From Bacillus sp. 103mf (GTDB taxonomy: Bacteria; Bacillota; Bacilli; Bacillales; Bacillaceae_G), in NCBI RefSeq assembly GCF_900116295.1, contig NZ_FPAF01000001.1, positions 124,001 through 188,000 of the forward strand: a stretch of DNA of 64,000 nucleotides. The letters run 5' to 3'. A program made the translations under genes and the position numbers. Below are positions 1 to 64,000 of this stretch, in pieces. Every line of letters begins with the position of its first letter. The stretch's first letter is position 1. Below the pieces are notes generated by a model, which was given only the letters and a program-made list of their open reading frames with translations, was not told the DNA's origin and did no database searches.

Positions 1-2922
1 TAATGTTAATTCTACCCCAAATTCTCTGTGAATTCTTGATATTAATCCCGTAGCATTTAAAGAATGCCCTCCCATTTCAAAGAAATGGGTATCAATATTA
101 ACTTGGTTAATTCCGAGAATATCCTTCCACATATTAGCCAATACAACCTCAGTTGCATTAAAATCCACGTTATAATTCGAAATGTTTTGTTTATTATCAG
201 TTTTCGGGCTGTTAGGAATTACAAGTTTAAACTCAGAAGATAAGGCTATATCAGGCCCTTCCGTTACTTTATCGATCCAATAACGTTCTTTCTCAAACGG
301 ATAAGTAGGTAGTGATACCGTATGACGCTTTTCTACTTGATGAATTTCTTTCCAATCAATTGGTATCCCTTGAAGCCACATATCTCCCAATCTGATTAAA
401 AGATAACGGTAATCCGAATATTGCTCCTTAGGGTGCCGCAACAATTGAATAGCAGATACTTGTTCTTCTTGATCCATTTTGTGAATAAAGGAACTGAGTG
501 AATTGCCTGGTCCAACCTCAATAAAAATCGGGTTCAACTCTTCTTGTAAACGCTTTGCACAATCCATAAAACGAACAGTTCCGCGCAGGTGATTTGCCCA
601 ATATCTTGGATTAGTAGCCTCTGCATTAGTTATCCAATCCCCTGTTACATTTGAAACAAACGGAATACTTGGGCTTTCAAAACAGAATTCTAACAATTTA
701 TCTTTAAAAGGCTGTACAATAGGATCCATCATAGCTGAATGAAACGCATGCGAAGTATAAAGTTTCCTAGATATGTGTCCATCTACAGTCAACCTTTTTT
801 CTAACGCATCCAGTGTATCTACTTTTCCAGATACAACACACAAACTAGTTGAATTGACAGCTGCAATCGATACATTATCTTCTAAATAATTCTTTAAATC
901 TGCTTCACTAAGTTCCACACTTAGCATAGAGCCTGAAGGTAAGCTTTGCAAAGTACTACCTCTGTACGCCACAATTTCTAAAGCATTTTCTAAGGACATA
1001 ACACCTGAAATTGCTGCTGCAGTATATTCCCCTATACTGTGTCCCACCATAGCTTCCGGCTTAATCCCCCAATGAATAAGTGTCTTTGCTAAGGCGTACT
1101 CGATACTAAAAAGAAGAGGTTGTGTAAATTCAGTTTGATTAATTAGATCCGAATCATGGTCCTTTGAGTCAGTAAATAAAACAGTACGAGGATCAACTCT
1201 CATAAACTGCTGTAATAGATTCAGACATTTGTCTAGTTCAGCTTTAAAAGCAGGAACAGTGTCATATAATTCTCTTCCCATATCAACGTACTGTGTACCC
1301 TGACCCGGAAATAAAAAGACAACAGGTCTGCTAGAAGTTTGGGAGCTTGCTAATTTCATCTTGTCTTTTCTATTTTCATTAATTATATCAAGCAGTTCTG
1401 GAACATCCTTACTTACAATCGCTTTCTTATAAGGAAAAACGTGTTTTCCTCTTTGAAGTGTATACGATACATCAGCCAGGTTAATTTGCTGATTTTTAAT
1501 AAGATACTCGGCAAAATTTGTAGTCATTTTTTCTAATGCGGCTGGTGTTTTTGCAGATAACAGTATAAGTTGATCAGAAGGTTCATCTGCAAATGATCTT
1601 TGGACTGACGGTGCTTCTTCTAAAATCACATGGGCATTCGTTCCTCCTATTCCAAATGAACTGACACCAGCACGACGAGGGAAATTTTTCTCTTCCCATG
1701 GAACCAGAGATGTATTCACAATAAATGGTGATTTCTCAAAATCAATTTTAGCATTCGGTTTTTTAAAATTGATTGTTGGAGGAATCAGTTTGTGCTGTAA
1801 ACTTAAAACTGTTTTAATAAACCCTGCAACACCAGAAGCATCATTCAAATGACCAATGTTAGATTTAACCGAACCAATTCGACAAAATCCATACTGTTTA
1901 GTCTGAAAAGCTTGTTTTAAGGCTTCAATCTCAATAGGGTCTCCAAGTGTTGTTCCTGTACCATGAGCCTCTAAATATGTGATTGTCTCTGGATCCACCT
2001 CTGCTATATTTAATGCTGTCTTAATAGCCCTTACTTGCCCTTTCGTACTCGGTGCTGTGTAGCCAACTTTTAGATTCCCATCATTATTAATAGCTGTTCC
2101 TTTAATAACCGCATAAATATGGTCCCTGTCTTCTAATGCATCTTCAAGTGTTTTTAGTACAACAGCTCCCGCCCCGTCTCCAAACACTGTTCCTTCTGCT
2201 CGGTCATCAAAAACACGGCAGTGGCCATCTGGTGAATGAATCATTCCTTCTTGATAAAGATAACCCGATTTTTGAGGAAGACGGATAGACACTCCGCCTG
2301 CTACAGCCATATGACAATCTCCGCTCAATAATGCCTGAGCTGCAAGATGAATGGATACCATCGAAGTCGAACATGCAGTCTGTACCATCATACTCGGTCC
2401 TTTTAAATTGAGTTTATAGGAAATGAGTGTGGTTAGATAATCGCGCATATTTAAAACAGCGGTTTCTAAAACTTTGGAATCTCCTCCTGCTTGTACACCT
2501 TGCAGAGTTCTCATCATCCAATCAGCATTAATTCCAGCACCAGCATATAATCCAATTTGCCCTTTGTATGTGAAAGGATCATAGCCAGCATCTTCTAAAG
2601 CTGTCCATACACACTCATGAAAAATTCTAAATTGAGGATCCATTATTACTGCTTCTTTTGGAGTATAATCAAAAAAATCAGCGTCAAATAAATCAATATC
2701 ATCTACTATTCCTTTTGCTTTAACAAAACGAGGATTCTTCAATAAAGACTCCTCTACCCCTTCACTTTTCAGTTCTTCTTCACTGAAAAAGGAAATTGAT
2801 TCTTTTCCATTTATAATATTGTCCCAAAATTGCTCAATATTTTTAGCTCCTGGAAAACGCCCAGCTATTCCAATTACAGCAATCTCTCCACCATGATAAT
2901 TATAAGTTTGATTTTTCATCAT
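1..2922 (-). CDS. amiM: Type I polyketide synthase, KS-AT-ACP (3' end outside window)
   Basis: Last polyketide module seen, read right to left and cut by the window edge after 974 codons. The KS (about residues 10-430) has the TACSTS nucleophile, EAHGTGT and NIGHLN motifs. The AT (about 525-830) has GQGSQ, GHSIGEY and SHAFHS, the malonyl-type signature. An ACP follows with GGHSL; its phosphopantetheine serine is about residue 954 (codon at 61-63). No KR lies between AT and ACP, so the beta-keto group stays, as expected for the C8 phenol oxygen of an amicoumacin isocoumarin. The start is a doubled ATG at 2922/2919 behind a weak GAGAGG; it overlaps the preceding gene by 23 bases, suggesting coupled translation. 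Letter assigned by gene order. A terminal release domain may lie beyond the edge. Confidence 0.93.
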   Translation of the reverse strand, partial: MMKNQTYNYHGGEIAVIGIAGRFPGAKNIEQFWDNIINGKESISFFSEEELKSEGVEESLLKNPRFVKAKGIVDDIDLFDADFFDYTPKEAVIMDPQFRIFHECVWTALEDAGYDPFTYKGQIGLYAGAGINADWMMRTLQGVQAGGDSKVLETAVLNMRDYLTTLISYKLNLKGPSMMVQTACSTSMVSIHLAAQALLSGDCHMAVAGGVSIRLPQKSGYLYQEGMIHSPDGHCRVFDDRAEGTVFGDGAGAVVLKTLEDALEDRDHIYAVIKGTAINNDGNLKVGYTAPSTKGQVRAIKTALNIAEVDPETITYLEAHGTGTTLGDPIEIEALKQAFQTKQYGFCRIGSVKSNIGHLNDASGVAGFIKTVLSLQHKLIPPTINFKKPNAKIDFEKSPFIVNTSLVPWEEKNFPRRAGVSSFGIGGTNAHVILEEAPSVQRSFADEPSDQLILLSAKTPAALEKMTTNFAEYLIKNQQINLADVSYTLQRGKHVFPYKKAIVSKDVPELLDIINENRKDKMKLASSQTSSRPVVFLFPGQGTQYVDMGRELYDTVPAFKAELDKCLNLLQQFMRVDPRTVLFTDSKDHDSDLINQTEFTQPLLFSIEYALAKTLIHWGIKPEAMVGHSIGEYTAAAISGVMSLENALEIVAYRGSTLQSLPSGSMLSVELSEADLKNYLEDNVSIAAVNSTSLCVVSGKVDTLDALEKRLTVDGHISRKLYTSHAFHSAMMDPIVQPFKDKLLEFCFESPSIPFVSNVTGDWITNAEATNPRYWANHLRGTVRFMDCAKRLQEELNPIFIEVGPGNSLSSFIHKMDQEEQVSAIQLLRHPKEQYSDYRYLLIRLGDMWLQGIPIDWKEIHQVEKRHTVSLPTYPFEKERYWIDKVTEGPDIALSSEFKLVIPNSPKTDNKQNISNYNVDFNATEVVLANMWKDILGINQVNIDTHFFEMGGHSLNATGLISRIHREFGVELTL

Positions 2923-5900
2923 TATCGCCGCCTCTCAATCTTTTGTTTCTTTGATTACGAACACGATTTTTTCTGCTATCTAATCCTGCTAGTACTACTT
3001 CCTTTTCATAATCCTCATTGCTATCTTCTTGAGTAGGATTCAAATGTTGTGCTAGTTCAGCTACTGACGGATAAGTAAATAACGTAACTACGGCTTCATT
3101 TGTCCCTAATTCTTTATTCACACGATTTGTTATTTGAACAATATCCAGGGAATTTGCGCCGAGATCAAAGAAATTATCATGAATGCCCACTTGCTCAAGA
3201 CCAAGGAAATCCTGGAAAATTTGGCAAATTACTTGTTCAATCCGATTTCTAGGAGCTACATATGGGTTTTTTAAATCCGGTCTTGTGTGTATTGATGTTT
3301 TCTTTTCTTCCTTGAGCAGTGTTCTTGTTTCGAAGCTAGTCCATTGATTGATCCGTTCCTCTAGGTCCCCTGTTGAAATCAATATATGGCGATTCTGAAC
3401 ATCTGATAATAAATAACTAAACAGATCCGCCCCTTCTTCTGGCATAATAGCAAGATTAGTAATGGATTCTCCGAGTGTCGAATCATGCTCTCCCCAGAAA
3501 TTCCAGGCATCAAAATTGATACAAATCCAAGGAGTTTTACTTTCCTGATTCATCCTTTGTGCAAAGGCATCCATATATATATTAGCTGCAGAATAAGCTG
3601 AAAAACCGAGTCCACCAAGCAGTGAACTAATTGATGAAAATAAAAGGCAGAAATCTACTTCCTCTCGCCGCAGTAATGTTCCAAGCACAGTTAAGCCTTT
3701 GACCTTTGATTGAAATTGATCCTCTCCTTGATCGATTTCTTTCGGGATATCTTTAATCGCTCTAAAAGATGTACTTCCTGGCAAACCAGCTGCATGAAAA
3801 ACACCATTTAATTGTCCATATGTTGCATGAATTTCTTTAAAAACAGCCTGCATTTGATGTAGATTACCAGAATCAGCCTGTAAAACTGTCACTCTTGAAC
3901 CTAGTCTTTCTAATTCTTTTATTTTCTTAATTTTTACTGTTATAGGATCTTTTTCTCCTTTTTTATTCATCCAACTTTCCCATTGATCACGAGGTGGTAA
4001 AGCACTTCTCCCTGTTAAAACCAACTGAACGCCGCCTGTTTTTGCCAGCATTTTCGATAAAACAAATCCAATACCCCCTAATCCACCGGTAATTAAATAC
4101 GTTCCTCCAGAACGAATCATTTTAGGTAGACCACCTTCTTTTGCCAGGCTCATCTTTTTATAATTCTGAACCCATCTGCGTCCATTCCGATATGCAATCA
4201 GTTGATCTTTTCCCGGATACTTAAGTTCAGACCAAATTTGCTTTAATAGATCTTCTTCTTTCCAGGTTATACGTATAGAAGGTTTAGCAATATCAATATT
4301 CCAGCACTTAATATGGCTATACTCCTGGGAAATGACTTTACAAGGTCCAAGCACTGTAGCCTTCGCAGCACATATATGTTCATCCCCAGTCACCTCATGA
4401 ATATTACTTGTTAAGATAAATATCCGACATTCTTTTATATTCTTTTGTATCCCGGCTGCTTGTGCCAAGAAAATTAAACTATAATAACCACTTTCATTGT
4501 GTACTTGAAATTGAATGTCTTGTTCAATTTCATCATTGTCTGAAATCCCCCATAAATGAATGACACGATTAGGCATCATACTATTTAATTCAATCGATTC
4601 TAGCAGGCGTTTATAATGACTGGATTTAGCTGGGTTAATCTTATAAACTAGTTCTCCCTCTTCTTCAAAGTCCACCCCTTTCTTTACAATAACCACTTGC
4701 TCTCCATCTTGTTCAATTTTTCGTATCAATTGATCACTAAAATCAGTTTCTTCATAAAAAATTAACCAAACCCGATTTTGTTGACTATCGATTTCTACCT
4801 TGTCATGTTGTATACGTGGACACTGTGGCTTACGTTCCCAAGAAGGTAAGTAAAACCATTCATCCATTGGTTTCTTTTTATCCTCGGATGAAGAATCAAA
4901 AGCATGAATTTCAATTAGCTTATTGGCTTCAATCCAATACTTTTTCTTTTCAAATGGATAAGTTGGTAGATGTATAATCTTTCTCGTTTCATTTTTATAA
5001 TATCCTTGCCAATCAATCTCACAGCCCGTCATCCATAGCCGACCTAAACATTTTAGAAAATATACATGATCATTAGCTTTTTCGTGAACATGTCTAACTA
5101 TATTCAGTACTTCCTGGTTATTTGTTCGTTTTTGATGCCTTTTGGCTAATGCTGTCAGACTATTTCCTGGTCCAATTTCAATTAATGTCACATGCTCATC
5201 TTTTAAAATTTGTTCTAATCCATCGTAAAAGCGTACTGTTTCGCGAAGATGCTCTGTCCAATAAGCAGGAGTCAGCACCTGCTCACTGTCAATCCATGTT
5301 CCTGTTAAATTTGAAATATAAGGAATACGTGGTTTTTGTAAATCTAATTCCTTAATAACCTTTTCAAATTCTTGAAGAACAGGTTCCATCATATATGAAT
5401 GAAACGCATGTGATGTATGCAAGTGGCGTGTGACAATCCCTTTCTCTGTAAGCTGGGCTTCAAATCGATTAATATCCTCTTTTTCACCTGACACAACACA
5501 TAAATTTTGAGCATTTACAGCAGCAATTGATAAATTCCCATATAACATTGGCAAAAGTTCTTCTTCCGAAAGTGCTACACTCATCATTGCACCTGGTTTC
5601 ACACTTTGCATCAGTTTGCCTCGCATCACAACAAGATCCAAAGCCGTTTCTAGAGAAAACACACCCGATAGACAGGCAGCTGTATATTCTCCTATGCTAT
5701 GACCTATCATATAATCCGGAATAATACCAAAGCTTTGCAAAAGCTTCGCAAGTGCATATTCAAAAATAAAAAGGAGCGGTTGTACTTTTGATGTTTGGGT
5801 TAAACTCTCAGTTTCGTTAGATTCAGAGAACACAATCCGTTTTAAATCTACTTCATAGTTATCTCTTACATAATCAAAACAGTAATCTACTTCCTGACGG

Positions 5901-8900
5901 AAAATTATTTCCTCCTGATATAAATCTTTTAACATACCAGTATATTGTGACCCCTGTCCTGAAAACATAAACGCAACCGTACGGCTATTTTTACTTTGTA
6001 CCCCTGTCATTTCTAAATGACCAGTATACCCTTGGTCAATCCATTCATTTTTGTTAGAAAAAACAACTGTTTTTCTATATGGAAATTGTTTTCTACCAAC
6101 TTGTAATGAATGTGCTATATCTTCAATAGGAACTTTCGGATGTTTACGTATAAAATCTTTCAAATTATCCGTCATTGTCTCCAAAGCCGTCTCTGTTTTC
6201 GCCGACAATAACAATAAATGATTGTTCCTTGACGCCTTCATACTCTCTTGATTTATCGGTTCCTCTATAACGATATGCGCATTGGTTCCCCCAATACCAA
6301 ATGAACTCACACCTGCTCTTCTTGGATAATCAGATTCCTTCCAATACATTGCTTGTTCAGTAACATAAAACGGCGTTTCGGCAAAATTTATATTCTTATT
6401 TGGTGTTTTATAATTAAGACTTGGAGGAATTGTTTTATATTTCAAAGCCAACACTGCTTTGAAAAGCCCTGCAATCCCAGCCGCACTGTTTAAATGACCA
6501 ACGTTACTTTTTACAGATCCAATTGGTATTAATGGTTGATTCTTATTTGCAAACACATGACCTAATGCTTCAATTTCTATTGGATCCCCCATTTGCGTTC
6601 CGGTCCCATGAGTTTCAATATATCCAATAGTCTGGGGGTCGATATTAGCACTCTTATATGCTTCCCGAATCGCATCTGCTTGTCCTTCTACACTTGGCGC
6701 TGTAAATCCAACTTTACGACTTCCATCATTATTTATGCCTATGCCCTTAATAACAGCATGGATTGTATGCCCTTCTTTAACAGCATCCTCATACCTTTTT
6801 AATAAAACAATCCCTGCCCCATCTCCAAATACTGTTCCCTTTGCATCTCCATCAAAAGGACGACAATGACCATCTGGGGATTGAATCATCCCATCTTGAT
6901 ATATATAACCGGATTTATGCGGTATTCCCACTGTAATCCCACCAGCAAGTGCAGCGTCACATGATCCATTTAATAATGCCTGACAAGCCATCCCAATGTT
7001 AACCAAAGAAGTCGAGCAGGCGGTCTGCATCGTAATACTCGGACCATGTAAATTTAATTTATATGCCAACTGTGTACTAAAAAATTCTCTATCGTTTAAC
7101 AACATAGAACTGAATTGCTCTGTCCCTTTCAAATTTGCTGCTGATCGATTTATCCATTCGAAATTTGGACTCGTTCCAGTAAATACACCGATTTTCCCAT
7201 TTACGCGCTCTGGGTCACATCCTCCATCCTCTAATGCTTCCCATGCACATTCATGCAAAAGTCTAAATTGCGGATCCATAAGCTCTGCTTCTCTAGAAGA
7301 ATACTGAAAAAAGTCAGCATCAAACATATCAATGTTCTCAACAATACCTTTTGCATTTACAAAGTTAGGATGTTTCATCAAGTTTTCATCCACACCAGAT
7401 GCTTTTAATTCTTCATCATTGAAAAAACTGATTGATTCTTTACCCTGAACAAGATTATTCCAAAATTCCTCTAACGTACTTGCACCTGGAAAACGTCCAG
7501 CCATTCCAATAATAGCAATATCACTTTGATTATAAAGCTCCTTATCATCTACTTGATTTTCATTGGCTCTTGAAGGTGGCTTTCTTTGTTTAAACGTCTT
7601 TTTATACTTCTGATGCAGATGCTTAGCAAGGCTATTAACAGTGGAAAACTGGTAAAGAAGAACCGTTTCTACTTTTAGTTGCAGCTTCTCAGTCAATTTT
7701 ACTGCTAACTGTGATATGTCGAGTGAAGATGCACCCAACTCAAAAAATGGTACTTGGTCATCTAATTCCCGAAATCCAAAATGATTCCTAATCATTAAAT
7801 TTATTTCTTTTTCAAGAGAAGAGAGCGGCATGAATGAGACAAATTCTTGAATTTCGGACTGATCTATGTTGAGCTTTATATCTTTTTGTACATTTGGAAA
7901 TGCGAAATCCTTTCTCGTAAATGGATAAGTTGGTAAAGGAACTTTCTTTATATGTTGAGAATGCTTTGAAGTTGTAAAATCAATATCCACACCTAGTTTC
8001 CACATCATCCCCAAGATTGATAATATAAAATTACCGCTTTTTGTGTCATCACTTATATTCTCCAAGCTATCTGCTACTTGATAGCTTGTAAAAACACAAG
8101 AGTCTGTCAGTAAACGCAAGTCAATATACACGATATTTTCTTCTTTTAAACTTTCCTTTATAGTCTGAGAAAATCTAATTGGTTTGCATATCTGAGAGGC
8201 CCAATATTGAGCATCAACCGTCTCAATATTAGTTAATATCTTCCCTGTCACTGAAGAAACCAATGGAATCTTAGGTTGATTCAACGGAACAGATTGAATC
8301 AACTTAAATAATTCATCAGCCGCTTCCCTCATAACAACTGACTGTAGTGCACAATCCATATCCAATAAATCCACATGGATCGCTTGTTCTTTAAGGCATT
8401 CCTCTAATCTACGTACGTCCTCTTCAATACCAGATACGACACAGTATTTTGCTTCTATCAGCGCCAATGATAACGTATTTTCCAAATAAGGAGAGATTTC
8501 TTGTTCGGATAAAGGAATTCCAATCATTTTTCCCGTAGGTGAGTAACTAATCAGTTCGCCCCTTTTATAAGCAATAGATATCGCATCTTCCAGCTTAAAA
8601 ACACCAGCTACACATGCTGCAGTGAACTCTCCAAATCCTCTTCCAATAAGCTTATCTGGCTTGATACCATTTTTTTGTAAAAAACACGAGGATGCATATT
8701 CCATAATGAACATTACGACATAAGAAAGACCGAGTGTATGTTTCATGCCAATTTTTTGGGGATTTGCAAAACATTCTGCAAAAAAACCATTAATATCTTC
8801 ATCTAAAACCGCTTGAGATAGTCTTAAATAAGTATTCACTTCTTCCTGAAATTGTCTGTCCAAACGGTAAAGCTGCATATAGCTTCTTAGTCTCTCTTGA

Positions 8901-10513
8901 CTTTCTCCTGATAAGATAAAAGATTTGTTTTTAATTTTTTTGACTGTTTCATTGATCTTCAGAGGGTTAATATTCAACATTTCTTGTAATTCTTGTGTAC
9001 TTGAGCAAACCAAAGAATATCTGTGTTTAAAATACTTTCTCCCTATTTTTAATGTGTGCGCAATTTGAGAAAGCGGTATTTCAGGATGATCATGTACATA
9101 ATCCCTAAGATTTTCCGCTAACTTCATAAGCTCATTTTTTGTTCTTGCAGAAATTAAAATCAGTTCAGAAGATACCTCCTCCTTCGGTTTTGATTCTTCC
9201 TGCATATTCGGTGATTCTTCAAGAATAACATGAGCATTTGCGCCACCTATTCCGAAAGCACTGACCCCCGCTCTTCTTGGACCATGTGGTAAATCCCATG
9301 CTTTCAGTTCTGTATTCACATAAAACGGTGTTTCCTGAAAGCGAATACTTGGGTTCGGTTTCTCAAAATGAAGAGCTGGAACGAATTTCTTATGATGTAA
9401 CATCATCACTGTTTTGATCAAACCAGCTACACCAGATGCTGCGTCAAGATGACCAATATTAGCTTTTACAGATCCTAGCGCGCAAAAGGCTTTTCTATCA
9501 GTTTTAAATGCACGTGTCAATGCCTCAATTTCTATTGGATCCCCTATAGGAGTCCCAGTTCCATGTGCTTCAATATACCCAATGGAATCAGGTTCAATTC
9601 CCGCCATTTCCATTGCCATTCCTATCACACTTGCCTGTCCTTCTACACTTGGCGCTGTAAAACCAGCTTTATTATTTCCATCATTATTAATAGCTGAACC
9701 CTTGATAACAGCATAAATAAAATCCCCGTCTTCTTTTGCGTCTTTTAAACGCTTTAAAGCAACAACCCCCACACCTTCTCCGAAAATCGTTCCCTGTGCC
9801 TTTTTATCAAATGGCCGACAATGACCATCAGGTGAATAAATCATCCCCTCTTGATAAAAATAACCTGTTTTGTGCGGCAGATTGAGTGACACCCCACCTG
9901 CTAAAGCTAAATCACACTCACCGCCGATAAGCCCTTGACATGCCATATGGATTGCTACAAGGGAGGTTGAACACGCGGTCTGTACAGATACACTCGGCCC
10001 TTTCAAATTGAGCTTATACGCAATTCGTGAAGCGAAAGATGAATGATTTAAATTCATGATTTGAAACGTATCTTCATTCTTTTGTAAAGAAGATAAATGC
10101 TCTCCCATCCACGAAAGATTACTTGATGCACCTGCATATAAACCAATTGATCCATCGTAACGTTCCGGATCACAACCTGCATGTTCTAAAGCCTCCCATG
10201 TACATTCATGCATCATCCTAATTTGCGGGTCCATTAATGTAGCTTCTCTAGGAGAATATCCGAAAAAATCGGCATCAAATTTAGAAACGTTATCAATGAT
10301 TGGTTTTGCTTTTACATAATCGGCATGTTGTAGAAATTTTTCAGTAACCCCCGCCTCCTTTAATTCTTCATCTGAAAAAAAGGTAACCGATTCTTTTCCC
10401 TTTGATATATTTTCCCAATAGGCATTAATGTTTTTCGCACCAGGAAATTTCCCTGCCAATCCAATGACGGCAACTTCCAATCCTGATTCAGTCCATGACT
10501 TCTCATCTGACAT
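2900..10513 (-). CDS. amiL: Bimodular type I PKS: KS-(decayed AT)-ACP-KS-AT-KR-ACP
   Basis: Second and third malonyl extension modules. Module 1: intact KS (TACSTS, EAHGTGT, NIGHLD), an AT-like region of about residues 540-850, ACP with GASSLD. Module 2: intact KS, AT with GQGSQ, GHSIGEY and SHAFHS (malonyl type), KR with TGGLGGIG and a Ser/Tyr/Asn set in the SAYSAAN region, ACP with GANSLD. The first AT is degenerate: GHSxG reads GRGFG, GQGSQ reads GESQE, and the catalytic AFHS reads ALQS, so both Ser and His are gone. KR only in module 2 fits the isocoumarin reduction pattern. The ATG at 10513 is preferred over the GTG at 10522 because the GGAGAG ribosome site sits 8 bases upstream of the ATG and touches the GTG. 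The C-terminus is basic. Confidence 0.95.
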   Translation of the reverse strand: MSDEKSWTESGLEVAVIGLAGKFPGAKNINAYWENISKGKESVTFFSDEELKEAGVTEKFLQHADYVKAKPIIDNVSKFDADFFGYSPREATLMDPQIRMMHECTWEALEHAGCDPERYDGSIGLYAGASSNLSWMGEHLSSLQKNEDTFQIMNLNHSSFASRIAYKLNLKGPSVSVQTACSTSLVAIHMACQGLIGGECDLALAGGVSLNLPHKTGYFYQEGMIYSPDGHCRPFDKKAQGTIFGEGVGVVALKRLKDAKEDGDFIYAVIKGSAINNDGNNKAGFTAPSVEGQASVIGMAMEMAGIEPDSIGYIEAHGTGTPIGDPIEIEALTRAFKTDRKAFCALGSVKANIGHLDAASGVAGLIKTVMMLHHKKFVPALHFEKPNPSIRFQETPFYVNTELKAWDLPHGPRRAGVSAFGIGGANAHVILEESPNMQEESKPKEEVSSELILISARTKNELMKLAENLRDYVHDHPEIPLSQIAHTLKIGRKYFKHRYSLVCSSTQELQEMLNINPLKINETVKKIKNKSFILSGESQERLRSYMQLYRLDRQFQEEVNTYLRLSQAVLDEDINGFFAECFANPQKIGMKHTLGLSYVVMFIMEYASSCFLQKNGIKPDKLIGRGFGEFTAACVAGVFKLEDAISIAYKRGELISYSPTGKMIGIPLSEQEISPYLENTLSLALIEAKYCVVSGIEEDVRRLEECLKEQAIHVDLLDMDCALQSVVMREAADELFKLIQSVPLNQPKIPLVSSVTGKILTNIETVDAQYWASQICKPIRFSQTIKESLKEENIVYIDLRLLTDSCVFTSYQVADSLENISDDTKSGNFILSILGMMWKLGVDIDFTTSKHSQHIKKVPLPTYPFTRKDFAFPNVQKDIKLNIDQSEIQEFVSFMPLSSLEKEINLMIRNHFGFRELDDQVPFFELGASSLDISQLAVKLTEKLQLKVETVLLYQFSTVNSLAKHLHQKYKKTFKQRKPPSRANENQVDDKELYNQSDIAIIGMAGRFPGASTLEEFWNNLVQGKESISFFNDEELKASGVDENLMKHPNFVNAKGIVENIDMFDADFFQYSSREAELMDPQFRLLHECAWEALEDGGCDPERVNGKIGVFTGTSPNFEWINRSAANLKGTEQFSSMLLNDREFFSTQLAYKLNLHGPSITMQTACSTSLVNIGMACQALLNGSCDAALAGGITVGIPHKSGYIYQDGMIQSPDGHCRPFDGDAKGTVFGDGAGIVLLKRYEDAVKEGHTIHAVIKGIGINNDGSRKVGFTAPSVEGQADAIREAYKSANIDPQTIGYIETHGTGTQMGDPIEIEALGHVFANKNQPLIPIGSVKSNVGHLNSAAGIAGLFKAVLALKYKTIPPSLNYKTPNKNINFAETPFYVTEQAMYWKESDYPRRAGVSSFGIGGTNAHIVIEEPINQESMKASRNNHLLLLSAKTETALETMTDNLKDFIRKHPKVPIEDIAHSLQVGRKQFPYRKTVVFSNKNEWIDQGYTGHLEMTGVQSKNSRTVAFMFSGQGSQYTGMLKDLYQEEIIFRQEVDYCFDYVRDNYEVDLKRIVFSESNETESLTQTSKVQPLLFIFEYALAKLLQSFGIIPDYMIGHSIGEYTAACLSGVFSLETALDLVVMRGKLMQSVKPGAMMSVALSEEELLPMLYGNLSIAAVNAQNLCVVSGEKEDINRFEAQLTEKGIVTRHLHTSHAFHSYMMEPVLQEFEKVIKELDLQKPRIPYISNLTGTWIDSEQVLTPAYWTEHLRETVRFYDGLEQILKDEHVTLIEIGPGNSLTALAKRHQKRTNNQEVLNIVRHVHEKANDHVYFLKCLGRLWMTGCEIDWQGYYKNETRKIIHLPTYPFEKKKYWIEANKLIEIHAFDSSSEDKKKPMDEWFYLPSWERKPQCPRIQHDKVEIDSQQNRVWLIFYEETDFSDQLIRKIEQDGEQVVIVKKGVDFEEEGELVYKINPAKSSHYKRLLESIELNSMMPNRVIHLWGISDNDEIEQDIQFQVHNESGYYSLIFLAQAAGIQKNIKECRIFILTSNIHEVTGDEHICAAKATVLGPCKVISQEYSHIKCWNIDIAKPSIRITWKEEDLLKQIWSELKYPGKDQLIAYRNGRRWVQNYKKMSLAKEGGLPKMIRSGGTYLITGGLGGIGFVLSKMLAKTGGVQLVLTGRSALPPRDQWESWMNKKGEKDPITVKIKKIKELERLGSRVTVLQADSGNLHQMQAVFKEIHATYGQLNGVFHAAGLPGSTSFRAIKDIPKEIDQGEDQFQSKVKGLTVLGTLLRREEVDFCLLFSSISSLLGGLGFSAYSAANIYMDAFAQRMNQESKTPWICINFDAWNFWGEHDSTLGESITNLAIMPEEGADLFSYLLSDVQNRHILISTGDLEERINQWTSFETRTLLKEEKKTSIHTRPDLKNPYVAPRNRIEQVICQIFQDFLGLEQVGIHDNFFDLGANSLDIVQITNRVNKELGTNEAVVTLFTYPSVAELAQHLNPTQEDSNEDYEKEVVLAGLDSRKNRVRNQRNKRLRGGDNDEKSNL

Positions 10514-10554
10514 AGATTTCACTCTCCTATCTAAAATTAAAGTGTGGGTTACAT

Positions 10555-13500
10555 TTATTTTCGTATTAAACGCTGTTTCCTACGATTTTTCCCTTCATTT
10601 ATCGCTTGCTGTCTGTCAATTTTTTTTACATTTTCCTGTTCATTGTACCCATGCTGGGACTTTATAGCATTTGCTAAAGATGCTATTGATGGATGGCTGT
10701 ACATCATAACAACAGGAACCTCCAACCCCAATTCAGATTTTATGATTCCACTCACTTGGAGTAAATCAAGTGAAGATGCCCCTAGTTCGAAGAAATTCTC
10801 ATTTATATCAGTCTGTTGAGAATGGAAAAAATCTTTAAAAATGTTAGTCAACTTTTCTTCAAGACTACCTAAATCATTTTTAGTAACTGTTGCATCCTGC
10901 TGTTTCTCAACTGTTTGATACAATCTGTTTTCTATTCTTGTATTTAAATCACTTAACGAGACAAGAACTTGCGGATAACCAAGCTGCAATACTTCTGCGA
11001 ATGCTTGTGCCCCTTCAGCAGGTTGCATTCCATTATTTTCACTTTCCCGTTCCTTAAGTGATCGAGATAATAAGCCAGCAGTTTCCCATTCAAATGACAT
11101 TCCAACTTTATCCCAACGATCCCAATTCACCGTTATTACATTTTTCCCTTCTCTCATAGCAGCATGTGCATAGCTATCCAAAAAGGCATTAGCTGCTGCA
11201 TAAGCTACCTGTCCACCAGCACCTAAAAATGAAACAAGGGAGGAACAAAGAAGAAAGAAATCTATTTTTTTATCTTTTAATACCTTTCGTAATAGCAATG
11301 TACCCTTTAATTTTGCTCTCAATATCTTTTTCTCATCTTCTATTGATCTTGTATGAATCATTTTCCCGTCAGCAATCCCAGCTGCATGAATGATACCGTT
11401 TATCTCACCACCAAACCGCTCTATTGTTCTAGCTATAGCCTTTTGAAGCATATCCTCTTCTGATATGTCAGCTTCTATAACGAGTAATTCTGCCCCAAGC
11501 TTTTCTAACTCCAACAGTTTCTTGATTTTTCTGGCTTGAATAGTTTCCCGAATTGATTCTTCATGCCATAGTTCCCTTTTAGGAACTGAAGTACGACTGA
11601 TTAAAACAAGCCTTGCCTGAACATGCTTTGCCAAATAAGCTGCTAATGTTAAACCAATGCCTCCAAGTCCTCCAGTAATAATATAAACTCCTTTTTTCTT
11701 AAGCATGCTAGAAGTTGAGATATTATCAGATTTACTTACCTTTTTTGTCCCCCGTATCCAGCGACTTTTACCTCGATATGCAACAACTGCTTGTGAATCA
11801 TCTTTTACTAATTCATATGAAATAAAACTAGGCCATTCCTCTGTGTCATACTCTTTCTCTTCAAGGCAAAGATCAATATTTTTACATTTAATATTTTTAT
11901 ATTCTTGTGGAATTGTTAAACAAACTCCTGCGATGGCAGCTTGATGAGGTTGCAGATGCTCTGTTCCTGTTACATCATGCCCTTTGTTCGTAATAACAGT
12001 GAGATTCACTTTTTTAGTGCTATCTGCTCCTATTAATCGTACAATATCTAAAATCGGAAGATAGCCTGACAATGTCTTTTCTAAGTCCGCCATCTCATCT
12101 CCCTCTACTGGTTTCCACATACACACAACATCATCAGGTACAAAATCTTTCTCTTTCAACTTGCTCATGAGTAACTGTAAATGTGGAGTTTGATGATGAT
12201 CTGCTTCGAATACATTTTTTCCTATTTCCAAAAAATTTTTACCCACTTTAACTGTTACGACTTCCGCACCTTGGTTCTTTAAATACTCACTTAGACGCTC
12301 TGTCTCTTCAAAAACAATTACCTTTTTCCCCTGATGACGTATGGATTTGATTGTCGGTTCTATCCGCTCCCAGACCGGAATATAAAACCATTCATCAAAA
12401 GGCGATTGGTGCTTATCTATGGATATTATTTGCCCCTTTAGTCTTCCTTCCATATTTTCAGAGAACTCGTGAGGCTCAGGAAATTGTTGATGTTCAAAAG
12501 GATACGTCGGAAGTGACACACGCTTATATTGCTCACTTCCTTGAAATTCTCCCCAATTGATACTGACACCTAGTTTCCAAAGTTTCCCGATTCCATTTAG
12601 CAAATAAGCATAGTCTTCTCCTATTTCCTTTGGATGCCTAATCAAATTTACTGCTGCGTGATTTTTTGAATAATTTTTATGTTTTCTGACAAATTGACAC
12701 AGCGTGTTTCCCGGTCCAACTTCAACGAAGATGGCTTCTCCCATATTAAAAAGCGTTTGTAGTCCGGTATCAAACTCCACTTTACTTCTTATTTGCGATG
12801 CCCAGTATTCTGCATCCATTACTTCTTCATTTTCAATCCATGTACCAGTTACATTTGAAAGAAATGGTATAGAAGGTTCTCTAAAATGCATCCCTTTGAG
12901 CATTCTCGCAAAATGGATCGAGGCTGTTTGCATCATGCTCGAATGAAATGCATGAGATGTTTTTAAATACTGAACCGTGATTCCTTTTTTTTCTAACCCT
13001 AATGCAAAAGTTTTCATTTTCTCTGTTGAACCTGAAACAACAGAGAGGTCCGAGCTATTAACAGCTGACAGCTCAATTCCTTCTATTAGCTCTTTTTCTA
13101 CATTTTTTGCCGACATTGACACACTTACCATGTCACCTTCAGGCATCGTTTGCATCAAATTACCCCTCGTTATTACAATCTTAAGCGCATCCTCTAGGGT
13201 AAATACACCTGACAAACAAGCTGCTGTCAGTTCTCCAAGGCTATGACCTATCATGTAATGAGGCTTAATACCACGACTTATTAATAAAGAAGCTAATGCA
13301 TATTCAAAAGAAAATAGAATAATCTGTGTGTAGACTGTCTGATGGATCAATTTCTCAGCTGTTGCCGTGTCCTGAGCATTCTCTGGGTACAAAATCTTTT
13401 TGAAATGTACTCCTTCTATTTCTTCTACGATAGAAAAGCAACGTTCTATTTCCATTTTAAAAACAGGTTCTTTATCATATAAGTCTTTCCCCATGTTCAC

Positions 13501-15090
13501 ATACTGAGAACCTTGTCCTGAAAACATAAAAATAACTGCAGGCTGCTGTAAGCAGCGATAAGGCTTTAACTCATGACCAGTCATACCATGTTGACCAATA
13601 GTAAATGTCTGACGATAAGGAAAGTGCTTACGTCCTACCTGTAATGTATAGGCCATATCCTTTAACGGTATATGCTGATTCTCTGCTATAAAATATTTTA
13701 AGCGTTCCACTGATTTTTCAACTGTTTCTTCAGACCTTGCGGAAAGGACCATTAATTGATCCATTTTTGATTCCTTAAAATCTCTACTTTGAAGTGGTGG
13801 CTCTTCCATTACAACATGGACATTTGTTCCACCGATTCCAAAAGAGCTTACTCCCGCTCGGAAAACATTTTCCTTCGTCCACTTTTTCACAGTTGTATTC
13901 ACATAAAAAGGACTGTTCTCAAAATCAATTTTCGGATTCGGTTTTCGATAATGAAGACTTGGTGTTAATGTTTTTTTATATAAAGTCAACGCTGCTTTAA
14001 TAAAACCAGCAATTCCAGCTGCTGAATCTAAATGACCAATATTAGTTTTTACAGATCCTATTCCGCAGTATTGGTACTTATTTGTATTAAAAGCTTGTTT
14101 TAAAGCTTCAATTTCTACTGGATCTCCTAGGGATGTACCCGTTCCATGTGCTTCAATATAAGAGATACTTTCAGGTTCTACTTTGCTGATTTTCAGCGCT
14201 TTTTTTATAACCTCCACCTGACCGTCAATACTAGGGGCTGTATAACCAACTTTTCGACTACCATCATTGTTATAGGCAGAACCCTTAATAACCGCATAAA
14301 TATGATCACGATCTTTTATTGCTTGTTTAAGTGTCTTTAATACAACCACACCACACCCTTCTCCACCGACGGTTCCCCTCGCTTCCGCATCAAACGCACG
14401 ACAGTGGCCATCAGGAGACATGATCATTCCTTCTTGATACATATACCCTTTCTTATGAGGAGAATACACCGTAACCCCTCCTGCTAGTGCCATTTTACAG
14501 TCTCCTGTAAGTAAGGAACGAGAGGCAAGATGAACAGCTGTTAAAGAAGATGAACATGCCGTGTCAACTGCTACACTTGGTCCTGTTAAATTTAACTTGT
14601 ATGAGATTTTCGTATTCATAAAATCCTTATCTGTTAATTGTATAGCTGAAAATTGTTCAGATGCGCTATTATTCCGTAATAGCATCGAAGATGCCTGCCA
14701 ATATAAATTGGCCGATGCCGCTCCAAACAGTCCTATTGGTTGATCGTAAGATTCGGGATTATACCCCGCATCCTCCAGCGATTCCCAAGCTACTTCATGA
14801 AACATACGGATTTGTGGATCCATTACTTCTGCCTCTCGCTTAGAATATCCGAAAAACTCTGCATCAAAATGATTATAATTATCGACTGTTCCTTTTGCCC
14901 GCACATAGTTATCATTATTTAGTACTTCTTCTTTAACACCCGCTTTTAACAACTCTTCTTTAGAAAAAAAGGTGATAGATTCCGTACCACTTTTTAGATT
15001 TCTCCAAAATTCTTTAATATTGTTTGCACCAGGAAAACGGCACGCCATACCTATGACAGCAATTTCTAAACCTGTTGTCTTACTCATCAT
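10555..15090 (-). CDS. amiK: Type I PKS module KS-AT-KR-ACP
   Basis: First malonyl extension module after the NRPS part. KS (about 5-430) with TACSSS, EAHGTGT and NIGHLD; AT (about 520-830) with GQGSQ, GHSLGE and SHAFHS, predicting malonyl-CoA; KR (about 1130-1330) with TGGLGGIG and the AYAAAN active-site region; ACP (about 1410-1480) with GASSLD. Reduction here would turn the carbonyl of the preceding amino acid into the hydroxyl that closes the lactone in amicoumacin-type products. It starts ATGATG behind GGGGGAG, overlaps the 3' end of the upstream NRPS gene by 11 bases, and ends about 40 bases before the next PKS. The last dozen residues are strongly basic (RRKQRLIRK), possibly a docking tail. 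All catalytic motifs I looked for are present. Confidence 0.95.
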   Translation of the reverse strand: MMSKTTGLEIAVIGMACRFPGANNIKEFWRNLKSGTESITFFSKEELLKAGVKEEVLNNDNYVRAKGTVDNYNHFDAEFFGYSKREAEVMDPQIRMFHEVAWESLEDAGYNPESYDQPIGLFGAASANLYWQASSMLLRNNSASEQFSAIQLTDKDFMNTKISYKLNLTGPSVAVDTACSSSLTAVHLASRSLLTGDCKMALAGGVTVYSPHKKGYMYQEGMIMSPDGHCRAFDAEARGTVGGEGCGVVVLKTLKQAIKDRDHIYAVIKGSAYNNDGSRKVGYTAPSIDGQVEVIKKALKISKVEPESISYIEAHGTGTSLGDPVEIEALKQAFNTNKYQYCGIGSVKTNIGHLDSAAGIAGFIKAALTLYKKTLTPSLHYRKPNPKIDFENSPFYVNTTVKKWTKENVFRAGVSSFGIGGTNVHVVMEEPPLQSRDFKESKMDQLMVLSARSEETVEKSVERLKYFIAENQHIPLKDMAYTLQVGRKHFPYRQTFTIGQHGMTGHELKPYRCLQQPAVIFMFSGQGSQYVNMGKDLYDKEPVFKMEIERCFSIVEEIEGVHFKKILYPENAQDTATAEKLIHQTVYTQIILFSFEYALASLLISRGIKPHYMIGHSLGELTAACLSGVFTLEDALKIVITRGNLMQTMPEGDMVSVSMSAKNVEKELIEGIELSAVNSSDLSVVSGSTEKMKTFALGLEKKGITVQYLKTSHAFHSSMMQTASIHFARMLKGMHFREPSIPFLSNVTGTWIENEEVMDAEYWASQIRSKVEFDTGLQTLFNMGEAIFVEVGPGNTLCQFVRKHKNYSKNHAAVNLIRHPKEIGEDYAYLLNGIGKLWKLGVSINWGEFQGSEQYKRVSLPTYPFEHQQFPEPHEFSENMEGRLKGQIISIDKHQSPFDEWFYIPVWERIEPTIKSIRHQGKKVIVFEETERLSEYLKNQGAEVVTVKVGKNFLEIGKNVFEADHHQTPHLQLLMSKLKEKDFVPDDVVCMWKPVEGDEMADLEKTLSGYLPILDIVRLIGADSTKKVNLTVITNKGHDVTGTEHLQPHQAAIAGVCLTIPQEYKNIKCKNIDLCLEEKEYDTEEWPSFISYELVKDDSQAVVAYRGKSRWIRGTKKVSKSDNISTSSMLKKKGVYIITGGLGGIGLTLAAYLAKHVQARLVLISRTSVPKRELWHEESIRETIQARKIKKLLELEKLGAELLVIEADISEEDMLQKAIARTIERFGGEINGIIHAAGIADGKMIHTRSIEDEKKILRAKLKGTLLLRKVLKDKKIDFFLLCSSLVSFLGAGGQVAYAAANAFLDSYAHAAMREGKNVITVNWDRWDKVGMSFEWETAGLLSRSLKERESENNGMQPAEGAQAFAEVLQLGYPQVLVSLSDLNTRIENRLYQTVEKQQDATVTKNDLGSLEEKLTNIFKDFFHSQQTDINENFFELGASSLDLLQVSGIIKSELGLEVPVVMMYSHPSIASLANAIKSQHGYNEQENVKKIDRQQAINEGKNRRKQRLIRK

Positions 15091-17740
15091 TACTCCCCCC
15101 TAACAATTGCGCGATATTTTCTAATTCAAAAGATTCATCCTCCTCATCTTCACTACTGTCCAACAATTTTTGATTATCATGTGTATTGTTTAATAGAGCG
15201 GCAATTTCAGATACAGATGTAAACTGGAACAATTGTAAAACAGATATTTCTCTATGAAATTCTTTTAGTATCTTGTGTGACAATTCAACAATGTTAAATG
15301 AGTTGCCTCCAATATCAAAAAAATTGTCTTCAATACTAATTTGTGAAGCTGAGATATTTAAGATTTCAGAAAAAATAGAAATTAGTCTTTTTTCAGTTTC
15401 ATTATGAGCCTTTATCACGGTTTCATTGAGTATCATCTGCTCCGCCGGATCAGGAAGTGCACGATAGTCCAATTTACCTGATATATTCATTGGAAACTTA
15501 TCAATTCGAATAAAGTGTCTTGGGATCATATAACTAGGCACTTTCGTGCTCAAAAATTCCCGCAGCTTTCTTTGATTCAGTGGCTTGTCTGATATGATAT
15601 ATGCACAAAGAAATTGATCTTGTGATTCTTTTTGCTGTGGAACCACAACCACTTCACGAACACATTGACCAAGTTCTCGAAAATTAAGCAAGGCTTGCTT
15701 TATTTCATCCAGTTCAACTCTAAAACCTCTGATCTTCACTTGATTATCATTTCTTCCCAAAAATTCTATTAAGCCGTCTGAACGCCATCTCGCTAAATCA
15801 CCAGTACGATACACTTTTTTATCAGAAAGACTAGGAAGCCATGTGAACTTTCGATTGGTTAACTCAGGCTGATTTATATATCCCCTTGCGACACCATCAC
15901 CAGAAATGCATAATTCTCCAAATATACCAATTGGTACAAGTTGATCAAACGAATCCACTATATATATTTGTTCATTCGGCATTGGACTTCCAATTGGAAC
16001 CACATTTTCATTCCAATCTTCAGGAATTATAAATGCAGTAGATTGTACAGAGCATTCTGTTGGACCATAGTTATTTGTCATAATCGGCCTATTTTTCTTA
16101 AAAGTTTGTAAAAATCGGTTCACTAATTCTGATGTTAAAATTTCCCCTCCGACTAAAAGCAGCTTTAATTCTTGAACGCAATGGGAATCATTATCCGAAA
16201 CTGCTTCAGTCATTAAACGTAAATGTGAAGGTGTTGCATCTGACACATGAATGTGGTTTTTTTCATAGAAAGACCATAATTGTTTTCCATCCACCCTAAT
16301 ATTGTCAGGTGCAATGTAAAGAGTATGACCTAAAAGCAGAGCTGGAAACATCGTTTGTACAGAAGCATCAAATATATGCGATGCCAGCATTCCAATATGA
16401 AGACTTTCTAATGGTAATCTATTAAGATGACGGTTTTTTAGTCCATGTACTAAATTTATGACTTGACGATGTTCAACCATCACACCTTTTGGATTCCCTG
16501 TTGTACCGGATGTATATAAAACATAAGCCAAATCTGTGGGGACAGGTTTATCACTATGAACCGCCATATTTCCAATGAAATCAAACAAGTCATCAATTAG
16601 AATGATATCTCTATTTTCTATCGGTAATATTTCTGTAGAATTTGTCAAAATCACCTTTGTACAGCTGTTTTCAAGCATATAACATATTCTTTCAACAGGT
16701 AGGTGAACATCAATCGGTAAATATGGACAACCCGCTTTTAATATACCTAGTATCGCAATAATCATTTCAGCCGAACGATAAACCATAAGACCGATTGGTT
16801 CATTCTGATTTACATTCTTTTTTCTTAAAAACATAGCAATGCGCTCTGACAAATCATCAACCTCTCGATACGTATAGCGCACGTCCTCAAAAACAACCGC
16901 AAGATGATCAGGTTTTTGTCTTACCTGCTCTTGAAATAATTCAACAATCGATTTGTCCTCAGGATAAGTTTGTATAATTTGGTTGAATACCTTCATTTGT
17001 TCCAACTCTTCATCAGAAAGTATTTTATATTCAGACACTTCTTTTTCTGGTGAATTTAAAGCTTGTTCTGCCAGCGTACAGATATGGCTTGACAGCCTGC
17101 GTATTGTTTCTTGATCATAATGGCGAAGATTCCAGAAAATCCCCCCACTAAGGTGATCATCTTCTCCACGCTTGAATGAAATTAACAGATCGGTATTCAT
17201 TTCTTTCAGTGTTGTTTCCTGGTGAAGGTTTTCTAACATTAGAGAAAAACCAAAATAATTTTGATTTTTCTTTTGTATCATCCACAGCTCATCTAAGAAA
17301 CTTTTCACAGGGTAATTTTGATGAATGAATGCATCCTTCATTGCCTCCTTTACACGTTGAAGACATTCCCTGAAGTTCATTGTAGACTCAATTTCTACTT
17401 TTAATGGAAGTATGTTATTGATACCTGTTTGTGTATTTTTTTGCTTAATTATAGGAGCGGCAGTCAGTAATTCCGACTTACCGCTATAACGATGCATTAA
17501 AACTACAGTTACAGTCATTAAAATGGTAAACATGCGCAAATCCGATTCCCCTGCTGACTCTAAAATTTTCTTACTTAGATCAGATGGAACCGTAAATGTC
17601 AGATTGGCTGCTTCATCTCTTTGATTGAGGCGATGTGAAAGATAAGGAAATTGCACAGCTGGCTGAGCCTCAGATAAAATATCTGTCCAATACGCCCGTT
17701 CTCTCACCTTTTCAAGAGTTGCTACTTTTAATTCATCCAC
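15080..17740 (-). CDS. amiJ: NRPS module: C-terminal half of a C domain, A, PCP
   Basis: Activates the amino acid joining the peptide to the isocoumarin polyketide; in amicoumacin this is leucine. Residues about 15-230 match only the second lobe of a condensation domain, without HHxxxDG; the complete C domain sits at the end of the preceding protein. The A domain (about 265-770) has YTSGTTGNPKG, YGPTE, TGDLARW and NQVKIRGFRVE; the PCP has GGNSF. By-eye alignment to GrsA gives pocket residues D-A-Q-D-L-G-N-V-Q, nearer the Gln type (DAQDLGVVD) than Leu (DAWFLGNVV). The C-terminus is acidic (EDEEDESFELE), opposite in charge to the tails of the PKS proteins. The start is GTG with AGAGGTGAG upstream. 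Letter by gene order; substrate unsettled. Confidence 0.93.
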   Translation of the reverse strand: MDELKVATLEKVRERAYWTDILSEAQPAVQFPYLSHRLNQRDEAANLTFTVPSDLSKKILESAGESDLRMFTILMTVTVVLMHRYSGKSELLTAAPIIKQKNTQTGINNILPLKVEIESTMNFRECLQRVKEAMKDAFIHQNYPVKSFLDELWMIQKKNQNYFGFSLMLENLHQETTLKEMNTDLLISFKRGEDDHLSGGIFWNLRHYDQETIRRLSSHICTLAEQALNSPEKEVSEYKILSDEELEQMKVFNQIIQTYPEDKSIVELFQEQVRQKPDHLAVVFEDVRYTYREVDDLSERIAMFLRKKNVNQNEPIGLMVYRSAEMIIAILGILKAGCPYLPIDVHLPVERICYMLENSCTKVILTNSTEILPIENRDIILIDDLFDFIGNMAVHSDKPVPTDLAYVLYTSGTTGNPKGVMVEHRQVINLVHGLKNRHLNRLPLESLHIGMLASHIFDASVQTMFPALLLGHTLYIAPDNIRVDGKQLWSFYEKNHIHVSDATPSHLRLMTEAVSDNDSHCVQELKLLLVGGEILTSELVNRFLQTFKKNRPIMTNNYGPTECSVQSTAFIIPEDWNENVVPIGSPMPNEQIYIVDSFDQLVPIGIFGELCISGDGVARGYINQPELTNRKFTWLPSLSDKKVYRTGDLARWRSDGLIEFLGRNDNQVKIRGFRVELDEIKQALLNFRELGQCVREVVVVPQQKESQDQFLCAYIISDKPLNQRKLREFLSTKVPSYMIPRHFIRIDKFPMNISGKLDYRALPDPAEQMILNETVIKAHNETEKRLISIFSEILNISASQISIEDNFFDIGGNSFNIVELSHKILKEFHREISVLQLFQFTSVSEIAALLNNTHDNQKLLDSSEDEEDESFELENIAQLLGGSNDE

Positions 17741-17760
17741 TTTTTACTCACCTCTTTATA

Positions 17761-20700
17761 CTAGATTTTCAAGTCATCTAATTCGAGTAATGAGACTTCA
17801 TCTAGTTTCTGTAAAGATGAAAGGCTCTCAATGTCCTCTAATTTGATATGTGTATCATTTATTACGGCCGCTAGAATTTCTTTCAAACTATTTACTAACC
17901 TTTCAATCGTTTCCTTCGTAAATAAGTCCGTATTATATTCAATGACAGCTGATAGCCCATCTTCCTCAGTTACAATCCATAATAAGTCAAACCGAGAAAC
18001 TGCTGTTTCATATTTATAGTCATGAAGCTTAATTCCTTCTATCTCCAATTCAGGCTGGTTTAGATTTTGAAGAGCAAACACGACATCAAATATAAGGTTT
18101 CTACTCATATCTCGTTTTAATTTTAAATCTCGAACCATATTTTCATATTGATAGTCTTGATGTTCAAAATCTTCGATCACCAGCTGCCTTACATGACGTA
18201 AAAGATCTATAAACGTCATTTCTTTTTTAGGATAGAACCGCAGAGGAAGCATATTGACAAAAATGCCTATAATCTTCTGAAGCTCCTCTTGTTTTCTTCC
18301 TGCAACAGGAACACCAACTACAATATCTGATTGACCAGTAAGCTTATGAAGCAATATTTGATAAATCGTCAAGATCCCCATAAACAGCGTTGCATCTTCC
18401 CTTGCGATTATTCGCTTAAATGCCGTTAATTCTTCCTTACTAATCCGAAATTGATAATGGGCTCCTGTAAAGCTTTTTACTTCCGGTCTTTTATAATCAG
18501 TAGGAAGCTGCAAAACAGGTGCACCTTCAAGCCTTTTTATCCAGTATTCACCTAGTTTGTTAAGTTCATTTGATGCAAGTATCTGATTTTGCCACTCAGA
18601 GAAGTCTTTGTACTGAAGCTCTAAAGAAGTTAATTCCTTTCCGTCATACAAATCCATAAACTCACTAATTAAAATATCCTGCGATAATCCATCAGAGATA
18701 ATGTGGTGCATGTCAAGCATCAACACATACTCATTTTCAGTAACCTTCATTACGCCCGTTCGCATCAACGGTGCTTGTTCCAATTCAAAAGGCTTTAAAA
18801 ATTGATTAATAACTTCCTTTTGACTTTGTTCAGACTTTAATTGATCGTTTATATCTGATAAATCAAAGAATTCAACATGAAACTCAACATTATCCTCAAT
18901 TTTTTGAACAGGTACACCATCTATTACGACAAATGAAGTTCTTAAACTTTCATGCCGCTTGATTAATTTCATAAATGTACGCTCTAATTTTTCCATGTTC
19001 AGTTTTCCCACTATTCTTCCAGCAGTAAATTCATTATAACCAGTGCTCGTTTTATCAAATTGCTGTACAAGATAGAGTCGCTTCTGAGCTGAAGAAAGTG
19101 GATAAAAATCCTTTTGCGGCGCTTTTTCAATAATTTGATATGTCTTTTTCTCTGCTCCGCTCAAGTATTGAGCCATTTCCCTAATTGTTGGTATTTTAAA
19201 GAATTCTGGTAATGGTATTACAACACTGAATGCTTTATGGATAATGGATATAAAATTAATTGCTTTTAATGAGTCACCACCCATCTCAAAGAAATCGTCA
19301 TCAATACCAATTTGACTGATTTTAAAGAAATTCTGCCAGTAAATACTCAACTCTTTTTCTAAAACAGTAACTGGTTCCATATATTCAGTAGATATCTCCG
19401 GACGATCATATAAAGGAAGCTTTTCTTTTGTATCCTTTTCCCCTGATAACTGTAAACGATCCACATATTTATCAATACGTTCTTGTAAATTGGTTGCTGA
19501 AACAATAATTTGATCGAAATGTCCTAATCTTAGAATTATTTCAAATACATTTCTTCCTTCATTTGCACGAATCAACGTCTCTTGTAAATTTTTCGCGATT
19601 GGTATATCAGGATTTTTTCCATCTTCAAATTCCCATCCGTCAAAATTCAATGCAGTCCATGGCACAGGATGATTTAAGTTGTGTTGATACACAAAAGTAT
19701 CTATGAATTGATTGACAGCCGTATAAGCAGTGAAACCAAGCCCACCTAAAATGGGTGACAAAGACGAAAGCAATATACAAAAATCAAGCGGACGATCTCT
19801 TAAAACTTTTTCTAACAAAAGAACACCGTTCATTTTAGCTTGGAGATGTGCTTCGGAAAATACCTTGTCTGTTTGTTCCATCATTCTAAATGATTGTTCC
19901 CCAGTTACCCCTGCAGCATATATAACACCATTTACCATTCCAAATGTACGTTCCGCCAACTGAACCACTTCATTTATATCCTCTTCTTTGCCGACATCTA
20001 ATGCAGCAATTATGACTTGTGCTCCAGCTTCTTCAATCGCCTTCACTTTCATTATTTTTTTAACCATAGGGTCATCTTGAGAGTGCGACTCAATTAATAA
20101 CTGCCATTCTTTCCTTGGAGGAAGTCCTGATCTACTTGTCAGAATAAGCTTTCCTTGGGTCTTTTCCGCCAATGTTTGTGCCAAATTCAAACCAATAAAG
20201 CCCAATCCACCTATCAATATATACACACCGTTCTGTTTTAAATGCCCTATATTACCTTGCATAGATTGTGAAGGGAGAGCTGTTTGAACGTAATCTCTAA
20301 TGTACCGTTTATTATCTCTATAAACTGTTAATATACTTCCCTTGTCTCTCAACAATTCTTCTTGTAATAGCTTCAGCAACTTCTCTTCCTTCCACGTTCC
20401 TATCTGCTGTTTATCAATATCTATAATTCTATAATGAAGAAGCGGTGATTCCTGCGAAATTACCATACTCGGCCCTAGATGAAGCGCTTTTTCCGGATAT
20501 AGAACCGTTTCTCCTCCGATATAGTAAGCAAGTGAGGATAAGACAGTGATATGAACCTCTTGATCTATTACTCTCTTTTTTAAAACTTGTCCTAAGTAAA
20601 GTAGTGAATAAAAACATTCACTTTGCATTTGCTTAATCCACTCAGGCGTTTCAACCTTAGTATCCCTTTCAGCTAGCCCCCACAAGTGTATTACACGAGA

Positions 20701-23700
20701 AATATGGTTATCATCTTTTATTAAAGAATCAAACAGTTGTTGATAATCATCAGCTGAATCCGGACGAATGGTATACAAGTTATTTTCATGTTTATTAAAA
20801 TGACTCCCCTTTTGCACAATAATGCAATGATCTTGAACCTTTGTGACTTCAGTTATCAGCTGTTGTGCAAAGGCCGTTTCTTCCATAAAAATTAGTACGC
20901 ATTCATTATTACCTTGACCTCGTGAGGAAAATGGTAAAATTTCCTTTTTCCACTGAGGCATATAGAACCAATCCCTCAATGGCTTCTTCACACCTTCTGA
21001 TGAAATTACAGGTGATACCGGACTTTTATTTGTTTCATACCAAAAAGATTCTTTTTCAAACGGATAAGTCGGTAATGAAATTTTTCCTGGGTTTCTATTT
21101 AAATGGAAACTGATCCAATCTATTTTAGTACCGTGCATCCAAAGCATTCCAATTTTTCCGAGTAAAAATTGAACATCCGACATAGATTGCTTCGCGTGCC
21201 TTAGCATATTACATGCTTGTTGATTTTTCTCTATCTTTAAAGATCTCTTCACCAAAACACTTAAATCTTGTCCAGGGCCAATCTCGATAAATATAATATC
21301 TTCATAATTTGACAATTTCTGAATACCTTCTGCGAACCGAACAGGCTCAGTCATATGCTTCATCCAGTATTCACAGTTTACGGCATCTTTATCAGTCATC
21401 CAATCACCTGTTAAATTAGAGAAGAACGGAATTTTAGGCTTCTGATATGACATATGTTTTGCTTGTTCTCCGAAGACTTTAGCCGCATGAGCCATTACAT
21501 GAGAATGTGCTGCAATAGAACCATTTAGGCGCATGCACAGTAATTTCTTCCGTTTTAACTGTTCTTCAAAGGCGAAAATTTCTTTCTCCAAACCAGATAC
21601 AATACAGGAGGAATCGTTTACTACAGCTAATGATATTTGTTCAGGAAGCAAGGCTTGAATTTCTTTTTCCGGAAGTGGGACACTTAACATTGCTCCCTTT
21701 GGTGCTTCTTGCATGGATTGTCCTCTTAGGCAGATCAGTTTCATAGCATCACATAATGTAAAAACTCCTGATAATGTTGCAGCCGTCAACTCTCCAAAAC
21801 TGTACCCAATCATGGTCCAAGGACGCATTCCCCAATTCATTAACAGAACTGCTAGTGCATATTCAATTGAAAAAATTGCCGGTTGGGCATATTTTGTTTC
21901 TAAAATCTTTTTGAATGCTGTTTCTTCATACTGTTTATCAGGATATAAAATCATTTCTAATCTTTCACCTGTGATATTGTAAAACTCCTGAAAACAAGCA
22001 TCCATCGTTTTTTTAAATAGAGGTTCCTCCCGGTAAAGGTTAAGCCCCATATTCACGTACTGACTACCTTGGCCTGAAAACATGAATACCAACTTTTTTT
22101 CCTTATTTTGCTGAGTATGAGTAATCGAACCAATACCTCGCTCTTGACTTTGTGTAAGCAAACGGACAGCCTCTTCCCTATCCTTTGCAACAAATATTTG
22201 TTTATAGTCAAAATGCTTTCTTCCAGTTTGTAAAGTATATGAAGCATCCGCGATATTCAAATTCTCATTACTTTCAATATGATGTAATAAATCTTTTTTC
22301 ATCTTTTCAAGACCAGTCCTCGTTTTAGCTGATAAAGGAAACAGCTGGTAAGATCTTGGATTTTCTTTTCTTTTACACGATGGTGCTTCCTCCAAAATCA
22401 CATGAGCATTTGTCCCCCCCATTCCAAATGAGCTAATACCAGCTCGACGTGGAGTACTATTTTTTTCCCATGGCGTAAGTTGATCATTGACAAAGAACGG
22501 ACTGTTTTCAAAGTCGATATTAGGATTTGCCTGTTTAAAATGAAGACTTGGAACGTAATGCTTATTTTTTAATGAAAGAACTGTTTTGATTAAACCAGCT
22601 ATTCCTGCTGCCGCATCAAGATGACCAATATTGGTTTTAACAGAGCCAATTCTGCAAAATCTTCGTTTATTTGTTTGAAAAGCTTTGGTCAATGCATCTA
22701 TCTCAATCGGATCTCCTAGAGCAGTACCTGTACCATGTGTCTCTACATAGTTAATTGTTTCTGGATTAATGTTAGCCATAGTAATCGCTTCTTGTATGAC
22801 CTGCATCTGTCCTTGGACACTTGGTGCATTGTAGCCGATTTTTTGATCTCCATCATTATTAATAGCCGAACCTTTTACCACTGCATGTATTTGATCCCCG
22901 TCTGCTAATGCCTGGCTAAGCGATTTTAATACCACAAAGCCTACCCCATCTCCCCCAACCGTTCCATTTGCGGCTTGGTCAAATGCGCGGCAATGTCCAT
23001 CTGGAGATTTCACCATATTTTCCTGATAAATATATCCTGATGTGACAGGATGAAGAATTGAGACCCCACCTGCAAGTGCTACATCCGATTCACCATTTAA
23101 GATAGATTGACATGCCAAATGCAGCGCCACTAAAGAAGTTGAGCAAGCTGTCTGTAGCGTTATAGCTGGACCTTTTAAATTCAACTTATGAGCAATGCGC
23201 GTACTAACAGTATAAGTATCATTTAAAGAACCTATTTCAAAAAGCTCAGACATACTCCCATCCAAAGATTTAGCAAAACGCTGAATCCACTGAAAATTAG
23301 ATGATGAGCCAGTAAACAATCCAATTTTCCCATGGTACTCAGTAGAAACACAACCTGCATCCTCTAACGCTTTCCATGCATACTCATGAAGCAAACGAAT
23401 TTGAGGATCCATCATCTCAACTTGTACTGGTGAATATCCGAAAAAAGGAGCATCAAATAAATCAGGACCTTCTATAATTCCTTTTGCTTTTACATAATCA
23501 GGTCTATCTAATGTTTGTTTATCAATACCCGCTTCCAATAATTCCTCATCTGTAAAGAAGGAAATAGATTCTACTCCCCCTCGAAGATTCTCCCAAAACT
23601 CATCTAAGTTTTTTGCTCCTGGGAAACGGCCTGCCATACCAATAATCGCGATGTGTTCATTCGCTTTTCTGACATGTATTGGTTTATCTGTAGTATCTTT

Positions 23701-26700
23701 TTTCTCACTTGGTTCTTGTTCTACTCCCGATAAGTAATCAGCAAGCGTAAAAATCGTCGGCCTGCGAAACATTTCGACCATCGGAATATCTTTCCCCATC
23801 TTTTTTGATAATTGCTGATTAACTTGAATGAGATTCAAAGAATTTCCACCTATTTCAAAAAACTTATCATGGACACCAATATTAGCCACACCAAGCACAT
23901 TGTGCCAAATCTCTTGAATAATTTTTGTTGTATCAGAATTAGGTTCAGCCTCATCTTCTTTTCGTACAGTCTTATTGATGGCTGGTAAAGCCTTTTTATC
24001 CAGTTTTCCATTTGCCGTAAGAGGCATTGTATCTACTGCTATAAAATGTGACGGGACCATATATTCCGGTAAATAACGACTTAAATAATCACGTAATTCT
24101 TTTTGCTTCACTGATTGACTTGATGTAAAATAAGCAACAAGACAAGGAGTTTCTGATGGATCTATTTTCACAGCAACTGCTGCTGATTTGATCTTCTCAT
24201 ATGTATTGAGCCAATGTTCAATCTCACCGATTTCAATACGATAGCCTCTCAACTTAATTTGCTCATCTTTTCTTCCCAAAAATCGAATATTTCCATCAGG
24301 CATAAAACAAGCAGCATCTCCAGTTTTATACAGCCTTTCACCTGGCTTGAACGGATTTTCAACGAATCGCTCTTTTGTTAATTCATCTCTTCCTAAATAT
24401 CCCCTAGCTACACCTTTTCCCCCAATATATAATTCACCTATCATACCTTGAGGCAATAAATTCATATGACGATCCAGTATATAAATGTCTGTTTGGGTAG
24501 CTGGAAGTCCAATTGGTACATCCACATTATGATCTTTAGTCGAAGAATAGAGATAACTCGTACACCCAACTACTGTTTCAGTTGGTCCATATTCATTGAA
24601 AATCTCAACCTGATGGTCAAAGTTTTTTTCAATCTTCTCAGCCAATGATGTTTCTAATTGTTCACCACCTAAAATGAAACACTTCATCGCACTGTTTGGA
24701 AACTGTAAATCCTTAATAAAATACAAATGAGATGGTGTTAATTTCATAACATGAGCACGATTGTCTTTCAAAATATGTTCGACAAGCAACTGGCGGTTAT
24801 TATGATGATAAATAATAATCGTATTTCCCGTGACAAGTGGCGTGAAAATAGATGTTATTGTTAAATCAAATGCCAGAGAAGTGTATAATGCAAAATCTCT
24901 TTTTTCTCCTCGAACATATTTCTTTGCTGCCCAATCAATATAATTTTCAAGACCTAAATGCTTAACTAATACTCCTTTCGGTCTACCTGTCGTACCTGAA
25001 GTATAGATGCAGTACGCAATATTTTGAGAACCGTAATTTTTAGCTGGATTTTCATCATTTCCTTGAAATAACTCTCGATTTTTAATATCAAATTTCATAC
25101 CATTGTATGAATATGTAACATTATTCATTTCCTGGGTCAAAAGAATCTTTACTCCACTATCATTTAATAAATATTCAATTCTTTCTCTTGGATAATCTGG
25201 ATCAATCGGAACATAGGCAGCACCTGTTTTTAAAATAGCTAGGCAAGCAATGACCATTTCAATAGAATGTTCCGTCATAATACCTATTCTTTGTTCTGGC
25301 AAGACACCTTTTCTCTTTAAAAAATAAGCAAATTGATTAACCTTTTTGTTTAGTTCCTCATACGTCAATTGTTCTGAACCAAATTCAATTGCCTTGGCTT
25401 TTGGGGTTTTTTTCACTTGCTCTTCAAACATATCAATAACAGTTCGCTCTTCATAACCTGTGAGACCATCATATTTACAAATCTGATTGAGTTGATATTC
25501 TTTTTCTGTCTCTGTCAGCATTTGAAGCTGTGGAACTGAATACTCTGGATGCCTTAATACATTAGACAATAAGCGAGTAAAGTGTTCACTTATCATTTTC
25601 ATTTGATTACTTGTAAACACAGCAGGATTATAGATATACGAGAGATGGATATTTTCATTAAATGCCTGCACACTTAAAGTTAAATCCAATTCTGTCTGCT
25701 CAAACATTTCAAAATGATAAATTGAAAGTGGATGATCACTATTTTTCAGTACTTGATCAATCGGATAATTTTCAATGACGACATTTGATTCAAATAATTG
25801 CTGCTCAGCTGTAACTCCTGCGTATACTTTCAAATCAGATAGAGGTGTGTGTTCATACTCGTTTCTTGTTTTTGTTTGCTTATTTACGGTTTGTATAAAA
25901 TCCAATACTGTGGATCGCGCATGAGCTTGCATACGTAATGGTAATGTATTAATAAACAACCCCGTCATTTTTTCAATACCCTGCAATTCAATATTTCTCC
26001 CCGAAACAGTTGTACCAAAAACAACATCTTCTTGATCTGAATACCTCATAAGAAGAAATCCCCATACACTATAAACAACCGAAGCTAATGTTACTTGATT
26101 TTCAGACGCAAATTCTCGAAGAGCCTTTACCTGTAATGCTGATAATTGCATTTCATGTTTAGAAAACCGTCCGCTTTTTTGAACAGACTCTTCTGTTTTA
26201 GCCATCAACCTTACAGGTTCCCATCCTTTAAATAATTTCTTCCAATACTCTTCTTGTTTACCTTTTTTCCGTACCTGATCTTGTTGCCACTTGACAAAAT
26301 CTTGATAAGAAGGTTTTGTCAAAAACTTTACTTCCTGTCCTTCAGTGAGATTTTTATATGCTTCCATCCATTCACTTAGTACAATTCCCATGCTCCAGCC
26401 ATCCATTAAAATATGATGAAAGCTGACTATAATCCAACTATTTTCTTCACTTATTTTACAAATGGTAATACGAAAAGGTACGTCTTGAAGATTAAATCGT
26501 TCTTTTCTATCTTGGGATAATACTTTTTCCTTCAGCTGTTTTACATCAATTTCGTTTCGATTAGATAAGTCAACATATCGAATATCCACCGTGTTTTCTT
26601 TCAAAATAATTTGTACAGGCTTCATTACTTCTTTCCATCTAAATAGAGTTCTCAACATTTCGTTATTCTCAACAGTCAGTTCCCAGGCCTCTTTAAAATA

Positions 26701-26862
26701 ACTTTGATCTATCTGCCCTTTAATTTGCAAAAACATTTGTTCAAAATATGCATCACCGTCTGGCTCCATCAAATGATGAAAAAGTAAACCTTCTTGTATT
26801 GTTGTTAAGCCAAGCATATTCTCTATATTTGTTCGATTTAATTTTTCCACTTTATCACTCAC
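17761..26862 (-). CDS. amiI: Hybrid NRPS-PKS: C-A(Asn)-PCP-KS-AT-KR-ACP-C
   Basis: A 3033-residue megasynthase joining Asn, hydroxymalonyl and the next amino acid. C (about 10-440, HHILMDG; the LTTIQEGLLFHH opening is typical of domains accepting a D-residue), A (about 475-985), PCP (GGNSL), KS (TACSTS, ETHGTGT, NIGHLD), AT, KR, ACP (GGDSL), then a full C (HHIISDG). The A pocket reads D-L-T-K-I-G-E-V-G, one change from the Asn code DLTKLGEVG. The AT keeps its Ser (GYSFG, usually GHSxG) and His, but the specificity box reads IAAH instead of malonyl HAFH. KR glycine motif IGGLGFIG is slightly off. Product step: 4-amino-2,3-dihydroxy-hexanediamide unit of amicoumacin. The start is GTG with GGAG eight bases upstream. 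Confidence 0.95.
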   Translation of the reverse strand: MSDKVEKLNRTNIENMLGLTTIQEGLLFHHLMEPDGDAYFEQMFLQIKGQIDQSYFKEAWELTVENNEMLRTLFRWKEVMKPVQIILKENTVDIRYVDLSNRNEIDVKQLKEKVLSQDRKERFNLQDVPFRITICKISEENSWIIVSFHHILMDGWSMGIVLSEWMEAYKNLTEGQEVKFLTKPSYQDFVKWQQDQVRKKGKQEEYWKKLFKGWEPVRLMAKTEESVQKSGRFSKHEMQLSALQVKALREFASENQVTLASVVYSVWGFLLMRYSDQEDVVFGTTVSGRNIELQGIEKMTGLFINTLPLRMQAHARSTVLDFIQTVNKQTKTRNEYEHTPLSDLKVYAGVTAEQQLFESNVVIENYPIDQVLKNSDHPLSIYHFEMFEQTELDLTLSVQAFNENIHLSYIYNPAVFTSNQMKMISEHFTRLLSNVLRHPEYSVPQLQMLTETEKEYQLNQICKYDGLTGYEERTVIDMFEEQVKKTPKAKAIEFGSEQLTYEELNKKVNQFAYFLKRKGVLPEQRIGIMTEHSIEMVIACLAILKTGAAYVPIDPDYPRERIEYLLNDSGVKILLTQEMNNVTYSYNGMKFDIKNRELFQGNDENPAKNYGSQNIAYCIYTSGTTGRPKGVLVKHLGLENYIDWAAKKYVRGEKRDFALYTSLAFDLTITSIFTPLVTGNTIIIYHHNNRQLLVEHILKDNRAHVMKLTPSHLYFIKDLQFPNSAMKCFILGGEQLETSLAEKIEKNFDHQVEIFNEYGPTETVVGCTSYLYSSTKDHNVDVPIGLPATQTDIYILDRHMNLLPQGMIGELYIGGKGVARGYLGRDELTKERFVENPFKPGERLYKTGDAACFMPDGNIRFLGRKDEQIKLRGYRIEIGEIEHWLNTYEKIKSAAVAVKIDPSETPCLVAYFTSSQSVKQKELRDYLSRYLPEYMVPSHFIAVDTMPLTANGKLDKKALPAINKTVRKEDEAEPNSDTTKIIQEIWHNVLGVANIGVHDKFFEIGGNSLNLIQVNQQLSKKMGKDIPMVEMFRRPTIFTLADYLSGVEQEPSEKKDTTDKPIHVRKANEHIAIIGMAGRFPGAKNLDEFWENLRGGVESISFFTDEELLEAGIDKQTLDRPDYVKAKGIIEGPDLFDAPFFGYSPVQVEMMDPQIRLLHEYAWKALEDAGCVSTEYHGKIGLFTGSSSNFQWIQRFAKSLDGSMSELFEIGSLNDTYTVSTRIAHKLNLKGPAITLQTACSTSLVALHLACQSILNGESDVALAGGVSILHPVTSGYIYQENMVKSPDGHCRAFDQAANGTVGGDGVGFVVLKSLSQALADGDQIHAVVKGSAINNDGDQKIGYNAPSVQGQMQVIQEAITMANINPETINYVETHGTGTALGDPIEIDALTKAFQTNKRRFCRIGSVKTNIGHLDAAAGIAGLIKTVLSLKNKHYVPSLHFKQANPNIDFENSPFFVNDQLTPWEKNSTPRRAGISSFGMGGTNAHVILEEAPSCKRKENPRSYQLFPLSAKTRTGLEKMKKDLLHHIESNENLNIADASYTLQTGRKHFDYKQIFVAKDREEAVRLLTQSQERGIGSITHTQQNKEKKLVFMFSGQGSQYVNMGLNLYREEPLFKKTMDACFQEFYNITGERLEMILYPDKQYEETAFKKILETKYAQPAIFSIEYALAVLLMNWGMRPWTMIGYSFGELTAATLSGVFTLCDAMKLICLRGQSMQEAPKGAMLSVPLPEKEIQALLPEQISLAVVNDSSCIVSGLEKEIFAFEEQLKRKKLLCMRLNGSIAAHSHVMAHAAKVFGEQAKHMSYQKPKIPFFSNLTGDWMTDKDAVNCEYWMKHMTEPVRFAEGIQKLSNYEDIIFIEIGPGQDLSVLVKRSLKIEKNQQACNMLRHAKQSMSDVQFLLGKIGMLWMHGTKIDWISFHLNRNPGKISLPTYPFEKESFWYETNKSPVSPVISSEGVKKPLRDWFYMPQWKKEILPFSSRGQGNNECVLIFMEETAFAQQLITEVTKVQDHCIIVQKGSHFNKHENNLYTIRPDSADDYQQLFDSLIKDDNHISRVIHLWGLAERDTKVETPEWIKQMQSECFYSLLYLGQVLKKRVIDQEVHITVLSSLAYYIGGETVLYPEKALHLGPSMVISQESPLLHYRIIDIDKQQIGTWKEEKLLKLLQEELLRDKGSILTVYRDNKRYIRDYVQTALPSQSMQGNIGHLKQNGVYILIGGLGFIGLNLAQTLAEKTQGKLILTSRSGLPPRKEWQLLIESHSQDDPMVKKIMKVKAIEEAGAQVIIAALDVGKEEDINEVVQLAERTFGMVNGVIYAAGVTGEQSFRMMEQTDKVFSEAHLQAKMNGVLLLEKVLRDRPLDFCILLSSLSPILGGLGFTAYTAVNQFIDTFVYQHNLNHPVPWTALNFDGWEFEDGKNPDIPIAKNLQETLIRANEGRNVFEIILRLGHFDQIIVSATNLQERIDKYVDRLQLSGEKDTKEKLPLYDRPEISTEYMEPVTVLEKELSIYWQNFFKISQIGIDDDFFEMGGDSLKAINFISIIHKAFSVVIPLPEFFKIPTIREMAQYLSGAEKKTYQIIEKAPQKDFYPLSSAQKRLYLVQQFDKTSTGYNEFTAGRIVGKLNMEKLERTFMKLIKRHESLRTSFVVIDGVPVQKIEDNVEFHVEFFDLSDINDQLKSEQSQKEVINQFLKPFELEQAPLMRTGVMKVTENEYVLMLDMHHIISDGLSQDILISEFMDLYDGKELTSLELQYKDFSEWQNQILASNELNKLGEYWIKRLEGAPVLQLPTDYKRPEVKSFTGAHYQFRISKEELTAFKRIIAREDATLFMGILTIYQILLHKLTGQSDIVVGVPVAGRKQEELQKIIGIFVNMLPLRFYPKKEMTFIDLLRHVRQLVIEDFEHQDYQYENMVRDLKLKRDMSRNLIFDVVFALQNLNQPELEIEGIKLHDYKYETAVSRFDLLWIVTEEDGLSAVIEYNTDLFTKETIERLVNSLKEILAAVINDTHIKLEDIESLSSLQKLDEVSLLELDDLKI

Positions 26863-26881
26863 AAGATCATCTCCGTTCTGC

Positions 26882-28024
26882 CTATATATGCTTGACGAAA
26901 TATTTTCTTAGTCCATAATTTGCAATGATCTGTTGCTGAATTTGAGAAGTTCCCTCAATGATTTCTAGAACCTTTGCTTCTCTATACAGTCTCTCTGCGG
27001 AACATTCCTTACTAATACCAACTCCTCCATGAATTTGTATATTTTCATTTGTAATATCTACTGCTATTTTTGACGTGAAATATTTAGCTATAGATGTTTC
27101 TATTATTGCATCTGGATCTTGAGACATTCTCATTTGTCCAGCTTTCAAACATAATGCACGTGCACCATGAAGCCGCGTTACAGCGTCACCAATCATCCCT
27201 TTAATTAATTGATGCTTGTATAATTTCTCTCCGAACTGAGTTCTTTTTCTTGAGTAAGTAACCATAGTATCAACAGCCTCTTGTGCTATAGCAAGACCCG
27301 CCCATGCCACACTATATCTCCCATGATCCAAAGCTAAAGAAACAATGTGATTAAACCCTCCCCCCAATGGGCCGAGTATTTGTTGCTCCGACACTCTTAC
27401 TTGATTAAAATTAATTTCTGCAAGATATGAAGCACGATTCGCCATCATACCAGAAATCCGTTTTACATCTACCCCACTCTGATATCTATCAACAAGAAAA
27501 GCAGTAACCTCTTTGCCATTCCTTGCAATTACAATAAAAAAATCAGCAATTGCTCCAAAAGAAATCCATTTCTTAACTCCATTTATGATGTATTCATTTC
27601 CTTGACTATAATAAGTAGTTTCGACATTAGTAGCATCTGAGCCAATATTCGGCTCAGATAATGCAAACGCTCCTATTTTCATTCCCCTTGCTACTGGAAC
27701 CAGCCATTCTTTTTTCTGCTGTTCTGTTCCGTATCTTAACAAAGATTCACTAACTAATGAATTCACAGTAGTCAATGTCCGAATGTTACAACACGCTTTA
27801 CCAATTTGTTCAGTAAACAAACCATATTCAATAGGATTAAGCCCAAGTCCGTTGTAAGTTTCCGGAATATTCGCTGCAAAATAACCTCTTCTTCCCATAT
27901 CGTTTAATAGTTCTCTAGGTACAGTTTCCTTCTCATCAAATTCCCCTGCAAAAGGTCTAATCTTCTCTGTACAATACCGACGAATTTCTTCAATAATATC
28001 CGTTTTCTTTTCAGCTATTTTCAT
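26882..28024 (-). CDS. amiH: Acyl-ACP dehydrogenase of hydroxymalonyl-ACP synthesis (FkbI/ZmaE-like)
   Basis: Acyl-CoA dehydrogenase-family flavoprotein, 380 residues, the usual family length. It shows the N-terminal helical region, FALSEPNIGSD flavin/substrate segment, KKWISFGAIAD, the QIHGGVG motif and YREAKVLEIIEGTSQIQ with the catalytic Glu. In methoxymalonyl and hydroxymalonyl pathways this enzyme works with the HBDH-like protein to oxidise glyceryl-ACP to hydroxymalonyl-ACP. Its start overlaps the upstream ACP gene by 14 bases and AGGAG lies just upstream, so the two are translationally linked. It ends 20 bases before the hybrid NRPS-PKS whose AT probably uses the product. The role is inferred from family and neighbours. 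Confidence 0.92.
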   Translation of the reverse strand: MKIAEKKTDIIEEIRRYCTEKIRPFAGEFDEKETVPRELLNDMGRRGYFAANIPETYNGLGLNPIEYGLFTEQIGKACCNIRTLTTVNSLVSESLLRYGTEQQKKEWLVPVARGMKIGAFALSEPNIGSDATNVETTYYSQGNEYIINGVKKWISFGAIADFFIVIARNGKEVTAFLVDRYQSGVDVKRISGMMANRASYLAEINFNQVRVSEQQILGPLGGGFNHIVSLALDHGRYSVAWAGLAIAQEAVDTMVTYSRKRTQFGEKLYKHQLIKGMIGDAVTRLHGARALCLKAGQMRMSQDPDAIIETSIAKYFTSKIAVDITNENIQIHGGVGISKECSAERLYREAKVLEIIEGTSQIQQQIIANYGLRKYFVKHI

Positions 28025-28280
28025 GAACGTTCGCTCCTGTCTGTTTTTTTTCTATAAGCGCAACAATTCGATTGACTGTACTAAAATTCGCAATATTTAA
28101 ATCCTGATTATCTAGCTCAAATCCAAAATCCTGTTCCAAATAGTTTACAAGCTTCATTGCAAACAGGGAATTAACGAATCCCATCTCAAAAATATGACTA
28201 TCATTTGATAAATTTATTTCCTCATCAAAAACAACTAGATTTTTCTCAATATATTCTCTCACTCTTTCATGAAGATTCAT
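28011..28280 (-). CDS. amiG: Discrete acyl carrier protein for hydroxymalonyl unit (FkbJ/ZmaD-like)
   Basis: Acyl carrier protein of 89 residues with the phosphopantetheine site in GFVNSLFAM (Ser38). An Asn before the Ser, in place of the usual Asp, is typical of carriers in methoxymalonyl and hydroxymalonyl-ACP pathways. It would hold the glyceryl group delivered by the FkbH-like protein encoded just upstream while the two dehydrogenases oxidise it, then hand hydroxymalonyl to an AT domain. It needs a phosphopantetheinyl transferase for activation; the one near the cluster edge is frameshifted. ATG start with GAGGAG ribosome site. It overlaps the following dehydrogenase gene. Confidence 0.93.
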   Translation of the reverse strand: MNLHERVREYIEKNLVVFDEEINLSNDSHIFEMGFVNSLFAMKLVNYLEQDFGFELDNQDLNIANFSTVNRIVALIEKKQTGANVHENS

Positions 28281-28307
28281 TAGTCATTCTCCTCGCTTTT
28301 ATTAATT

Positions 28308-29363
28308 TCATTTCCCTGCAGATACTTTCATTCCAAAATCTGATACGACTTCAACATATGGTGGATATGCTTGAAGTTGATTTAGATCATTTTCAAATAA
28401 AATATAGCCTTCGGCATCTGATGCTACTTCTCTAAAGTTAGCAAACTTGTATGTGATATACATTACTCTATTACGATCTGTTTGTTTAAAATCAGCAAAT
28501 ACTTTTTTCCCTTGCTTTTTCGCTTCATTTAAAATGGCTGTTAATAAGATTGTTCCGACCCCTCTTGACATGACACGGCATGACATTAGCAGCAGTTTAA
28601 TATGCCATGCATTATTTTTTTCTTCTATTAAAGAGAGACCAATTTTTCCATATGAACCATACTTGTCATCCAACTCACAAATGAGTAAAATATGTGAGTC
28701 TGATACTCTGAAATGATTTAATTCCTTATAATCATACGTATAACCACTTGTATTTAATTGATTTGTGCGAACTGTCAATTCTTCAGCTCGACGTAAATCA
28801 TTTTCTTCAGCCTGCATAATGCTAAATTTCAAATTGAGTCCAGCCAGAAATTGCTCAGAAGGTCCTTCAAAGCTATCTTCATCCTTCTTTCTACAATCAT
28901 CCTCAAGATACATTTCCCTTCTTCTTTTAGCATCTTCCGTAATAAAATCAGGTTTTAATCTTATATCTTCTATTAGATCTTTATAATTTTTTGCATCCCA
29001 ACATGTTATAGTTGGATGCACACTTTGAACTTCTTCTCTTTCAAACACTTGGTCATCAATAAAGAGAAGAGTATCCTTATTAATGTTTAAATTCTTGCTA
29101 ATTTTGTCTATTGAAGTAGATTTAGCATTCCAATTGATTTCAGGATATAAAAAGAAGTGATCTATACCAAATTCTTTCAGTTTATTTAAAACAGTCTGTT
29201 TATCATTTCTACTTGCTATTGAATGTAAAATTCCTCTTTCATCAAGCTGAGTTAATATTTCTTTCATTGATTCTTTTAATTTCACCTCATCAGACTCAAG
29301 TAAGATACCTTCCCATAATGTATTATCTAAATCCCATACAACGCACTTCACTTTTTTATTCAT
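28308..29363 (-). CDS. amiF: FkbH-like glyceryl-ACP synthase (HAD fold plus GNAT-like domain)
   Basis: FkbH/OzmB-family protein that takes 1,3-bisphosphoglycerate, removes phosphate and loads a glyceryl group on the partner ACP, the first step to hydroxymalonyl-ACP. Residues 8-16 hold the HAD motif VWDLDNTLW with the nucleophilic Asp; LLFIDDQVFEREEV is the later HAD motif; the second half (about 170-340) resembles a GNAT acyltransferase, as in family members. I chose ATG at 29363 rather than GTG at 29381 because AAAGGAG lies between them, at proper distance from the ATG only, and family proteins begin directly at the HAD strand. The neighbours on both sides complete the pathway. Confidence 0.92.
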   Translation of the reverse strand: MNKKVKCVVWDLDNTLWEGILLESDEVKLKESMKEILTQLDERGILHSIASRNDKQTVLNKLKEFGIDHFFLYPEINWNAKSTSIDKISKNLNINKDTLLFIDDQVFEREEVQSVHPTITCWDAKNYKDLIEDIRLKPDFITEDAKRRREMYLEDDCRKKDEDSFEGPSEQFLAGLNLKFSIMQAEENDLRRAEELTVRTNQLNTSGYTYDYKELNHFRVSDSHILLICELDDKYGSYGKIGLSLIEEKNNAWHIKLLLMSCRVMSRGVGTILLTAILNEAKKQGKKVFADFKQTDRNRVMYITYKFANFREVASDAEGYILFENDLNQLQAYPPYVEVVSDFGMKVSAGK

Positions 29364-29377
29364 AGCATTTTCTCCTT

Positions 29378-30232
29378 TCACTCATAACTAAAGAATCCTT
29401 TTCCTGACTTTTTCCCAAGCTGACCTGCATCAACCATTTTTACTAATAGCGGACACGGACGGAATTTAGGATCTTTATAGCTTTCGTATAATACAAGAAG
29501 TGAGTTCAATATAGTATCAAGACCAATTAAATCAGCTGTTGCAAGAGGTCCCATTTTATGCCCAAATCCATCTCGAAAGATTTTATCGACATTATACGGT
29601 GTTCCTACTTGATCTTGAACCGTCCAGATACTTTCATTAATAGTCAACATCAATACACGATTCGAAACAAATCCAGGAAAATCATTTACAACAACTGGAT
29701 TTTTACCAAACGATTTTAAAAAGTGTTTGGTAGTTTCAACCGTATCATCAGATGTTTCATGGCCTTTAATTACCTCAACGAGTTCTTTTAAAGGAACAGG
29801 ATTCATAAAATGAGCGCCGATTACCTTATTTGGATAATGCATAAGTGCTCCAATCTTTGTAATAGAAATGCAACTTGTATTTACAAAATAGATTGTGTTT
29901 TCATGACAAATATCTCTTAATTTTTCATAGATTTTTTGTTTCACTGACCAATCTTCCGTTACATTTTCAATAATAATTTCTGCTCTTGCAAAATCGTTAA
30001 TATTTGTACTAAAATGAATATTTTCAAGTACCTCTTCAAGAGAGGACTTAATTACTCTTTTTCTTACTAGCTGCACTAGTTTGAACGTTTTCCTGATATT
30101 TTCTTCTGCACCTTGAAGTTTTTCTTCATTTATGTCAGTTAATATAACCTTATAACCATTCATTGATAAATCTAGAGCCATATCGGCACCCATAACTCCG
30201 GCCCCAACAACACCTACATATTTCATCTCCAT
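29378..30232 (-). CDS. amiE: 3-hydroxyacyl-CoA dehydrogenase-like enzyme (FkbK/ZmaG-like)
   Basis: NAD-dependent dehydrogenase of 284 residues, the length of 3-hydroxybutyryl-CoA dehydrogenases. The Rossmann motif GAGVMG is at residues 10-15, followed by MALDLSMNGYKVILTDIN; IGAHFMNPVP carries the catalytic His and GFVSNRVLM the C-terminal domain start. In FkbH-type pathways this enzyme oxidises the glyceryl-ACP alcohol. It overlaps the upstream thioesterase gene by 10 bases and is followed by the FkbH gene within 15 bases. No O-methyltransferase (FkbG) is present in the cluster part visible, so the extender is predicted to stay hydroxymalonyl. Confidence 0.92.
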   Translation of the reverse strand: MEMKYVGVVGAGVMGADMALDLSMNGYKVILTDINEEKLQGAEENIRKTFKLVQLVRKRVIKSSLEEVLENIHFSTNINDFARAEIIIENVTEDWSVKQKIYEKLRDICHENTIYFVNTSCISITKIGALMHYPNKVIGAHFMNPVPLKELVEVIKGHETSDDTVETTKHFLKSFGKNPVVVNDFPGFVSNRVLMLTINESIWTVQDQVGTPYNVDKIFRDGFGHKMGPLATADLIGLDTILNSLLVLYESYKDPKFRPCPLLVKMVDAGQLGKKSGKGFFSYE

Positions 30233-30939
30233 TTTCCTACCACTCCTGTTCGATTTAAAATATTATTAATATATGAAACTACTTCTTCAGGCAACTGATT
30301 GATAAAAAAATGATCCCCGTTAAATTCATAAAAACGACAGTGACTTTTTGTATATTGACCCCATTCATCTAAATCAAAAAGCACGGACGGCAAATCATGT
30401 TTTCCATAAAAAATAGAAATATCGCACTGCACAGAATGAACAGCTTGACACTTATATGTTTCTAGCAATTGAAAATCTGCTCTTAATACAGGTATAAAGA
30501 AGTCGAGAATTTGATGATTCCTCCTATATTCTTCAGGTACTCCCCCCATATTAATAATGGCTTCCTTGAGCTCGTTATCTGGCAATTGATGAAAAACTTT
30601 TTTCTCGGCGATATGTGGGGGAAAACGCCCTGAAAAAAATACATGCACAGGCTCTTTTTTCTTTTCATCTTTTATTTTTCTTTGTAATTCATATGCTAGA
30701 AGTGAACCCATACTATGTCCAAAAATCGCAAACTCCTCATCATAACTGAGATGCGGCTGAACCTGTAAGTAAAGATCTTCAACTACTGTCAGTACGTCAT
30801 GGAGCAACGGCTCCGCCATCCTTGTTCCATGTCCCGGTAATTCTAGCGCTACTAGTTCAAGCGACTTATCTAAAAATCTTTTCCACGAACTAAAGATTGT
30901 GCTTGAACTTCCTGCATATGGTAGGCAGAATAATTTCAT
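30223..30939 (-). CDS. amiD: Type II thioesterase
   Basis: Alpha/beta hydrolase of 238 residues similar to GrsT/SrfAD-type thioesterases that clear wrongly loaded or stalled acyl groups from carrier domains. Seen: FCLPYAGSS at the N-terminus, ELPGHG, the nucleophile elbow GHSMG (Ser76), an Asp in YGKHDLPS and the final GDHFF with the catalytic His. It starts ATG behind AAAAGGAG and overlaps the upstream BtrH-like gene by 4 bases and the following dehydrogenase by 10. It is a stand-alone protein, so it is probably not the chain-releasing enzyme. Confidence 0.94.
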   Translation of the reverse strand: MKLFCLPYAGSSSTIFSSWKRFLDKSLELVALELPGHGTRMAEPLLHDVLTVVEDLYLQVQPHLSYDEEFAIFGHSMGSLLAYELQRKIKDEKKKEPVHVFFSGRFPPHIAEKKVFHQLPDNELKEAIINMGGVPEEYRRNHQILDFFIPVLRADFQLLETYKCQAVHSVQCDISIFYGKHDLPSVLFDLDEWGQYTKSHCRFYEFNGDHFFINQLPEEVVSYINNILNRTGVVGKWR

Positions 30940-31925
30940 AACAAAGTACGCTCCTTTTCACAAGCATCCACTAACCACTCTAAATACTCTCTTTCCATTT
31001 GAATAATTCTTTCTAAAGGCTCTCCTATACGTGTCGCATAATCTAATATATGACTTTCTGAAAAAAACATTTTTGCAGCCTGATACCGAGCTTTTTCCCA
31101 TTCTTGTATCATTTCATTAAATAATTTAATAACGTTCTTATCCATAGATGGAAGATATGACAAACGATACTGCTCAATTTTTTTTGTATTCATTATTTGA
31201 TTAAATGATTGAAGTAACTTTTCGGAATTCGTGATTGTATGTAACCGATTGATAAAGAGCTTAAAACTTTCTAAACCATTAAACATTATCTTTATGTTTT
31301 TAGTCATATTTTGAAGAAAATAAACTTCTCGGTCTTGAAACATAAGTGCATTAGCTTTTTTTTGTTTTGAATCATGATAAAAAGCTGCATAAGAGTGAAA
31401 TGTATGATGAGGGTTAAAATAGTCATGAAATCCATAGTATCCCTTTTTTACATCTTGAAAAGAAATCTGACGAATTTCATATGACAAATTATCATAATAA
31501 CGGTTTTCTAAAATAGTAAACTTTTGTTCATTTTCTTGGATGCCAAAAATTAATACACAGTTGCGCTCATGCTTAGATAAGTATTCCGATCTGTAGGGCT
31601 GCGCATACATATCCATCCATATAATGATTGGTCTTTCTTGAAGCAGATCTTTTTTTAAATTCAAAATGAGATCATCATTTTTAAATTGTTTATCTGTAAA
31701 AATCCCTTGCAGATTCATTAGCTTTTCAGGATTATATACAGACATACTTTCCATTTTTAAGTAACCATCTTTGTCTGTAACATATGAATAACTGTCATTC
31801 AGGAGGTATGGATAAAGCTCTTCATGAAACGAGCGCACTACTGAAAAATAACAATTAAAAAAACAGCTTCGGTAAAATACGTCATTATATGGCTGAATAT
31901 GACGAATCTGCTTGTCAACACTCAT
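30936..31925 (-). CDS. amiC: BtrH N-terminal domain-like protein
   Basis: A 329-residue protein whose first half resembles the BtrH N-terminal domain family (butirosin acyltransferase BtrH): RSCFFNCYFSVVRS near the start with a candidate nucleophilic Cys at 21, a His in HERNCVLIFG, and ILENRYYD. Family members transfer an acyl group from a carrier protein or resemble papain-fold amidases; the substrate here is unknown. The C-terminal part is helical and charged. It lies between the prodrug peptidase and the thioesterase, sharing short overlaps with both, so it belongs to the operon. It may act in acyl transfer to or trimming of the pre-product; that is inference. Symbol by gene order only. 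Confidence 0.72.
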   Translation of the reverse strand: MSVDKQIRHIQPYNDVFYRSCFFNCYFSVVRSFHEELYPYLLNDSYSYVTDKDGYLKMESMSVYNPEKLMNLQGIFTDKQFKNDDLILNLKKDLLQERPIIIWMDMYAQPYRSEYLSKHERNCVLIFGIQENEQKFTILENRYYDNLSYEIRQISFQDVKKGYYGFHDYFNPHHTFHSYAAFYHDSKQKKANALMFQDREVYFLQNMTKNIKIMFNGLESFKLFINRLHTITNSEKLLQSFNQIMNTKKIEQYRLSYLPSMDKNVIKLFNEMIQEWEKARYQAAKMFFSESHILDYATRIGEPLERIIQMEREYLEWLVDACEKERTLL

Positions 31926-33423
31926 ATACTTTACCCCTTTTGGTTTCTAATTTAGTGAAACTTTTGATAATTCTAAATAAACAAACACCTATTAGCATTA
32001 CATAAAAACCAATAGATAAATAACGAAGTGAATAAGGCCCCCATATCAAAATCAAATCCCAGGGCAAACCTTTAAAGAAAACTTGCGAGATCAAACTCGG
32101 TATCAAGAAACCTAATATCAAAATAAAAAACCACATTGCTATCGATAAAACTACTCGGCGGTTTAGTACCTGCCACCCTCTTATTCCTCGGTGCATTTCT
32201 TTTATAAAAACGAATGCACGATACGTGATGATAAAATTAACAAATATACATAATATAAATACAATCACAGATAACGCGTCGATGAATTGAAAAGGATCAG
32301 TCATATTACTGTTTGCTTTTTCATTCGCTACTGTATGCAACACTTTCCTGGCTGCCAGCTCTGTATAAGCACTGTTCATATTTGCTAGAACACCAATAGC
32401 TAGGTTCTCTTCCGGCCGGATGATGAAAAAAGACGAATAATTGGGATTAGAACCTCCATGAAAAAGTTCTTGCGTATGATATTTATCCTTTTTTATATAC
32501 CACCCGTAGTTATAGTACACTCCATACTCCTCTGTTCTAACTTTCAAATCCGGTTCATGACTCTTTTTTATAATTGAATTGTTTTCGTTTAATTGATACT
32601 GAAGCCATTTTGCCAGATCATTTGCATTCATAATGATATAGCCTGCTGGTGTATTTCCTTTATATTCAGGTGCTTCGTATGCACTGGCTTTAAAAAAATT
32701 CAGTTTAAAACCTTCTGCAAATTCGTCTTTATATACATCCTGCCTTCCTGCATACGTACGTGACAAATTGAGTGGTTTAAAAATCTGCTCAGTTATATAT
32801 TCTTCATACGTCTGCCTTGAAATTTTTTGGATGATATAACCTAGTACGTCATAATTAATAGTAGCGTATTGAAATGCAGTTCCTGGCTTACGATCGAGTT
32901 CAATCCCACTGATATTCTCGACTGTGTGCTGTAAAGCTTTTTCACTAGAATCCGCTTTTATACGAGCAATGGATGATAAAGGAATACCACTTGTATGATG
33001 AATCAATTGTTCAATTGTTATTTCTTGTTTTTCTCCATGGTACATAGCATGAAATCCTGGTATATATCGACTAACAGGTGCTTTTAAATCGATTTTCTCA
33101 TTCTGAGCGAGCGTTAAGATCGCCAATGAAGTGAACGCTTTCGATGTGGACCCTAGCTCAAACAATGTTGAACTAGTAACCATTTTATTACTATGGTCAT
33201 TTATGTGACCAATCCCCTTGCTATAAATGACGGTATCTCCTTTAACAACAACAACTGACATACCTGGAATCTTACCTTTTTTCATTTGTTGTTCAATAAT
33301 TTGATTCAATGCATTGTAATCATTTTTCGCACTACCCACATCAGCATTCATCACAATAACCAATAAACAGAGAGTACATACTATCCAAACCTTTAATATA
33401 GAAGGTAATTTTTCAGCTCTCAT
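31915..33423 (-). CDS. amiB: Membrane D-asparaginyl prodrug peptidase (ClbP/XcnG/ZmaM type)
   Basis: Serine hydrolase of the beta-lactamase/S12 fold, 502 residues, close to ClbP (about 504). Signal peptide at about 11-32, SxxK at Ser92-Lys95 (STSK), Tyr186 in FQYATIN as the general base, HGGSN late in the hydrolase domain, then three membrane helices (about 380-402, 415-440, 455-485). This arrangement, an outward-facing catalytic domain anchored by three C-terminal helices, is that of enzymes which remove N-acyl-D-Asn from a pre-antibiotic during export. It begins where the D-Asn-making NRPS gene ends (one-base overlap, TAATG). The usual YSN triad member reads YAT. Activity on pre-amicoumacin is inferred from context. 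Confidence 0.93.
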   Translation of the reverse strand: MRAEKLPSILKVWIVCTLCLLVIVMNADVGSAKNDYNALNQIIEQQMKKGKIPGMSVVVVKGDTVIYSKGIGHINDHSNKMVTSSTLFELGSTSKAFTSLAILTLAQNEKIDLKAPVSRYIPGFHAMYHGEKQEITIEQLIHHTSGIPLSSIARIKADSSEKALQHTVENISGIELDRKPGTAFQYATINYDVLGYIIQKISRQTYEEYITEQIFKPLNLSRTYAGRQDVYKDEFAEGFKLNFFKASAYEAPEYKGNTPAGYIIMNANDLAKWLQYQLNENNSIIKKSHEPDLKVRTEEYGVYYNYGWYIKKDKYHTQELFHGGSNPNYSSFFIIRPEENLAIGVLANMNSAYTELAARKVLHTVANEKANSNMTDPFQFIDALSVIVFILCIFVNFIITYRAFVFIKEMHRGIRGWQVLNRRVVLSIAMWFFILILGFLIPSLISQVFFKGLPWDLILIWGPYSLRYLSIGFYVMLIGVCLFRIIKSFTKLETKRGKVYEC

Positions 33424-36400
33424 TACCTAAACAATGAATCCATTTCTTCTAAAGATATAGAGGCTGTCTCAAAATCGGATGGTGTAAACTCGGTATAATT
33501 CTTCTCACAGCAATGGTTTGTTATTAGCTCCAGCTGATACAGCAGTTCATCCATTAATTCCTCCATCTGCTGAATTTCATACGTGTGGTGACTGAATGCC
33601 AAATTAAAAGTAAGTTGTTGATTATGAATACTTGCAGTTAGATCCAAATGTGTAGTCAGTTGATTTTCTGGCGAAGACTCATTTCCAGAATTTAGATATG
33701 ATATACTGTAACCACATTTATCAGTTAACATTTGATCAATTTCTCCTAAATAATTAAATCTTAATTCTGGTTTTTGATGAGGAAGAAACTGATTGTTTAA
33801 GTAAGCCAAAATACCATAGCCCATCCCTTTTCGCGGAATCTGTCTGAATGTTTCTTTTACGGAACGTATATGTGCCGATAAACTCTGCTCCATACTGAAA
33901 TTAGCAGGAAACATTGTAGTAAACCACCCTAACGTTCTTGAAAAATCCATATTCCCTTCCATCTGATCTCTACCGTGCCCCTCTAATTCTAATGAGACGA
34001 TATTTTGACTTGTACATTGATGACAAGCACGTGTTAGAGCTGCAAGCAGCAGTTCATAAATTCGCGTTTGATAAGCTCTATTCGCTGTACTTAGAAGCTT
34101 CTCAGTCATACTTAAATCTAATTTCCGTTGCATTTTCATACTATCTTTTACTTTTTCCTCTCCTTTATTTTGATTATATAAAGGCTGGATGCGTTTCACT
34201 TCTTTTAGCCAATATGCCTGCTCACTTAATAATTCTTCAGATTTAGCTAATTCATTTACCTTCTCCGCAAATACTTGGTATGAATGAGTTTTTAAAGGCA
34301 ATCTCCATGTTTCACCCTTATGAATAGCATTATAAATATTCAGAAAATCTTCTATAAAAACTTGCCAAGATACACCATCAACAATAAGATGATGTGCTGT
34401 GAACAGCACCATAGTTTTATTTTTCGTTTTAATTAATCCAATTTTCAATAAAGTATCACTATATATGTCCATAGTTTCTCTTAATTGTGGTCCAAGTCGT
34501 TTTATTTCCTCATCTACTTGATCCTCAGTTAACAAGGATAAGTCATAACTTTTTATTTCTATATCCTGCATAGCGTTATCATAATAAAGTCTATTATTTT
34601 GGGTTTTTACCTTTATCCTTAATGCATCATGATGATTTAAAAGAATCTGTACAACTTCTTTTACTTCAGCCTCTCTTATTATATTTTCCGAAGATAACAT
34701 AACAGATTGATGCCAAAAAGCAGGTTGATTCAAACCTAAACACCAAAACCATTTTGTAATAGGCGTTTCCATTACTTCCCCTTCTGTTTGTGCTTGTGGA
34801 ATTTCCCTTACTGGTTGATTTCCCACAACACTTGCTAGCTCTTTGAATACGGGATAAGTAAAAATGTCGTTTGTTTTTAAATACAATCCTTTTTCTTTTA
34901 ATTTAGATACATATTGGATAGCTTTAATTGAATCTCCGCCTATTTGATAGAAATGATCCTCTAACTTAATATTCTGTCGCCCCAGCACTTCTTGTGCAAT
35001 TTCTAACAAAAGACCCTCTAATGCTTTTTGTTGGTTGTTCAATTCAAGATGACTACCCAAATGCTTTAAATCTAGAGTTGGCAGTGCACCTCTGTTTATT
35101 TTTCCATTTTGTGTCAAAGGGAGCCTGTCTACAGGAACAAAATAGGATGGAATCATAAAAGCAGGAAGCAACCTCGCAAGTTTTTTTCTTAAAAGAAAGG
35201 TTGTTGATTCTTCCGTCTGTACAATATATGCTACCAACTGTTTTTGCTTATGTTCATTATCAAACGCCACAACTACAGCTTCTTCAATTTCATTCAAAGA
35301 AAGTAATGTCAATTCAATTTCATCTAATTCTATTCGATAGCCCCGTATTTTAACTTGGTTATCTTTCCTTCCTAAATATTCAATTTTTCCATTTTCCAAT
35401 CTTTTCCCGAGATCTCCTGTTTTATACATCCTTTTGCCCTTAACAAATGGATTTTCCATAAAATTTTGTTCCTGTAAATTTAGTCGTTTCCAATACCCTT
35501 TTCCTATTCCATCTCCTGAAATAAACACTTCACCAATTTCCCCTGGCATTACTGGCTGACGCAACTCATCTAAAAGGTAAATCTCCGTATTTTGAATAGG
35601 CAAACCGATTGGAACAGATTTATGTAAATCCGTATTTACATCATATTTATGAATCATACATCCCACTGTAGCTTCAGTCGGTCCGTATTCATTAAAAATT
35701 GTGATTTGGTTCTTTCCTGCTTCTACTATTTTTTTTGCTAAATCCGTTGATAACTGCTCTCCCCCAACAATTAATCTCTTAACACTGGATTTTGATATAT
35801 CACAATCTTTTAGTAAAGATAAATGTGCAGGTGTTAATTTGATCACTGTCGTTTTATTTTCTCTAAATATGCGTTGAATAACAAACTCTGTTGTATCTTC
35901 TTGTCTATAAATAACAATTTTGCTCCCTGTTATTAAAGGCGTAAATATAGAAGTAACTGTTAAATCAAATGAAATGGATGAATATAAGGCAAAACTATCT
36001 TCATGAGATGTTATATAATTGTTAGAGGAGGATGTAATATAATTCACAAGATTTTGATGTGCAATAATAACCCCTTTAGGCTGGCCAGTAGACCCTGAGG
36101 TATAAATCATATATGCAGTATCTGTTGGGGAATTTATTGTATGCAAGTATCCCGCGTCATATGGTGTAAAAATACTCAACTCAAAGCGAATAATATTTCC
36201 ACTGAATGTACAGTTTTTTATCTGCTCTACGGTTGAATCTGTTACAAGAAAAGTTGATTCACTATCTTCTAATATAAAATCCATACGCTCTACAGGATAA
36301 TCAGGATCAATGGGTACATAAGCACCACCCGCTTTTAAAATCCCAAGCAGCAAAGCAATCATTTCTGGAGAATGATTCATACAAACTGCAACAAAATCGT

Positions 36401-37916
36401 TACGCTTTAAGCCTTTTTCTAAAAAATAACGGGCGATTTTATTTGAATATTCTTCTAATTCCTGGTAAGATAACACCTTATTTTGATCTTCAATTGCTAC
36501 CTTATTTGAATGTAATCTTACCTGTTCTTTAAATAGCTCATAAATAACTTTTTCTTTAGGATAATCAGTTTTCGTCTGATTCCACTCATAGATTTCTTCT
36601 TCTAACTCATGATTATTTAAAAGAGATATATCCTTCATACAAATTTCAGGATTCTGTAAAACATTTTCAATTAATATATTTAAGCGTTCATTTAGAAGAT
36701 CTATCTCGTCTTCCCTATAGTCTAATTGCTTATAATCAAACTGGAGTTCTATAGTCCCGCTCTTATCCCATTCCTTTATCACAATTTGTAAGGAATACGG
36801 TTGATATCCGTTATAAAGTTCAATATATTCTACTGAGTTCCCATCAATATCAGATACCATATTAGTACTATATGAATTAATATAGATTTGAAAAAGCTGT
36901 TCATAACCTTCTTTAGCTAACTGTAATTCTTTTACAAGTACGTCATATGGATAACGCTGATGTTGAAAATATTTTAAGTATGTTTTATTGATTTCTAATA
37001 AAAAAGTTGAAAAGGGTAAATTTAAATTTATCTTTTTTCTAAATGGCATTGTACTAACAGTCATTCCTGCTGTTTCCTTTTCCTTATTCCCTGACCTATT
37101 AAGAACAGGTGTTCCTATAATTAAATCATTTTGAGCAGATGCTTTACTTAAATAACAGAATACCGCGGCTGTAAATAGTGCATTAAGAGAGCATCCCTGT
37201 TCTTTTATGAACTGATAAATCTTTTTTGATTGGACAGCACCAATTTTGAATGTCTTTCGATTCCCATTAATTTGCTCAGAACTTTTCTGCAAATAGATTC
37301 CTTTCAAATCTGAAAATTCGTTCTTCCAAAAATCTTCATCTTTCTTAAATCGTGAAGATTCCATATATTTCTTTTCTTTTTCACCCCAGATATAGTAATT
37401 GTCGGATTTTTCAATGGGATTTTTTTCTTCTACGAGTTGCATATAAAGTTTCTCGATTTTATCAATAATAATTTTCATTGACCATCCATCAGCAATAATA
37501 TGATGACACTTGATAAGATAACCACATGTATTTTCATCAATCTTTAGTACAGCAAATTTAACAAGCGGATTTTCCAAAAACAAGAATGGTTGTTGAAATT
37601 CTCTTTCGGCCCATTGTAACATTCTTTCTTTCGGGCACTCATCGTTAGAAAAATCGTAGAATGGAATCTTTATATGATTATTTTTTTTAATATATTGTAA
37701 GACCTCCCCATCCTTACTAGTTAAATGGACTCTTAATGCCTCTGTTGTTTGAATACACGACTGAATTGCTTGCTCTAAATACATAAGGTTTAATTTTCCT
37801 GTTATTTGAATAATGCCACCAATATGGTTTATGGGAATATCTGGATAAAAATATTCAATGTTAAGTATTCTTTTTTGAGGGTGTGTCAACGGAATATATT
37901 GTAATTCGACAACCAA
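33423..37916 (-). CDS. amiA: NRPS starter: C-A(Asn)-PCP-E, makes acyl-D-Asn
   Basis: First enzyme of the line, 1497 residues from the preferred start. C (HHIIADG at about 138-144) with no module before it, so a lipo-initiation type; A (about 460-960) with YTSGSTGQPKG, NEYGPTE and NQVKIRGYRIELDE; PCP with GGDSI; E domain (about 1080-1490) with HHLIVDGVSW and RTLGWFT. Pocket residues read D-L-T-K-I-G-E-V-G, the Asn code apart from Ile for Leu at one site. The product is N-acyl-D-Asn, the leader removed by the peptidase encoded next. An ATG at 37994 has no clear ribosome site; a TTG at 37916 lies 5 bases after GAGGTGG and gives an N-terminus starting close to the C domain. Confidence 0.93.
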   Translation of the reverse strand: MVVELQYIPLTHPQKRILNIEYFYPDIPINHIGGIIQITGKLNLMYLEQAIQSCIQTTEALRVHLTSKDGEVLQYIKKNNHIKIPFYDFSNDECPKERMLQWAEREFQQPFLFLENPLVKFAVLKIDENTCGYLIKCHHIIADGWSMKIIIDKIEKLYMQLVEEKNPIEKSDNYYIWGEKEKKYMESSRFKKDEDFWKNEFSDLKGIYLQKSSEQINGNRKTFKIGAVQSKKIYQFIKEQGCSLNALFTAAVFCYLSKASAQNDLIIGTPVLNRSGNKEKETAGMTVSTMPFRKKINLNLPFSTFLLEINKTYLKYFQHQRYPYDVLVKELQLAKEGYEQLFQIYINSYSTNMVSDIDGNSVEYIELYNGYQPYSLQIVIKEWDKSGTIELQFDYKQLDYREDEIDLLNERLNILIENVLQNPEICMKDISLLNNHELEEEIYEWNQTKTDYPKEKVIYELFKEQVRLHSNKVAIEDQNKVLSYQELEEYSNKIARYFLEKGLKRNDFVAVCMNHSPEMIALLLGILKAGGAYVPIDPDYPVERMDFILEDSESTFLVTDSTVEQIKNCTFSGNIIRFELSIFTPYDAGYLHTINSPTDTAYMIYTSGSTGQPKGVIIAHQNLVNYITSSSNNYITSHEDSFALYSSISFDLTVTSIFTPLITGSKIVIYRQEDTTEFVIQRIFRENKTTVIKLTPAHLSLLKDCDISKSSVKRLIVGGEQLSTDLAKKIVEAGKNQITIFNEYGPTEATVGCMIHKYDVNTDLHKSVPIGLPIQNTEIYLLDELRQPVMPGEIGEVFISGDGIGKGYWKRLNLQEQNFMENPFVKGKRMYKTGDLGKRLENGKIEYLGRKDNQVKIRGYRIELDEIELTLLSLNEIEEAVVVAFDNEHKQKQLVAYIVQTEESTTFLLRKKLARLLPAFMIPSYFVPVDRLPLTQNGKINRGALPTLDLKHLGSHLELNNQQKALEGLLLEIAQEVLGRQNIKLEDHFYQIGGDSIKAIQYVSKLKEKGLYLKTNDIFTYPVFKELASVVGNQPVREIPQAQTEGEVMETPITKWFWCLGLNQPAFWHQSVMLSSENIIREAEVKEVVQILLNHHDALRIKVKTQNNRLYYDNAMQDIEIKSYDLSLLTEDQVDEEIKRLGPQLRETMDIYSDTLLKIGLIKTKNKTMVLFTAHHLIVDGVSWQVFIEDFLNIYNAIHKGETWRLPLKTHSYQVFAEKVNELAKSEELLSEQAYWLKEVKRIQPLYNQNKGEEKVKDSMKMQRKLDLSMTEKLLSTANRAYQTRIYELLLAALTRACHQCTSQNIVSLELEGHGRDQMEGNMDFSRTLGWFTTMFPANFSMEQSLSAHIRSVKETFRQIPRKGMGYGILAYLNNQFLPHQKPELRFNYLGEIDQMLTDKCGYSISYLNSGNESSPENQLTTHLDLTASIHNQQLTFNLAFSHHTYEIQQMEELMDELLYQLELITNHCCEKNYTEFTPSDFETASISLEEMDSLFR

Positions 37917-38055
37917 AAATGCCACCTCTTTCTTCAAAATGTAACCTGACATTATTGAACCATATTTTTCTAATATTGTACATTTCATTTCCATTTTTCT
38001 CTATATTTCTCAAGTTTTCTGTGGATACTTTTGTTCATTATTAAGACTTAGGGCA

Positions 38056-38083
38056 TTTATAAAAAGTAAAATTCCCCTTACAA
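38056..38083 (-). promoter_or_regulatory. Candidate promoter of the biosynthetic operon
   Basis: On the minus strand the gap upstream of the first NRPS gene contains TTGTAA (38078-38083), a 16-base spacer and TATAAA (38056-38061), a plausible vegetative promoter about 140 bases before the TTG start. The rest of 37917-38238 is very AT-rich with no clear operator or hairpin. The region is divergent between the operon and the small gene on the plus strand. Weak evidence. Confidence 0.35.
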
Positions 38084-38238
38084 TCTTTATCATCGGGATT
38101 TTTTATTTCAACCAATATATACCTTTATTTGTTTATCTTTCATGATAAAATGTAATTGATTTTTATACTCAAAAAACATTTTGAATTATCAGTCTTTTTA
38201 ACTTGAATATCTATAACGTAATTTGGGGGGAAAGCGGG

Positions 38239-38517
38239 ATGGGAATACATACAAAAAAATTTATCAATAATTTAGAACAAAAAATAACATTTTGCCTGGG
38301 GAAAGTATTAAGATCCTTACAATATGATGAAAAACATACATCTAACCAAGTCATTCAAAATATTATAAACGATATCAATATAATGATGAGCTTAATTGAG
38401 GTTTATATGGTTATAGAAGAAGAATCTATCAAAGAATTAAAACATCTTCATACCCAACTAATTGAGACTCGATCCTATATTGAAACGGAATACGAGAGAT
38501 TACAAGTGAGCAGTTAA
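38239..38517 (+). CDS. Small helical protein of unknown function
   Basis: I do not recognise this gene. Start chosen at ATG 38239 because a run of six G lies 8 bases upstream; an in-frame ATG at 38203 has no ribosome site. The 92-residue product is charged and predicted mostly helical by composition, with heptad-like spacing in the second half (IMMSLIEVYMVIEEE onward), so it may form a coiled coil or bundle. No signal peptide or membrane segment. It is transcribed away from the NRPS operon and precedes the broken phosphopantetheinyl transferase by about 240 AT-rich bases that hold nothing I can assign. Confidence 0.6.
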   Translation: MGIHTKKFINNLEQKITFCLGKVLRSLQYDEKHTSNQVIQNIINDINIMMSLIEVYMVIEEESIKELKHLHTQLIETRSYIETEYERLQVSS

Positions 38518-38754
38518 AAAAAGAATTAAAATATATTAGGATGTATATTAATTTGATTCATTCTTGAAATTGTATATAATCATCAACTACTAAACAAAGT
38601 TTTTTTAATCATTACTAAACCATTTATATGTATATTAATGAACGAAATAACGAAGTTACGGATAGTACATGAAACAATTATGGTATGTCATCTATATATA
38701 AATTTGTGGCGTATTCAAATAATAATGGTGAGATAAAAGAAAAGAGGCAAGTTT

Positions 38755-39455
38755 ATGGAGGTATATGCAGTCAAAATTCTTGATATAACTAATGAGCAAT
38801 TAAACACCCTCAGTTTATTAATTGATACTAAAAAAGAAATAGAATTGAAAAATTTATAAAAAAAAGAGATAAACTTAGAGCTTTAATTGGGGAAATATTA
38901 CTAAGATCAGTAATTAATCAAAAGTTCAATATTCATCATAAAGATATCATGTTTTGCAAAAATAATTACGGAAAACCATATTTAAAGAATCATCCCACTA
39001 TTTCATTTAATCTATCTCATTCCGGAGATTTTGTTGTATGTGTATTTGATAATCATCCTGTAGGAATTGATATTGAAAAGATAAAAATTATTGAGTACAT
39101 TAGTTTAGCTAAAAAATTTTTTACAAAAAAAGAATACAACTATATAATGAAAGGTGATTTCCGGCAACAACTAGATAAATTTTATGATATATGGACGTTA
39201 AAAGAGAGCTTTATTAAATGTTGTGGTAAAGGTTTATCCTTACCCTTAAACTCTTTTTCTGTTGAAATATATGGATGCAACGACATCAAATTAGTTACAG
39301 ATAGTAGTTCCGCAAAATATACTCTTCAAATTTTAGAAATAGATCCCGAATATAAAATGTCTATGTGTACATTACATACAGATATTACATCTAACATAAT
39401 AATTTTAAATCAAAATGAATTGATTAATAAATATCGTGAAATCTATACAAAATAA
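38755..39455 (+). pseudogene. sfp: Sfp-type 4'-phosphopantetheinyl transferase, frameshifted
   Basis: Would activate the carrier domains of the adjacent NRPS/PKS. The first 34 codons (from MEVYAVKILD) end at TAA 38857-38859; the rest of the enzyme continues in the -1 frame from the A6 run at 38830-38835. Restoring one base gives about 233 residues (Sfp is 224) with LLRSVINQ, GKPYL, NLSHSGD, VGIDIEKIK and WTLKESFIKCCGKGL, all hallmarks of the family including both Mg-binding motifs. The break is a one-base loss in a homopolymer: real mutation, sequencing error, or slippage on A AAA AAG-like bases. An ATG at 38949 opens a 168-residue piece lacking the N-terminal part. Confidence 0.82.
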
Positions 39456-39678
39456 TATACACACTAATAATGGGTATTGGTTCTAGTGAAAATACATAAT
39501 AAAGAATGAAAAAAATATGCTACCTAACGGATTTGTATCTTATTCCAAAAATCCAAACAATTACCGAATGGATTTTCTCTTATTTTGAACAGACTCACCT
39601 TATAAATCTTGTCGTCTTTTTAAATCATTCGCATCATCTTGATTCCAATAACCATCTTTTTTATTGTCTGAAACGTTT

Positions 39679-39798
39679 TCAATCCAAGCGCATTACGAAT
39701 CCATTTTCTCTTGCAAGTTCTTCTAAGAATACAGGTGTAACATATTGTTGTAATTCTTCTACAAATGGTTGTAGTTCATCTTGAATCGAGAGATTCAT
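39679..39798 (-). pseudogene. IS231-type transposase N-terminal fragment
   Basis: Reads [12 protein letters not shown] then [17 protein letters not shown], closely like the opening of IS231/IS4 transposases, then GFVMRLD and a stop after 39 residues. Full transposases of this type have over 450 residues, so all DDE catalytic residues are missing. It cannot transpose by itself. Confidence 0.82.
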
Positions 39799-39893
39799 CA
39801 AAAAACGTCATCCTTTCTAATCTAGCTTGCTTAGAAAGAATAACGTTTTTTGATACTTTGGGGGTATTAAAATGTCTTAAGTTGATGGGCATG
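39679..39893 (-). mobile_element. IS231 (IS4 family) left-end remnant
   Basis: The bases at 39875-39893 on the minus strand read CATGCCCATCAACTTAAGA, matching the terminal inverted repeat I know for IS231. About 75 bases inside it starts a transposase reading frame. Only the first 40 codons or so survive, after which the sequence is unrelated, and no second inverted repeat is visible toward 39456. It lies between the biosynthetic island and the housekeeping ddl gene. Bases 39894-40166 hold nothing I recognise. Confidence 0.8.
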
Positions 39894-40166
39894 TGTATAA
39901 AGTCATATACTTATTAATTACAATTTTTTGACACGTACCTTATTTACTTTCTCTATTATGCATCGAATCTTCTGTTAATTCCCAATCCCAGTATATCACA
40001 ATTACGGGTCTCTACATTTGATGAATTACAATTTAGAAATACTCCAGTTATTACTTAGGAAAAAAGTTTGATCAAGCATACTAATCAAACGAATAGTTAC
40101 GGCCTCACTATGTCTAAAGCCTCTGAATTAACAATACATTTAACACTGCATTTAATTATATTTCTA

Positions 40167-41081
40167 TTAAAATCCTTCGCTTTTCCTAGCCTTTAAAGAG
40201 ATTTCAATGATCATATCCAATAGCTTGCTATAAGGGATTCCCACCGCATGAGCGCTTTTCGGCAGTAAGCTGTTTTTTGTCATCCCCGGCAATGTATTAA
40301 CCTCCATGACATATGGGATTCCATCTTTTATAATCATATCAACTCTAGCATAAACACTGCATTTTAATGCTTTATAGCAGGCCATTGCAGCCTCGGCGAC
40401 ACGCTTTTGAGTTGTGACCGGAAGTTCTACAATCTCTTCAATCGTAGCCGCATCATCGTATTTCGCATGATAGTCAAAGAACTCAGCCACATGTTGAATC
40501 GAAATAATCGGTAAAAGTTTTCCGTCCAAAATGGAACAGGTAATTTCTTCACCCTTTATATATTTTTCAATTACGATTTCAGAATCCCATTTCAATACAT
40601 CCTCAAGCGAGGATAGTAAAGAATCCTGATCGTATACGATTTTCACCCCTACACTAGAGCCACCCGAATTAGGCTTTACCACTAACGGATACCCCATTTT
40701 TTCGATTTCATCAAGCTGAAGTTCTTCCATATTCGAAAGATGAATCCAATCCGGAGTTTGAATTCCTTCATAACGAATCAATTTTTTCGACATATTTTTA
40801 TCCATACAAATACCGCTTGATAACATGACACTTCCGGTATATGGAACGCCGAGCGTCTCCAGTGTACCTTGAATCGTACCATCCTCCCCATATTCTCCGT
40901 GAAGCGCTAACAAGGCAATATCGATATTCCTTACCTTTTCAATTAGCTCTTTTTTGTTATTTAGTTGAATAGGCACAATTTCGTACTTACTTTTATCCAA
41001 ATGGGAAATCATTTCTTCCCCAGTCATGAGGGATACTTGTTTTTCGGAGGACACGCCTCCCATAATTACGCCAACTCTCAC
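40167..41081 (-). CDS. ddl: D-alanine--D-alanine ligase
   Basis: ATP-grasp enzyme joining two D-Ala for peptidoglycan. Seen: GVIMGGVSSE N-terminal motif, LALHGEYGEDG, VVKPNSGGSSVG (ATP-binding loop), EKYIKGEEITC, and VMEVNTLPGMT with Mg ligands. GTG at 41081 is preferred over TTG at 41090: GGGAG lies at better spacing and the resulting 304 residues equal the usual Ddl length in this group. It follows the MocR regulator gene immediately, so both are probably one operon. It belongs to the chromosome next to the cluster and is probably not part of it. Confidence 0.95.
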   Translation of the reverse strand: MRVGVIMGGVSSEKQVSLMTGEEMISHLDKSKYEIVPIQLNNKKELIEKVRNIDIALLALHGEYGEDGTIQGTLETLGVPYTGSVMLSSGICMDKNMSKKLIRYEGIQTPDWIHLSNMEELQLDEIEKMGYPLVVKPNSGGSSVGVKIVYDQDSLLSSLEDVLKWDSEIVIEKYIKGEEITCSILDGKLLPIISIQHVAEFFDYHAKYDDAATIEEIVELPVTTQKRVAEAAMACYKALKCSVYARVDMIIKDGIPYVMEVNTLPGMTKNSLLPKSAHAVGIPYSKLLDMIIEISLKARKSEGF

Positions 41082-41086
41082 TTTTT

Positions 41087-42535
41087 TCAACTCCCATTTT
41101 CATTTTTCAATGTATCTCCAATTATCTTAATTCCCTTAAGAATATCCGCTTCTTTTAGCCGAGAGAATCCTAATCGAAACGTATTACTTCCCCTTCCATC
41201 CGTGTAAAAGACGTCTCCAGGAGAAAAAACAACTCCCTTTTCATAGCATTTTTTCAAAAGTGTACGCGAATTCATTCCTTTTTCTAACTCTATAAAAAGA
41301 TGAAGTCCGCCATCCCCTGTCATTCTTTGAAAAGGAATGTATTGATTGCAAGCATGAAGGGCTAGTTCATATTTTTTCTTATAAACTGACTTGGCCTTTT
41401 TTAAATATTTTTCAAAATAACCATCATGCAAATATTGATAAAGCACCGCCTGATCCAGCGTGGATGTATGAATCGTTCGTGCCCTTTTCACACTTTCCAA
41501 ACAGTGGATTAATTCCTTGTCTGCTAAAATCCAACCAACACGTAATCCCGGAAAAAGAATTTTTGAAAAACTGCTGATATAGATCACATTGTTGCCTAAT
41601 CCGGCGAAAGTCAATAACGGTGCTAAATGGGAACCTGAATAACGTAATTCCTCATTAAATCCATCTTCCACAATAGGAATTTGATATTTTGAAAAAAGTT
41701 TCATGATTTCAGTTCTTTTTTCCGAGGACGTGACAATCCCGGTCGGATTATGATAGGACGGGATTAAGTATGCAAAATCAAAATCCATTTCGGATAAAAT
41801 TTTCTCAACTTCACAAATATCGATACCATCATCCTTCATTTCTATTCCGTAGATATCAAGTCCATATAATCGAAAAAGCTTTAATGCGGCATGATGGGTA
41901 GGATTTTCGCAAATAATACGCCCAGATTTTTTAGCTAAGGAAGACAATAAAATATCCAGACCCTCGGTGAAGCCATTTGTGATCAGAATATCCTTATTGG
42001 AAATATCTACGCCTTTCATTTCCATATAGTGAAGAAGGTAATCAATTAGGGGTTTATAGCCTTTTGCATATCCGTAGTTCAAAACGATATCTCCTTCAAT
42101 AGACATTCGTGTCAGAAAAGCCCTTTTAAAATTTTCAACATCAAAAAGCTTTTCGTCTGGGGCAATGCTATTGAATGAAATCATACCTTTTTTCCAGCGA
42201 ACACCGTGCTTCATTAAATCTAATTCATCAGCTAGCAAGGTAACTTCATTGACCTTTTCTTTCCAGTTCAGTTCGATGGATGGAGTTTTGGCTGTTTTGA
42301 CTTTCCCTACAAAATTTCCTTTTCCCTTTATTGCATAGATTAGACCTTCTTGTTCTAAATCTGCGTAAGCAGTGAGCACAGTATTTCTGCTGATCAATAA
42401 TAATTTACTAAGTTCTCGGGTAGATGGAAGCTTCTGGTGCTCCAGCAGGTGTCCTTTCATAATCATTTTTTTTAAATAATCCTTTAATTGAATATAAACA
42501 GGACGATTATCCACAAGCTTAAAATCATTAAACAC
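41087..42535 (-). CDS. MocR/GntR regulator with aminotransferase domain, Ddl regulator-like
   Basis: Fusion of an N-terminal GntR winged helix (about 10-75: LPSTRELSKLLLISRNTV) to a fold-type I aminotransferase domain (about 115-475) with YLIPSYHNPTG and SFSKILFPGLRVGW, where the Lys would bind pyridoxal phosphate. MocR proteins sense a metabolite through this cofactor. In Brevibacillus a MocR protein (DdlR) controls ddl, and here ddl is the next gene, so control of D-Ala-D-Ala supply is the natural reading. Probable GTG start at 42535. The 257 bases upstream to 42792 are AT-rich without a clear feature. Confidence 0.9.
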   Translation of the reverse strand: MFNDFKLVDNRPVYIQLKDYLKKMIMKGHLLEHQKLPSTRELSKLLLISRNTVLTAYADLEQEGLIYAIKGKGNFVGKVKTAKTPSIELNWKEKVNEVTLLADELDLMKHGVRWKKGMISFNSIAPDEKLFDVENFKRAFLTRMSIEGDIVLNYGYAKGYKPLIDYLLHYMEMKGVDISNKDILITNGFTEGLDILLSSLAKKSGRIICENPTHHAALKLFRLYGLDIYGIEMKDDGIDICEVEKILSEMDFDFAYLIPSYHNPTGIVTSSEKRTEIMKLFSKYQIPIVEDGFNEELRYSGSHLAPLLTFAGLGNNVIYISSFSKILFPGLRVGWILADKELIHCLESVKRARTIHTSTLDQAVLYQYLHDGYFEKYLKKAKSVYKKKYELALHACNQYIPFQRMTGDGGLHLFIELEKGMNSRTLLKKCYEKGVVFSPGDVFYTDGRGSNTFRLGFSRLKEADILKGIKIIGDTLKNENGS

Positions 42536-42792
42536 TTCCTTGACCCCCTTGCTATCATTTTTGCATAACTATATCTATCCCAAAAGGTCCACAACATAGG
42601 TATTTTCTTTAACCAGTGGTATGGTTTTAGGCACCATTCATACAACTTTAATATGAAGAATGTGGAAAATTTAAATTCACTTCACCTTCTTATCCAAGAA
42701 TAATTAAACTTTTTTAATTATTGAACTTTACTTAAATGATACATTAGTCGGTGTTGCGTAATCTACAAGTAGATCAAAAGGTGAGATAATTT

Positions 42793-42984
42793 ATGCCGAG
42801 AAGTAACAATGAAAAATAATTCATATATCTTATTGATGAATCTAAACGTAAAAAGTAAAAGTAAAAAGAGAAAGATATTTCTGCGCCTGCTAGCCCGAGA
42901 AAATACCTTCCTCTTGTACACAAGAACAATTTTAGAAATAATGATGAAACAATCCTTTATTTGCAACTTCAGAATAATGTTTGA
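42793..42984 (+). pseudogene. Decayed small gene with three in-frame TAA codons
   Basis: AGGTGAG sits 7 bases upstream of ATG 42793, and a single frame can be read for 64 codons to TGA 42982-42984, interrupted by TAA at codons 9, 22 and 24. The reading is MPRSNNEK, stop, FIYLIDESKRKK, stop, K, stop, then a long open tail containing DISAPASPRKYLPLVHKNN. I do not recognise the family. It is the only coding-like signal in the 42536-43066 gap; the 67-residue opposite-strand frame there looks like a shadow. Confidence 0.35.
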
Positions 42985-43066
42985 TTAAAATGAAATTATA
43001 AAACTTACTTTAACGACTAACGGAAGAACTCCATTTTAAATTACCGTATACTATTAAATAAATTTA

Positions 43067-43099
43067 AAAGGTGTTGAGCATTGATATGCCAACACCTTT
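43067..43099 (-). terminator. Rho-independent terminator after acyl-CoA ligase
   Basis: Perfect ten-base stem AAAGGTGTTG/CAACACCTTT around a 13-base loop, followed on the minus strand by TTTTAAATTTATTT, 24 bases past the ligase stop codon. Confidence 0.8.
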
Positions 43100-43122
43100 A
43101 TATAATTTTACACTTTTTTATA

Positions 43123-44739
43123 CTAAATTAGTTCATTATAGACTTGCTCCAATTCTTTTCGAAGTGCTTGCTTCAGAAATTTCCCAACTGAAGTTTTCGG
43201 AATTTCTTTCAGAAAGACAATCTCATCTGGTAGCCACCATTTTGCAAATTGTGGTTTTAAAAAATCATATAGTTCTTCTTTTGTAACAGATTGACCTTGT
43301 TTTACAACAACACATGCAACAGGACGCTCTTGCCACTGTTTATGCGGCACTGCAACAACAGCCGCTTCAAATATTGCTTCATGTGCCATTAAAGCATTTT
43401 CTAAATCAACAGATGAAATCCATTCTCCCCCGCTTTTAATTACATCTTTCGTTCGATCGACAATCTTAATACACCCTTCTTCATCAACCGTAACGACATC
43501 TCCTGTATATAACCATCCATCTCGAAATCCCTCTGCTGTTCGCTCGTCTTTATAATAACTTGCCGCAATCCAAGGAGCACGTAAGCATAGCTCGCCCATT
43601 TCTTGTCCGTCCCATGCTACATCTCCGTTTTCTCCAACAACTTTCATTTCAACACCAGGTACTAAATAACCTTGCTTCGCACGTATCGTAAGTTGTTCTT
43701 CATATGGTAGTTCACGTTCATAACTTTTCAAACGCGCAAGCGTGACAAGCGGACTTGTTTCTGTCATTCCATATGCATGCACAAATGGGACATTGTATTT
43801 TTGTTCGAAAGCTGCAATCACACTTTTCGGCGCAGCTGCACCGCCGCATAAAATTCGTTTCATATTTGATAGATCATAACGATTCTTTTCTAATTCTTGC
43901 AGCACACCAAGCCAAATTGTTGGCACACCGGCTGCCAATGTTACTTTTTCTTCCTGCATCATTTCTAATAAAATTTTCGGTGTAAACATCGGTCCAGGAA
44001 GAACTTGCTTTGATCCAAACCATGTTGCTGCAAACGGTAATCCCCAAGCGTTTACATGAAACATAGGAACAACCGGCATAGCAGCATCACTTTCAGAAAG
44101 TGCCGCTGTATCTGCAAGCCCAAGCGTCATACTATGCAAAACAGTACTGCGATGTGTATATACGACGCCTTTGGGATTGCCTGTTGTAGCTGATGTATAG
44201 CACATACCAGCCGGCATATTTTCATCAATATCTTTTAAAAATGAAAAATTAGGATTCCCTTCTTCAAGAAGTTGTTCGTAGTGGTATACAGATTGAAGCG
44301 AAGTTTCAGGAAGCTCTTTTTTATCGGTCATGATGATATAAGCTTGTACAGTTGATAATTCCTCTTGCATTTTCTCAACAACCGGTACCATATCTTCATC
44401 AATGAGTAAAATGCGGTCTTCTGCATGGTTAATAATATAAGAAATATGCTGCGGAGATAAACGAATGTTAATCGTATGCAGGACAACACCAATACTAGGA
44501 ATCGCAAAATATGCTTCTACATGACGATGGTGATTCCATGCTAATGTGCCAACACGTTCTCCTTGCTTCACACCTAATTTTTGCAGCGCGCTAGACAAAC
44601 GTCTCGTTCGCTCACCTAACTCCTTATACGTTAACCGTGTAATTGTGCTATGTGTACGAGAAATAATTTCTTTCTTCGGGAATAACTTCTCTGCTCTTTC
44701 GATCATCGAACTAATTGTTAATGGCACATCCATCATCAT
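43123..44739 (-). CDS. Acyl-CoA synthetase (fatty-acid CoA ligase, AlkK/FadD type)
   Basis: ANL-superfamily enzyme of 538 residues that activates a fatty or other carboxylic acid as acyl-AMP and then acyl-CoA. Seen: YTSATTGNPKGV (P-loop; Ala replaces the common Gly), AYGMTETSP, WLYTGDVV, DRTKDVIKSGGEWISS and the C-terminal Lys in IPKTSVGKFLKQALR. The HTINIRLSP segment is characteristic of medium/long-chain ligases. Single gene with its own terminator. It starts ATGATGATG behind GGGGGAG. Though near the lipopeptide-initiated cluster, it has the look of a general fatty-acid degradation enzyme; a role in supplying the acyl cap cannot be excluded. Confidence 0.92.
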   Translation of the reverse strand: MMMDVPLTISSMIERAEKLFPKKEIISRTHSTITRLTYKELGERTRRLSSALQKLGVKQGERVGTLAWNHHRHVEAYFAIPSIGVVLHTINIRLSPQHISYIINHAEDRILLIDEDMVPVVEKMQEELSTVQAYIIMTDKKELPETSLQSVYHYEQLLEEGNPNFSFLKDIDENMPAGMCYTSATTGNPKGVVYTHRSTVLHSMTLGLADTAALSESDAAMPVVPMFHVNAWGLPFAATWFGSKQVLPGPMFTPKILLEMMQEEKVTLAAGVPTIWLGVLQELEKNRYDLSNMKRILCGGAAAPKSVIAAFEQKYNVPFVHAYGMTETSPLVTLARLKSYERELPYEEQLTIRAKQGYLVPGVEMKVVGENGDVAWDGQEMGELCLRAPWIAASYYKDERTAEGFRDGWLYTGDVVTVDEEGCIKIVDRTKDVIKSGGEWISSVDLENALMAHEAIFEAAVVAVPHKQWQERPVACVVVKQGQSVTKEELYDFLKPQFAKWWLPDEIVFLKEIPKTSVGKFLKQALRKELEQVYNELI

Positions 44740-44929
44740 ATTTCTTCTCCCCCTTATAAAAACGCTTTCATTTTTAGATATTACAAAAGGACTTATTAAC
44801 AGTTCATTATGCTGTCATAAGTATAAAAATTGAAAGTTATTTTGTCAATATTTTTAGAAAATTTAGATAAATATTGATATATTTTAAATTTTTCTTTTTA
44901 AATAAAGCACTGCCAAACATTCATGTTGA

Positions 44930-45089
44930 TATTGACTAAAAGAGAGCCACCATAGAGCCAAGAACTAGGGAATCATTCTTGGGTATGCAACTACGAACGG
45001 AGTCCACGAAAGACTGAGGCTAGACAACCAGAGCTTTTTTTAAGCCCCCACTTCAAAACGTGTTAGCGTTTAAGTGGTGGGTAGTTGAC
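44930..45089 (+). mobile_element. Possible IS200/IS605 right-end remnant with omega-RNA-like hairpin
   Basis: The 44740-45088 gap holds no gene. Its right part carries a GC-richer block ending in a hairpin, CCCCCACTT...AAGTGGTGGG (about 45045-45081), then TAGTTGAC directly at the stop codon of the prolyl hydroxylase gene. That layout is like the right end of IS200/IS605 family elements, where the hairpin forms the 3' part of the TnpB guide RNA and flanking DNA supplies the guide. TTGATATTGAC at about 44916-44937 may mark the left side. No tnpA or tnpB is present. This is an interpretation from shape, not a database match. Confidence 0.4.
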
Positions 45090-45736
45090 TACAAAGGTCT
45101 TCTTCTCATCCATTGCGTCGCAACCCATTTTTCACCTTTGATAACAGGTGCACCGCCATGTAAAGTGAGTTTGTTTAATGATGCATCCTGATAAAAATAT
45201 TCGAAATATACCGCCATTCCTTTTTTCGGAGATACAGAGAGGTTGAGTTTGGGAAAGAAAGTCTCTCCGCCTTCTTCTACATGATTTAAGTACATGACAA
45301 GAGTGCTCATACGATTGTTATTTGCTGCCGCACTGTTTTCTGCGAAAAAATCATAATGCGCTTTATATTCTTGGCCAACTGTATACTTTAAAATCTGTAA
45401 CCCTTCTCCATGTTCAATAGGAACATTCATGATCGAAGCAATTCGTCTTTCGATTCTAGTAGTGACCTCACTTTCTTCTAAAAACGTACCACTACTCGTC
45501 CGAATGTCATTTATTTTGCGCGAAACACCAATTTTAGAACGTTTCATTTTATTTTTGGACATTTGCATTAACATTTCACACTCTTCATCACTTAATACAT
45601 TTGCTAACACGACAATAAGAGGCTCTTCTAATCTTGAAATAATTTGGATTTCTCTATCTTCTGTTACAATTGTGTTTCCAATGTGGTTAAAAATCGTGAG
45701 TTCCTTATTTTCAATTGTTTGATTTTCCGTTGTCAT
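45089..45736 (-). CDS. Prolyl 4-hydroxylase, Fe(II)/2-oxoglutarate dependent
   Basis: Jelly-roll dioxygenase similar to the structurally known B. anthracis P4H. Seen: iron ligands His and Asp in AHYDFF, the distal His in TLHGGAPV, and the 2-oxoglutarate-binding Lys in IKGEKW. Start at ATG 45736, which has GGGAG at good distance (the ATG at 45745 almost touches it), giving 215 residues, about the length of its homologue. Likely substrates are proline-rich proteins such as collagen-like spore or surface proteins; not shown here. Monocistronic: a terminator lies upstream at 45853-45885. Confidence 0.93.
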   Translation of the reverse strand: MTTENQTIENKELTIFNHIGNTIVTEDREIQIISRLEEPLIVVLANVLSDEECEMLMQMSKNKMKRSKIGVSRKINDIRTSSGTFLEESEVTTRIERRIASIMNVPIEHGEGLQILKYTVGQEYKAHYDFFAENSAAANNNRMSTLVMYLNHVEEGGETFFPKLNLSVSPKKGMAVYFEYFYQDASLNKLTLHGGAPVIKGEKWVATQWMRRRPL

Positions 45737-45852
45737 GTTCCCCATCTCCCTTAAAAATGATTGGATAGTATAAATATATCACATTTTTCTTTCTATTCAG
45801 TTTTTTAAAAAATTAAAACAAGGACTATTCCGTTGTATTTTAACCATTGTCA

Positions 45853-45885
45853 TAAAAAACCTCGACTCACTTTGGAATCGAGGTT
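45853..45885 (-). terminator. Rho-independent terminator after GNAT gene
   Basis: Stem AACCTCGA/TCGAGGTT with a 12-base loop, followed on the minus strand by TTTTTTAT. Terminates transcripts from the acetyltransferase side. The remaining bases to 46045 are unassigned and hold no clear gene. Confidence 0.75.
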
Positions 45886-46045
45886 CATAATTTTTCTCTC
45901 TATCTCATGTTGTGTTAAGAAGAGTAGGGTTCTAAACCAGTAGACCTACACTGGTAAAAACCGCACTCTCGAAGAATTTGGAGTCAAAATGGGCATACCT
46001 CTAGATGATTAAGAGAGTAGAAGAAAAGAAGAATAATTCACTCTA

Positions 46046-46621
46046 TTACTCTCCCTTTTGTAAATCATATTCCTCTCGCAAAATCGAATATATTTTCGTA
46101 TCTCGATATGCTCCCTTCATAAACATATCTTTTCGTAACGTTCCCTCATATTGCATTCCTAAACGTTTCATCACTCGTTCGGATTGTACATTACTAGCAT
46201 GACATCTTGCTTCAATACGATTTAGCTGTAAGATTTCAAATCCATAACGGATACATGCCTTTGCTGCTTCTGTCGCAATGCCTTGTCCCCAATTGTTTGG
46301 CGATAATGCATAAGCCAGCTCTGCCTTATGATGATTCTTGTCATACTCGATAAAACCACACGTCCCAATCATCTTTTTTTCCTTTTTCAGTTCTATTCCG
46401 TAAGCCGCCATTTCTCCTTTTTCGTATTGATCTAAGATTGACTGAACAAACATTTTTGAATCTTGTAGTGTCTCATGGGGATACCATACTGTATATGTTG
46501 CAATTTCTGAATTTGAAGCATATTCAAATACATCATCAGCATCTTCTATTGTTAACGGCCGTAAACATAATCGTTCTGTAATGAGTGTTGGATATTTTTC
46601 GGCAATCTTTTCATATTCCAT
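46046..46621 (-). CDS. GNAT N-acetyltransferase, RimJ/RimL family
   Basis: 191 residues with the family layout: LITERLCLRPLTIEDADDVF at the start, IGTCGFIEYD, then the acetyl-CoA loop NNWGQGIATEA and the closing ARCHASNVQSERVMKRLGM typical of RimJ/L-type enzymes that acetylate protein N-termini or small amines. The substrate cannot be told from sequence. It is 24 bases downstream of the LD-carboxypeptidase gene on the same strand, so the two may be cotranscribed. ATG start with AGAAAGGA upstream. Confidence 0.9.
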   Translation of the reverse strand: MEYEKIAEKYPTLITERLCLRPLTIEDADDVFEYASNSEIATYTVWYPHETLQDSKMFVQSILDQYEKGEMAAYGIELKKEKKMIGTCGFIEYDKNHHKAELAYALSPNNWGQGIATEAAKACIRYGFEILQLNRIEARCHASNVQSERVMKRLGMQYEGTLRKDMFMKGAYRDTKIYSILREEYDLQKGE

Positions 46622-46645
46622 TCATGTCATTTCCTTTCTACATTT

Positions 46646-47659
46646 CTACTTGAAATGCTGTGTAATTACTCCTTTACCATCCTCCACTTCAACCTCTGCA
46701 AGTGCCCCATTTATAAATGTAATTTGCGGAGGCGTATGACCACAGTCTACATCATAAATAATTGGAATTTGTAACTCATTAGCTAATTCTACATATACAT
46801 CTTCAGCGGTATATTCATTCACTGGATGATTTGCAGCACTGCGGCCAAATAAAATACCTGAACAATTTTCAAACCAACCAGCCAGTTTCATTTGAACCAA
46901 TGAACGTCGTAAATCAGTAGTCGTTAACTCACAATTTTCAAAATACCAAATGAACGGATCGTTATTACAATGTTTCTTCCTAAACTCTTGCACGTTACCA
47001 AATGGCGTGCCAATGAGGTGTCTAATCACATCAATACATCCGCCAAGCAATCGACCTGTAATATTCACATTCCCATTCGAAATTGTTTTCCAATTTGTAT
47101 CTTCTGTTAAGTGAAACACACATGGCGATGGATTATTATGTTGCCATTTCGCTTGATATTTCTCTGAAGAATACTGAGTGATTGAATCCCCTACTTCCGT
47201 TGATAATACACTTTGCCACATTGCTGTTGTATGATCGGAATATTCGCCTCTTACATCTACGAAATTTGTTCCGTGAGCAGTCGCTATTCCTGTTTTTAAC
47301 GTAATCGCTAATAATAAAACACTCATATCCGAGTATCCCAATACCCATTTCTTATTTATCTTTTCAAAATCAATATCTTCTAGTATTTCAATTAATAGCT
47401 GACCACCCCAAGGAGGAATGATGATATCAATGTTCTCATCTTGCATCATTTCCATAAATTCATTTGCTCTTTTGTTCGCACTAGCAGACCTAACTTTCTC
47501 TTGCGTCCAAACTGTTTCTCCGCAGACGACTGTATAACCTTTTCTTTCCATACTTTCACAAGATTGTTTGAACATATTATGTAAGGCAGCATTTACACCA
47601 GAAGAAGGTGCCGTTACCCCAATTGTTGCTCCTTTTTGCAAAAACGGATATTGTATCAT
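46646..47659 (-). CDS. S66 family LD-carboxypeptidase / MccF-like peptidase
   Basis: 337 residues with GVTAPSSGV at the start and the nucleophile elbow GYSDMS (Ser), Glu/His residues in LFGRSAANHPVNEYT and VDCGHTPPQ completing the serine-Glu-His triad of family S66. Members either trim D-Ala from tetrapeptides during murein recycling or, like MccF, cleave microcin C-type peptidyl-nucleotides and give self-immunity. No signal peptide, so cytoplasmic, which agrees with either. Which of the two cannot be decided here. The GNAT gene follows closely. Confidence 0.9.
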   Translation of the reverse strand: MIQYPFLQKGATIGVTAPSSGVNAALHNMFKQSCESMERKGYTVVCGETVWTQEKVRSASANKRANEFMEMMQDENIDIIIPPWGGQLLIEILEDIDFEKINKKWVLGYSDMSVLLLAITLKTGIATAHGTNFVDVRGEYSDHTTAMWQSVLSTEVGDSITQYSSEKYQAKWQHNNPSPCVFHLTEDTNWKTISNGNVNITGRLLGGCIDVIRHLIGTPFGNVQEFRKKHCNNDPFIWYFENCELTTTDLRRSLVQMKLAGWFENCSGILFGRSAANHPVNEYTAEDVYVELANELQIPIIYDVDCGHTPPQITFINGALAEVEVEDGKGVITQHFK

Positions 47660-47786
47660 ATGTATTTCCCCATTCTTTTCTATATATTTAGATTTATATT
47701 CGTTAAACTACTATTGAAACCCTTCATTTCAAGCAATCAAAACTGCTTATACAAAGGCGATTTGGACAAAGATGCTATAATATTTT

Positions 47787-47813
47787 ATCCCCTTCATAAT
47801 ATATGAAGGGGAT
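47787..47813. terminator. Hairpin between lipase and carboxypeptidase genes
   Basis: Perfect eleven-base stem ATCCCCTTCAT/ATGAAGGGGAT with a five-base loop. It lies just past the lipase stop codon and could act as a terminator, though the T-rich tail on the minus strand is poor. Confidence 0.6.
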
Positions 47814-47828
47814 TTCTATTTCCTTCTT

Positions 47829-49067
47829 TTAATTCAAGGGTAAACGATAAATATTGCCAGCAACTTCATTATAAAACGAATATATATCACTAATCCCTAA
47901 CGTATCTGCAAGATCAATTCCAATAAAATCGAGATGATCCCAATTATATTTTGTCGCCGTATAATTCCAGACACCTTTTTGAGCATTTCCTGCATACAGC
48001 TGATTTCGCTGCCCTATCGGATATTGTGACGAAACAACACTAACAAGGCCATCATTTGGCCACCAATTTCCATTAATAAACGGCTCTGCATATCCTCGTG
48101 TAAACTTGCCAATATGTAAGCCCGACAAATACATAAGTGGATTCATCGTCAACAAAGGTACAGAATGCCCTGTCAGTAGTGATCGATACGTCGCATCTCC
48201 TGTATAAGAAAAGTAATATACATCATCGTATGTTTTTACCCATTGATTAAGCTCTTTAGAGCCCGCTGTCGTTAAATCGTAAGCACTGACATCTTTACTT
48301 TTCCAAACGGAACTATTAAGCATTCGATCTGCATATTGTAAAAAGCTCTCTCCTTGTTTTCGCTTTAATCCCCATTGTTCCAATTTAAAGTCATAGCCAA
48401 ATGTTTCTGGATTACTGCCTGATAAACTAGCAATCTTTAATACAAATTCTTTTATAAACGAAGACATCGTTTCTTCATCAGCAAACGTAGAACCGTTATG
48501 CGGCGTACCGATACTTGTTACACTACGTACCCAATCTTTATTCCCTTCAAATAAAGGCGATATTCCTGCCTCAGGATGCTGTTTATAATACTCTCGTTCT
48601 TCTAAACTTCCCTCTTTTAATAGTTGTAATAATACTCTTGCTGTCTGACCACCCATGCTATGTCCAACGAAATGAACTTTATGTTGATTATCCCATTGGC
48701 TATATGCCCCCGAATATGTTTTTCCATAACGGGCATGTCCATGCGCTCTCGCATGAGCTTCTCCGTAATCAACTGTTCCACCTTTTAAATAAGAATATAG
48801 CTCTGTTGCACGATCCCAGTTGCTTGAGAGTGGTCCAATAGAAGCTGTATATGTTTTATACCCTTGTCGATTCAAATTTGTCTCGATGTCTTTGAAACCA
48901 CCCCAATACTTAAAGCCAAATAATTCATCACGGCCCCAACCACCTAAACCATGAATAAGAATAATCGGTTCTTTTTGATTTTGTTCCTCTGCTTTTAATT
49001 CAAGCGGCGACCAAAGTAAACCAATAATAAGTAACATAGAAAGCATTGCATTTACATATCTCCTCAT
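47829..49067 (-). CDS. Secreted triacylglycerol lipase (family I.5-like)
   Basis: 412 residues with a cleavable signal peptide (about 1-26, hydrophobic then LELKAEE), the oxyanion segment PIILIHGLGGWG, the nucleophile elbow GHSMGG, catalytic Asp in WWPNDGLVS and His in WDHLDFIG. The insertion with HARAHGHARYGKTYSG and the overall length resemble Geobacillus thermoalkaliphilic and staphylococcal-type lipases, which hold a zinc site in this insertion. Those usually have AxSxG at the elbow; here it is GxSxG. Strong AGGAGG ribosome site. Single gene; acts outside the cell on esters. Confidence 0.94.
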   Translation of the reverse strand: MRRYVNAMLSMLLIIGLLWSPLELKAEEQNQKEPIILIHGLGGWGRDELFGFKYWGGFKDIETNLNRQGYKTYTASIGPLSSNWDRATELYSYLKGGTVDYGEAHARAHGHARYGKTYSGAYSQWDNQHKVHFVGHSMGGQTARVLLQLLKEGSLEEREYYKQHPEAGISPLFEGNKDWVRSVTSIGTPHNGSTFADEETMSSFIKEFVLKIASLSGSNPETFGYDFKLEQWGLKRKQGESFLQYADRMLNSSVWKSKDVSAYDLTTAGSKELNQWVKTYDDVYYFSYTGDATYRSLLTGHSVPLLTMNPLMYLSGLHIGKFTRGYAEPFINGNWWPNDGLVSVVSSQYPIGQRNQLYAGNAQKGVWNYTATKYNWDHLDFIGIDLADTLGISDIYSFYNEVAGNIYRLPLN

Positions 49068-49315
49068 AAAAAACCTCCTTTGTTTTAATTAAATTTTACT
49101 GAATTTTCTGTTATTTTTAAAGGCATGAAAATTTTTCTCAACAATTGCTGTCATATGTGTTAACAAAAAGAGGGTTTTTATATTGTTCTTTGACTAAATA
49201 TCTCATTCCATTTACAATAAACTTCATAAAATGGATTTTATTTCATTTTCTAATTTATATGTACGTGACTTTTTATCCCTCATTAACAGGCAGTAAGACC
49301 CCCCTTAAGATTTAG

Positions 49316-49445
49316 GGAGAAGCGTTGTCCAGCTCTAGCGGCTAGAATCTCCGGTCGTTTCGCCCCCTCCGACGAGGCAAAAAGCGCTTCTTTGTCAGGG
49401 GCGCGGGCGTCCTGCGCTTCTGGGCGAGCCGCTTCCGCTTTTCTA
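49316..49445 (-). repeat. GC-rich dispersed repeat, copy 1
   Basis: Stands out from the AT-rich surroundings. Begins with GTTGTCCAGCTCTAGC and ends with GAGCCGCTTCCGCTTTTCT; the middle has TTTCGCCCCCTCCGACGAGG and AAAAAGCGC. The same skeleton occurs inverted at 50637-50837. The rest of the 49068-49667 gap contains no gene I can support. Confidence 0.8.
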
Positions 49446-49667
49446 AAGAAGATAGGTGAGGGACAACTGCTCGTAAAGCCCGATTAGTTCAATTAACCAT
49501 CAGTGGAGGATGGCGAACCCCCTACTGATGGAAGTTTCACTTTATATGATTTAGAAAGGTAGTGTATTTAAATGAAACCAGATAAAGTTCCCCGTTAAGC
49601 CCGTGGTCCTCCTTGATCATCTATATATTATCTCACTCAATATTTTTATAAAAAAGGAGAAATGTAT

Positions 49668-50432
49668 ATGATGGGTCCAGGAAAGGTTACAAGAGAAGAA
49701 AGAATAAAAATCGCTTATACGATAGCAAATCAAATATTAGAAAAATATGGTTCAGAGGTTAAAGCTATTGGTATATACGGTTCTTTAGCCAGAAAAGCAG
49801 ATGGTCCATTTTCAGATATCGAAATGAAATGTATTTTAAATTCTTTAGAAGATAGCTATAGCTATGAATGGACAGCAGGTGATTGGAAGGCAGAAGTAAA
49901 CTTTGATAGTGAAGAAGATATTGTAGAAGAAGCCACTACAATAGAAGAAGATTGGCCACTTACTCATGGACAATTCTTCACGATACTACCAATATATGAT
50001 CCTGAAGAATTTTTCAAAGAGTTAAGACAAAAAGCACGTTCTGTAGATCACACAATTTTTTAAAAAGCGATTTGTAAAACACTAGTTGAAGAAATGTACG
50101 AATACATTGGGAAATTAAGAAATATAAAAATTCAAGGACCTGAAACGTTCTTACCTACTTTAGCTATAAAAATAGCAACTGCAGGTGCGATGATTTTAGG
50201 ATTACACAACAAACGATATTTTACGACATCAGCTCAAGTATTACCTGAGGCTAGAGCTTTTACAGATAAGCCAGAAGGATTTGATGCACTTTGTGAAATG
50301 GTGATGTCAGGATATCTTTCCGAACCTAAACAAATTATGAATGTCTGTGAAAACTTTTGGAAGGGTTTATTAAGTTGGTCAGCTAAAAATGGTTATGTGA
50401 TAAAATGTTCAAATGATATACCTTTTATTTGA
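49668..50432 (+). pseudogene. Aminoglycoside 4'-nucleotidyltransferase-like gene with in-frame stop
   Basis: Very similar to the staphylococcal kanamycin nucleotidyltransferase along its whole length. First part: TREERIK, IGIYGSLARKADGPFSDIEMKC (the nucleotidyl-transfer motif with its Asp/Glu), KAEVNFDSEED, DWPLTHGQFF. TAA at 50061-50063 interrupts it after HTIF; the same frame continues KAICKTLVEEMYEYIGKLRN through TFLPTLAIKIATAGAM and VMSGYLSEP to 50432. One codon is lost where the homologue has His. Without readthrough only the N-terminal domain is made, and the C-terminal part that completes the dimeric active site is missing. ATG 49668 sits 8 bases after GGAG. Confidence 0.85.
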
Positions 50433-50461
50433 TAATTCATTAATTTTCCAACAAAAGCACT

Positions 50462-50865
50462 CTATATAAACACAAATTAAAAAATCGACCTAAAAACACT
50501 CTTTCTTTTTAGGTGAGCGAGAGCATCTGGCTATGCATAGAAACGATCAAGGCCTTTTTCTACCACATGCAAGGTTTAAAACAAAAGGAGAAAGCAAGTA
50601 GCGGTCATCCTGTATTCTGCATAGCAGCGACTTATAAAGAAAAGCGGAAGCGGCTCGCTCAGAACAAGAGGGGGATGGAGCTTCTGACATAGAGGCGCTT
50701 TTTACCTCGGCGGAAGACGCGAAACCACCGACTGTTTAGGCCCGTTGGCTAAGGTTCTTTCACACAGAAGGTGTTTTTTCCTTCTCGTGTGGAAGGTTCT
50801 TAGACATGAGGGCTTAGGAGGCAGAGCTAGACAAAGATGTCGAAAAATGAAAATGGATATATAGT
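50462..50865 (+). repeat. AT-flanked dispersed repeat, copy A, interrupted by another element
   Basis: Starts TATAAACACAAATTAAAAAA, then CTCTTTCTTTTTAGG, GAGAGCATCTGGCTATGCAT, AAAACAAAAGGAGAAAGCA and TGCATAGCAGCGACTTATA. It is then split by a GC-rich insert of about 201 bases (50637-50837) and resumes with TGTCGAAAAATGAAAATGGA. Other copies: 54121-54259, 54260-54415, 56815-57000 (inverted), 63131-63330 and 63331-63452. This is a B. cereus-group style short interspersed repeat; I do not assign a published name. Confidence 0.8.
50637..50837 (+). repeat. GC-rich dispersed repeat, copy 2, nested
   Basis: Inverted relative to the copy at 49316-49445: starts AAAGCGGAAGCGGCTCGC, holds AAAAAGCGC-type and CGGCGGAAGACGCGAAACC blocks, ends CAGAGCTAGACAAAGA. 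It carries an extra imperfect hairpin (about 50752-50801, AAGGTTCTTTCACACAGAAGG against CCTTCTCGTGTGGAAGGTT) absent in copy 1. It is inserted inside the repeat copy 50462-50865. Together the repeats fill the 50433-50879 gap. Confidence 0.8.
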
Positions 50866-50879
50866 CAATAAACAAAACC

Positions 50880-50932
50880 TAAGTGATAAACGCTCCTCGT
50901 GAATCAAATGGAGCGAGGAGTGTTTATCACTT
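50880..50932. terminator. Strong hairpin, likely terminator after DUF2164 gene
   Basis: Stem of about 19 pairs, AAGTGATAAACGCTCCTCG against CGAGGAGTGTTTATCACTT, with one mismatch. It lies just beyond the stop codon of the minus-strand gene; T-rich tracts on both sides make it possibly bidirectional. Confidence 0.75.
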
Positions 50933-50969
50933 GTCTTTAATATTACAAAGTACTGCTCTCCTATTTGTA

Positions 50970-51215
50970 CTATTTGATTGGTTTTTCTAGCACATATAAG
51001 TCTTCTTCTAAATTTGCAAGTTTATCTGCGACAAGTTTTCTAGCATCGCCTATTGCTTGATTATATATATGTGGTCCTAGTTCTTTTATCATTTCTTCAA
51101 TTAAGCGCTCCGCTTGAAAACGGCCGATCTCCCCTAGCTCTTCTTCTTTAAAAAATTCTTGAATATGTTCTACAAGTGTTTCTTTTTTCTCATTTGGTAA
51201 TTTCATAAAAGTCAT
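50970..51215 (-). CDS. DUF2164 family protein
   Basis: 81 residues, acidic and helical, matching the DUF2164 pattern I know: LVEHIQEFFKEEELGEIGRFQAERLIEEMIKE near the start and GPHIYNQAIGDARKLV in the second half. No function is established for the family. It starts one base after the stop codon of the amidase gene, with AAAGGAG upstream inside that gene's end, so it is the last member of a PP2C-amidase-DUF2164 operon, which closes at the hairpin 50880-50932. Confidence 0.85.
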   Translation of the reverse strand: MTFMKLPNEKKETLVEHIQEFFKEEELGEIGRFQAERLIEEMIKELGPHIYNQAIGDARKLVADKLANLEEDLYVLEKPIK

Positions 51216-51216
51216 A

Positions 51217-51690
51217 TTATACAGCTCCTTTTTCGTTATTTGATAGAATATGGCGTAGTTTTCCCATTGAAAAACGCGTTCCTGGACACGTTTTTGTTAC
51301 CCCATCTAATTCACGATGACCGAGAACTTGCTCACTATCTAAAGAAAATTGATACATGAACTGTTTACATAGCCAATGCAAAGAAATCATTTGTACTGTT
51401 ATTGGATCATATACATCAAAATTACCAGATATACAAATCCCAATACTACTCGTATTATAACCTTTCGCATGAGCTCCTATATGCAGTCCTCTTCCTTCGT
51501 AAATGGTGCCATCTTCCTCAATAAAATAATTATATCCTATCCCGCTCCATCCTCGATTATTTTGATGAAATTCATGTGTCTTATATACGTCCCAGCCATC
51601 TTCCGCTGTGTGATGAATAATAATATGTGTAACAGCTTGTAATGGCTGCAACGGATCACGAAAAGATAAATGCGCTTTCTGAATGTGCAT
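51217..51690 (-). CDS. N-acetylmuramoyl-L-alanine amidase, PGRP/Amidase_2 type
   Basis: Zinc amidase of 157 residues that cuts the bond between MurNAc and the stem peptide. Seen: IIHHTAEDGW with the first zinc His, GWSGIGYNYFI, GAHAKGYNTSSIGI with the catalytic region, and GHRELDGVTKTCPGTRF with the second His and the Cys zinc ligand. No signal peptide or cell-wall binding domain, so it acts inside the cell (recycling) or needs a holin-like exit as in phage endolysins. It sits 11 bases after the PP2C-like gene and directly before the DUF2164 gene. Confidence 0.93.
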   Translation of the reverse strand: MHIQKAHLSFRDPLQPLQAVTHIIIHHTAEDGWDVYKTHEFHQNNRGWSGIGYNYFIEEDGTIYEGRGLHIGAHAKGYNTSSIGICISGNFDVYDPITVQMISLHWLCKQFMYQFSLDSEQVLGHRELDGVTKTCPGTRFSMGKLRHILSNNEKGAV

Positions 51691-51701
51691 AGTCTCACCC
51701 T

Positions 51702-52505
51702 TTATAAATGAATGATAATTGCGGTTTTATCATCTGGATGGATAAGCTGTTTCGCTTCTAATTCTTCTATTATTTTTAAGTATTTCTTAATACCATGTTC
51801 CCACACAAATTGTGCACTTATTTCTAGCGGCCACTCGAGATGAAACAAACCATCTGAACAAATAAATAGATTTGCAATTTCTTGTCGTAACAGTTCTCCT
51901 TGCTGAATAAGAGAAATTGCTTCATTCATCCCATTTGCAACAGAATATCCGTTTAGAGTATTTGCCATGTAACGATTGTATCGTAATTGCTCTTTTTTAT
52001 CAGTAAATATTGCTTCATTTGGAACAGAAAGCCCCTTTTTACGATCTTCCTCGCGTTGTTGCTTTGCCCGTTTACTAATGCCTTTCACTGTATCTTCCGT
52101 AAGCACTTTAACTGACCCGTCAACAAATTTAGCAACAATCATACAATCTCCAAGCTGCGCATATTCTATTGTTTTATCTGTGATATGAATAGCAGCAATG
52201 CAAGTACACCAAAGTTGATCCTTTTTTGCCATATCAATATGATATAATTGCATTTTTTCTTGCAGTAACTGATTTGCTATAGCAACTTCAGTTTGTAATG
52301 AATATACATTCGAAATCGATTCAAAGTGTTGTCGAAACAAATGAGAGGCTAAGTATGCTCCGTTATGCCCATTCTCATCTTGAAACTCAATAAGCGGCGT
52401 TGCCCCATCGCAAACACCATATAATTTTAAAGCTTCATTACAAATTAGTGCATCTTCGCATTCTTGTTTTAATGGACTTGTTTGTTGAAAAAGCTGGACC
52501 TTCAT
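51702..52505 (-). CDS. PP2C-family protein phosphatase-like
   Basis: 267 residues. The family signs are CDGATPL near residue 33 (usual GVxDGxGG, metal-binding Asp kept), YAQLGDCMIV (the GDS region), LFICSDGLFH (SDG metal site) and the closing HPDDKTAIIIHL, which holds the DN/DD type final metal Asp. These point to a metal-dependent Ser/Thr phosphatase of a divergent, stand-alone kind. Partner kinase unknown; none nearby on this strand. It starts ATG behind GGGGGAGAGGG and heads an operon with an amidase and DUF2164, which suggests a cell-wall related signal, but that is inference. Confidence 0.83.
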   Translation of the reverse strand: MKVQLFQQTSPLKQECEDALICNEALKLYGVCDGATPLIEFQDENGHNGAYLASHLFRQHFESISNVYSLQTEVAIANQLLQEKMQLYHIDMAKKDQLWCTCIAAIHITDKTIEYAQLGDCMIVAKFVDGSVKVLTEDTVKGISKRAKQQREEDRKKGLSVPNEAIFTDKKEQLRYNRYMANTLNGYSVANGMNEAISLIQQGELLRQEIANLFICSDGLFHLEWPLEISAQFVWEHGIKKYLKIIEELEAKQLIHPDDKTAIIIHL

Positions 52506-52659
52506 ATCCCTCTCCCCCTAGAATAAATCGCTTCCAATTTTCGAACTAATCTAATTTCCCGAAATAAACTGTTTTCCCTCAAATCTTACAATCTCATATA
52601 TAATTTTGAATTATTGTCAGTTTGTATATATAGCATCTTTAGTGAAGGACGGGAAAGGT

Positions 52660-53469
52660 ATGTATCGATTACTTGGAGTGATTTTAGGATCTTTAGTTGT
52701 GGCACTATCTTTTAATCTTTTCCTTATTCCCCACAAGATTTTAAGCAGTGGGATTAGTGGAATCGCAATGATCATTGGAATCTTAACTCCCTTTAATACC
52801 GGATTAGTAAACTTTTTACTAAACTTACCTATTCTTATTTTAGGGTATATTGGACTTGGAAAACGATTTATTGGTTATACAATCATATCCGTTATTACAC
52901 TTTCAGCGGCATTATATGTGATTCCTGTACATGCAGTGGCAACAGATGCACTACTTTCTTCTTTATTTGGTGGTGTAATTGCCGGGGCAGGTATTGGCCT
53001 TGTTTTCAACTGCTACGGTTCAACAGGTGGTTTTGATGTTATTGGTATGTTACTTTCACGTAAAAAAGATATTCAACTTGGCGGATTCTTAATCGCACTT
53101 AATGCTATTGTAATCGTTATTTCTGGATTTTTCTTCGATTGGGATACTGCCTTAAACAGCTTATTATCTATTTTCGTTACAGGGAAAGTAATTGATGCAA
53201 TCCACACAAAACATCGAAAAGTAACTCTAATGATTGTAACAAGTCAAGCAGAAGAAATGAAAGAAAAGCTCCTTTCAAGTCTTGTACGGGGCATTACATT
53301 ACTCGATGGAGAAGGCGCATACTCAAATGAGAAGAAACGTGTACTAATGACTGTTATTTCTAGGGAAGAACTAGCAGGAATGAAAACTATGATTTCTGAA
53401 ATTGATCCGCAAGCATTCGTGAATATTACAGAAACTGTGGAAGTATTGGGATTATTTAGAAGAGGATAA
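52660..53469 (+). CDS. YitT family membrane protein (DUF161/DUF2179)
   Basis: 269 residues from the ATG at 52660, which follows GAAGGA and GGGAAAGG; an upstream ATG at 52606 adds 18 residues before the first helix and has no ribosome site. Five or six membrane segments fill residues 1-190 (LLGVILGSLVVALSFNLFLI, SGISGIAMIIGIL and others) with the family motif NCYGSTGGFDVIGMLL. A soluble DUF2179 domain of about 80 residues closes the protein (VTLMIVTSQAEEMKEKLL, GITLLDGEGAYS). Family function is not firmly known; transport is suspected. Confidence 0.92.
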   Translation: MYRLLGVILGSLVVALSFNLFLIPHKILSSGISGIAMIIGILTPFNTGLVNFLLNLPILILGYIGLGKRFIGYTIISVITLSAALYVIPVHAVATDALLSSLFGGVIAGAGIGLVFNCYGSTGGFDVIGMLLSRKKDIQLGGFLIALNAIVIVISGFFFDWDTALNSLLSIFVTGKVIDAIHTKHRKVTLMIVTSQAEEMKEKLLSSLVRGITLLDGEGAYSNEKKRVLMTVISREELAGMKTMISEIDPQAFVNITETVEVLGLFRRG

Positions 53470-53508
53470 AAAAACGAGGTGGCACTGTATCCACCTCGTT
53501 TTTTTATC
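53468..53508. terminator. Bidirectional terminator between YitT and VOC genes
   Basis: AAAAAACGAGGTGG paired with CCACCTCGTTTTTT around an eight-base loop. Convergent genes end on either side, and A/T runs flank both arms. Confidence 0.9.
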
Positions 53509-53878
53509 TATTTTTCCGTTCCATAAATTCAATTCGATTCCCAAATGGATCTAATACATAAAACCTTGTAACATCAGGACGTGCTGTATCGACTATAACA
53601 GCGACTCCTTTTTGTGTTAATTTTTCTTGAAAATATTCAATATGTTGAACATAAAACGCCGGATGAGCTTTTTTTGCAGGAGAAAATTTCTGCTCTACTC
53701 CAATGTGTAATTCTTGACTCCCACAGAGAAACCAACAACCTCCCCGCTTCCTTAGTTCTGCAGGCTTTGGAATTTCTTCTAATCCGAGTATATTTCCATA
53801 AAACGCACGCGCTTTTTCTTCACACCCCTCTGGTGCTGCTAATTGTACATGATCAATCCCTTGAATCTTAAACGTCAT
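53504..53878 (-). CDS. VOC superfamily protein (glyoxalase/bleomycin-resistance fold)
   Basis: 124 residues in the usual beta-alpha-beta-beta-beta pairs: IDHVQLAAPEG with first metal-type His, KARAFYGNILGLEEIPKP, ELHIGVEQ, then HPAFYVQHIEYFQEKL and RFYVLDPFGNRIEFMER with the terminal Glu. These are the positions of metal ligands in glyoxalase-like enzymes. The reaction is unknown; members include dioxygenases, glyoxalases and antibiotic-binding proteins. Single gene, ATG with GGGAGGAG upstream, sharing the terminator 53468-53508. Confidence 0.9.
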   Translation of the reverse strand: MTFKIQGIDHVQLAAPEGCEEKARAFYGNILGLEEIPKPAELRKRGGCWFLCGSQELHIGVEQKFSPAKKAHPAFYVQHIEYFQEKLTQKGVAVIVDTARPDVTRFYVLDPFGNRIEFMERKNR

Positions 53879-54120
53879 AACAATCTCCTCCCCTTTACTA
53901 TCCTTATTATACCAAAGATTGTTTTAACAATAACTTTCATACTTATTATGAAGATGTATAAGCAAAACGAAAGAACCTCTCATTTTTTCAATCGCGAAAT
54001 AAAACTTACAATTCAAAAATATTAAATGAGAAATTGACTATTTATCCTTATCACGTCTATACTCTTAAAGGATATAACATTAGCAGCGTTATATCTCTAA
54101 AATAAAATATAAACACAAGT

Positions 54121-54259
54121 TATATAAATACAAATTAAAAAATTGACATAAAATCCTCTTTCTTTTTAGGCGGGCGAGAGCATCTGGCCATGTCTAGAAG
54201 CGGTCATGTTGGATTTTGCATAGCACCGATTTATATGTCGAAAAATTAATATATATAAG
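54121..54259 (+). repeat. Dispersed repeat, copy B, internally deleted
   Basis: Same family as 50462-50865: TATATAAATACAAATTAAAA, CTCTTTCTTTTTAGGCGGGC, GAGCATCTGGCCATG. It jumps from the first GCGGTCA-like site to the sequence following the second, losing about 60 bases, then ends TTATATGTCGAAAAATTAA. It shares the 53879-54463 gap with copy C; the part before it (53879-54120) holds nothing I can name. Confidence 0.78.
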
Positions 54260-54415
54260 TAGAGAGAACGAGGGAATCTGGCTGCGCATAGAAACGATCA
54301 GTATCCTTTCCTGCTACATGCAAAGCTTAAAACAAAAGGAGAAAGCACGTGCAGGTCATGTCTTGCTCTGCCTTGCAGCCACTTATATGCAGGAAAATTA
54401 AAATGAATTTATATA
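54260..54415 (+). repeat. Dispersed repeat, copy C, 5'-truncated
   Basis: Tandem to copy B. Starts within AGAGAACGAGGGAATCTGGC, runs through CCTTTCCTGCTACATGCAAA and AAAACAAAAGGAGAAAGCA and ends at CTTATATGCAGGAAAATTAA. It ends about 35 bases before the ribosome site of the histidine kinase gene, so it lies in that gene's promoter region. Confidence 0.78.
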
Positions 54416-54463
54416 GTATAGTCATTTATTTAAAATTATTATATATATGCGGAGGAATCATTG

Positions 54464-56023
54464 ATGCAAAGGAAAAGATTTACGTCTGTTAAAAAAAGCA
54501 TATATCTAAAAAGACGCGCTACTATTACAAAAAATAGAATGAAAGAAACAAGAAACACAAAACAGAGTAAAGAAAATTTTATATTAACAAAACAACAATT
54601 AGATTCACTTCTTAAAGACACAATAGATGCTATTGTTGTTCTTGATTTAGAGCTTCGTGTGATGAAAGTAAACAAAGCTTTTGAAATTCTTTTCGGCTGG
54701 ACTGAACAAGAAATACTTGGAGAAATCATACCTACTATTCCGGATTTCTCAAAAGATAAATACAACAAACTATATCAAGATCTAGCACATAATAAACTGT
54801 TTACGTCGAAAGAAACAATTAGACAACAAAAAAATGGGAATTTAATACACGTCACTAATTTTATCTCCCCTATTGTAAACACATATGGAGAAGTAGTAGC
54901 GTTTGTAAGTAGCTTAAGAGATATTACAGAAAAAAAGAAAATGGAACTTGCATTAAAAGAAAGTGAAAAACGCTTACGGACTCTTATAAATGCAATGCCA
55001 GCATTTATTCTTTTGAAAGATGAAGAAGGAAGATGGCTTGAGGCTAACGATTATGCAATTTCTAGTTTAAAATTTGAAAATGTACCGTATCGTGGTAAAA
55101 AAGATAGTGAGCTCATCCAATATAATGAATCCTATCGTAACTCTTTCTTATACTGTGAAAAATCCGATCAATATGCATGGCAGAAACAAGAGAGCATGTG
55201 TCGTGAAGAAATTATTATTCATGCTGACTCCACTCCTATCATTCTTAACATTATAAAAGTTCCTCTTTTTCATCCTGATGGATCGCGAAAAGGGATTGTC
55301 ATTATGGGACAAGATATTACAAATTTAAAGAAAACCGAAGAATTATTAAAAAAATCCGAAAAGCTCGCAGTTGTTGGACAGCTAACTGCTGGTATTGCCC
55401 ATGAAATACGAAACCCCTTAACCTCTTTAAAAGGTTTTTTAAAATTGCTAGAACCTGATATAAACGAAAACAACAAATGGTATGTTGATATTATGCTAAG
55501 CGAAATTGCTCAAATGGAATCTATTACAAATCAATTTATGGCAATGTCTAAACCACAAGCTATATCCATACAACCTTATCAAATTCAAACATTAATCGAG
55601 GAAGTGGTAACATTTATTTCACCAACAGCAATGATGCATAATACACATATTACCATGAATCACACGTCTTCTTTACCAGCAATTCAATGTGATGGAAATC
55701 AGCTCAAGCAAGTATTTATTAACATATTAAAAAACGCAATGGAAGCAATGCCTCACGGAGGGACTATTTCTATTCAAACAATTACTATAGAAAATCATTC
55801 TATAGTAATTAGCATTACAGATGAAGGTTGTGGAATTTCACAAGATCGCATTTCACGCTTAGGTGAACCTTTCTATAGTTTGAAGGAAAAAGGAACTGGA
55901 TTAGGTTTAATGATGTGCTATAAAATCATTGAAGAGCATAATGGGAAATTACAAATTACAAGTGAAGTAAATAAAGGGACAACTGTAGATATTCGGTTAC
56001 CTATATTCCGAAAAACGACATAA
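54464..56023 (+). CDS. PAS-domain sensor histidine kinase (sporulation-kinase like)
   Basis: 519 residues from ATG 54464, eight bases after GGAGG (a TTG at 54461 is too close). No membrane segment, so cytoplasmic. PAS 1 at about 40-150 (LDLELRVMKVNKAFEILFGW), PAS 2 at about 165-285 (MPAFILLKDEEGRWLEANDYA), HisKA with GIAHEIRNPLTSL and phospho-acceptor His about residue 313, then HATPase with KNAMEAMPHGG, DEGCGIS and GTGLGLMMCY. This layout is that of Bacillus KinA/KinE-type kinases feeding the Spo0A phosphorelay; the orphan position without a response regulator agrees. The exact Kin name is not assigned. Confidence 0.92.
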   Translation: MQRKRFTSVKKSIYLKRRATITKNRMKETRNTKQSKENFILTKQQLDSLLKDTIDAIVVLDLELRVMKVNKAFEILFGWTEQEILGEIIPTIPDFSKDKYNKLYQDLAHNKLFTSKETIRQQKNGNLIHVTNFISPIVNTYGEVVAFVSSLRDITEKKKMELALKESEKRLRTLINAMPAFILLKDEEGRWLEANDYAISSLKFENVPYRGKKDSELIQYNESYRNSFLYCEKSDQYAWQKQESMCREEIIIHADSTPIILNIIKVPLFHPDGSRKGIVIMGQDITNLKKTEELLKKSEKLAVVGQLTAGIAHEIRNPLTSLKGFLKLLEPDINENNKWYVDIMLSEIAQMESITNQFMAMSKPQAISIQPYQIQTLIEEVVTFISPTAMMHNTHITMNHTSSLPAIQCDGNQLKQVFINILKNAMEAMPHGGTISIQTITIENHSIVISITDEGCGISQDRISRLGEPFYSLKEKGTGLGLMMCYKIIEEHNGKLQITSEVNKGTTVDIRLPIFRKTT

Positions 56024-56024
56024 A

Positions 56025-56073
56025 AAAGAAAGGCAAACAGAAAATTCACTTTCCTGTTTGCTCTTCTTTTTTA
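56025..56073 (+). terminator. Rho-independent terminator after histidine kinase
   Basis: Stem GCAAACAG/CTGTTTGC with outer AAGAA/TTCTT pairing, ending in a TTTTTT run. Confidence 0.8.
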
Positions 56074-56150
56074 TAAACAACCCTCCACTAACTTTCTATA
56101 ATTGGAATTTGCTCTAATAAGATGATACATATTTCATATTCTACTCATGG

Positions 56151-56717
56151 CTAACGCATTCTTACAAAAGCACAAACTCGGTTGTAGCTATGCATAACAC
56201 ATGAAACAAAACAATTCCATAACCAGCGAATAACGTACACCACAATACTAGTTATACTTCCAATTAATGCGCTTCCTATAATATCAGATGGATAATGCTG
56301 CCCGCTCCAAATGCGGGAGAATCCTGTTAAAAACGCTAATAACCACATAAACCATCCTAACAAACGATTATAAAACAAAATAGAAGTTGCCACGGCAAAC
56401 GAGAGCATCGTATGTTTGCTTGGAAATGAAGAATTCATTCCTGATGGAATTGGAGGTAATATATGCACATTATGATTTACAAAAGGGCGAGGTCTAAAAT
56501 AAAATTGTTTTATAAAAAAATGAATAAGTAACGTTATACATGCAGAAATTGTGGCCTGTATCGTAATTTTTTTATAAAAACCACTACGAAACCACATTAA
56601 GATTAATAAAAGAACATATACATAACGCGCTTTTCGAGAAATCATTATCATAATGGCATCTACAGATGGATAACGGCCAACCAATCGGTTAATAGCTCTA
56701 AATATTTTGTAGTCCAT
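56151..56717 (-). CDS. PAP2 phosphatase, BcrC-like undecaprenyl-pyrophosphate phosphatase
   Basis: 188 residues with five or six membrane helices and the three phosphatase motifs in order: KQFYFRPRPF, FPSKHTM and SRIWSGQHYPSDI. BcrC-type enzymes recycle undecaprenyl pyrophosphate at the outer membrane face and give bacitracin tolerance; the size and the opening DYKIFRAINRLVGRYPSVDAI match that group. A lipid phosphatase of other specificity remains possible. Single gene, ATG preceded by GGAG. Confidence 0.9.
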   Translation of the reverse strand: MDYKIFRAINRLVGRYPSVDAIMIMISRKARYVYVLLLILMWFRSGFYKKITIQATISACITLLIHFFIKQFYFRPRPFVNHNVHILPPIPSGMNSSFPSKHTMLSFAVATSILFYNRLLGWFMWLLAFLTGFSRIWSGQHYPSDIIGSALIGSITSIVVYVIRWLWNCFVSCVMHSYNRVCAFVRMR

Positions 56718-56814
56718 AAGAGTATCTCCTTCAATTTCACTTCAAATATAATTCTTATTATTTCCATATAAAAAAGAACTATGTGTTAGGCTCCAAAGAA
56801 AAAAATGGCGTAAC

Positions 56815-57000
56815 TATATAAATTCATTTTAATTTTTCAACATATAAATCGCCGCTATGCAGAATACAACATGATCTGTATTTGTTTGCTCCCTTTGTTT
56901 TAAACCTCGCATGTGGCAGAAAAAGGCCCTGACCGCTCCTATGCACGGCCATATACTCTGGTCTCCTCCCTAAAAAGAAAGGTTTTTTTAACTTGTATAT
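56815..57000 (-). repeat. Dispersed repeat, copy D (inverted)
   Basis: On the minus strand it shows the family order: CCTTTCTTTTTAGGGAGGAG, TGGCCGTGCATAGGAGCGG, GGGCCTTTTTCTGCCACATG, TTTAAAACAAAGGGAGCAAA, TGCATAGCGGCGATTTATAT. It occupies most of the 56718-57062 gap. Confidence 0.8.
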
Positions 57001-57006
57001 AGAACG

Positions 57007-57060
57007 AAAAAGAGCTAACTCGTTATTCCGTTAAAACGAAATTTCGAATTGGCTCTTTTT
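57007..57060 (-). terminator. Terminator of the hut operon
   Basis: AAAAAGAGC at the left arm pairs with GCTCTTTTT at the right, with inner CGAA-containing pairs. On the minus strand it directly follows hutG and ends in a T run. Confidence 0.75.
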
Positions 57061-57062
57061 TC

Positions 57063-62489
<5,427 letters not shown>

Positions 62490-62512
62490 GATTTTCCTCC
62501 TTTAAACAGCAC

Positions 62513-62570
62513 AAGGGGACCTTACCTTTTTAAGACAGACTAATGTCCTAAAAAGTTGTAAGGCCCCCTT
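62513..62570 (-). promoter_or_regulatory. Attenuator hairpin between hutP and hutH
   Basis: On the minus strand AAGGGGGCCTTAC pairs with GTAAGGTCCCCTT, and inside it CTTTTTAGGAC pairs with GTCTTAAAAAG, a long two-part hairpin. UAG triplets (TTAGG, TTAGTC) lie within, as do those bound by HutP. In B. subtilis HutP with L-histidine and Mg2+ binds such triplets to open a terminator at this spot. The tail after the stem is only moderately T-rich. Regulation here is inferred by analogy. Confidence 0.75.
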
Positions 62571-62596
62571 TTAACTAATTAACTATGGGCAGTTTT

Positions 62597-63037
62597 TTAT
62601 ATGTGATTAATACCTAATCCAATCGCCTCATGCTCTGATCCCTTCACAGGCGCACCTATCGTACCATATAGTGCAACAGCAATCCATTCGCCTTCTTTCT
62701 CACCGTCGTATGGCGTGCCGCGCACAATCGCAAATCGAAGCCCTACTGTACGAAGAACGTCTGCTAACTGAATTTGTCCTCTCGTTACTCCGTACAACGC
62801 TTCCATAATTGCATGATAAAGCGCATGTGTTTCTCTGTAAACGTCTGTTTCAATAACATGGTTACTACGTGCAGCTGTTTCCATTGCAGCAACAACTTTT
62901 TGCGAATTCATTGAACCGACTTTGCCCGTACAATATTTCCAGCCCTTAGGAAGAGATAAAACCGGACTCTCGTGTTCCTCCGCAAGTGCAAGCAGCATCG
63001 CCATGCGACCAATTCGTTGTGTTCCATGAAGAAGCAT
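62597..63037 (-). CDS. hutP: HutP antiterminator
   Basis: RNA-binding regulator that, with L-histidine and Mg2+, permits transcription past the terminator before hutH. 146 residues, near the usual 144-151. Recognisable: [14 protein letters not shown] at the N-terminus, [15 protein letters not shown]-like segment (residues 67-82), GLRFAIVRG and the closing [13 protein letters not shown] with His residues used for metal/histidine binding. ATG start at 63037. First gene of the operon and nearest to the promoter at 63084-63112. Confidence 0.95.
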
Positions 63038-63083
63038 GTGACTCTCTCTTTTCTTTTGAATTGTTTAAATATTTCTTAATTTA

Positions 63084-63112
63084 AGAATATATGAAAACGC
63101 TTAAATCGTCAA
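63084..63112 (-). promoter_or_regulatory. hut operon promoter
   Basis: On the minus strand TTGACG (63107-63112), a 17-base spacer and TATTCT (63084-63089), about 47 bases upstream of hutP. Good match to a SigA promoter. A CcpA-type site fills the spacer. Confidence 0.75.
63092..63105. promoter_or_regulatory. cre (CcpA) operator
   Basis: TGAAAACGCTTAAA matches 13 of 14 positions of the consensus TGWAANCGNTNWCA. It lies between -35 and -10 of the hut promoter, where bound CcpA would exclude RNA polymerase; hut genes are known to be glucose-repressed in Bacillus. Confidence 0.7.
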
Positions 63113-63130
63113 TGGTTAATTATAATGTTT

Positions 63131-63330
63131 TATATAAATCAAAATTAAAAAACGACATAAAAACCTCTTTCTTTTTAGGGGGGGACGAGAGCATCTGGCC
63201 GTGCATAGAAGCGGTCAGGGCCCTTTCCTGCCACATGCAATGTTTTAAAACAAAGGGAGCAAACGAGTACAGGTCGTTTTGCAGTCTGCATAACAGCAAC
63301 TTATATGTCGGAAAATTAAAATTGATTTAT
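63131..63330 (+). repeat. Dispersed repeat, copy E (full length)
   Basis: The most complete copy: TATATAAATCAAAATTAAAA, CTCTTTCTTTTTAGG, GAGAGCATCTGGCCGTGCAT, CCTTTCCTGCCACATGCAAT, AAAACAAAGGGAGCAAAC, GCATAACAGCAACTTATATG, TCGGAAAATTAAAATTGATT. It serves as the uninterrupted reference for copy A. With copy F it fills the 63113-63487 gap upstream of the hut promoter. Confidence 0.82.
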
Positions 63331-63452
63331 ATATAAATCAAAATTTAAAAAATAATATAAAACCATTCTTTTTCGGTGGGCGAGAGCATCTGGCCATGCA
63401 TAGAAGCGGTCAGGGCCTTTTTCTGCTACGGGCGAAGTTCAAACAAAGGGAG
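63331..63452 (+). repeat. Dispersed repeat, copy F (3'-truncated)
   Basis: Directly follows copy E: TATATAAATCAAAATTTAAA, GTGGGCGAGAGCATCTGGCC, ATGCATAGAAGCGGTCAGGG, TTTTTCTGCTACGGGCG, then AAACAAAGGGAGAA, after which the similarity stops. Confidence 0.75.
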
Positions 63453-63487
63453 AACCCTTCCCCTCCTTTCATATGAGTCGAATGCAC

Positions 63488-64000
63488 TCAACCTTCTAAA
63501 GATTTATTAACAGCTTCAACAGCATGGATGAAAGTCGTATCAAATAATGGAACGCTAGAATCCTCTTGTTTAACTAATAACCCGATTTCTGTGCAGCCTA
63601 ATATAATTCCTTCAGCTCCGTTATAAACTAAACGCTCAATTACTTTTTTGTAGTAATCTCTTGATTTTTGAGACACTTTTCCTAAACATAATTCCTCATA
63701 AATCACTTTATTTACAATTTCTCTATCATTTTCATTTGGAACAATCACGTTTATACCATTTGATTCTAATCTGGATTTATAAAATTCCTGCTCCATCGTA
63801 TATTTTGTTCCAAGTAAACCTACCGTGCTAATTCCTTCCTTTTTTACTTGATTAGCTGTAGCATCGGCAATATGTAAAATAGGGATATTGATTTTTTCTT
63901 TTATGTCATCTACAACCTTGTGCATCGTATTTGTGCATATGACAATAAAATCAGCTCCACCTTTTTCTAATGAAAATGCAGCTTCACCCAATACTTCACC
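63488..64000 (-). CDS. Aspartate/glutamate racemase family protein (5' end outside window)
   Basis: C-terminal 170 residues of a cofactor-independent amino-acid racemase; the start lies beyond 64000. The two catalytic cysteines typical of the family are present: the first in FIVICTNTMHKV and the second in IILGCTEIGLL. ADATANQV and VGLLGTKYTM also fit aspartate racemases that supply D-amino acids. The substrate cannot be told from the fragment. It is separated from the hut operon by two repeat copies and belongs to another transcription unit. Confidence 0.88.
   Translation of the reverse strand, partial: GEVLGEAAFSLEKGGADFIVICTNTMHKVVDDIKEKINIPILHIADATANQVKKEGISTVGLLGTKYTMEQEFYKSRLESNGINVIVPNENDREIVNKVIYEELCLGKVSQKSRDYYKKVIERLVYNGAEGIILGCTEIGLLVKQEDSSVPLFDTTFIHAVEAVNKSLEG

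Follow-up and report, generated by a model that had tools for sequence, protein, structure and literature searches.

A Bacillus-type amicoumacin gene cluster that forms a sister lineage to the Bacillus inaquosorum cluster and is probably carried by a host of another genus or family

The window, that is the whole stretch of 64,000 nucleotides analysed here, is occupied from position 37994 down to its edge at position 1 by thirteen adjoining minus-strand genes of the ORF listing, the gene of an 89-aa carrier protein included. They are named after their counterparts AmiA to AmiM in Bacillus inaquosorum KCTC 13429, to which the identities given in brackets refer. AmiA (33423..37994; 1523 aa; 57.9%) is a loading NRPS of the form C(starter)-A(Asn)-PCP-E, where Pfam finds two Condensation domains, AMP-binding and PP-binding, and where the first C is assigned as the starter and the second condensation-type domain as E by position and by the reference pathway. 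AmiB (31915..33423; 502 aa; 47.6%) is predicted to be a D-Asn pro-drug peptidase of the S12 beta-lactamase fold, as suggested by PF00144 (4.8e-66), by its identity to the reference and by the SxxK motif, which reads STSK at residue 92 here and at residue 87 in the reference; its structure matches are PDB chains of ClbP (1.4e-47) and of other S12 proteins. It is followed by AmiC (30936..31925; 329 aa; 49.2%), a BtrH_N-type protein with PF14399 at 1.8e-6, slightly below the cut-off, and by AmiD (30223..30939; 69.7%), a type II thioesterase with PF00975 (3.4e-38) and the motif GHSMG.

The next four genes are those for hydroxymalonyl-ACP: AmiE (29378..30232; PF02737, PF00725; 75.6%), a 3-hydroxyacyl-ACP dehydrogenase; AmiF (28308..29381; PF13419; 76.3%), an FkbH-like HAD-IIIC protein predicted to load the glyceryl unit, whose HAD-IIIC homologues adjoin acyl-CoA dehydrogenase genes; AmiG (28011..28280; 79.8%), the free-standing ACP of 89 aa, taken from the ORF listing; and AmiH (26882..28024; PF00441, PF02771, PF02770; 78.2%), an acyl-ACP dehydrogenase. 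The remaining synthases were resolved by Pfam. AmiI (17761..26862; 3033 aa; 67.2% over 3040 aligned columns) is C-A(Asn)-PCP-KS-AT-KR-ACP-C, AmiJ (15080..17740; 886 aa; 58.5%) is a partial C-A-PCP with Leu predicted for the A domain, AmiK (10555..15090; 63.6%) is KS-AT-KR-ACP, and AmiL (2900..10522; 63.8%) is KS-AT-ACP-KS-AT-KR-ACP with a degenerate first AT. AmiM (1..2922; 72.0% over 975 aligned columns) opens with KS-AT-ACP and runs into the window edge after 974 residues, while the reference AmiM has 2142 aa with a C domain beyond the part seen here; as the window ends inside this gene, AmiN (kinase) and AmiO (phosphatase) would precede position 1. The reading frames of all thirteen genes stay open to the extent that the window covers them, and to that extent the cluster is apparently complete. 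A scan for consensus promoters gave 16 sites against 18.9 expected.

When about 50 kb around the ami locus of KCTC 13429, the strain that serves as the ami reference (PMC5055758), were compared with the window, all thirteen proteins matched AmiA to AmiM one-to-one with order and strand kept and with 48-80% identity. The best match of each protein is the one at the syntenic position, which is not expected by chance for 13 of 13, and the gene sizes and order agree with Table 1 of PMC5055758. This pathway has been proven in B. subtilis 1779 by heterologous expression and by deletions of amiA and amiB (PMC4894447). For AmiB (48%) and AmiC (49%) the identity to the reference is only moderate. Identity to B. 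safensis, a lineage reported for amicoumacins (PMC12366304), is lower than that to B. inaquosorum in 10 of the 13 proteins, equal in AmiG and slightly higher in AmiB and AmiE. Moreover, in a contig scan of genomes with a four-row AmiF alignment, the closest among the best 80 of 520 confirmed loci is that of KCTC 13429 (76%), followed by five loci from B. safensis, B. zhangzhouensis, B. stratosphericus and B. pumilus (70-71%), and no B. cereus-group species is named in the record titles of these 80; a contig scan with AmiB alone found no relative. Thus the thirteen contiguous amicoumacin genes and the module logic proposed in the initial annotation are borne out by the ORFs, the Pfam domain content and the syntenic homologues, together with near-identical adenylation codes and kept ketoreductase residues described below, and the database searches turned up no closer family. 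Among the open-licence papers searched, no title or abstract start places such a cluster in Paenibacillus or in a strain of the B. cereus group; according to PMC9290621, amicoumacin was found in four actinomycetes that have no recognisable cluster.

As for the host, a B. cereus-group background had been proposed, and it is possible. The glyoxalase at 53504 is identical at 87 of 120 residues to PDB 2qqz, which presumably comes from B. anthracis. The hutU DNA of the flank reaches at most 80% identity among 397 drawn Bacillales genomes, which may or may not include the B. cereus group and of which 241 match at E 1e-100; the nearest matches come from one family of 19 genomes, to which B. inaquosorum does not belong. 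In megablast searches 25 kb of flank gave 18 matches to Priestia plasmids and one to a Cytobacillus plasmid, while none was obtained to a B. cereus-group plasmid or to phages. Priestia itself is an unlikely host, the hutU of a Priestia plasmid being about 75% identical. Taken together, these matches point to a Bacillaceae-like host that probably does not belong to Bacillus sensu stricto, a placement that leans mainly on the one gene hutU.

AmiC matches at E 1e-30 or better in 12 of the 44 genomes from the genus to which genome G001 belongs, in 3 of 397 Bacillales genomes, all three within the list of that genus, and in 8 of 398 Bacilli, five of which are weak (26-29%) and probably belong to other clusters; through AmiC we also found the Bacilli genome G741, which serves below as an outgroup nearer than Paenibacillus. 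AmiB at E 1e-60 matches in none of the 19 genomes of the family with the nearest hutU, while as a control it matches in 11 of 13 Paenibacillus genomes. A megablast search of the plasmid collection with positions 1-25000 of the window gave nothing, nor did a search for distant relatives with the AmiB/AmiC stretch, so that no plasmid of the collection carries a near copy; no relative was found in viral contigs scanned with AmiF.

The position of the window in the cluster phylogeny bears directly on its descent. B. inaquosorum and the B. pumilus-group loci (G002-G006) all lie in the genus of G001, and vertical descent would accordingly join these two and leave the window outside. The whole-cluster tree instead unites the window and B. 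inaquosorum with each of three outgroup sets, over 12,142-12,470 columns, where the AU p values are read from what we take to be the column order of the IQ-TREE table. With Paenibacillus solani as outgroup (12,142 columns) the two alternatives have p of 1e-41 and 0.00018, with G741 (12,470 columns) 0.0006 and 0.0135, and with both (12,444 columns) 9e-6 and 0.00016; AmiG is absent from these concatenates and AmiC is present only in those with G741. The concatenates thus reject the vertical tree at an AU p of 0.0006 or lower. Moreover, the AmiI tree with nine Paenibacillus rows joins the window and B. inaquosorum with SH-aLRT 99 and with an AU p of 0.0006 against the alternative; for a concatenate of AmiA, B and D-H the alternative is not rejected (p 0.052). 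Single genes give a mixed picture. With the P. solani outgroup the same grouping is best in 7 of 11 (AmiA, E, H, I, K, L, M), and AmiB, D, F and J prefer other topologies, AmiF the vertical one. With the G741 outgroup, three of the five genes tested (AmiA, I, K) have this grouping as their best tree and two (J, L) do not, and the vertical tree is rejected at 0.05 by AmiA (p 0.005), the sole one of the five, with p of 0.059 (AU) for AmiI, 0.067 for AmiJ, 0.080 for AmiK and 0.072 for AmiL.

The initial annotation had suggested transfer, pointing to IS231 debris beside the cluster. What is present there, at 39693-39895, is a fragment of some 200 bp. Among the 15 of 21 records listed, it matches at 70-74% DNA that is annotated as IS4-family transposase on plasmids of Priestia and Peribacillus, and at 86% a part of a B. 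arachidis plasmid that carries no annotation. The ORF at this place has no Pfam match. Base composition was rejected as a sign of transfer, the cluster having 35.7% G+C and its flank 36.1%, with 45.2% in the reference cluster. The proposed transfer is thus favoured by the whole-cluster tree and by AmiI with the distant outgroup, while the mixed single genes, the composition and the lack of a clear insertion element do not add to it. Altogether, an old horizontal transfer would be the simplest reading of these trees. An old duplication with loss would also fit.

Beside AmiA, and divergent from it, lies a phosphopantetheinyl transferase gene that is broken near its start (38832..39455, plus strand), with an ACPS domain in the ORF at 38949-39455. 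A one-frame tblastn match at 38832-39440 covers residues 31-237 of a 239-aa homologue and leaves about 200 residues open, with stops directly upstream and with the first 30 residues of the homologue unmatched in that frame; this gene is therefore either broken in this sequence or mis-sequenced. G741 has a transferase of 236 aa at the same divergent place, to which the window shows a weak match (35% over 108 residues, tblastn E 1.5e-13), while no transferase match was obtained in the roughly 9 kb of B. inaquosorum DNA compared past AmiA or in the roughly 2.3 kb of flank compared for B. safensis. Returning to transfer, a fuller history can be drawn tentatively, in which a third Bacillus-type lineage moved, so long ago that its compositional trace is erased, between a subtilis-type bacterium and a distinct Bacillaceae in one direction or the other, kept a relic of a dedicated transferase that belonged to the ancestral cluster and possibly makes a new congener; taken with all its parts, we hold it to be possible but rather less than probable. 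The same remnant raises the question of a cluster that looks intact and is silent, because with the transferase broken, from residue 31 of the homologue upstream, the carrier proteins might lack priming. Priming from elsewhere in the genome is however usual, the reference flanks compared have no transferase match either, and the thirteen reading frames are uninterrupted in the part covered, so that silence appears unlikely.

Regarding specificity, the adenylation pockets were read by motif anchors at assumed positions, with nine residues of each code read and the tenth (Lys) assumed. AmiA and AmiI have the code DLTKIGEVGK, identical in the window, B. inaquosorum and B. safensis, which we take to be a code for Asn, in agreement with the reference pathway. 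In AmiJ the code is DAQDLGNVQK in the window, DAQDMGNVQK in B. inaquosorum and DAQDLGAVQK in B. safensis, that is one residue off the former (L for M) and one off the latter (N for A), and with a code so nearly identical AmiJ would activate Leu. Two Asn-specific A domains and one for Leu are accordingly predicted, where the meanings of the codes rest on the reference pathway. One may suppose that the product departs from amicoumacin in its side chain, since AmiJ has diverged to 59% identity with one code residue changed and ranks low in conservation among the synthetase genes (58.5%); but its code stands one residue from each of two amicoumacin-linked lineages, and we regard such a product as quite improbable. 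The xenocoumacin pathway follows the same pro-drug logic with Arg instead of Asn at the second position, the second A domain of XcnA using Arg. A cluster of this type, for which the common logic and the homologous genes might speak (PMC5055758), deserves hardly any credence here, because the AmiI code equals that of AmiA and of the reference AmiI, AmiA and AmiI are separate genes as in the B. subtilis arrangement, and none of 25 ORFs in the AmiA-side flank resembles XcnM (saccharopine dehydrogenase) or XcnN (desaturase) by Pfam.

The pattern of ketoreduction agrees with this assignment. By Pfam, the window has three KR domains, one each in AmiI, AmiK and the second module of AmiL, and thus among the four PKS modules of AmiK-M only in the first and the third as far as AmiM is seen; no KR was found in the 2087 of 2142 residues of the reference AmiM that were scanned. 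Both observations uphold the earlier statement that malonyl modules 1 and 3 alone carry KR, and the carbon bookkeeping offered with it for the 8-hydroxy-dihydroisocoumarin is sound when worked back from the known structure. Aligned with those of B. inaquosorum, the KR domains keep the Ser and the Tyr-x-x-x-Asn region. The clusters of the window, B. inaquosorum and B. safensis all lack the GHSxG serine motif in the first AT of AmiL, while P. solani and G741 keep it (GHSIG in the latter); the degenerate AT is thus common to these Bacillus-type clusters and does not reflect damage in the window copy.

From the genes and domains we infer the chemistry, product and activity of the cluster as follows. 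AmiA would join a fatty acyl group to Asn, which is then epimerised; AmiI would add a second Asn, extend it with hydroxymalonate from AmiE-H and reduce it; AmiJ would add Leu, and AmiK-M four malonates, of which the first and the third would be followed by a reduction. Reduction at the Leu-derived carbonyl would give the lactone oxygen at C3, the absence of reduction at C4a would make aldol closure possible, reduction at C6 would lead to loss of water, and without reduction at C8 the phenol would stay, so that aldol closure and the loss of one oxygen would yield the 8-hydroxy-dihydroisocoumarin. The predicted product is an N-acyl-D-Asn pro-drug, from which AmiB would remove the acyl-D-Asn to release active amicoumacin.

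To sum up, we consider it very probable that the window carries an amicoumacin cluster of the Bacillus type, which as a lineage of its own is sister to the B. inaquosorum cluster and probably sits in another genus or family, with an old horizontal transfer as the simplest history. A proven antibiotic pathway thereby reaches a lineage that probably falls outside Bacillus sensu stricto, and the reference cluster gains a sister sequence, which helps to separate the required residues from the incidental ones. Moreover, the G741 relative points to where chemically different relatives might occur, as do the Paenibacillus clusters, in which the second adenylation code is altered.

Compared with the known systems, the ami clusters of KCTC 13429 and B. 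subtilis 1779 (the latter as described in PMC4894447 only) have the same thirteen genes in the same order and strand. With KCTC 13429, which is probably of another genus than the window host, the window also shares the AmiA and AmiI codes, the KR pattern and the degenerate first AT of AmiL, and differs by its transferase remnant beside AmiA and by its lower G+C content (35.7 vs 45.2%). Genome G806, from the genus of B. inaquosorum, has the same thirteen genes in order at 46-80% identity, AmiM being compared in part. In the B. pumilus-group loci L006-L010, AmiA-AmiI are in the order of the window with AmiC present in 5 of 5 among the matches listed, and for B. safensis of this group AmiJ-M were compared as well; this group is more distant from the window, with AmiI at 60-61% and with the AmiJ code of B. 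safensis given above. G741 has 13 of 13 ami genes in the order of the window, a divergent transferase beside AmiA and Asn-type pockets in AmiA and AmiI, with identities to the window of 34.5-67% and a G+C content of 53.6% over 68 kb. Among the matches listed for Paenibacillus (L011-L015 and L017-L020, L016 being excluded for its differing AmiA-B order), AmiA, B and D-I keep the order in 9 of 9, but unlike in the window AmiC is matched in 0 of 9, and the second adenylation code also differs, being DAFLVGAVIK in P. solani, so that another product is expected there. The xenocoumacin/amicoumacin clusters of Xenorhabdus follow the same pro-drug NRPS-PKS logic, while according to the published description in PMC5055758 they are set apart by genes that are rearranged, split or fused. 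Within this range, the cluster of the window is a new lineage of a known family, and not a new kind of system or principle.

Clusters resembling that of amicoumacin were found in nine Paenibacillus genomes (matched loci L011-L015 and L017-L020), and in none of the nine is there a match to AmiC. In all of these loci the adenylation pocket of the NRPS-PKS hybrid AmiI reads FDALTFE, unlike the Asn type, and as the pockets differ in this way, a product other than amicoumacin is expected from these clusters. A hydroxymalonyl-type PKS cluster is also seen on a plasmid of Alkalihalophilus pseudofirmus (L002:15360-37786), where a phosphopantetheinyl transferase is encoded as well as a BtrH_N protein.

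In the flank of the window cluster, a short piece (39693-39895) is similar to IS4-family transposase DNA, with 70-74% identity to annotated copies and 86% to unannotated plasmid DNA of B. arachidis; the local ORF gave no match in Pfam. A MocR-type regulator (GntR/aminotransferase) adjoins a D-Ala-D-Ala ligase-like gene (40167-42535, minus strand), and the DNA of this pair is 72-74% identical to plasmids whose labels name Lysinibacillus, Stenotrophomonas and Niallia and, over part of its length only, 88% identical to a Priestia flexa plasmid. Farther along lie an S66 peptidase belonging to the microcin-immunity family MccF (46646-47659, minus strand) and, at 49662-50432 on the plus strand, an ORF that weakly matches a nucleotidyltransferase. 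A second, separate ORF after it carries a KNTase C-terminal domain, and the two together look like a split kanamycin-nucleotidyltransferase-type gene.

Within the cluster, the condensation domain that opens AmiJ (15080-17740, minus strand) is limited to its second half, a full one being already present at the AmiI C-terminus; AmiJ of the reference, B. inaquosorum KCTC 13429, has 889 aa and is nearly equal in length. The Bacilli genome G741 holds a complete AmiA-M cluster (L120-L123; local G+C about 54%), with a full-length phosphopantetheinyl transferase in the divergent position equivalent to that beside AmiA, whereas the window copy (38832-39455, plus strand) is disrupted close to its start. 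By AmiI identity (51% to G741 versus 43% to P. solani), the G741 cluster is nearer to that of the window than the P. solani cluster is.
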